IMG/VR virus record: IMGVR_UViG_3300004804_000028
Span: 1 to 25,405 of that record
Origin: a virus
Length of the DNA stretch: 25,405 nucleotides
Direction: 5' to 3' (one strand)
Shown: positions 1 through 25,405 of the stretch, one piece after another
Numbering within the stretch: position 1 is the first letter of the stretch
How the letters are laid out: the number at the start of each line of letters is the position of its first letter
The notes under the pieces: generated by a model
Databases searched by the model: none
What the model was told of the DNA's origin: nothing
The model's input: the letters and a program-made list of their open reading frames with translations, nothing else
Position numbers and translations under genes: made by a program

Positions 1-12
1 CATATAAAATTA

Positions 13-354
13 TTAAGCAGGATTGATATCAGGTCTCATTTTATGTAAACGAGCTCTTTTTTCATCTTCCGCTCTTTTACTATAAACATCTTTCATCCAA
101 TCTGTATACTTCCAAGCATGAATTTGAGCTTCTTTTAATGTGTCAAACTCAAATTTACCCTTTTCAGGTAACGGTACACCATCATAACTTAATTCAAATG
201 ATCCATGCAATGATGGAACATATTTACCATTATCGTGTTTGATGATAGTCATATAACATAATCTATATTGACATTCCCAAACACCAGTCTCTTCATTACC
301 TAACCATTCGTTAGGGTATTGTATAGTTGGAGATCTATGAGGTGTTCTTTTCAC
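13..354 (-). CDS. Hypothetical protein, 113 aa, GTG start
   Basis: I do not recognise this protein. It is soluble-looking, with a Trp/Tyr-rich first half (WLGNEE, WECQYRLCY) and a charged, probably helical C-terminus (residues about 75-105, many Lys, Arg and Glu). No signal peptide or membrane segment is visible. The start is GTG, chosen because a GGAAC-N5-TATAAT promoter lies exactly six bases upstream, which places the predicted transcription start on the GTG itself. It follows the 68-residue gene at 379-585 on the same strand but has its own promoter, so it can be expressed separately from the glycan cluster. Confidence 0.8.
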   Translation of the reverse strand: MKRTPHRSPTIQYPNEWLGNEETGVWECQYRLCYMTIIKHDNGKYVPSLHGSFELSYDGVPLPEKGKFEFDTLKEAQIHAWKYTDWMKDVYSKRAEDEKRARLHKMRPDINPA

Positions 355-360
355 CTCTTA

Positions 361-376
361 ATTATATCTTAGTTCC
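361..376 (-). promoter_or_regulatory. GGAAC-N5-TATAAT promoter for the gene at 13-354
   Basis: On the minus strand GGAAC (376-372), five bases TAAGA, then TATAAT (366-361). Six bases separate TATAAT from the GTG at 354, so a standard start 7 bases after the hexamer gives a leaderless message. It fits in the 24-base gap between two genes. Exact match to the window's recurring element. Confidence 0.75.
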
Positions 377-378
377 TA

Positions 379-585
379 TTAATAGTCCTCTTCTTCTTCT
401 CTATCGTAATTTGGGTCATCAGAAGAGATTACATTTACATACTCATCAGCAAGTAAAGCTAATTTGCGTGCAGCAGTTTGTTCTCTTTCATTTAAACTTT
501 CAATGCCATAGGTGGCAAGATATTCTAGACAGTCGACGTAATCGTCATGTAAGTCTTGAAATTTAGGAGTCGTTTTTGTTGCCAT
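379..585 (-). CDS. Hypothetical acidic protein, 68 aa
   Basis: Unrecognised small protein. It is predicted mostly helical and ends in a strongly acidic tail (REEEEDY). It has no signal peptide, membrane segment or cysteine pair. It lies three bases downstream of the GDP-mannose dehydratase gene on the same strand, so it is probably the last member of that transcript. No promoter of either recurring class and no Shine-Dalgarno sequence is visible before its ATG. An acidic C-terminus is common in small phage proteins that bind other proteins, but nothing here proves that role. Confidence 0.75.
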   Translation of the reverse strand: MATKTTPKFQDLHDDYVDCLEYLATYGIESLNEREQTAARKLALLADEYVNVISSDDPNYDREEEEDY

Positions 586-588
586 ATA

Positions 589-1704
589 TTAATTAAGTAA
601 TTCTAAATCGTTTTTAACCATTTTGCTAACTAATTCTTTAAATGTTGTATTTGGTTTCCATCCAAGCTCTTTTCTAGCTTTAGATGAATCACCATGTAAT
701 GAGTTAACTTCAGCTGGTCTATAAAAGTCTGGGCTAATTTTAGCTAATACATAGCTATAGTAGATAAACACTTCATCTACTCCTTCCCCTTCCCATGTAC
801 CGTTTATACCAACCTCTGCAAATGCTAACTCAACAAACTCTCTAACTGTATGTGTCTCATTAGATGACAATATATACTCTTCTACATTACCTTCTTGATT
901 GAGCATCTTCCATATACCTTCTACAAAGTCTTCTGCATCGCTCCAATCTCTAGTTGCATCCACATTACCAAGCACTAAAGGATCAAAGCACTCTTGTTTA
1001 TCTAATGCTTTTTTAATACGTGCTACATTTTTGGATATCTTTCTTGTAACAAACTCTTCACCTCTTCTAGTACCTTCATGATTGAATAACCAACCTTGAA
1101 TAGCATATAAATTGTAAGACTCTCTATATACTTTAACTAATTGTCTAGCAGCAGCTTTAGACGCACCATAAGGTGATCTTGGTCTAAGAGGGTGATTTTC
1201 ATCTTGTGGAGCATATTGCACATCACCAAACTCTTCTGAAGAACCAGCCTGATAAAATCTACAGGAAGGATTATATAATCTAATAGCTTCAAGTATGTTT
1301 AAAACAGAAGTTGTATTAGTCTCCCAAGTTTGTAAAGCAAAGTCCCAACTACTTCCAACAAAGCTTTGTGCAGCTAAATTAATAAAATAAGCAGGTTTAA
1401 TTCTTTCAACCAATCTACAAATAGAATGACTATCAGTTAAATCAAAATTGATAAGGTGGAATCTAGAATTATTAATATGCTTTAAGTTAGTGTGGTTATT
1501 TACACTTAAACGTCTAACACAACCTAATACTTCTAAGTCAGTATTCTTTAATAGAAAGTCCACCATATGTGATCCATCTTGACCTGTAACACCAGTAACA
1601 ACTGCACATTTTTTATCTTTAACTAATGCTACTGCTGTATCTATGTTTATCACGAATATGTTGTCTATTTTTTTATTTGAGTAATCTTTTGCTGGTGTAA
1701 GCAT
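589..1704 (-). CDS. gmd: GDP-mannose 4,6-dehydratase
   Basis: Extended short-chain dehydrogenase that converts GDP-mannose to GDP-4-keto-6-deoxymannose, the precursor of GDP-fucose, rhamnose and related deoxysugars. Visible family marks are the NAD(P)-binding TGVTGQDGSH (from residue 37), AGSSEEFG (about 153-160), the catalytic Tyr-x-x-x-Lys in SPYGASK (Y179, K183), the RRGEEFVTRKI segment, DATRDWSDAEDFV, and a C-terminal YRPAEV..L.GD.SKA..LGW. The length of 371 residues is normal; about 35 residues precede the Rossmann fold. Its ATG overlaps the stop of the upstream glycosyltransferase by one base, and a purine-rich GGAGAG lies about 8 bases upstream, one of the few Shine-Dalgarno-like sites in the window. 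It probably supplies an activated deoxysugar to the transferases encoded upstream. Confidence 0.95.
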   Translation of the reverse strand: MLTPAKDYSNKKIDNIFVINIDTAVALVKDKKCAVVTGVTGQDGSHMVDFLLKNTDLEVLGCVRRLSVNNHTNLKHINNSRFHLINFDLTDSHSICRLVERIKPAYFINLAAQSFVGSSWDFALQTWETNTTSVLNILEAIRLYNPSCRFYQAGSSEEFGDVQYAPQDENHPLRPRSPYGASKAAARQLVKVYRESYNLYAIQGWLFNHEGTRRGEEFVTRKISKNVARIKKALDKQECFDPLVLGNVDATRDWSDAEDFVEGIWKMLNQEGNVEEYILSSNETHTVREFVELAFAEVGINGTWEGEGVDEVFIYYSYVLAKISPDFYRPAEVNSLHGDSSKARKELGWKPNTTFKELVSKMVKNDLELLN

Positions 1705-3515
1705 TAATTTTCTCTCCGTTCATCTGGTTTGTAGTAAACAATTCTATTATGGTGTACTGGTGCAGCTAATAGTATAGCTGGATTAATATTCTTTTTCATC
1801 GTCTCTTGAAAGATATATGACATCCAAGTCTGCTCATAAGGATGACCCCATTTAGTGTCAATAAACATCTTCCTATTGCCTTTCTTGCTAACAATCATTG
1901 GCCAGTTAGCGTAATAAACTTCACCAGTTACGTAGCTTAATTGGTCCTGTACTTCAATACGATCAAATTTAGTTCTAGGAGCAAATGGATCTAAACCAGA
2001 TGCTGGTAATTGATCATATTCAGGCCATACAGATGATCTTACAAATTGAGGTACATTGTACCAAGATACCTGTATATTATTATCCATATACACTTCAGTA
2101 AAAGAAAGCTTTAAATAGTCAAACTCTTCTCTAGCCATAATCCTATGCACCTTTGTATAAAGGTCCGGCACGTATCTTCTAAATCCATTACGGCAAAATA
2201 CCTCATCATCTGGACCATACAATCCCATATCATCTTCAAAAAAGAACATATAATCAGCATCACTAGCTTCAAAATGCTCTGCAGCTAATTGCCTTCCACC
2301 ACATATGCCACCATTCTTACCTGTAATGATATGCTCAAAACCATACTTGTCAGCTAAAGCTTTATTACCAATTCTAGCTTGCTCATCTGTTGAGTTATCA
2401 ATTAGATACTTTCTTGGCTTTTCTAACCAATCTGGAGAGTTTTTAATCCATGTCTGTATGGTATGTTCAGCTTGTTGTGGAAAGTTAAATGTTAACATAT
2501 ACAAGTTAGTCTTGTCTACATTAGCATTATATGAACCTTTTGGTAGTACATGCTTTCTGTTAGACACTTCAGCTAATTGTACCTTATCATCTAATAATGC
2601 TTGAATGAACTTTACAATCAATCCATTTGCATCTAACTCATATCTTCTATATATATGTGGTTCTAAATGAGCCATAATGCTGAAGATACTCTCTTCAGTG
2701 CCCATATAACCTCTATTTAAAGTATCAAGGAGCAAGGAATAATATGTAGCGTTTGCCTGAGAAAGAAAATCTTTATGCCCTCCAAAAAGACCTCCCCTAC
2801 AAACATACTTCACATCATTCCTTGCAAATTCATCTATAGCTTTCTTATCAAAGCCATGAATTTCTGACTTGGTAATATACTCGTAACTTAAAAATAAAAA
2901 TGTCTTTAAGTATGGAGTAAGCTTATCTAATGCTTTATTGTCTACAAAATACTTTTCGTAAACTGTATTTGATATACCAGCATCTAACCAAATAAAGTAA
3001 TCAGTACTAAATGCATTTGATATCTTTGCATCATGTAACATAAACATCTTAGATTGTACTATTGGATTATAGAACTCTAAAACTGTTTGAGGTGCTGATT
3101 TTAACCAACCATTTTCACCTGTCTGGTTAACCCAATTTGGATCTGTTCTAAGCTTTTGTGTTTGTTCCCAAAAAGGAGCATAATAATTGCTCTTTATATC
3201 AGCTAGCTCCATTACCTTAACTAAGGTATTCTCTCTGCTTCTTCTTTCCCAAACAAAGTCAACAAACTCTTGAGGAACATAAATGTGCATATAATGTTCC
3301 ATCTCAAGTATTTTACTGAAACATTCTAGGTAATGGTCAATACTTCTACCTGGTTTACTTAAATTCCAGAGACCTGTTACAACAGTAAGGTCTTTATTTG
3401 TAACGACTGGCTTCTTCTTTTGAAGAGCAACCAAGTCATCATGTGAAAATTTACCTAATGCTTGTTCAATTGCTGTTGAGCCATACTTTTCAATTAAGCT
3501 ATTAATATCGGGCAT
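1704..3515 (-). CDS. Two-domain glycosyltransferase-like protein (HtrL/YibB-like plus GT-A-like)
   Basis: The 603-residue protein looks like a fusion. Residues about 43-325 resemble the HtrL/YibB family of putative glycosyltransferases: TVVTGLW near the start, YNPIVQSKMFML (149-160), and FIWLDAGI (174-181) as the usual acidic motif. Residues about 336-600 start a second fold, LYMLTFNFPQQAEHTI, with DYMFFFEDDMGLY (421-433), where the EDD probably binds metal and nucleotide sugar as in GT-A enzymes. Substrates cannot be read from the sequence. It sits between a glycosyltransferase pair and the GDP-mannose dehydratase. A 33-base gap precedes it, without a recognisable promoter, so it is probably cotranscribed. 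The family assignment of the first half is from memory of motifs. Confidence 0.75.
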   Translation of the reverse strand: MPDINSLIEKYGSTAIEQALGKFSHDDLVALQKKKPVVTNKDLTVVTGLWNLSKPGRSIDHYLECFSKILEMEHYMHIYVPQEFVDFVWERRSRENTLVKVMELADIKSNYYAPFWEQTQKLRTDPNWVNQTGENGWLKSAPQTVLEFYNPIVQSKMFMLHDAKISNAFSTDYFIWLDAGISNTVYEKYFVDNKALDKLTPYLKTFLFLSYEYITKSEIHGFDKKAIDEFARNDVKYVCRGGLFGGHKDFLSQANATYYSLLLDTLNRGYMGTEESIFSIMAHLEPHIYRRYELDANGLIVKFIQALLDDKVQLAEVSNRKHVLPKGSYNANVDKTNLYMLTFNFPQQAEHTIQTWIKNSPDWLEKPRKYLIDNSTDEQARIGNKALADKYGFEHIITGKNGGICGGRQLAAEHFEASDADYMFFFEDDMGLYGPDDEVFCRNGFRRYVPDLYTKVHRIMAREEFDYLKLSFTEVYMDNNIQVSWYNVPQFVRSSVWPEYDQLPASGLDPFAPRTKFDRIEVQDQLSYVTGEVYYANWPMIVSKKGNRKMFIDTKWGHPYEQTWMSYIFQETMKKNINPAILLAAPVHHNRIVYYKPDERREN

Positions 3516-3548
3516 GTAAATAAATAAGTAACACCCGTTTTATATCAA

Positions 3549-4484
3549 CTATAAAAGTTTATCATAATCAATTAGTTTTAAAAGTAGTTGAGAGCAGCCT
3601 TCTGTACTACCATTCTTTAAGTACCACTCTCTAGCATTTTTACCTATAAAGTTTAATAACTCTGTATCATCTTTTATCTCATTATATTTGCTTATCATCT
3701 TATCTGCTATAGTTTTATGGTCTTTATAATCATCTACATCTATTGCTATATAATGATAGTCTGGTATAAGAGGCTCATTAAACTTAAGCACAAATTTAGT
3801 ACGCAGCAGTACATTACCTAAGCTTAATATCTCCATATCTCTATGGCATATCTCACTATTGCCATTTATGCTTATATTAATTTTAGAAGCATTTAACTCT
3901 TTCATAAACTCTTCTGTACTAATAGTAGAGTTTTGATTTGTTCTATCAATACAGTTAAACCTATTATCACTAAACAAATACTTTCTAAATGGATCATTAG
4001 GATAGTTTCTAAAAATTGGCTTTTCTGGATTCTTTTTTGGTAAGTTTAAATTATATAATTTATCTGCTACTACTTCATGGTCAGATGTATATGATACATA
4101 ACCAAATGGTGTATACTTTAAATTATCAATTGGTTTAAATTCTATATCATCTTTAATAACGCCTGTGCTTGTAATAAGCTCTTGCATTAAATCTAAATTC
4201 ATATTACCATAATTAAATTTTGGATCAAATATCTCTCTTAATCTACCCCAAAACGATACTAATATAAACTTTTTGTTATCTGCATTTTCTATATACATAT
4301 AGAAAGGACTAAACATACAAGAGTTGCCATGGTACTTTGGATCACTCTTTCTTAAAAGGCCAGAATCAAAATATGTAAATTTAATGTCTGGTCTTCTTGC
4401 TCTTATTTTTTCAAAGTACTTTGTAAATGTGGCTGATGGGCCCCACTTGTTATCGCAAAATTTAAATGTTATGTTTACGTTCAT
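3549..4484 (-). CDS. Glycosyltransferase-like protein, paralogue A
   Basis: This 311-residue protein is a clear paralogue of the adjacent 4481-5410 product. The two align along their length, starting with a W.P...Y.K.F.KI...RPDI.F segment. The C-terminal halves are closest, sharing NDPFR, ELNASKIN, EICHRDME and GNVLLR. The block EICHRDMEILSLGNVLLR followed by PLIPDYHY resembles the C-terminal donor-binding half of GT-B glycosyltransferases, where a Glu and a glycine-containing loop hold the nucleotide sugar. This is inferred from pattern only. Its ATG overlaps the stop of its twin by four bases, so the pair is probably translationally coupled. Confidence 0.65.
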   Translation of the reverse strand: MNVNITFKFCDNKWGPSATFTKYFEKIRARRPDIKFTYFDSGLLRKSDPKYHGNSCMFSPFYMYIENADNKKFILVSFWGRLREIFDPKFNYGNMNLDLMQELITSTGVIKDDIEFKPIDNLKYTPFGYVSYTSDHEVVADKLYNLNLPKKNPEKPIFRNYPNDPFRKYLFSDNRFNCIDRTNQNSTISTEEFMKELNASKINISINGNSEICHRDMEILSLGNVLLRTKFVLKFNEPLIPDYHYIAIDVDDYKDHKTIADKMISKYNEIKDDTELLNFIGKNAREWYLKNGSTEGCSQLLLKLIDYDKLL

Positions 4485-5410
4485 TCAAGCTTCTTAAAGT
4501 CAACAAGCTTGACTAATAAGTCTGCATTGCCATCTGTACAACCGTTTCTTAAATACCATTCACGAGCATTTTTACCTATAAAATCTAATAGCTCTTTATT
4601 ATCTTTTACTTCATTATATTTGTTTATAAGCTTATCAGCTATAGTTTGATAATCTCTATAGTTATTAAAATCTACTGCAAGATAATGAAAGTCTGGAATT
4701 AAAGGCTCATGAAATTGCACTACAAACTTAGGTCTTAATAATACATTGCCTAGTGCTAATACCTCCATATCTCTATGGCATATCTCTCCATGCCCGTTAA
4801 TGTTTAAGTTAATTTTACTTGCATTTAACTCTTCCATATATTCTCTAATTGATAGGTTATTATCTCTTCTATCAATACCATCAAATCTTTTATCAGCCAT
4901 TATAAACTGCCTGAATGGATCATTAGGAAAATTTCTAAACTTAGGTCTGTCTGGGTTAATTTTAGTAATATCTAATTTAACTAAGTCTTCAGCTACTCTT
5001 TCATTCTCTGGCGATAAAGATATATAACCAAATGGGGTATACTTTAAATATGATATAGGTTTAAACTCTATATCGTTTACAGTAACACCAATACTTGTTA
5101 TTAAATCTGCCATTGAAGATAAATCAAAAAAAGAAAACCTTGATTCAAATATATCTTTTATAGAATCCCAATAAGAAATTAAAATATATCTATTATTAGC
5201 TCTATTCTTTAACATACAAAAGAAAGGTCCATACATACTTGCATGGCCAAAGTAAGTTTTATCTCTTGCTTCTTCTCTTTTTTGTACTGCATCAACAAAG
5301 TTAAACTCTATATCAGGTCTAACTTCTTTTATTTTCTTAAAGAACTTAACGTATGTAGTAGTTGGACACCAACTAAAATCATTCCATTCAAATATGCAAT
5401 CTACAATCAT
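4481..5410 (-). CDS. Glycosyltransferase-like protein, paralogue B
   Basis: This 309-residue twin of the downstream gene keeps the same key blocks: SINGNSEICHRDME there is NINGHGEICHRDME here, and both contain FIGKNAREWYL. It has no signal peptide or membrane helix, so it should act in the host cytoplasm. The tandem arrangement and moderate divergence suggest an old duplication with possible split of acceptor or donor specificity. Its start codon overlaps the stop of the 610-residue transferase by four bases. No Shine-Dalgarno sequence precedes the ATG. The GT-B-like assignment is an inference from the C-terminal pattern. Confidence 0.65.
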   Translation of the reverse strand: MIVDCIFEWNDFSWCPTTTYVKFFKKIKEVRPDIEFNFVDAVQKREEARDKTYFGHASMYGPFFCMLKNRANNRYILISYWDSIKDIFESRFSFFDLSSMADLITSIGVTVNDIEFKPISYLKYTPFGYISLSPENERVAEDLVKLDITKINPDRPKFRNFPNDPFRQFIMADKRFDGIDRRDNNLSIREYMEELNASKINLNINGHGEICHRDMEVLALGNVLLRPKFVVQFHEPLIPDFHYLAVDFNNYRDYQTIADKLINKYNEVKDNKELLDFIGKNAREWYLRNGCTDGNADLLVKLVDFKKLE

Positions 5411-7239
5411 GGTATGTATTTTTCTATTAGTTCAGGCAGATAAGGGTTCTTTTTAAAATGAGGAATACCTTTTTGTCTATATACTGTACACCCCTCATTA
5501 CCTTCATGTGAGGTATGTTTAATAACTGGGAAAGTAATAGCTCCATTACCTGCCTGCCACTCTTGCAATGTTTTATAATCTGGTGTATATTTTTCACTAT
5601 ATGTACTTATACGTTTGATATCATGTTTGCCAAGATATGCTGACATTAATATGTCGTCATTCCAATTATAATACTCATCCATAAATGCTTGGAAGTCTTC
5701 TTTAACAAACTTACGTTTATAGGAAATAGTCTTATAATGTTGAAGTATCTTAACTTTAAAGTTTTTTCTAATTGCAGTAATGTAATGATCTCTTACATCG
5801 TTATAGATTGGTTTCCAACAAGTTAATCCATCGTAACCTACTGCTGAGTTATCAAATCTAGATTGATTAATAACTTGCTCTTTAAGCATTTCTGGATGAT
5901 AAACTAAATCATCATCACAAACAACTATAATAGTTTCTGGGTTATCTGTTCTTTGAACTGTTGGGTAAAACTTAGTAATTGGTCCAAAATCATCTGTTCT
6001 AAAGATTAAAAAGTTTGGATTGAGTTTAGTTATATCACTTAACCATTGAGGTATTACATACTCTTCTCCAGTACTCTTTAATTGCAAAGGAATGTTAAAA
6101 TGTATATAATAAGGTCCTGGGTATACTTGTGATATTAAAGAATTAATACAACTCTTAATACCCGCATCATAATCAGCAGCTAATCTAGATGGAATAGTTG
6201 TTAATGATATGATTGGAGGTATTGTAGGGAATTGAAATGAATTTAAATCTAAATTATTTGGTATGGCATCACCGTCTGGATATGTCTTATTATCACTATT
6301 TCCAGCTACCTTAACTGGTTCTGGGTCTGGTTGTTTAACTGGCTCTGGCTTTTTTTCATCAGCTGCTGTAAAAGGTGGTTCATAGTACCAGTGATCACAA
6401 TCAAATTGCCATTTCTCTGTAAAGTCTTTTCTAATGAAACCTAAATGGTCTTTAGTCATGCGTCTAAAAACATTAAAGCCTGTCTCAGCATCATAACCTA
6501 GTTGTTCTTTAATTGGGTAATGGTGTGAAGGTTTACCTTGACCAGATGCCATATAGTTAACAGGTATAAAATCTGTTTCCTTATCCCAAGCTAACATAAC
6601 ATAATCAATACCTTTATCTCTCAAGTAGTAGCTTATTTTGTGATCATCACTAGCTGCTACACCCATATACTTATCAGTGAAAAAATCATCTTGAATAAAC
6701 TTACGCTTGTATGTAACTGAATGCCAATGACCTGGTACTGCAGCATGTATATCATTCTTCAAAGGAAAGTATGCATGAGCATTTAATAGTATATACTTCT
6801 TAACTCCATTTTGTTCAAACTCCCTTTTCTCAATAATAGTATCACCTCTAAAACCAATTACTGAATATGGATACTTTGTCTCTTGTCTAGTTAATATATA
6901 CTCCACCATATCATCATAATAGACTTGATCATCATCTAATGCAATAATAATGTCTTCTGGATCAGTTGCTAAGTTAAAACAACCAACTACTTTTTCAATA
7001 GGACCTCTATCTTGTTCAATGCGATTAATAATTAACTTGTTATTGTTACTTGCTAATTCAGTTAACCCATTAGGTATTACATATGGTAAATCTCTATTCT
7101 TATAGATTTGAGGTATATTAACTACTACCTTATAAGGTCTATCAGTCTTTTGATCTAAAAGAGATTGGATACATCTACTAAATGTAGGCCAAACTGCTAG
7201 TCTTTCTGGGACTGTTGTCAGGGATATAAAAATGCTCAT
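5407..7239 (-). CDS. Internally duplicated GT-A-like glycosyltransferase, 610 aa
   Basis: Two copies of one domain are joined in frame. Copy 1 (residues 1 to about 290) begins FISLTTVPERLA and has ALDDDQVYY with DDD at 102-104. Copy 2 (about 341-605) begins IISLTTIPSRLA and has VCDDDLVYHPE with DDD at 442-444. Both have (E/F)(D/Q)xGPI.K before the acidic motif, SVTYKRKF or TISYKRKF, and a late His-containing segment. The DDD triad is typical of the metal and nucleotide-sugar site of GT-A enzymes. The linker (about 293-337) is rich in Pro, Lys and Glu and probably flexible. Both copies keep their acidic triads, so both may be active, perhaps adding two sugars in sequence. It overlaps both neighbours by four bases. 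Confidence 0.78.
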   Translation of the reverse strand: MSIFISLTTVPERLAVWPTFSRCIQSLLDQKTDRPYKVVVNIPQIYKNRDLPYVIPNGLTELASNNNKLIINRIEQDRGPIEKVVGCFNLATDPEDIIIALDDDQVYYDDMVEYILTRQETKYPYSVIGFRGDTIIEKREFEQNGVKKYILLNAHAYFPLKNDIHAAVPGHWHSVTYKRKFIQDDFFTDKYMGVAASDDHKISYYLRDKGIDYVMLAWDKETDFIPVNYMASGQGKPSHHYPIKEQLGYDAETGFNVFRRMTKDHLGFIRKDFTEKWQFDCDHWYYEPPFTAADEKKPEPVKQPDPEPVKVAGNSDNKTYPDGDAIPNNLDLNSFQFPTIPPIISLTTIPSRLAADYDAGIKSCINSLISQVYPGPYYIHFNIPLQLKSTGEEYVIPQWLSDITKLNPNFLIFRTDDFGPITKFYPTVQRTDNPETIIVVCDDDLVYHPEMLKEQVINQSRFDNSAVGYDGLTCWKPIYNDVRDHYITAIRKNFKVKILQHYKTISYKRKFVKEDFQAFMDEYYNWNDDILMSAYLGKHDIKRISTYSEKYTPDYKTLQEWQAGNGAITFPVIKHTSHEGNEGCTVYRQKGIPHFKKNPYLPELIEKYIP

Positions 7240-8150
7240 GGTTTTTTGTAAAAGTATCTATCGTATTCAGGCCTATTTTTCAAGTTATTCTCATCTACTA
7301 TTCCAAATATTTTCTGCTGTACCCAATTATCGTTTGCTAAATTAGGTCCCGGGGTACCAGGCATTGTAATTTTACCCCATCTTATAATTTCAATATATTT
7401 TATGCAGAATCTTTCACCAGCTTGAGGAAAGTAATCCATTATCATATACCTACTGCAAAGTACTTTAAAGTTATACTTTTCATCCTCTGGCCAATCAACA
7501 TAAATTTGATCTCCACCATTAAAGTCTATAGCTCTATAAGTGCCTTTCTTACCTTTAATATGCGATGTATCTAAATGATGTAAACCAACCTCTGGGTTAT
7601 ATTGTAATAATGTATTAAATGAAGACTTTCTCCATAAGCAAGGTTGCACGCTATATTCATATAAGAAACCTTTTCTTGTATAAAATATTTCGTTCTCTTC
7701 AAAACCATAAGGCGTATTATTCTCATGTTTTTTCCAATTATGTGCTATAGGTTGATTAGATGCAAATGAAAATAAATCTACATTTTCACCTTTCATTAAG
7801 TTAATTAATCTATTCAATTGATCAACATTAATATCATCTATTAACATATAATCTTCACAGAAGTAAAAGAAATACTCTTCCTGGATAGAATCTATAAAGT
7901 TCTTTAATACAGGTCCAAAGTGATAACCACCATCATTAAATGGTATATTAGGAGTAATATAATTTACCTTATCACTATATGGTAAATTAGGTTGAGTAAA
8001 TCTATTAGCTACAACACTAATGTTAATATTGTCTAACCCGATGTACTTGTCAAAATACTTCAAAGACAACTCCACAATAGGAGTTGTCTTTTCGTTAGAG
8101 TGAATAACAAAGTGTACGTTGGGTACTTTATTGTTAGGTTTAGATATCAT
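7236..8150 (-). CDS. Glycosyltransferase-like protein, 304 aa
   Basis: Probable GT-A-type transferase. The segment EEYFFYFCEDYMLIDDI (about residues 90-106) looks like the beta-strand and acidic motif that holds the donor, and the N-terminus VHFVIHSNEKTTPIVELSL fits a nucleotide-binding strand-helix. No other family mark is certain. It overlaps the methyltransferase gene upstream by 11 bases and the 610-residue transferase downstream by four, so it belongs to the same transcription unit. Its early coding region contains a perfect 12-base inverted repeat (8062-8091), reported separately. The acceptor and sugar are unknown. Confidence 0.6.
   Translation of the reverse strand: MISKPNNKVPNVHFVIHSNEKTTPIVELSLKYFDKYIGLDNINISVVANRFTQPNLPYSDKVNYITPNIPFNDGGYHFGPVLKNFIDSIQEEYFFYFCEDYMLIDDINVDQLNRLINLMKGENVDLFSFASNQPIAHNWKKHENNTPYGFEENEIFYTRKGFLYEYSVQPCLWRKSSFNTLLQYNPEVGLHHLDTSHIKGKKGTYRAIDFNGGDQIYVDWPEDEKYNFKVLCSRYMIMDYFPQAGERFCIKYIEIIRWGKITMPGTPGPNLANDNWVQQKIFGIVDENNLKNRPEYDRYFYKKP
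8062..8091. repeat. Perfect inverted repeat inside a coding region
   Basis: Arms AAAGACAACTCC (8062-8073) and GGAGTTGTCTTT (8080-8091) are perfectly complementary with a six-base spacer ACAATA. On the plus strand the hairpin is followed by TTC, resembling a weak intrinsic terminator. On the minus strand it lies about 60-90 bases inside the open frame of the 304-residue transferase. Confidence 0.8.
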
Positions 8151-8895
8151 TTAAAAATTCTAATGGAGCGTCTGCTACACCTGGTGATGCATTATTAGGT
8201 AAATCTAAACCAGATAATGGGTATGAACGAGTATCAGGTGTCATAATTCTCACATATCTTTTATTTACTAAAGTAAGCTCATACACACGTGGTATTTTAT
8301 AACCAACAAATTTAGTACCTTCTGTTTTAGTAATATAATCGAATGTACCAACCCAATTGTTACCATGCACATGATTAACAACATAATACTCTCCTAACTT
8401 TTCCATCATATCAATAAACTTCTTTCTATTATCTTCGTTATCAATATAATGTATTTCAATAATAATACCTGTTGTAACTGCTGCCATTGCTGATAACTTT
8501 ACATCTTTAAAGTAATCATACTCGGCGCCTTCTGCATCTATCTTTAACAATACATCACCTTTAATGTTAAGACTGTAATAATGATCGATAAAGTCTCTAC
8601 AGTTATCTACCTTAATACCTAAACCTTCTTTCTTAAATGTCAAACCTTCTGCTGGATGTTCTTTATGATCAACAGTATGATCAAACATGTATACTGGTTT
8701 GTTATATGTTTTATAATAATCCTCCTCATAACGCCAGTCATGAGAAACACCATACGAAAATAAAGCAACTGACTTTTCTAATATATTAACTGGTGCTACA
8801 TAACCACCATCTCCGTGGTTATGCTCTCCAGGAGTTTTAGGTCCTAAGCGTACTTTGTCGACATTAATATCGAATGGTTTTAAATAATTTAACAT
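8140..8895 (-). CDS. FkbM-like / METTL24-like SAM-dependent methyltransferase
   Basis: The 251-residue protein carries the signature VLLKIDAEGAEYDYF (about 115-129), the LxKIDxEGAE motif typical of FkbM-type O-methyltransferases. Upstream, ALFSYGVSHDWRYEEDY (44-60) and VYMFDHTVD (68-76) fit the SAM-binding strand, the acidic residue that follows, and the pattern of the related Methyltransf_22 family. Such enzymes often methylate hydroxyls on sugars, which fits its place inside the glycosyltransferase cluster; capping of a growing glycan is one possible role. It starts four bases after the stop of the upstream 435-residue transferase, with no Shine-Dalgarno sequence. Confidence 0.78.
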   Translation of the reverse strand: MLNYLKPFDINVDKVRLGPKTPGEHNHGDGGYVAPVNILEKSVALFSYGVSHDWRYEEDYYKTYNKPVYMFDHTVDHKEHPAEGLTFKKEGLGIKVDNCRDFIDHYYSLNIKGDVLLKIDAEGAEYDYFKDVKLSAMAAVTTGIIIEIHYIDNEDNRKKFIDMMEKLGEYYVVNHVHGNNWVGTFDYITKTEGTKFVGYKIPRVYELTLVNKRYVRIMTPDTRSYPLSGLDLPNNASPGVADAPLEFLNDI

Positions 8896-8899
8896 AAAT

Positions 8900-10207
8900 T
8901 TACTTTGTTAGTACATGCTCTATACGTTCAGCCCAACCTTTAGACTTACTATGAGCCCAGATAACCCACTTTGCTGGTTTCTTATCTGTAAGGAAGAATC
9001 GTTCAAAATTAGTCCATTGATCTTTTCTTGCCATAATTTCTTTTACTTGACCTTCATTTAGATCTTCTCTTTGAACAGCAACTCCGTTTTCATCATCAAA
9101 TGCTACAACCCAAAAGTCATAGTCATCTAATTTAAAGTTAGACTTATCAAAGTTAACTAAACAATAGAAAGATTCACAGAATGAACCTTCCCAATCTTCA
9201 ACTGGAGGATTAGGTGGAAATTGATTTTCAATTGTATATTTCTGTACTGCTTTACGTTTAAAGTGTACACCAGCATATCTCTCAAATTCATTTAAAGTTC
9301 TAACTGTACCTAAATCATAACCGGTTAGATCAACATCATCATCTTTTTGAGTACGTAATAGATTACGAATACGTTTCCAAGCGTGTTGTTGATGGCTGTA
9401 CCAATTTTCACCTCTTTTATGCTGATCATCCCAAACTAGCTTACCAGCTCTTTCTTCTCTCATTGTAGCATGCCAGATGACAATCTTATGAGGGTGGAAT
9501 AGATCATAACCATGCGTAAAGGATCTAACTGTTAGGTTAAGCTCTTCACCGCTAAAATAGATTTGTGGGTCATGTAAAATTTCTTTACCCCATTGAGCTC
9601 TAGCAAATGCAAAATGGCCAGATATAAATCTAGACATTACTGGCTCTGTTCTTGTTTGCCAACCTTGCAATAAGCTTGGACGAATAAAGATGGTGCCGTG
9701 TGGATAGAAGCAAGCAAATTGCTGTTGCCATGGTTCTTGGCATCTACCAGCTGGATCATTAAAAGGACTATAATAGGGTAGGTAGCCAGTTAAGATTGGT
9801 TTATAACCTTTAGCTTCTAAACCTTTATGCATCTCAATTAATGTTTCATCCCAGTCTTTAGTAAAACGGTGATGAGAGTCTAATTGCAATAGATATGTTT
9901 CATCTGTAATAAGCTCATTAATACGAGCACGTGCATAAGGCAATCCTTTTGCTTCTTGATAAGGCATATCAATAATTTTAAAATTAGGATTGCTTCTATA
10001 TTCATCCAAATTATCAAACTTATCTTCTGGGTTGAATTGTCTGCAAATGCCAAAAACAATACGGCTTGGATCTTTAGCGTTAGCTAAACAGTCTTTAATA
10101 GTTGGAACCAATTCTGGCTCTCTGTAAGCAGGTAAGTGTACAAGTATTGTATCTTTTTTTGCTTCTTTTGTAAAATTACTTTTAATTGCTTTTAGTATAT
10201 TTTTCAT
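8900..10207 (-). CDS. GT60-like (Skp1 GnT1-type GlcNAc) glycosyltransferase, copy 1
   Basis: This protein resembles the GlcNAc transferase family founded by the Skp1 prolyl-hydroxyl N-acetylglucosaminyltransferase (CAZy GT60). Visible marks are VHLPAYREPELVPTIKDC near the N-terminus (about 23-40), QLDSHHRFTKDWDETLIEM (108-126), where D110 and H112 form the family's DxH-type metal site, SGHFAFARAQWG, YFSGEELNLTVRSFTHGYD, and FHPHKIVIWH. The usual substrate of the eukaryotic family is a protein hydroxyl group and UDP-GlcNAc; for this phage protein neither is known. The N-terminal 20 residues are basic and not part of the fold. Its ATG overlaps the stop of its paralogue by four bases. Confidence 0.82.
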   Translation of the reverse strand: MKNILKAIKSNFTKEAKKDTILVHLPAYREPELVPTIKDCLANAKDPSRIVFGICRQFNPEDKFDNLDEYRSNPNFKIIDMPYQEAKGLPYARARINELITDETYLLQLDSHHRFTKDWDETLIEMHKGLEAKGYKPILTGYLPYYSPFNDPAGRCQEPWQQQFACFYPHGTIFIRPSLLQGWQTRTEPVMSRFISGHFAFARAQWGKEILHDPQIYFSGEELNLTVRSFTHGYDLFHPHKIVIWHATMREERAGKLVWDDQHKRGENWYSHQQHAWKRIRNLLRTQKDDDVDLTGYDLGTVRTLNEFERYAGVHFKRKAVQKYTIENQFPPNPPVEDWEGSFCESFYCLVNFDKSNFKLDDYDFWVVAFDDENGVAVQREDLNEGQVKEIMARKDQWTNFERFFLTDKKPAKWVIWAHSKSKGWAERIEHVLTK

Positions 10208-11460
10208 GCGTAAGTTATTTTGTTTTCTAAAATTCTACATTCCCAGCCTTTAGACTTGCTATGTGGCCAGATAGTCCATTTTGTAGGTCTAACTGCTGTG
10301 TTAAACTCTCTCCATATATGTATGAACTTATCGTTCTTATCTTGATTCATTAAGTTATTAAACTCATTTATGTCTAGATCTTTTCTAAACAAATCAGTAT
10401 TGATATCATCTTTAAATACACATACTAAGAAATCGTAATCAGTCTCAGGTAAGTCTGGCTTATAAATGTCAATGCAATATTTAGTCCAATTGCATAAACC
10501 TTTATTAAAGTCCTCTTCATCTTTGTAAGGTACTGGAGGTACTTGTTCATCAATACTATGCTTATGAAAGCGTCTTGTTAAGAAGTTAACCCCAGCAAAC
10601 AATTCAAACTCATGCAATGATCTCTTTGTACCTAACCCATAAGCACCAAAGTTAATTTGATCTGGATCCTCTCCATCTACACCTAATAATATTTTAACTC
10701 TCTTATATGATAATGAGTTTAAGTTAGGCCAGTTAGTATGGTCATCCCAATGTTTCTTTTGACCTTCTCTAGTATATTGATGCCAAATAACTACCTTATG
10801 AGGACAGAATAGATCGTAACCTCTAGTCCAAGATCTAATAGCTAACGAAATTTCTTCACCGTGAAAATATAGATCTGGATCATAAGGCACTTCATTACAC
10901 CACCTACCTTGAGTAAAGATAAAGTGAGCTGAAAGAGCTCTTGATGGTGCTGGCTTTGTTCTTGTCTTCCATTCACGTAACGTGGATGGTCTTAAAAAGA
11001 TAACACCTTCAGGTAAAAATCTATCATAATTGACTTGCCATACTTCTTGTAATCTGTCACCTGGATCGTTCTTTGGCTGATAGCTTGGTAGGTAAGCAGT
11101 GAGTAAAGGTTTTTCATGACCATCTTCTTTTAAACCTTTATACATTTCAATTAACGTTTCATCCCAATTTTTAGTAAATCTGTGATGAGAGTCTAACTGA
11201 AGTGTGTAAGTTTCACCATCATAGTATTGTTGAATTTTACTTCTAATCCAACAAGCACCTTTTGTCTTTGTATGAGGAACTTCCACAATCTTTACTTGTG
11301 GAAGATCTTTAATCTTAGAGATGTCTTCATCCCCAGCATGTTGCCATCCAATAACTATATGTAAAGCTTTTGGATACTTGGCATTTGCAATGAGGTCTAA
11401 TACAGTTGGTACAAGTTCAGGATCTCTATACGCTGCTATTTGAACAAAAATTGAGTGCAC
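10204..11460 (-). CDS. GT60-like glycosyltransferase, copy 2, GTG start
   Basis: Paralogue of the downstream gene with the same ordered blocks: IAAYRDPELVPTV (8-20), QLDSHHRFTKNWDETLIEM (from 88), ALSAHFIFTQGRW, YFHGEEISLAIRSWTRGYD, FCPHKVVIWH, and a C-terminal PTKWTIWPHSKSKGWE that matches PAKWVIWAHSKSKGWA in its twin. The start is GTG. A TATAAT sits seven bases before it but without the GGAAC element, so a separate promoter is uncertain. It is the first large gene of the glycan cluster, about 30 bases downstream of a tiny late gene. Divergence between the copies suggests different acceptors. Confidence 0.82.
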   Translation of the reverse strand: MHSIFVQIAAYRDPELVPTVLDLIANAKYPKALHIVIGWQHAGDEDISKIKDLPQVKIVEVPHTKTKGACWIRSKIQQYYDGETYTLQLDSHHRFTKNWDETLIEMYKGLKEDGHEKPLLTAYLPSYQPKNDPGDRLQEVWQVNYDRFLPEGVIFLRPSTLREWKTRTKPAPSRALSAHFIFTQGRWCNEVPYDPDLYFHGEEISLAIRSWTRGYDLFCPHKVVIWHQYTREGQKKHWDDHTNWPNLNSLSYKRVKILLGVDGEDPDQINFGAYGLGTKRSLHEFELFAGVNFLTRRFHKHSIDEQVPPVPYKDEEDFNKGLCNWTKYCIDIYKPDLPETDYDFLVCVFKDDINTDLFRKDLDINEFNNLMNQDKNDKFIHIWREFNTAVRPTKWTIWPHSKSKGWECRILENKITYA

Positions 11461-11490
11461 GTATTATATTATACACCACCGAATGAAAAT

Positions 11491-11607
11491 CTACTTGTCT
11501 TTTTTAGTAAATTCTTCAGGAGGAACGTAACCTTGTTGCAACATAAAATCATTAAGAGAAAATAGTTTAATGAGAAAATCTTTAATACACTCTGTAAGCT
11601 TATGCAC
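11491..11607 (-). CDS. Tiny late gene, 38 aa, GTG start
   Basis: A short open frame runs from GTG at 11607 to TAG at 11491. The product starts (M)HKLTECIKDFLIKLFSLNDF and ends GYVPPEEFTKKDK, with a probable amphipathic helix first and a charged tail. It matches nothing I recognise. The GTG start is supported by an AATAAATA late-promoter element exactly five bases upstream, the same spacing as other late genes in the window. It lies between two clear genes on the same strand and may act as the head of the late glycan transcript. Confidence 0.5.
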   Translation of the reverse strand: MHKLTECIKDFLIKLFSLNDFMLQQGYVPPEEFTKKDK

Positions 11608-11612
11608 ATCAT

Positions 11613-11620
11613 TATTTATT
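11613..11620 (-). promoter_or_regulatory. T4-type late promoter AATAAATA, N5 before GTG
   Basis: Minus strand AATAAATA (11620-11613), then five bases to the GTG at 11607. It probably drives the tiny gene and the glycan cluster that follows on the same strand. It lies across the stop-codon end of the gene at 11616-11990. Confidence 0.55.
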
Positions 11621-11990
11621 CAACAAATGTGTCTATATATGGTATATCTTTACCGTTATTATCTTTCATCTTTTCAAACCCAAACATATCTAACGCACAG
11701 CCATAACCTGTATACTCACTTGTTATGCCTTCATATGCATGGGTGCTTGGTAATCCTATATAAAAATAATCATCATCCTTAACGGTAAATTCTTCTATCA
11801 TACTTACATCATACTCACTTACACTACTAACTAAATTGCCGTTCTTATCACTATACTGTTTCATCCATAAATTGGAGTAATGATCAAAAGCTTCATCAAT
11901 GGTGCCGTAAAATGGAGGCATTACGACACCACGCTGAAAGCCTTTACCGTTATAAACTATCTTGCGAACTTTTACTGGCTCACCTGTCAT
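11616..11990 (-). CDS. Hypothetical protein, 124 aa
   Basis: Unrecognised soluble protein with two Gly/Tyr/Phe-rich stretches: VRKIVYNGKGFQRGVVMPPFYGTIDEAFDHYSNLW and HAYEGITSEYTGYGCALDMFGF. It has no signal peptide or membrane segment. Its ATG overlaps the end of the upstream 81-residue gene by 11 bases, and GAAGG lies five bases upstream, so translation is probably coupled and ribosome-bound in the ordinary way. It should be transcribed from the GGAAC promoter at 12231-12246. Confidence 0.75.
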   Translation of the reverse strand: MTGEPVKVRKIVYNGKGFQRGVVMPPFYGTIDEAFDHYSNLWMKQYSDKNGNLVSSVSEYDVSMIEEFTVKDDDYFYIGLPSTHAYEGITSEYTGYGCALDMFGFEKMKDNNGKDIPYIDTFVE

Positions 11991-12225
11991 TAGTACCTTC
12001 AGTGACTTGATATAGTCTAGTAACTGGATTTCTTATATCATCTGCAAAGTAACTTGCAGCCCCTCTCATATAATTCTTTTTAAGCTTATTTTTATGAACC
12101 ATTAAGTTATACATTTCAAACATTTGCATGTTACGTTTAACATTCTTCACATATGAAGGAGACTTAATACGTTTTAAATATTCAGCTTTTCTTTCTTCTG
12201 GTGTTCTTTCTTTTCTATTTTTCAC
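11980..12225 (-). CDS. Hypothetical basic protein, 81 aa, GTG start
   Basis: Unrecognised, Lys/Arg-rich, probably helical protein (KNRKERTPEERKAEYLKRI, then KNVKRNMQMFEMYNLM). The charge suggests nucleic-acid or ribosome binding, but there is no diagnostic motif. The GTG start is set by a GGAAC-N5-TATAAT promoter with only five bases between TATAAT and GTG, so the message is essentially leaderless. It is first of a two-gene unit with the 124-residue gene. Confidence 0.75.
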   Translation of the reverse strand: MKNRKERTPEERKAEYLKRIKSPSYVKNVKRNMQMFEMYNLMVHKNKLKKNYMRGAASYFADDIRNPVTRLYQVTEGTNDR

Positions 12226-12230
12226 TTTAT

Positions 12231-12246
12231 ATTATAATAATGTTCC
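12231..12246 (-). promoter_or_regulatory. GGAAC-N5-TATAAT promoter for 12225 to 11616
   Basis: Minus strand GGAAC (12246-12242), ATTAT, TATAAT (12236-12231), then five bases to the GTG at 12225. Exact match. It lies in the short gap after the bilin reductase gene. Confidence 0.72.
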
Positions 12247-12249
12247 GTA

Positions 12250-12927
12250 TTACTTCCACTCAGGGTAAAGGTAATCGTTAAAATAGTTTTTGGCATCCGT
12301 TTCTTTAATACCATAACTAACTAACATCTTAATAGGAAAAATATTTTGCTTTTGATTAAAGCAATATTTATTTTGAGCTTCTTTTGTATGTTCAATATAA
12401 AAGTCATCAGCATTTAACCCTACATTACCTAGATAGTAGTTTAAACTCTTTATACCTATATCAATTACTTGATTAATTTCTTCTTCAGTATTAACTGCAG
12501 TAGCAGCTATCATGTTTTCAGAAAATATTTGCTTACCCCAATCCGGTAACTCTCTTTGTTTTTTCCAATTCAAATCTTTAACTTGATCTTTAAACCAATT
12601 AATCATTGGATGTTTTGAATTAGATGAAACAGAGAAGTCACAAAATGCTGCTGTTATTTTATTGGGTGTAGATACTATGTCAAAACCAAATATAGGCGAT
12701 GAGTCATCTAAATGAGGAAATATAGATAAGTGTAAAACATATATATTACCTCTATTTAAAATTTGAATAGAGGCTTTACGAAAATTCCATGATGTAAATG
12801 TTTTATTAGTCCACCATTCATTATTATAGTCTTTAGGGCTTTTAACATTAATAACATCTGTATATGATGTTAATTTAGCTAATATAGTTTCACCAAGCGG
12901 TTGTATTTTATCAGCAATTAAATTCAT
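12250..12927 (-). CDS. Ferredoxin-dependent bilin reductase (PcyX/PebS/PcyA family)
   Basis: Reduces biliverdin IXalpha to a phytobilin using ferredoxin electrons. Family marks are PIFGFDIVSTPNK followed by AAFCDFSV (94-101), where D97 fits the catalytic Asp of the central strand, HPMINWFKDQV (106-116), the conserved RELPDWGKQIFSENMI (125-140), and the C-terminal YCFNQKQNIFPIKMLVSYGI...A..YF.DYLYPEW. The length of 225 residues is close to phage PebS and PcyX enzymes. Which subfamily, and thus whether the product is phycoerythrobilin or another bilin, needs a tree. Its ATG overlaps the stop of the heme oxygenase gene by four bases, so substrate production and reduction are coupled in one operon. 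Known relatives occur in oceanic phages. Confidence 0.88.
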   Translation of the reverse strand: MNLIADKIQPLGETILAKLTSYTDVINVKSPKDYNNEWWTNKTFTSWNFRKASIQILNRGNIYVLHLSIFPHLDDSSPIFGFDIVSTPNKITAAFCDFSVSSNSKHPMINWFKDQVKDLNWKKQRELPDWGKQIFSENMIAATAVNTEEEINQVIDIGIKSLNYYLGNVGLNADDFYIEHTKEAQNKYCFNQKQNIFPIKMLVSYGIKETDAKNYFNDYLYPEWK

Positions 12928-13463
12928 GAAAAGATTCTAGTCTCTTCTAATTGTCTTGTAATAGCAATGTTAAAGTTAAATGCCATAATAGAATCGTCTA
13001 ACATATCATCAGATAGTTTAGTACGGAACTTCATTACCATTTCTCTTAAATTTTTAAAATCGTAAAAAGATCCAGAACCTGGTACAAGCTTTTTAATCAT
13101 TTGACCTCCAGCCATATCACCTAGGTAACGAACATACATATGAGCTAGTATTTTCTTTGGCTCTTTAATTTCTCTTACGTAATCGCAATATTCTTTTGTA
13201 GCTGGTAATAATATGTGTTTGATATTTTCCCCAACAAGCTCTTCATAATCATGCTTAATAAAATAGTATCTTGGAAGATCTGGCATATCATCTAATATGT
13301 TTAAGTTTGATGCTACCTCTTCCATTGCTTGATACAGGTGCATCATTTGATAAAGAAATTTAGCATAATCTTCATTAGAGATTTTGCCACTTAGCATATA
13401 CTGCGTAAATGGCATCGCTTCTATTTCATCATGTTTAGTCTGAGTTAATTCTCTTAGTGACAT
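12924..13463 (-). CDS. ho: Heme oxygenase
   Basis: Opens heme to biliverdin IXalpha, CO and iron. The 179-residue helical protein shows LRELTQTKHDEIE, with H11 as the proximal heme ligand, EDYAKFLYQMMHLYQAMEE (31-49), and distal-helix YLGDMAGGQMI (113-123), equivalent to the usual GDLSGGQ glycine kink that lets O2 bind. It is shorter than cyanobacterial enzymes of about 240 residues, mostly at the C-terminus, as in phage versions. It is upstream of, and overlaps, the bilin reductase. A late-type ATTAAATA lies seven bases before the ATG, and the GGAAC promoter at 13623-13638 could also read through tRNA-Arg into it. Confidence 0.92.
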   Translation of the reverse strand: MSLRELTQTKHDEIEAMPFTQYMLSGKISNEDYAKFLYQMMHLYQAMEEVASNLNILDDMPDLPRYYFIKHDYEELVGENIKHILLPATKEYCDYVREIKEPKKILAHMYVRYLGDMAGGQMIKKLVPGSGSFYDFKNLREMVMKFRTKLSDDMLDDSIMAFNFNIAITRQLEETRIFS

Positions 13464-13470
13464 ATAAAGT

Positions 13471-13478
13471 TATTTAAT
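13471..13478 (-). promoter_or_regulatory. Late-type promoter ATTAAATA, N7 before heme oxygenase
   Basis: Minus strand ATTAAATA (13478-13471), seven bases, ATG at 13463. The spacing matches the three plus-strand N7 late genes. The first bases depart from TATAAATA, so confidence is moderate. Confidence 0.5.
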
Positions 13479-13503
13479 CATAAAGGTTAAGCTATCAATA
13501 AAT

Positions 13504-13579
13504 TGGTGCCCCCACCAGGGATCAAACCTGGATAACTCGCTTAGAAGGCAAGGGCCTTATTCAATTAGACTATGGAGGC
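13504..13579 (-). tRNA. tRNA-Arg (UCU anticodon)
   Basis: A complete 76-base cloverleaf with encoded CCA. The acceptor stem is GCCTCCA with TGGGGGC (one G-T pair), the discriminator A. The D stem is GTCT/AGGC, the anticodon stem CTTGC/GCGAG with loop CTTCTAA giving anticodon TCT, the variable loop TTATC, and the T arm CCAGG-TTTGATC-CCTGG. It reads AGA codons, which are frequent in AT-rich phage genes. Its 5' 15 bases overlap the 3' end of the homing-endonuclease-like gene. A GGAAC-type promoter ends about 44 bases upstream. Confidence 0.95.
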
Positions 13580-14212
13580 TAAAAGTTTAGACATAAATTG
13601 CTCATTTATATCTGCTAACCTAATTATAACAATGTTCCTATATTTTTCAAGTATTATGTCTAACTTTTCTTTTTGCACTTCTATTGCATAAGGATTTTTA
13701 GGATCTAAAAATAAATTATACTTAGGTAAAAAGAAATCTGGAAAATAATTATGTGTTATACCTTTTTTATCTGTCCATTTTATAGGATCAGGTCTAATCC
13801 ATTTAATTTTTATTTTATCTAAAATTTTAGCTAATTTTAATTCCCACGTAGAGTCAAGCATGATACCTTTATATTCTATCATTTTTCTTCTTAGACGTCT
13901 ATGAGTTTTAGTTAATGCAATAGTACTCATTTTAGCTTTAGACTCTTTTGTATGTTTTCTACCTATATAGGTTTTAAGAATTTTAACAGCATTGTCATAA
14001 ACACCTTCTTTATGGTATTGTTTAATTTTTTTGGCAGCTTTTAATCTTGAAGCATGTGAGACTGCTTTTGATCTAATTTCACTTAACTTTTTTAAGTAAA
14101 TCATTTTTTTAGGGTTTTTTTCACACCACCTAGAATGATTAGCCATCCAACCTTTAGGTTTATCTTCAATGTTAAACTTTTCATTACAATGTTTACATAT
14201 ACTCAGTTTCAT
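13565..14212 (-). CDS. Homing-endonuclease-like protein (zinc finger, NUMOD3-like, PD-(D/E)XK)
   Basis: The 215-residue basic protein has three parts. Residues 6-30 form a C-x2-C...H-x3-C zinc-finger-like site (CKHC, H26, C30). Residues about 83-97 (IGRKHTKESKAKMST) resemble the NUMOD3 DNA-binding repeat found in homing endonucleases. Residues about 119-200 look like a Vsr-like PD-(D/E)XK nuclease: LDSTWELKLAKIL, HNYFPDFFLPKYNLFLDPK with D159, and AIEVQKEK with E178 and K181. Such freestanding nucleases spread by cutting relatives that lack the gene. Its 3' end runs 15 bases into tRNA-Arg. A late-type element ATTAAATA lies five bases before its ATG. Confidence 0.75.
   Translation of the reverse strand: MKLSICKHCNEKFNIEDKPKGWMANHSRWCEKNPKKMIYLKKLSEIRSKAVSHASRLKAAKKIKQYHKEGVYDNAVKILKTYIGRKHTKESKAKMSTIALTKTHRRLRRKMIEYKGIMLDSTWELKLAKILDKIKIKWIRPDPIKWTDKKGITHNYFPDFFLPKYNLFLDPKNPYAIEVQKEKLDIILEKYRNIVIIRLADINEQFMSKLLASIV
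13623..13638 (-). promoter_or_regulatory. GGAAC-N5-TATAAT promoter inside the endonuclease gene, driving tRNA-Arg
   Basis: Minus strand GGAAC (13638-13634), ATTGT, TATAAT (13628-13623). It lies within codons for RNIVIIRL near the end of the endonuclease gene. The predicted start near 13617 gives a leader of about 38 bases before tRNA-Arg, and the transcript could continue into the heme oxygenase operon. Confidence 0.65.
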
Positions 14213-14217
14213 TTAAT

Positions 14218-14225
14218 TATTTAAT
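14218..14225 (-). promoter_or_regulatory. Late-type promoter ATTAAATA, N5 before the endonuclease gene
   Basis: Minus strand ATTAAATA (14225-14218), five bases, ATG at 14212. The spacing is identical to the best late genes, although the first bases differ from TATAAATA. Confidence 0.45.
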
Positions 14226-14262
14226 CGGATAGAGCAAGAACTTACAGTTATCATATTTCCAT

Positions 14263-14291
14263 AAAAAATCTCTTAACTTTCGTTAAGAGAT
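14263..14291 (-). terminator. Intrinsic terminator after the beta-barrel gene
   Basis: A perfect ten-base stem ATCTCTTAAC / GTTAAGAGAT with loop of four (GAAA read on the minus strand), followed on the minus strand by TTTTTT (14268-14263). It ends the transcript of the outer-membrane protein gene 25 bases after its stop codon. Confidence 0.85.
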
Positions 14292-14315
14292 AATTTTATT
14301 AGACTTCTAATTTAA

Positions 14316-15047
14316 TTAGAACTTGAACTTATAACCAACATTGTAGCCAGTAATTTGATTAGCTGTGCTGGTTAGTGAGGTACGTTGAGCAAATAGATTT
14401 GCTGCAATTCCGTGCCATTCTAGACCAACTGCTGGTTGGTAATACTTTTTAACACCCTTAAGTGCTGCAATTGTAGCAGCGCCTGGATCGTTAAATCCTA
14501 GACCTAAAGCAGGTACAATTTTAAGAGCTCCAACAGTGTTAATTGGTGCACTAACACCAAATTCAAAGTTGTTGCTACGTTCAATAGTGTTATTAAGTGC
14601 ACGGCCTTCCCAGTTAAGTGCACCACCAAACCAGCTACCACTTAATTTTACAAATGGTAGGAAGTTGTGATTAGCAGCACCTGCTGCTTCTGAAGTATTA
14701 ACATGTCTTACTTCAGCACCTAATGTCAAGTCTGCTAGACTTGATGTGAACTTATAACCTGCATCTAGATAAACACGCTTTAGACCAGTTGCATCAGTTG
14801 TTGTAACTGTTTTACCAGCTACTACTGATTTTGTATCTAAGCTGCTTACTTTTGTAAATGTATTAACAGCTAAGTCAATACCATATACATTTGTTTCTAC
14901 ACCAGCTATTGCGTAGTTAGTTCCAACCAACTTACCCTCTTCAATGTACTTAGAAGCGAATGCCACGTCTAAGTTACCATTGACAGGAGCTGATTTTGCA
15001 ACTGTTGCAATTAATGCTAATGTAATAATAGTTAATAGTTTTTTCAT
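14316..15047 (-). CDS. Exported outer-membrane beta-barrel (porin-like) protein
   Basis: The 243-residue product starts with a signal peptide, MKKLLTIITLALIATVAKS, then a mature protein of alternating beta strands ending in GYNVGYKFKF. The terminal Phe and alternating aromatic pattern are the usual beta-signal for outer-membrane insertion. The early segment LDVAFASKYIEEGKLVGTN resembles the start of TorF-type putative porins (Gcw_chp family); this match is from memory. The frame is open for 12 more codons upstream, but those bases contain a GGAAC-type promoter, so the start is placed at 15047. A phage-encoded host-surface protein could change receptor exposure or nutrient entry, but this is inference. 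A terminator follows. Confidence 0.78.
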   Translation of the reverse strand: MKKLLTIITLALIATVAKSAPVNGNLDVAFASKYIEEGKLVGTNYAIAGVETNVYGIDLAVNTFTKVSSLDTKSVVAGKTVTTTDATGLKRVYLDAGYKFTSSLADLTLGAEVRHVNTSEAAGAANHNFLPFVKLSGSWFGGALNWEGRALNNTIERSNNFEFGVSAPINTVGALKIVPALGLGFNDPGAATIAALKGVKKYYQPAVGLEWHGIAANLFAQRTSLTSTANQITGYNVGYKFKF

Positions 15048-15056
15048 ACGTTTAAT

Positions 15057-15072
15057 ATTTAATCTTTGTTCC
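15057..15072 (-). promoter_or_regulatory. GGAAC-N5-TTAAAT promoter for the beta-barrel gene
   Basis: Minus strand GGAAC (15072-15068), AAAGA, TTAAAT (15062-15057), nine bases, ATG at 15047. The first ten bases are identical to those of the 19844-19859 promoter. The -10 hexamer matches TATAAT in four of six positions. It decides the gene start. Confidence 0.55.
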
Positions 15073-15100
15073 ATAATTTTCAATGAATTTATAAAGGGGA

Positions 15101-15128
15101 ACTGGCATCACTATTAAATGATGCCAGT
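15101..15128. terminator. Strong hairpin, terminator-like on the plus strand
   Basis: A perfect ten-base stem ACTGGCATCA / TGATGCCAGT with an eight-base loop. On the plus strand it is followed by CTTTTT; on the minus strand by CCCCTTTATAA, which is a poor uridine tract. It separates the 15152-15397 gene from the beta-barrel promoter. It may end or stabilise the upstream minus transcript, or stop an unseen plus transcript. Confidence 0.55.
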
Positions 15129-15151
15129 CTTTTTAACCCCCCTGACAAATT

Positions 15152-15397
15152 TTAACGCTTACCCTTTTTAAATTTCTTATGTGACGATACATCAGCTGAA
15201 GTTTCAGAAACAATTTCAGCCTCTGGTTGTTCATCAGATTTTTCTGCTGGTACTGTCCATTCTAACTTAATACCAATTACTTGTGCGAGGACATCCACAC
15301 AAGCACGGTTATTATCATGCTGCTCTAGAGTAAGAGGAGCAGAACGACTTGCATTGTATAATGTAATTAGGGCTTCTTGAGCTGTATATGATTTCAT
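15152..15397 (-). CDS. Hypothetical protein, 81 aa
   Basis: Unrecognised. The first 50 residues look folded (YTAQEALITLYNASRSAPLTLEQHDNNRACVDVLAQVIG) and the rest is acidic and Ser-rich, followed by a basic end KKFKKGKR. An aminoacyl-rich helix pair is likely; no catalytic motif is visible. It lies between the tmRNA gene and a hairpin on the same strand. Upstream are TATAAT (15420-15415) and an expanded late-like TATAAAATA six bases before the ATG; neither is a clean match, so its promoter class is unclear. It could also lie on a read-through transcript from tmRNA. Confidence 0.7.
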   Translation of the reverse strand: MKSYTAQEALITLYNASRSAPLTLEQHDNNRACVDVLAQVIGIKLEWTVPAEKSDEQPEAEIVSETSADVSSHKKFKKGKR

Positions 15398-15450
15398 ATG
15401 TTTTATTTTATAGTATTATATACAAAAAACAACTATACTATTTTTTAAAT

Positions 15451-15845
15451 TGGTGTAGGTGAGGGGAGTCGAACCCCTGTGTATCGTACCATACTCATTA
15501 TTTTCTACAAGTTTAGTATTACTAATAAGATACATACCCGTAATACTGATATGTAAATTGTTTAGTAGTGACTCCGTCGTACTACTACTATCATACGATC
15601 GTCCTCGCTAATGACGTTATATATGTATAGCGAGAATCTACACTATAACGATCGAGCTTAAGCAGCTGCGAATGAACCAACTTCTAAACCTGAGTTGAAA
15701 GCATCTGATACTTTCTGGCTGAGCTTTGCGAAGTAGTTTTTAACTTTGTTAGTCTTTGCGTTTGTTTGTTTGATAGTTTTAAAAGGGCTAACAACCTTAC
15801 TTGCTTATAATGCATCAGATACAATATCGAATCCGGTACACCCAC
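15451..15845 (-). ncRNA. ssrA: tmRNA (one-piece), 395 bases
   Basis: Transfer-messenger RNA that frees stalled ribosomes and tags the incomplete protein. The ends pair as a tRNA-like acceptor: 5' GTGGGTG (15845-15839) with CACCTAC (15461-15455), then A and encoded CCA. The T arm is AGGGG-TTCGACT-CCCCT. The 5' part has CCGGATTCGAT, matching the conserved CTGGATTCGA. The 3' part has TAAACTTGTAGA, matching the conserved TAAxCxTGTAGA. The tag frame ends GSFAAA-stop (TAA at 15660-15658). With resume codon GCA at 15759-15757 the tag has 33 residues, starting AKTNKVKNYFAKLSQ. A GGAAC-type promoter lies 37 bases upstream. No smpB gene is in the window. Confidence 0.93.
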
Positions 15846-15881
15846 AAATTGTGAAAGAACAAAAGTATTTAATAAAACGAT

Positions 15882-15897
15882 ATTATATATCTGTTCC
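15882..15897 (-). promoter_or_regulatory. GGAAC-N5-TATAAT promoter for tmRNA
   Basis: Minus strand GGAAC (15897-15893), AGATA, TATAAT (15887-15882). The predicted start near 15876 leaves a leader of about 31 bases before the mature tmRNA 5' end, as expected for a precursor cut by RNase P. Exact match. It directly abuts the plus-strand late promoter at 15898. Confidence 0.75.
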
Positions 15898-15905
15898 AAT
15901 AAATA
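15898..15905 (+). promoter_or_regulatory. T4-type late promoter AATAAATA, N7 before 15913
   Basis: AATAAATA, seven bases, then the ATG at 15913. No Shine-Dalgarno sequence is present between them. It is back to back with the tmRNA promoter. Confidence 0.6.
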
Positions 15906-15912
15906 ACTAGAT

Positions 15913-16326
15913 ATGGATACAAGTGATAAGTTATTATTTGAAGCTTACCAGCAAGTAGTTGAGAAAAGAGTACAACCAGACCCTGATACAGAAGAATCTC
16001 TCAAACAATTTTTAGCTAAACGTTTATCCGGCGCTATAAAGATAGCTGATAGTTCGCAACATAAAGGAGGTTTTGCCACTTTAACAGCAATCCATTACAA
16101 AGCAAAACTTAAACCATATAGGGATGCTGAAAAAATGGAAAAAAATCCTAATATGGATTGTGATAAATGTAATGCACATTATAAAAAGATGGCTAAGCAA
16201 TTACATGCTAAATTAGCTGACTTAGATAAATTATCTCAAAGAGAATTTCAATCCCTTATGGGTGAGTTAGAAGTGTATGGGGAAGTTTATATAAGAGCTA
16301 CAAAACCTGAAAGTTTAAAGATATAA
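15913..16326 (+). CDS. Hypothetical protein, 137 aa, late-type
   Basis: Unrecognised. The N-terminus DKLLFEAYQQVVEKRV is an acidic/hydrophobic helix of a type often seen at the start of proteins in T4-like marine phages, possibly a packaging or assembly tag; that is a memory-based suggestion. The middle has a Cys-x2-Cys pair in NMDCDKCNAHYKK (C118-like region), which could bind a metal with nearby His. The C-terminus is helical and charged. No signal peptide. It is driven by the late-type element at 15898-15905 and is followed after 17 bases by an exported protein gene with its own late element. Confidence 0.75.
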   Translation: MDTSDKLLFEAYQQVVEKRVQPDPDTEESLKQFLAKRLSGAIKIADSSQHKGGFATLTAIHYKAKLKPYRDAEKMEKNPNMDCDKCNAHYKKMAKQLHAKLADLDKLSQREFQSLMGELEVYGEVYIRATKPESLKI

Positions 16327-16328
16327 TA

Positions 16329-16336
16329 CCTAAATA
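16329..16336 (+). promoter_or_regulatory. Late-type promoter CCTAAATA, N7 before 16344
   Basis: CCTAAATA, seven bases, ATG at 16344. CTAAATA is a tolerated variant of the T4 late hexamer core. It lies in the 17-base gap between two plus-strand genes. Confidence 0.5.
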
Positions 16337-16343
16337 ATATTGT

Positions 16344-16550
16344 ATGAAAAAACTAACACTATTATTATTGTTAGGTATTGGAGCCCTCTCCGTAGCAAAT
16401 GTTAGTGTTGCGCAAGCAGCACAACCAGCTCCAAAACCAGCAGTAGTTACAGGCAATGCAGCTGCACCCGCAGATGCTCAGCATAAACATAAAAAGCACA
16501 AAAAAAAAGACAAAGATGCAAATGCTGCAGAAGCCCCGCCAGGTAAGTAA
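16344..16550 (+). CDS. Small exported His/Lys-rich protein, 68 aa
   Basis: A signal peptide MKKLTLLLLLGIGALSVANVSVAQA with an Ala-x-Ala cleavage site leaves a mature chain of about 43 residues. It is disordered, with an Ala/Pro first half (QPAPKPAVV, AAAPAD) and a centre of alternating His and Lys (HKHKKHKKKDKD). It has no Cys, so it is not a lipoprotein. The composition resembles small periplasmic acid-shock or metal-binding peptides, but no family is recognised. It is a late-type gene followed by a strong terminator. Confidence 0.75.
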   Translation: MKKLTLLLLLGIGALSVANVSVAQAAQPAPKPAVVTGNAAAPADAQHKHKKHKKKDKDANAAEAPPGK

Positions 16551-16560
16551 TAGTTAATAA

Positions 16561-16592
16561 AAAAAAGCCTCATCTAACGGTGAGGCTTTTTT
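16561..16592 (+). terminator. Intrinsic terminator, usable in both directions
   Basis: AAAAAAGCCTCA, loop TCTAACGG, TGAGGCTTTTTT: a GC-rich six-base stem extended by A-T pairs, with T6 on the plus strand and T6 on the minus strand. It ends the 15913-16550 unit four bases before the next late promoter. Confidence 0.92.
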
Positions 16593-16595
16593 ATA

Positions 16596-16603
16596 TATAA
16601 ATA
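16596..16603 (+). promoter_or_regulatory. T4-type late promoter TATAAATA, N5 before 16609
   Basis: Exact T4 late consensus TATAAATA, five bases ATAAA, ATG at 16609. If the element is at -13 to -6 as in T4, transcription starts on the A of the ATG. Confidence 0.75.
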
Positions 16604-16608
16604 ATAAA

Positions 16609-17211
16609 ATGAAAATTTACGTATTTGGAGATTCACATGCTGGCTCATTTGGTGTACACCCTGACATTATGGCTACCCCAACAGGTCCATCATCAATGTA
16701 TTTTATTGGTAAGGAAGATGATGTGTTATTTGCAGATACAATTAAAGTTTTAGTTAAAGATAAAAGACTGGCGTATGAAGGTACTTGGATATTATCGTTT
16801 GGTGAAATTGATACAAGATGTAAAATTTACAATCAAGTTCATGAAAAGGGAAGAAATGAAGATGAAATAATAAGTAAACTTGTAGATGATTACATTAAAA
16901 AAGTAAAACCATTTTATGCAAATATTTCTATTAGTAGTATTGTTCCTCCTGTTAATTATTCTACAATTGGTTATTTAGACCCAACTTGGCCTTTTATAGG
17001 CCCTATTGAAGATAGAGCAAGATATGTTAAAAAAATAAATGCATACTTAAAGACTAAATGTGCAGAAAATAATATACCTTATGTTGATTTATACAAATAC
17101 TATGCAGATGAAAATGGTTATATGGATGAAAAATACTCTACAGATAGAGTTCATATAACTGATTCAAAATTTATATTACAAGCTATACAAGATGCGGGGT
17201 TATTAACATAA
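16609..17211 (+). CDS. SGNH/GDSL-like hydrolase, 200 aa
   Basis: Probable esterase or deacetylase of the SGNH fold. Block I is YVFGDSHAGSFG, with nucleophile S9. A second block is WILSFGEIDTR (60-70), in place of the usual GxND segment. The C-terminal block STDRVHIT (177-184) gives D179 and H182 to complete the triad. No signal peptide is present. It could remove or add acyl groups on glycans, which would fit the sugar cluster, but the substrate is unknown. The late-type promoter suggests production with the virion proteins. A terminator follows its stop directly. Confidence 0.72.
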   Translation: MKIYVFGDSHAGSFGVHPDIMATPTGPSSMYFIGKEDDVLFADTIKVLVKDKRLAYEGTWILSFGEIDTRCKIYNQVHEKGRNEDEIISKLVDDYIKKVKPFYANISISSIVPPVNYSTIGYLDPTWPFIGPIEDRARYVKKINAYLKTKCAENNIPYVDLYKYYADENGYMDEKYSTDRVHITDSKFILQAIQDAGLLT

Positions 17212-17248
17212 AAAAACTCTACCCCTTTCGGAGTAGAGTTTGTATTTA
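17211..17248. terminator. Bidirectional terminator between convergent genes
   Basis: AAACTCTAC / GTAGAGTTT form a nine-base stem extended inward by two G-C pairs after one mismatch, with loop TTTC. On the minus strand T7 follows the stem (strong, for the 17253-17432 gene). On the plus strand TTTGTATTT follows (weaker, for the SGNH gene). Confidence 0.82.
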
Positions 17249-17252
17249 CTGA

Positions 17253-17432
17253 TTAATAAAGGTAGTGGTAAGGTTCTGTGATTGCTGTTTTAAAAGCATT
17301 CTTAACCTTCTCCCATTTACCTTTTTTGTCGTAACCTCTCTGTATCTCGGCCGTTTTGGCCCTGTAGTCTATCGATGCGATTTGCACAAGGCCAAGAATT
17401 GCCAGATACGATGCTGTTATTACTGCATTCAT
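17253..17432 (-). CDS. Small membrane-anchored protein, 59 aa
   Basis: The frame runs from ATG at 17432 to TAA at 17253. The product begins MNAVITASYLAILGLVQIAS, a likely single membrane helix or uncleaved signal anchor, and continues with a basic domain containing IDYRAKTAEIQRGYDKK, GKWEKVKNAF and EPYHYLY. I do not recognise it. Support comes from a GGAAC-N5-TATAAT promoter about 87 bases upstream on the same strand and a terminator immediately after its stop. The leader is about 80 bases, unusually long for this window. The plus-strand frame over the same bases has a poor composition and no promoter. Confidence 0.62.
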   Translation of the reverse strand: MNAVITASYLAILGLVQIASIDYRAKTAEIQRGYDKKGKWEKVKNAFKTAITEPYHYLY

Positions 17433-17518
17433 TTTTCGTATTGTTATTCATGGTTTTGTTTAGGCTTCCACCTGTTAAGGCTTTAGCGGTTCATTAATAC
17501 TTATAATAGGGTATAACA

Positions 17519-17534
17519 ATTATAAGGTAGTTCC
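17519..17534 (-). promoter_or_regulatory. GGAAC-N5-TATAAT promoter for 17253-17432
   Basis: Minus strand GGAAC (17534-17530), TACCT, TATAAT (17524-17519), predicted start near 17513. Exact match. The GGAAC part lies inside a long imperfect inverted repeat (17528-17570). Confidence 0.7.
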
Positions 17535-17570
17535 CTATAGGAGTATCCTATCATCCTTATAGGGTAACTA
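17528..17570. repeat. Imperfect inverted repeat overlapping a GGAAC promoter
   Basis: Arms TAGTTCCCTATAGGA (17528-17542) and TCCTTATAGGGTAACTA (17554-17570) pair over 15 bases with two single-base bulges, loop 11 bases. It lies between the glycine-zipper gene and the promoter of the small membrane protein. No T tract follows on either strand, so an operator or RNA-stability role is as likely as termination. Confidence 0.7.
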
Positions 17571-17575
17571 AATTA

Positions 17576-18088
17576 TTAACGGTGATGCCAGTAGTGACGA
17601 AACCTATCTTCTGAGTAAGGGCGTCCCCAATAGTGACCGTACCACAATTGAAATTGGTTATAATTATGGTATGTTGTTACCCATTGTGTACCGTTCCACT
17701 CTTGTACAAATACATATGTAGGGTGTCCAAATTGATCTAGTGGCCCCCAAATATAATTTACTGATTGGTATGATATTGGTGGAGGTGGGGTTGTAATAAC
17801 TGGTGGGGGAGGAATAGGAGCTGAAGCGGGAGGAGCTTTTGGTGTATTGTGACTACCATCAATAGCATTACCAATAAGTGCACCTGTAATACCACCAACT
17901 ATAACACCAGCTACTGTATTGTGATGAAGCTGATTACCTACTACACCTCCAACAATAGCACCTGCCACTGCACCACCAACAGCGTTGTCGTGGTCTTGTG
18001 GTTCTTGATTAGTCATGTATTGTTGCTGTGCTTTAACTGGTAAAGCCAGCGCAATTGCAATTAATATAATGATTAATTTAGTTTTCAT
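17576..18088 (-). CDS. Exported glycine-zipper protein, 170 aa
   Basis: A signal peptide MKTKLIIILIAIALALPVKA precedes a glycine-zipper segment (about 37-76): AVGGAVAGAIVGGVVGNQL and AGVIVGGITGALIGNAI, the GxxxG pattern of 17-kDa antigen and SlyB-like envelope proteins. A Pro-rich linker (about 84-107) leads to an aromatic C-terminal domain rich in Tyr, Trp and His (WYGHYWGRPY, FRHYWHHR). No lipobox Cys is present, so it is probably not a lipoprotein. It should insert in or associate with the host envelope. A late-like GATAAATA on the minus strand (18114-18107) lies 18 bases before the ATG. The ATG stands 14 bases from a divergent gene. Confidence 0.78.
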   Translation of the reverse strand: MKTKLIIILIAIALALPVKAQQQYMTNQEPQDHDNAVGGAVAGAIVGGVVGNQLHHNTVAGVIVGGITGALIGNAIDGSHNTPKAPPASAPIPPPPVITTPPPPISYQSVNYIWGPLDQFGHPTYVFVQEWNGTQWVTTYHNYNQFQLWYGHYWGRPYSEDRFRHYWHHR

Positions 18089-18102
18089 AATAAAATAATG
18101 TA

Positions 18103-18333
18103 ATGATATTTATCCGAAGAGCAAGTAAAAAAGGTAAAGATTATACTGTAATAATGTTAAAAGGAGAGGAACCAAAATGGATACCTACAACCGATTATGA
18201 ACATAATAGAATTTTAGAAATTTATAAACAAGATAAAGCTTATGATGGTATTGAAAATGACTTCTCAGATATAGATTGGTTAAGGTTAACTAGCATACCA
18301 ACATATGGAAGAAATGATATTGATAAAAAGTAA
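18103..18333 (+). CDS. Hypothetical protein, 76 aa
   Basis: Unrecognised soluble protein with a basic start (IFIRRASKKGKDYTVIML) and an acidic middle (YDGIENDFSDIDW). It is divergent from the glycine-zipper gene. The ATG is preceded by ATAAAATA and five bases; this keeps the AAATA core and the N5 spacing of late promoters but differs at three positions, so I do not call it a promoter. A bidirectional terminator lies just after its stop. Confidence 0.7.
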   Translation: MIFIRRASKKGKDYTVIMLKGEEPKWIPTTDYEHNRILEIYKQDKAYDGIENDFSDIDWLRLTSIPTYGRNDIDKK

Positions 18334-18365
18334 AAGCCTGGGCTACAATTAAGCAGCCCAGGCTT
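18334..18365. terminator. Bidirectional terminator between convergent genes
   Basis: An 11-base perfect stem AAGCCTGGGCT / AGCCCAGGCTT with a ten-base loop, placed between the plus gene ending at 18333 and the minus gene ending at 18370. On the minus strand TTACTTTTT follows; on the plus strand the T tract is short. Confidence 0.85.
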
Positions 18366-18369
18366 CGCA

Positions 18370-18594
18370 TTAATTAGCACGAATGTCAGAATTGCGTAGA
18401 GCTGATGCAAAATCTCTGCTATCAACTCTTACCCAGTTTTGCTCGTGCTGATTCACTACATCGAGTACCTTCGTTTGATGTCCAACAATTGTAAAATTGC
18501 CTGAACGATCACGCTCTAAAGTAACCGTATAGGTCTTAGGGCGTACATTGCTGTTATTGAGGTACTCATTCCATTGGTCTTTGTTATTCTTCAT
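18370..18594 (-). CDS. Hypothetical protein, 74 aa
   Basis: Unrecognised. A polar N-terminus (KNNKDQWNEYLNN) leads into a likely beta-rich core, KTYTVTLERDRSGNFTIVG, followed by HEQNWVRVDSRDFASALRN. No export signal. It is transcribed from a GGAAC-N5-TACAAT promoter whose predicted start gives a leader of about 15 bases, longer than in most genes of this class. The leader contains TAGGG but no proper Shine-Dalgarno sequence at the right distance. It is ended by the bidirectional terminator at 18334-18365. Confidence 0.72.
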   Translation of the reverse strand: MKNNKDQWNEYLNNSNVRPKTYTVTLERDRSGNFTIVGHQTKVLDVVNQHEQNWVRVDSRDFASALRNSDIRAN

Positions 18595-18615
18595 AATAAA
18601 TTTAATTACCCTATC

Positions 18616-18631
18616 ATTGTATAATTGTTCC
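18616..18631 (-). promoter_or_regulatory. GGAAC-N5-TACAAT promoter for 18370-18594
   Basis: Minus strand GGAAC (18631-18627), AATTA, TACAAT (18621-18616). One base from the consensus -10. It faces away from the late promoter at 18654. Confidence 0.6.
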
Positions 18632-18653
18632 TCTTAAGATCCACCAAAGTTTT

Positions 18654-18661
18654 AATAAATA
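18654..18661 (+). promoter_or_regulatory. T4-type late promoter AATAAATA, N5 before 18667
   Basis: AATAAATA, five bases ATGTT, ATG at 18667. It fixes the start of the virion-like gene at 18667 rather than the in-frame ATG at 18625. Confidence 0.65.
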
Positions 18662-18666
18662 ATGTT

Positions 18667-19023
18667 ATGTCTATAGAATTTACTAATTTAAATCAATGCT
18701 TTTCAGTAACACAAGCTTTTGGTAGTACAGGTGCTACGCAATTAAGTTCTTTTCCTTGCACTGAAGTTTTTATTGACAATATATCTGGACAAGACGCAAA
18801 GTTATTTTCTCAAGACGGCTATAATACTATACTTTATAGCCCAACTCTTTCTTCATCAACTTTATCAGCAGCTGGTTTATATTATTATTTAAAATCTGGT
18901 GAAAGCACTACTATAAGAGGTATTACTAATAGTGCACAAATTAGTGCTGCTTTAACTAGTAGTTCAGGTAATTTAACTTACAGAACTCAATTTTTCTCTT
19001 TCAATCCTTTAAACACTTATTAA
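18667..19023 (+). CDS. Probable small virion protein, 118 aa
   Basis: A Ser/Thr/Gly-rich, beta-strand protein of the sort found as small structural proteins in T4-like phages (SIEFTNLNQCFSVTQAFGSTGATQL, then STLSAAGLYYYLKSGESTTIRG). The amide- and hydroxyl-rich composition matches the fibre proteins at 22145-25405. The start is set by the late promoter element. It overlaps the next gene by one base (TAATG). No enzymatic motif. Function as a head, neck or fibre component cannot be told apart. Confidence 0.68.
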   Translation: MSIEFTNLNQCFSVTQAFGSTGATQLSSFPCTEVFIDNISGQDAKLFSQDGYNTILYSPTLSSSTLSAAGLYYYLKSGESTTIRGITNSAQISAALTSSSGNLTYRTQFFSFNPLNTY

Positions 19024-19226
19024 TGGAAAGATTTTTAATATTTTTTGAAAACTTTATTGATAAAAAACATCCTGAACGTAAAGGTTTAGCTAAACGTTCC
19101 GGTGTTAATACCAAAGCAAGTGTAACTAAATTACGTAGCATAGCTAAACACTCATCCGGTGAAAAAGCTCGTATGGCTCATTGGATGGCCAATATGAAAG
19201 CTGGCAAAAAGAAACATAAAAAGTAA
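19023..19226 (+). CDS. Small basic protein, 67 aa
   Basis: A strongly basic protein with the run KGLAKRSGVNTKASVTKLR followed by SIAKHSSGEKARMAHWMANM and a Lys tail (KAGKKKHKK). The centre looks like a compact helical DNA- or RNA-binding domain. Similar short basic proteins occur in many large phages, but I cannot name the function. It is translationally linked to the upstream virion-like gene (stop and start share an A) and converges on the gene ending at 19227, with no spacer and no terminator hairpin. Confidence 0.72.
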   Translation: MERFLIFFENFIDKKHPERKGLAKRSGVNTKASVTKLRSIAKHSSGEKARMAHWMANMKAGKKKHKK

Positions 19227-19433
19227 TTAACCAAAACAAAGTTCGTAGACTTTTTGTCCAACATAGATAACTTCTAATTCAAACTCTTTTTGATTAGTAC
19301 ATTCAGCTTTTATCCTATAAATGCATTGATCTCTTTTTGTATCATTATCAAACACGTTAATAAATCCTTCACGGTCAAAAACGTAATTATAGCCGCTAAC
19401 TTTTGTATGATAAATAATATTTTCAGCTTTCAT
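19227..19433 (-). CDS. Hypothetical protein, 68 aa
   Basis: Unrecognised. The sequence is beta-strand-rich (IIYHTKVSGYNYVFDREGFINVFDND, FELEVIYVGQKVYELCFG) with no export signal. It is the last gene of a minus-strand unit that begins at 19834. Its ATG overlaps the stop end of the 64-residue gene upstream by 11 bases. It ends exactly where the plus-strand basic protein ends, so two transcripts collide here without a visible terminator. Confidence 0.68.
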   Translation of the reverse strand: MKAENIIYHTKVSGYNYVFDREGFINVFDNDTKRDQCIYRIKAECTNQKEFELEVIYVGQKVYELCFG

Positions 19434-19617
19434 GAGGCGCAGTCAAAGGGTCTGAATCAAAATCTTTATAAGATTGATGAACAAGTTTATTATTAAGATC
19501 TCTTGCCAATTTAATTACTTCTTTATAGTAACTGGAAGGTACGTACTCTACACCTTCGATATCTTTTAATTTTAAATCTAACATCCTATCTATTATTTCG
19601 TAATTATACGCTGACAT
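19423..19617 (-). CDS. Hypothetical helical protein, 64 aa
   Basis: Unrecognised, probably all-helical (YEIIDRMLDLKLKDIEG, YYKEVIKLARDLNNKLV). I place the start at the ATG at 19617, overlapping the upstream gene by 14 bases. An in-frame ATG at 19653 would add 12 residues and overlap by 50; neither has a Shine-Dalgarno sequence. It is in the middle of a three-gene unit transcribed from the promoter at 19844-19859. Confidence 0.6.
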   Translation of the reverse strand: MSAYNYEIIDRMLDLKLKDIEGVEYVPSSYYKEVIKLARDLNNKLVHQSYKDFDSDPLTAPHES

Positions 19618-19834
19618 TTTTTGAAAAGTTTTTAACTGCTGATCTTGCACCATTTGCTACATAATACTGCTTAGTATTTTCAAAAGACTCTTTAGTAAAT
19701 ATTTCTATTTGACCAGCTGTTTTATGACCGTAACACATTCTACCGAATCTATTACGTTCAGTTTCACGTACTGTAGGTACGTAGCCAGGTTCAGGAAGTA
19801 ATCCCATTTTAATTAAGTTACTAATATCTTTCAT
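19604..19834 (-). CDS. Hypothetical protein, 76 aa
   Basis: Unrecognised. It has a conserved-looking core PEPGYVPTVRETERNRFGRMCYGHK and a basic C-terminus (GARSAVKNFSKN). No membrane segment or metal site is certain. It is first in the three-gene unit and is preceded by a GGAAC-N5-TATAAT promoter with nine bases between TATAAT and ATG, so its leader is only about two or three bases. Confidence 0.72.
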   Translation of the reverse strand: MKDISNLIKMGLLPEPGYVPTVRETERNRFGRMCYGHKTAGQIEIFTKESFENTKQYYVANGARSAVKNFSKNVSV

Positions 19835-19843
19835 TTTACTTTA

Positions 19844-19859
19844 ATTATATCTTTGTTCC
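19844..19859 (-). promoter_or_regulatory. GGAAC-N5-TATAAT promoter for 19834 to 19227
   Basis: Minus strand GGAAC (19859-19855), AAAGA, TATAAT (19849-19844). It contains the stop codon of the upstream metallopeptidase gene: the last codons, for G-T-K-I-stop, are the promoter itself. Exact match. Confidence 0.72.
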
Positions 19860-20318
19860 TCTATACTTACCTAATCTTTTAAAGCTCTTCTTTAAGGTAA
19901 CTAACCTATTATAAATATTAACAACCTTAAGGAGCGTTAATCTCTCATATGCTCTTGCATCAATCTCTATAGGAGATCGCATATAAGACTTTATAGATGT
20001 CTCATCATAGTTAGCTTTAGTTATAGGAATTTTAAATACTTTGTCCTGTATAAAATGTCTAAACTCGTGTAGCAAAGTTACATAAAATATTTTTTGATCA
20101 AACACTAGTTCAGATATATTAATCCGTACATTTCTACCTGCCTGAAATGCATAATAGCTATCAATATTTGCTGTAAGTTTTAATCTTATAATATAATCTC
20201 TTTTCTTTTTTACATTATAAATACTATCAAACATTAAAGAATAAACGCACGATAATACTTGCCAATCAATTTGGTTAAATCTTTTTTTAAGTTTATTATC
20301 TGGTTTAAAAACTATCAT
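19845..20318 (-). CDS. Zinc-metallopeptidase-like protein, 157 aa
   Basis: Contains LLHEFRHFIQ (82-91), an HExxH motif (H84, E85, H88) that would bind zinc, and about 30 residues later SPIEIDARAYE (115-125), where E118 or E124 could be the third ligand, as in gluzincins. The N-terminal 80 residues form a likely alpha/beta support domain (DYIIRLKLTANID, NVRINISELVF). Phages carry similar small HExxH proteins of unknown target. No signal peptide, so it is intracellular. Its ATG overlaps the stop of the RadA-like gene by four bases, suggesting coupled translation. Confidence 0.72.
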   Translation of the reverse strand: MIVFKPDNKLKKRFNQIDWQVLSCVYSLMFDSIYNVKKKRDYIIRLKLTANIDSYYAFQAGRNVRINISELVFDQKIFYVTLLHEFRHFIQDKVFKIPITKANYDETSIKSYMRSPIEIDARAYERLTLLKVVNIYNRLVTLKKSFKRLGKYRGTKI

Positions 20319-21331
20319 GCTGCATTGTAATTATCTAACACACCACTTAAATTGTGAACTGGTCCAACTACAATACTTTCAGACATGTTGCTAAGTCTTG
20401 CAGGCCTTACAATAGTCTCTAATGATATTGTTGGTATAACTTTATACACTGCATCGTCTCCTCTACCAAACTTCTTAATTTTATTTCTTTCACACATTTC
20501 TTTTAATAATGTATAGGCCTGTGAAGGAGATATTCCCAATTCATCCATTACTCTAACTTTAGTAATGTAAGGTGGCTCAGACATATCTAATACTTGTTGC
20601 ATACGTTCTTGATTACGTTCTGCTTTTGAAGGTATTTTAATTTCTTCTTTAATACCATTAAACTTAAACCCCGTGCCAGTTAATATTGCACTATACTCCA
20701 TACAAGGACCAAAACGGTTCTTAGAGAAAGAAATAACTTTAGCATTTAAGTCCATTTGCTCTTCATCTAAATATATCTCCATATTAACGTCAACAGTATG
20801 AGGTATAAGAGTGCCACCTTTTAAAACACCGCCTTTAGTTAAGTGCATAATAAAGAACAACGCACATTCATTATCTTTAGCAGCTTTTACCAATTTAGTA
20901 ATTGCCATAGCCTCTAATTGTCTGCTATTTAACTTTTTATCGCTAGTTAAAGCTTGAAATGAATCAATAACTAATGCATCATAACTTTGAGTCACTTCGC
21001 ATAAAGTCTCAATATCAGTTTCATTTGCAATATTAACATTACGTACATTTAAACGGTTGCAATTAAAAGCTAATTGGTACTTATTTTCTTCACCAGATGC
21101 ATATGCAACATTATAACCGTTTAAAGCTAATGCTTCAAACAACTGCAATAAGAATGTAGTTTTACCGCATCCTGCTTTTGCAGTTACAGTAAATGAAGAG
21201 CCAGGCAATATGCCTTGACCAAATATCTCATCTAATGTTGCTACATTAGTCTTCATTCTTCGATTAAAGATATCTGGTATCATTATATCAGATACCTTTT
21301 GGAATTTAGATTTTTCTAGGTTTAAGTTCAT
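20315..21331 (-). CDS. RadA-like RecA-fold ATPase with C-terminal winged-helix-like region
   Basis: The RecA-type core (about 27-225) has Walker A TAKAGCGKTTF (50-60), ASGEEN (78-83), Walker B DALVIDSFQ (118-126), MHLTKGG (162-168), and KNRFG (204-208), a motif diagnostic of RadA/Sms branch-migration proteins. The N-terminal zinc finger and C-terminal Lon-like domain of bacterial RadA are absent. Instead residues about 235-310 (YITKVRVMDELGISPSQAYTLLKEM) look like a winged helix for DNA binding. It may act as a phage recombination or replication helicase/loader. The start lies exactly six bases after TATAAT of a GGAAC promoter, so it is predicted leaderless. Confidence 0.83.
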   Translation of the reverse strand: MNLNLEKSKFQKVSDIMIPDIFNRRMKTNVATLDEIFGQGILPGSSFTVTAKAGCGKTTFLLQLFEALALNGYNVAYASGEENKYQLAFNCNRLNVRNVNIANETDIETLCEVTQSYDALVIDSFQALTSDKKLNSRQLEAMAITKLVKAAKDNECALFFIMHLTKGGVLKGGTLIPHTVDVNMEIYLDEEQMDLNAKVISFSKNRFGPCMEYSAILTGTGFKFNGIKEEIKIPSKAERNQERMQQVLDMSEPPYITKVRVMDELGISPSQAYTLLKEMCERNKIKKFGRGDDAVYKVIPTISLETIVRPARLSNMSESIVVGPVHNLSGVLDNYNAA

Positions 21332-21337
21332 AGTATT

Positions 21338-21353
21338 ATTATATGGCTGTTCC
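21338..21353 (-). promoter_or_regulatory. GGAAC-N5-TATAAT promoter for the RadA-like gene
   Basis: Minus strand GGAAC (21353-21349), AGCCA, TATAAT (21343-21338), six bases, ATG at 21331. Exact match; it fills the 23-base gap between genes. Confidence 0.75.
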
Positions 21354-21354
21354 T

Positions 21355-21765
21355 TTATATGAATTTCTTTATATCTCTATTAAAATTTCTAGTGAAGTTA
21401 TCCTCAATTATAGTCATTTCATTATTAGTCTTAATAATAGCTTCTTTATTAAAGTTGCCATCTAATGTATTAAGACATGATTTATAACAGATTATAAGAT
21501 AATCAGAATAAGCATTTAAAGAAAACTTATCATCATCTTTATAACCTTGATCTTCTCTTTGCTTTTGGATTGCACCCTTTTTAGCAAAGGTTTTAAGAAA
21601 TAGCTTAAAATTATTTTTATATTGCTTTTTAACAAGCTTCTCAAGAAACTTGTGGTAAATGGGAATCATCTCCCCAGTTACAGAGCATTTAGCTTTATAA
21701 GAAGAAGGTACTTCTACCTCTCCATCGCTAAATTCGTAAGTAAAAAATTTCTTTTTCTTTGCCAT
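21355..21765 (-). CDS. Hypothetical basic protein, 136 aa
   Basis: Unrecognised. A Lys-rich start (MAKKKKFFTYEF) is followed by VPSSYKAKCSVTGEMIPIYHKFLEKLV and long charged helices (KQYKNNFKLFLKTFAKKG). A single Cys pairs with none nearby, so no zinc finger. It precedes the RadA-like gene and has its own GGAAC promoter five bases upstream. The position suggests a DNA-metabolism accessory role, but no motif supports a specific one. Confidence 0.72.
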   Translation of the reverse strand: MAKKKKFFTYEFSDGEVEVPSSYKAKCSVTGEMIPIYHKFLEKLVKKQYKNNFKLFLKTFAKKGAIQKQREDQGYKDDDKFSLNAYSDYLIICYKSCLNTLDGNFNKEAIIKTNNEMTIIEDNFTRNFNRDIKKFI

Positions 21766-21770
21766 ATATT

Positions 21771-21786
21771 ATTATATCACAGTTCC
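21771..21786 (-). promoter_or_regulatory. GGAAC-N5-TATAAT promoter for 21355-21765
   Basis: Minus strand GGAAC (21786-21782), TGTGA, TATAAT (21776-21771), five bases, ATG at 21765. The element sits in a small palindrome CACAG-GAA-CTGTG. Exact match. Confidence 0.73.
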
Positions 21787-21815
21787 TGTGAAGATAATAT
21801 AGTAAGCATAAAATG

Positions 21816-21831
21816 GGAACTGTGCTATAAT
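21816..21831 (+). promoter_or_regulatory. Plus-strand GGAAC-N5-TATAAT promoter with no gene in sense
   Basis: GGAAC (21816-21820), TGTGC, TATAAT (21826-21831), predicted start about 21838. It is the only copy of the element on the plus strand and is divergent from the promoter at 21771-21786; the two share GGAACTGTG. Downstream it reads antisense through the 21831-22055 gene, then toward the fibre gene at 22145. Confidence 0.55.
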
Positions 21832-22055
21832 TAACGTAGCACAGCCCAATCGTTATATTCAACATCAATCTTACGGTCGCTAATTTCTGCGACTGAAAGA
21901 ATACTACTAGTAGTGATATTAACTAGGTAGCCTGGACCATATTTACGATCTGGTACAAACTTCCAATTCTCTCCCATGCCTCTAATATAACCGACACGAT
22001 CAGAACGTAACTCACCGTTATTAAAACATTTAATTATGTATTCTGCAATAGTCAT
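21831..22055 (-). CDS. Hypothetical protein, 74 aa
   Basis: Unrecognised. It begins MTIAEYIIKCFNNGELRSD and contains GYIRGMGENWKFVPDRKYG, then a beta-rich end. An in-frame ATG lies eight codons upstream (22079), but those codons are the GGAAC-N5-TATAAT promoter plus its six-base spacer, so the true start is 22055 and the message leaderless. This corrects an otherwise natural over-long call. A plus-strand promoter over its 3' end could produce antisense RNA against it. Confidence 0.72.
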   Translation of the reverse strand: MTIAEYIIKCFNNGELRSDRVGYIRGMGENWKFVPDRKYGPGYLVNITTSSILSVAEISDRKIDVEYNDWAVLR

Positions 22056-22061
22056 AAATTG

Positions 22062-22077
22062 ATTATATTCACGTTCC
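22062..22077 (-). promoter_or_regulatory. GGAAC-N5-TATAAT promoter for 21831-22055
   Basis: Minus strand GGAAC (22077-22073), GTGAA, TATAAT (22067-22062), six bases, ATG at 22055. Exact match. It decides the start codon. Confidence 0.75.
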
Positions 22078-22131
22078 ATAACGAATCAAGTCACTATTTT
22101 ATTTAAATATAGCTTTTTATGTTTAACAGCA

Positions 22132-22139
22132 TATAAATA
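22132..22139 (+). promoter_or_regulatory. T4-type late promoter TATAAATA, N5 before the fibre gene
   Basis: Exact TATAAATA, five bases, ATG at 22145. Best late promoter together with 16596-16603. Confidence 0.78.
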
Positions 22140-22144
22140 ATAGT

Positions 22145-24289
22145 ATGGCATTTGTAAAGATATCTCAGTTACCGGCAGTAGAAAACGTTTTACCATTGAC
22201 AGGAGGCGATTTAATGCCAATCGTTCATGGAGCTACCACATATAACGTTCAATTAACCACATTACAAAATTATTTTAATGCTAATCAAAACTTATCGGCT
22301 GCCGGTAAAGATGGTTACGTACAGTATTCTCTACATGGTGCGTTATGCGCAGATCCAGGCTTTTTATACATCCCTGCAACTAGCAGCATTCAAATTGGTT
22401 ATGATAACCTTGTAACTGGATACAACAGCGGAATATTAGGTGGCGCATACAATACAGTTTCTAATAATAACACTTTTGCTTTAGGCTCGTTTATTCAATC
22501 AAATCTTAACGACTATACGTTAGTTAATAATTTGAGTTCAATGTTCTTGATTAATGCTGGTAATGAAAACAGCTCCATTCAATGGAATCAAGGTTGGTTA
22601 TATTCAAACGCACAATCAGCAAGATTGTCAATGCCTTATCTAGATGCAAGATATGTAAGCACTTCAGGAGCATTTTTAACAGGTAATTATACAACAACAG
22701 GAAGTTTTTCAGCATTAAGTGCGGTTTATTCGCACGTTATACAAACAGATTTATTAGGAGTTAACACAGCAGGTTTACCTTTCTTACCTCCTCAAATACA
22801 AGCAACAGTTGTTGGTAATTTGTCGGTAACAGGTAGCATTTATGGTTCATTAACAGGTTCATTACCTCCAATAGCTAATACAGTTTACGTTTCAGTTTCA
22901 GGTAATGATTTAAATTCTGGACTAACAATGTTTAGTCCTTTTAGAACTATTAAAAGAGCAGCAGCATTTGTTGCAGCTAATCAGAGTGGTCCATTTGTTA
23001 ATTATGGTGATCCAGGTGCACCAGCTTTAAGTGGTAATATTCAATACACTATTTGGTGTTATGCAGGTAATTATACAGAACAAAATCCAATTTATTTACC
23101 TCCATTTACATCACTAATGAGTGATAATTTAAAGAGAGCTAACATTTATCCTTTAAACCCTACTTACGATATATTATGGCAGAATACAGGCAATTATACT
23201 TGGGGCTTTACATTTAGAAATTATTATTCTCCTGCAGCAGCTAACGCTTTCCCTATACTTTCAGCAGGTCAAGGAGTGCCTTGGAGTGCAAGAACTGCTG
23301 CTATGACTGCAATTGCTTACCAGTACGGTACAACAGTTGGAGAGCCACAACTTTACGATATTGCTTCTCCAAATGTTAAACCAGTAATCTTTACAAGTCC
23401 TTATATTCAAGGATGTTCCTCTATAACAGGTAATCCTTTATCTGGATTGTATGGAGGTTGTGGTGTTAGAGTGGACGGTAGTTTAGTAGGTGGCTTCTTA
23501 AGAAGCTTTGTTATGGATTCATTTACTCAAACCAATCAAGGTGGTATTGGTATCCATATTACTAATAACGGTTATGCTCAATTAGTATCAACATTTACAA
23601 TTTGCTGTAGTGCAGGTGTACAAGCTGATAACGGAGGTCAATGCTCAATTAATACCTCAAATTGTTCTTTTGGTACTTACGGATTATTAGCTGTTGGTTA
23701 CTCTTCATCACCAGTACTAACTGCAGTAACAACATCTAACGCACAATACAATGCTTTAAATGTAAACATATCTGGTGCGTTCTGCAATTTTGACCCACAG
23801 ACTTACATACCTTATAATACTTGGTCAGTGCCAGTGTCTGCTCCTTATGCAGGTATGGTGTATACAATTAGCAATGATCCAAACCCTGGTACATTATATG
23901 CCCTTGCATCATCTTACGTTATTGATCCAAGCAATGGTGTTTTTACTCTTTTCAATACTAATACATTTGCAAACGTAATACCAGCAGGTGGCACAGTAAG
24001 CTTTTATATTAGAAGCCAAATAACAACAAGTTCACATACATTTGAATATGTTGGTTCAGGAACTACTTTGCAATTAGCAGTACCTGCTTTGGGTGGGGTT
24101 GGTATTATAGCAAATGAAGCGGTTGCACTATCAGGGGCTAGTGTATTCTTTACAAGCACGAACAACTTTGGTGACTTTAGAGTAGGCGCCGGGTTTACAA
24201 TTTTACAATCAACTGGTACTATTGTTGGTTTAACGTTTGATAGGTCAATTATATCATTAGTTACGCCTTTAACAATCGCATTAGAATAA
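22145..24289 (+). CDS. Virion fibre/adhesin-like protein, 714 aa
   Basis: Probable tail-fibre or surface structural protein. Residues 1-45 (KISQLPAVENVLPLTGGDLMPIVHG) match the usual N-terminal attachment segment of marine T4-like fibre proteins. Residues about 85-120 hold Gly-Gly/Asn repeats like YadA-type adhesin heads (GYNSGILGGAYNTVSNNN). Residues about 223-234 (VGNLSVTGSIYG) form a linker also present in the 24684 product. Residues about 247-275 (VYVSVSGNDLNSGLTMFSPFRTIKRA) begin a right-handed beta-helix of the pectate-lyase type, common in phage adhesins, extending to about 560. It is rich in Ser, Thr, Asn and Gly. Late promoter immediately upstream. Receptor and virion position are inferred. 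Confidence 0.82.
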   Translation: MAFVKISQLPAVENVLPLTGGDLMPIVHGATTYNVQLTTLQNYFNANQNLSAAGKDGYVQYSLHGALCADPGFLYIPATSSIQIGYDNLVTGYNSGILGGAYNTVSNNNTFALGSFIQSNLNDYTLVNNLSSMFLINAGNENSSIQWNQGWLYSNAQSARLSMPYLDARYVSTSGAFLTGNYTTTGSFSALSAVYSHVIQTDLLGVNTAGLPFLPPQIQATVVGNLSVTGSIYGSLTGSLPPIANTVYVSVSGNDLNSGLTMFSPFRTIKRAAAFVAANQSGPFVNYGDPGAPALSGNIQYTIWCYAGNYTEQNPIYLPPFTSLMSDNLKRANIYPLNPTYDILWQNTGNYTWGFTFRNYYSPAAANAFPILSAGQGVPWSARTAAMTAIAYQYGTTVGEPQLYDIASPNVKPVIFTSPYIQGCSSITGNPLSGLYGGCGVRVDGSLVGGFLRSFVMDSFTQTNQGGIGIHITNNGYAQLVSTFTICCSAGVQADNGGQCSINTSNCSFGTYGLLAVGYSSSPVLTAVTTSNAQYNALNVNISGAFCNFDPQTYIPYNTWSVPVSAPYAGMVYTISNDPNPGTLYALASSYVIDPSNGVFTLFNTNTFANVIPAGGTVSFYIRSQITTSSHTFEYVGSGTTLQLAVPALGGVGIIANEAVALSGASVFFTSTNNFGDFRVGAGFTILQSTGTIVGLTFDRSIISLVTPLTIALE

Positions 24290-24292
24290 ATA
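24285..24292 (+). promoter_or_regulatory. T4-type late promoter AATAAATA, N7 before 24300
   Basis: AATAAATA, seven bases, ATG at 24300. It contains the TAA stop of the 714-residue fibre gene, so coding end and promoter overlap. Confidence 0.58.
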
Positions 24293-24299
24293 TTTACAT

Positions 24300-24680
24300 A
24301 TGGCTACCGTTCCACTAAATTACTTTAGAAGAATATCAACTACTCTTCCAACAACTTTAACTCAAGTATATTCAGCCCCTGATTCTACTGCAGCTATTAT
24401 GTTGACAATGTTAGCTTCTAATGATACAGCTAACCCACAGACAATTACGGTAGGTATTTCTGGTTTAGGTGGTCAGAACGGTAATATTCCTGCATTGCCA
24501 TATGTTAATATAGTAAAAAATTTCGTATGCCCTCCTAATGACGTTACAAATATTATTATTGGTAAGGTTGTTTTACAGAATTACGACACTGTATACGCTC
24601 TTTGTACAGGAGCAAGTGCAGTTGATTTAACAATATCTATTCTTGAAACATTGAATACGACAGCGGTAGTTACCTACTAA
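24300..24680 (+). CDS. Probable virion structural protein, 126 aa
   Basis: Beta-rich, small-residue protein (YFRRISTTLPTTLTQVYSAPDSTAAIMLTMLASN, QTITVGISGLGG) ending TTAVVTY. The composition and place between two fibre genes suggest a virion component, perhaps a fibre partner or tip. I recognise the general look from cyanophage structural proteins but cannot name a family. It is preceded by a late promoter seven bases upstream and followed after three bases by the next fibre gene, which has no promoter of its own. Confidence 0.72.
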   Translation: MATVPLNYFRRISTTLPTTLTQVYSAPDSTAAIMLTMLASNDTANPQTITVGISGLGGQNGNIPALPYVNIVKNFVCPPNDVTNIIIGKVVLQNYDTVYALCTGASAVDLTISILETLNTTAVVTY

Positions 24681-24683
24681 AAA

Positions 24684-25405
24684 ATGGCTATTAATTCAAA
24701 TCCACAAACTGCTAGCGGTAGGATACAGACTAACCCTCCGTTAAGTGCTGATCCACTACGCTACCAATTTTTAAGTTTACAAAATGCAGAACCAAATTTA
24801 TATTTGCCTGCAAAACAAGTAAATGCTAATAACAGTTTATTTACTTTATTATCAGACCCTTTAACGGGTGGAAGATTTTGGTCCAATAATTCATTTATGG
24901 TTGATAGGTACTCCAACTACGTTGGATTTGGTACCACACAACCAAATAATAGAGTTTCAGTTGTTGGTAATATTTCTGCTACGGGATATATTTACGGAAC
25001 TATTATTACACCAACAACAGCAATACCTTTAGCTGCTGGTGCAAATACAACAGTACAATATAATTCAAATAATGTATTGTCTGGTGATTTAGGTTTTACT
25101 TATAACCAAACTGCGAGTTCTATTATAGTAGGTCAAGGCAATATATCTACTGGACAACAAACAAGTATTTTAGGTGGTAATAGTAATACAGCTTCTGGCA
25201 ATCAAGGATTTATAGGTGGTGGTTCTGGTAATAATAATATAGGAAGTTCTGGCGGTGCTATTGTAGCTGGTAGAGAAAATAGCATGCAAGGCGATTATGC
25301 CTTTATAGGTGGTGGTAGAGCAAATTGTGCTAATGATTCTTTTGCAGTTGTAGCTGGTGGTTACCAAAACAATAATGCTGGTTTAGCAAGCTCTATTGTA
25401 GGTGG
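24684..25405 (+). CDS. Virion fibre/adhesin-like protein, 3' end outside the window
   Basis: Open from ATG at 24684 to the window edge, 240 codons visible. The first 90 residues are a polar N-terminal part (NPQTASGRIQTNPPLSADPLRYQFLSL, FGTTQPNNRVS). Residues 94-105 (VGNISATGYIYG) repeat the linker of the 22145 product. From about 150, Gly-Gly and Asn repeats (ILGGNSNTASG, FIGGGSGNNN, VAGGYQNN) recur about every 14-16 residues, the pattern of YadA/Hep_Hag trimeric adhesin heads. The protein is probably a trimeric fibre. It follows the 126-residue gene by three bases and shares its late transcript. Confidence 0.82.
   Translation, partial: MAINSNPQTASGRIQTNPPLSADPLRYQFLSLQNAEPNLYLPAKQVNANNSLFTLLSDPLTGGRFWSNNSFMVDRYSNYVGFGTTQPNNRVSVVGNISATGYIYGTIITPTTAIPLAAGANTTVQYNSNNVLSGDLGFTYNQTASSIIVGQGNISTGQQTSILGGNSNTASGNQGFIGGGSGNNNIGSSGGAIVAGRENSMQGDYAFIGGGRANCANDSFAVVAGGYQNNNAGLASSIVG

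Follow-up and report, generated by a model that had tools for sequence, protein, structure and literature searches.

GGAAC-N5-TATAAT as a recurring promoter class, with predicted leaderless starts, in uncultured T4-superfamily phages

Can a five-base box in the spacer of a promoter serve as a complete promoter element and, if so, who reads it? The question is raised by the window, a stretch of 25,405 nucleotides (IMG/VR record IMGVR_UViG_3300004804_000028) in which GGAAC, five bases and TATAAT recur, mostly on the minus strand. A preliminary description regarded these copies as a promoter class read by a phage activator or an altered polymerase.

Sites in the window

All twelve coordinates reported for the motif could be verified. 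Ten copies are exact, compared with 0.03 expected from 400 dinucleotide shuffles (shuffle maximum 1), in agreement with the earlier estimate of far less than one exact match by chance, and the two near-matches deviate only in the -10, by one mismatch at 18616 (TACAAT) and by two at 15057 (TTAAAT). The reversed pattern gave no matches in the window, and GGAAC-N5-TATAAT is the most frequent among pairs of a pentamer and a hexamer at the same gap. Lack of enrichment upstream of genes relative to shuffled sequence had been named beforehand as a result that would disprove the class; such enrichment was found.

As described previously, many sites are close to start codons, with ATG or GTG located 5–9 nt past the -10 at seven of them, all on the minus strand. 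GTG follows at 6 nt for 361–376 (gene 13–354) and at 5 nt for 12231–12246 (gene 11980–12225). ATG follows at 9 nt for the degenerate, E-like site 15057–15072 (an outer-membrane-like protein) and for 19844–19859 (gene 19604–19834), at 6 nt for 21338–21353 (a RadA/DnaB-like ATPase, 20315–21331) and for 22062–22077, and at 5 nt for 21771–21786 (gene 21355–21765). Also on the minus strand, 17519–17534 leaves a leader of ~85 nt before the small ORF 17253–17432, and 18616–18631 is the copy with TACAAT. Two further minus-strand sites precede RNA genes of the same strand: 13623–13638, which falls within the 3' end of an ORF, is upstream of a tRNA-Arg(TCT) at 13504–13579, and 15882–15897 lies 36 nt upstream of a phage tmRNA at 15451–15845 (Rfam RF00023, E=1.5e-38). 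The only plus-strand copy, 21816–21831, is exact and forms an inverted repeat with 21771–21786; its function is uncertain and no evident gene lies behind it, a correction to the statement that the copies sit in gaps or gene ends upstream of genes, which holds for the seven starts and the tmRNA. Similarly, no shared -35 had been seen, but TTGA is present at -35 spacing for 22062 (spacing 16) and 13623.

Several of these sites have counterparts in relatives. The 361 site is conserved in relative G040 (GGAACTATGATATAAT) and the 22062 site in both G040 and G030, while the G040 ortholog of the 21338 site reads GGAAC-N5-TACAAT and the G030 ortholog of the 18616 site is an exact GGAAC-N5-TATAAT. Moreover, G040 carries a site ~44 nt upstream of its own tmRNA, comparable to that at 15882.

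Recurrence, leaderless starts and gene classes

Dozens of contigs from uncultured phages of the T4 superfamily carry the motif again, with up to 55 sites per record (55 in G024, of 221 kb, and 23 in G031), the reversed control being silent. In the related contigs, GGAAC before TATAAT was observed 351 times versus 2.0 expected, and the spacer is exactly 5 bp in 330 sites versus 0–3 at spacings of 3, 4, 6, 7 and 8. The presence of GGAAC before a start-proximal TATAAT is near all-or-none: among 350 ORFs with TATAAT 5–7 nt before the ATG, 215 have exact GGAAC and the next pentamer occurs in 8. The end of TATAAT is 6 nt from the ATG in 168/340 sites, and an extended -10 TG is found in 83/350, compared with 214/3016.

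Outside contigs G027 and G039, a -35 TTGACA at 16–18 bp was found in only 22/336 sites, and positions -27 to -40 of the GGAAC sites hold no information. The lack of a -35 limits the subtype and not the sigma70 kind, since many sigma70 promoters have none. In G027/G039, TTGA stands at normal -35 spacing (16–17 bp) in 23/24 sites, one lineage thereby combining box and -35. ECF sigma promoters have GGAAC as the -35, ~16 bp from the -10; that reading was rejected because of the spacing of 5 in 330 sites. An archaeal host with a TATA box was also discarded, TATAAT being just 12 nt from the start codon.

Besides recurring, the sites persist. Orthologous sites are kept in diverged relatives at 50–73% protein identity, a footprint in which the flanks diverge and the box stays. 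For the ATPase, 2/12 orthologs have the site at the strict leaderless distance; a looser count, with a site nearby in 8/11, was dropped after this result. One may ask whether the motif is instead a repeated operator, a translation signal or a mobile repeat, as copies within ORFs or inverted repeats might suggest. We think this very improbable, as the sites precede tRNA and tmRNA genes with a promoter-type -10 at the correct distance, late genes are excluded, and the box is kept where its flanks diverge.

A clade-wide rule places the end of the T4-type late motif NATAAATA 5 nt ahead of the ATG in the same genomes. In the window, a T4-type late promoter TATAAATA at 22132–22139 (plus strand) lies 5 nt before the ATG of the tail fibre gene at 22145, and late-type motifs are found 5 nt before the ATG of 16609 (TATAAATA, 16596–16603, plus), before an ATG at ~18667 read from the sequence (AATAAATA, 18654–18661, plus) and before that of 13565–14212 (ATTAAATA, 14218–14225, minus). 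By either of two independent offsets, TATAAT plus 6 and NATAAATA plus 5, +1 falls on the A of the AUG, which predicts leaderless mRNAs; there are hardly any Shine-Dalgarno signals. The preliminary description had missed leaderless mRNAs as a consequence of the site-to-start distances.

The promoters also sort by gene class, with GGAAC at small orphan, tRNA and tmRNA genes, TTGA-N16-TATAAT at replication genes and NATAAATA at structural genes. Structural genes with a promoter have 36 late and 0 GGAAC; replication genes have 18 TTGA, 1 GGAAC and 2 late; small orphan genes have 151 GGAAC. The box is absent from the TTGA class of the same genomes. Together, related contigs, fixed spacing, start-codon distance, ortholog conservation and gene-class partition strongly support the recurring promoter class that had been proposed. 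On sequence grounds, they establish GGAAC-N5-TATAAT as a predicted promoter class of an uncultured T4-superfamily phage clade, serving mainly small orphan and tRNA/tmRNA genes. Taken alone, the promoter class with its leaderless starts is a prediction that we hold with very high confidence.

The reader of the box

Comparison with known systems suggests that this is a real sigma70-type class whose box would be able to replace the -35. T4 middle promoters share a phage box replacing the -35, a strict TATAAT, an extended -10 in part and, presumably, host RNA polymerase. However, their MotA box, (a/t)(a/t)(a/t)TGCTTtA, is centred at -30 and 12 ± 1 bp from the -10, whereas GGAAC lies at -22 to -18, 5 bp away; a MotA box is ruled out by spacing, as had been stated before. 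Replication genes are middle genes in T4 and mostly have TTGA promoters here, though the GGAAC class does include tRNA genes. T4 early promoters likewise serve many small orphan genes with a super-consensus of extra conserved bases, but they keep a -35 and UP elements, whereas most sites here have no -35 and predicted leaderless mRNAs. T4 and cyanophage late promoters (NATAAATA, gp55) are present in these same phages, plus a gp55-like sigma, as a class separate from GGAAC; lying 5 nt before the ATG, they would yield leaderless late mRNAs, unlike in P-HM1. TA-led leaderless bacterial genes also have a -10 ~12 bp before the start codon (PMC3160421), but here there is an additional conserved -22/-18 box and whole phage gene classes are covered.

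In the mechanism that we propose, host RNA polymerase, carrying a factor of the sigma70 type, would bind TATAAT as an ordinary -10 (-12 to -7), and transcription would begin at the A of the start codon and yield leaderless mRNAs. In place of the missing -35, an upstream contact would come from the AA-GGAAC box at -24 to -18, and a phage-supplied protein on or inside the polymerase complex would read this box and thereby favour phage promoters over those of the host; this is the weakest step. Sigma appropriation in T4 offers an analogy, but with the box here ~10 bp nearer to the -10. To the whole statement, promoter class, leaderless starts and phage-supplied reader, we give a probability of about 0.5.

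We consider a phage-supplied reader the likeliest, ahead of intrinsic reading by RNA polymerase. It is suggested by the distribution of the box: GGAAC is not enriched before TATAAT in 36 diverse genomes or in 195 Verrucomicrobiota, and it is absent from cultured T4-like phages and from the TTGA class of the same genomes as the sites. Scanning bacterial genomes with a strict consensus returned 0 matches; with a looser consensus there were scattered singletons, which whole-genome counts reduced to background, and short-consensus BLAST against cultured phages returned chance matches only. PcyX relatives do not carry the motif, and scanning viral contigs by helicase and by tail fibre yielded no relatives. 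On the other side, early genes are normally read ahead of any phage protein synthesis, except where the factor is injected. The search for a reader brought up no candidate DNA-binding protein: MotA and AsiA of T4 had no phmmer match at E<0.1, in a search weak for diverged homologs and on incomplete contigs; a T7 RNA polymerase query had none either, nor did a Pfam search, though its controls were silent. No RpoC homolog was found, and a multisubunit phage RNA polymerase was rejected for this reason. The activator or altered polymerase put forward earlier thus keeps the standing of a proposal.

That description also overlooked the Z-element. It held that sigma-70 promoters have no conserved box at -22 to -18, but the Z-element has been described precisely there: a weak element, read by RNA polymerase, that permits initiation without a -35 (PMC10911233). 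GGAAC could be a strong intrinsic Z-like spacer element contacted by the host enzyme (beta' zipper, sigma region 3), and the phage would gain strong early promoters needing neither a -35 nor a phage protein, much as T4 early promoters are super-consensus for host RNA polymerase (PMC2988021). By sequence, the position and the absence of a -35 agree with a Z-element, which the beta' subunit reads and which can stand in for the -35, and fixed spacing and TG enrichment suit contacts inside the holoenzyme. Furthermore, GGAAC coexists with a -35 in G027/G039, where the TTGA would leave scant room for a separate activator. However, the reported Z consensus, AACCT, is different and loosely conserved, while GGAAC is nearly invariant, and the sampled Verrucomicrobiota and other genomes have no enrichment. 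We consider intrinsic reading, with its benefit to the phage, a tentative second choice.

Less likely, and in our opinion doubtful, is that a phage-encoded RpoD-like sigma70 replaces the host sigma and recognises the class. Full sigma1.2-4 proteins occur in three contigs (G008, G009 and G028), all with sites, and the sigma gene of G028 has a degenerate GGAAC site in its upstream region. Nevertheless, the sigma4 helix, which we take to have a role in recognition, is of ordinary RpoD type by sequence, and G024 and G031, rich in sites, have no homolog in records that may be incomplete.

Phage group and significance

The related contigs have homologs of gp17, gp18, gp20, gp23, gp43 and gp55, which places them in the T4 superfamily, and the window bears marks of its own in its late motifs, its tail fibre and its shared families. 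One contig encodes a sigma70 of Verrucomicrobiota type, a first lead on the host of this phage group, and these uncultured T4-type phages probably infect Verrucomicrobiota. The leaderless signal in one Verrucomicrobiota genome was too weak for use.

Early and middle control in cyanomyoviruses has been called unclear in a review of cyano-T4 phages (PMC2984593), and no middle promoters were found for Melnitz (PMC9004378). In the lineage described here, which has no cultured member, the three promoter classes divide cleanly along gene function. It is an even bet that this large T4-type lineage has evolved a means of its own to redirect host RNA polymerase, through a dedicated reader of the GGAAC box within the spacer that replaces the -35 contact, with leaderless early, middle and late mRNAs. 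From the leaderless rule, gene starts in these genomes can be called with base precision, and such phages can be detected in metagenomes through the signature GGAAC-N5-TATAAT-N6-ATG. The box also offers an easy way to ask whether the spacer at -22 to -18 is able to form a complete promoter element, and who reads it, in a little-known phage group with dozens of small genes predicted to be under one fixed signal, which runs from GGAAC over five bases to TATAAT and over six more to the ATG.

Occurrence and conservation of the element

All twelve GGAAC-N5-TATAAT sites listed in the preliminary description are present in the window, ten of them exact; the remaining two have TACAAT and TTAAAT in place of TATAAT. 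Exact sites are indeed far rarer by chance, with a mean of 0.03 and a maximum of 1 in 400 dinucleotide shuffles of the window (25,405 bases from an IMG/VR virus record, 33% GC), and the reversed pattern gave no match there. The sites also lie where they were said to lie: at seven of them ATG or GTG follows the -10 after 5–9 nt, and those at 13623 and 15882 precede tRNA-Arg and tmRNA, respectively. The tmRNA (15451-15845) was found by Rfam and missed by ARAGORN, and it apparently has a long tag reading frame. GGAAC copies within inverted repeats (AGTTCC...GGAACT) at 21771-21831, and at about 11145-11225 of locus L179, are perhaps terminators or divergent promoters. Leaders of ~40–85 nt with hairpin-like repeats (e.g., GGCGGTAACGCC) after some GGAAC promoters (window 17440-17518, L136 near 6953, L173 near 3913) are possibly a shared RNA element.

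Fifty records were counted, taken from among the matches listed in a viral-contig scan for GGAAC-N5-TATAAT-N6-ATG. With the ATG condition dropped, a record holds as many as 55 sites, most of them on the same strand; examples are records of 51, 80 and 221 kb with 24, 23 and 55 sites, respectively. The reversed control is nearly silent. Spacer lengths were tallied in 18 of the records: 330 spacers measure 5 bp, and lengths of 3, 4, 6, 7 and 8 bp account for 3, 1, 0, 2 and 1, respectively. The proposed check for enrichment in related genomes gave a clear result: 1.46 Mb of sequence holds 351 cases of a GGAAC beginning 10 bp upstream of TATAAT, versus 2.0 expected, with fixed spacing and TATAAT mostly 6 nt from the start codon. 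The records were picked for at least one site with N6ATG, and the window independently of that criterion; such selection cannot account for dozens of sites per record, nor for the fixed spacing.

Upstream of orthologs in the related contigs G040 and G030 the box is kept while the flanks have diverged. It is present before gene 21831-22079 in all three, before 13-354 also in G040 and before 18370-18594 also in G030. For 20315-21331 and 21355-21765, G040 has one-base -10 variants, and G030 has no box upstream of these orthologs. The tmRNA that G040 also carries has a GGAAC site upstream as well.

Leaderless starts and division of genes among promoter classes

The distance from the end of TATAAT to the start codon is 6 nt at 168 of 340 sites and 5 nt at 36. 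In the same genomes the T4-type late motifs NATAAATA, NTTAAATA, ACTAAATA and TATAAATA end precisely 5 nt ahead of ATG in 112/228, 49/138, 21/40 and 39/87 cases, for example in loci L145 and L140 and, in the window, at 22132-22139 and 16596-16603, whereas those of cyanophage P-HM1 lie mostly ~19–25 nt from ATG. The sigma70 -10 occupies -12 to -7 and the T4 late box -13 to -6, so both offset rules would place +1 on the A of AUG. The late genes of the clade thus look leaderless too, and the agreement of two classes with unlike offsets on one predicted +1 is the best in-silico argument for both being promoters. Of 928 ATG genes, 32 have a Shine-Dalgarno motif upstream, versus 18 by shuffling.

In the window, minus-strand GGAAC sites precede small genes, tRNA and tmRNA, and late motifs stand before the tail fibre gene and the majority of the remaining plus-strand genes. 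When promoters were assigned to genes with T4 homologs, the late motif was found in 36/36 structural genes with a recognisable promoter, and replication and transcription genes had TTGA-N16/17-TATAAT in 18 cases, late in 2 and GGAAC in 1; GGAAC stands before 151 unannotated proteins of <120 aa. Contig G024 has the TTGA class before gp32, gp41, gp43, gp44, uvsX and gp55. TTGA-N16-TATAAT in L158, L159 and L326 is a separate class, also predicted to be leaderless, before replication genes and gp55. An "early" label for the GGAAC class is one that we infer from gene type; tRNA genes, which GGAAC sites also precede, are middle genes in T4 (PMC2988021).

Other genes of the window include a pair encoding heme oxygenase and a ferredoxin-dependent bilin reductase (12250-13463), carried here by a T4-type phage, the heme oxygenase gene being preceded by a late-type motif; a beta-barrel-looking outer-membrane protein with a signal peptide (14316-15045), common to G030 and G040 and with no Pfam match; and a glycosyltransferase block (1704-11460; GlcNAc-type, family 2, HtrL/YibB-like) adjoining a GDP-mannose dehydratase.

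Phages carrying the element and their host

Among the proteins of the contigs are terminase, sheath, portal, capsid, polymerase and gp55 of the T4 type. Even the nearest named phages are only remotely related (31% identity for gp43, 34–37% for terminase), and some proteins gave no match. The element has no site in HTVC008M, Mosig, Melnitz, P-HM1, Milchi, phiM9 or DSL-LC03, and one in T4. Most families of the window are common to G040 and several to G030, which together with its late motifs places the window in the clade. Arrays of ~20–26 tRNA genes in L168-L169 (G040) and L330-L331 (G030) have several GGAAC sites among them.

Full-length RpoD-like sigma70 factors occur in T4-type phages of the clade (L142:17823-18725, L179:9940-11145, L193:10743-11906), namely in contigs G009, G008 and G028, alongside the gp55-type factor of the clade. 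Over sigma2-4, the G009 factor is ~65–74% identical to most Verrucomicrobiota RpoD found, versus at most 62% for other phyla sampled, which suggests Verrucomicrobiota as host phylum; for the window, clade membership is what suggests it. The element is unenriched in 195 Verrucomicrobiota genomes (any match in 79, counts like the reversed control), and therefore is not the ordinary host promoter.

Specificity and possible readers of the box

In a set of 350 ORFs that have TATAAT 5–7 nt before ATG, an exact GGAAC stands at -22 to -18 in 215 and one with a single mismatch in 27. In most of the remainder the pentamer there is unrelated, and the runner-up has 8 occurrences. Exact TATAAT lies behind 215 of the 275 GGAAC situated 21–23 nt before ATG. 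Preferred flanking bases are WWAA on the upstream side, TCTGA within the spacer and AATAGT ahead of ATG, and TG at -15/-14 is enriched (83/350 versus 214/3016). The claim that no -35 is shared holds for the 305 sites without TTGA, where nothing is conserved in that region, but not for contigs G027 and G039, in which TTGA stands at -35 spacing in 23/24 sites. Elsewhere it is rare (22/336; 1.3% expected), and the box is thus a spacer element able to stand with or without a -35.

The best supported mechanism is sigma70-type initiation at TATAAT, with the GGAAC box in place of the -35. A phage-supplied factor as reader fits the sharp specificity of the box and its absence from hosts. Intrinsic reading, by RNA polymerase itself, is also in keeping with the data, as the box coexists with a -35, has an early-type gene set and shares the position of the Z-element, a weak spacer element at -22 to -18 (PMC10911233), which also corrects the earlier statement that no conserved sigma-70 box exists there. 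Homologs of MotA, AsiA, T7 RNAP or RpoC were not found, and the small conserved proteins encoded in the replication module belong to no telling family. An ~80-aa family (e.g., L325:8894-9124), with a GGAAC site upstream in 4/5 genomes (one with TAAAAT), is one candidate regulator, as yet unproven. The literature searched, all of it outside subscription sources, gave no description of GGAAC-N5-TATAAT. We file the element as a phage promoter class replacing the -35, set apart from the MotA and Z-element families.
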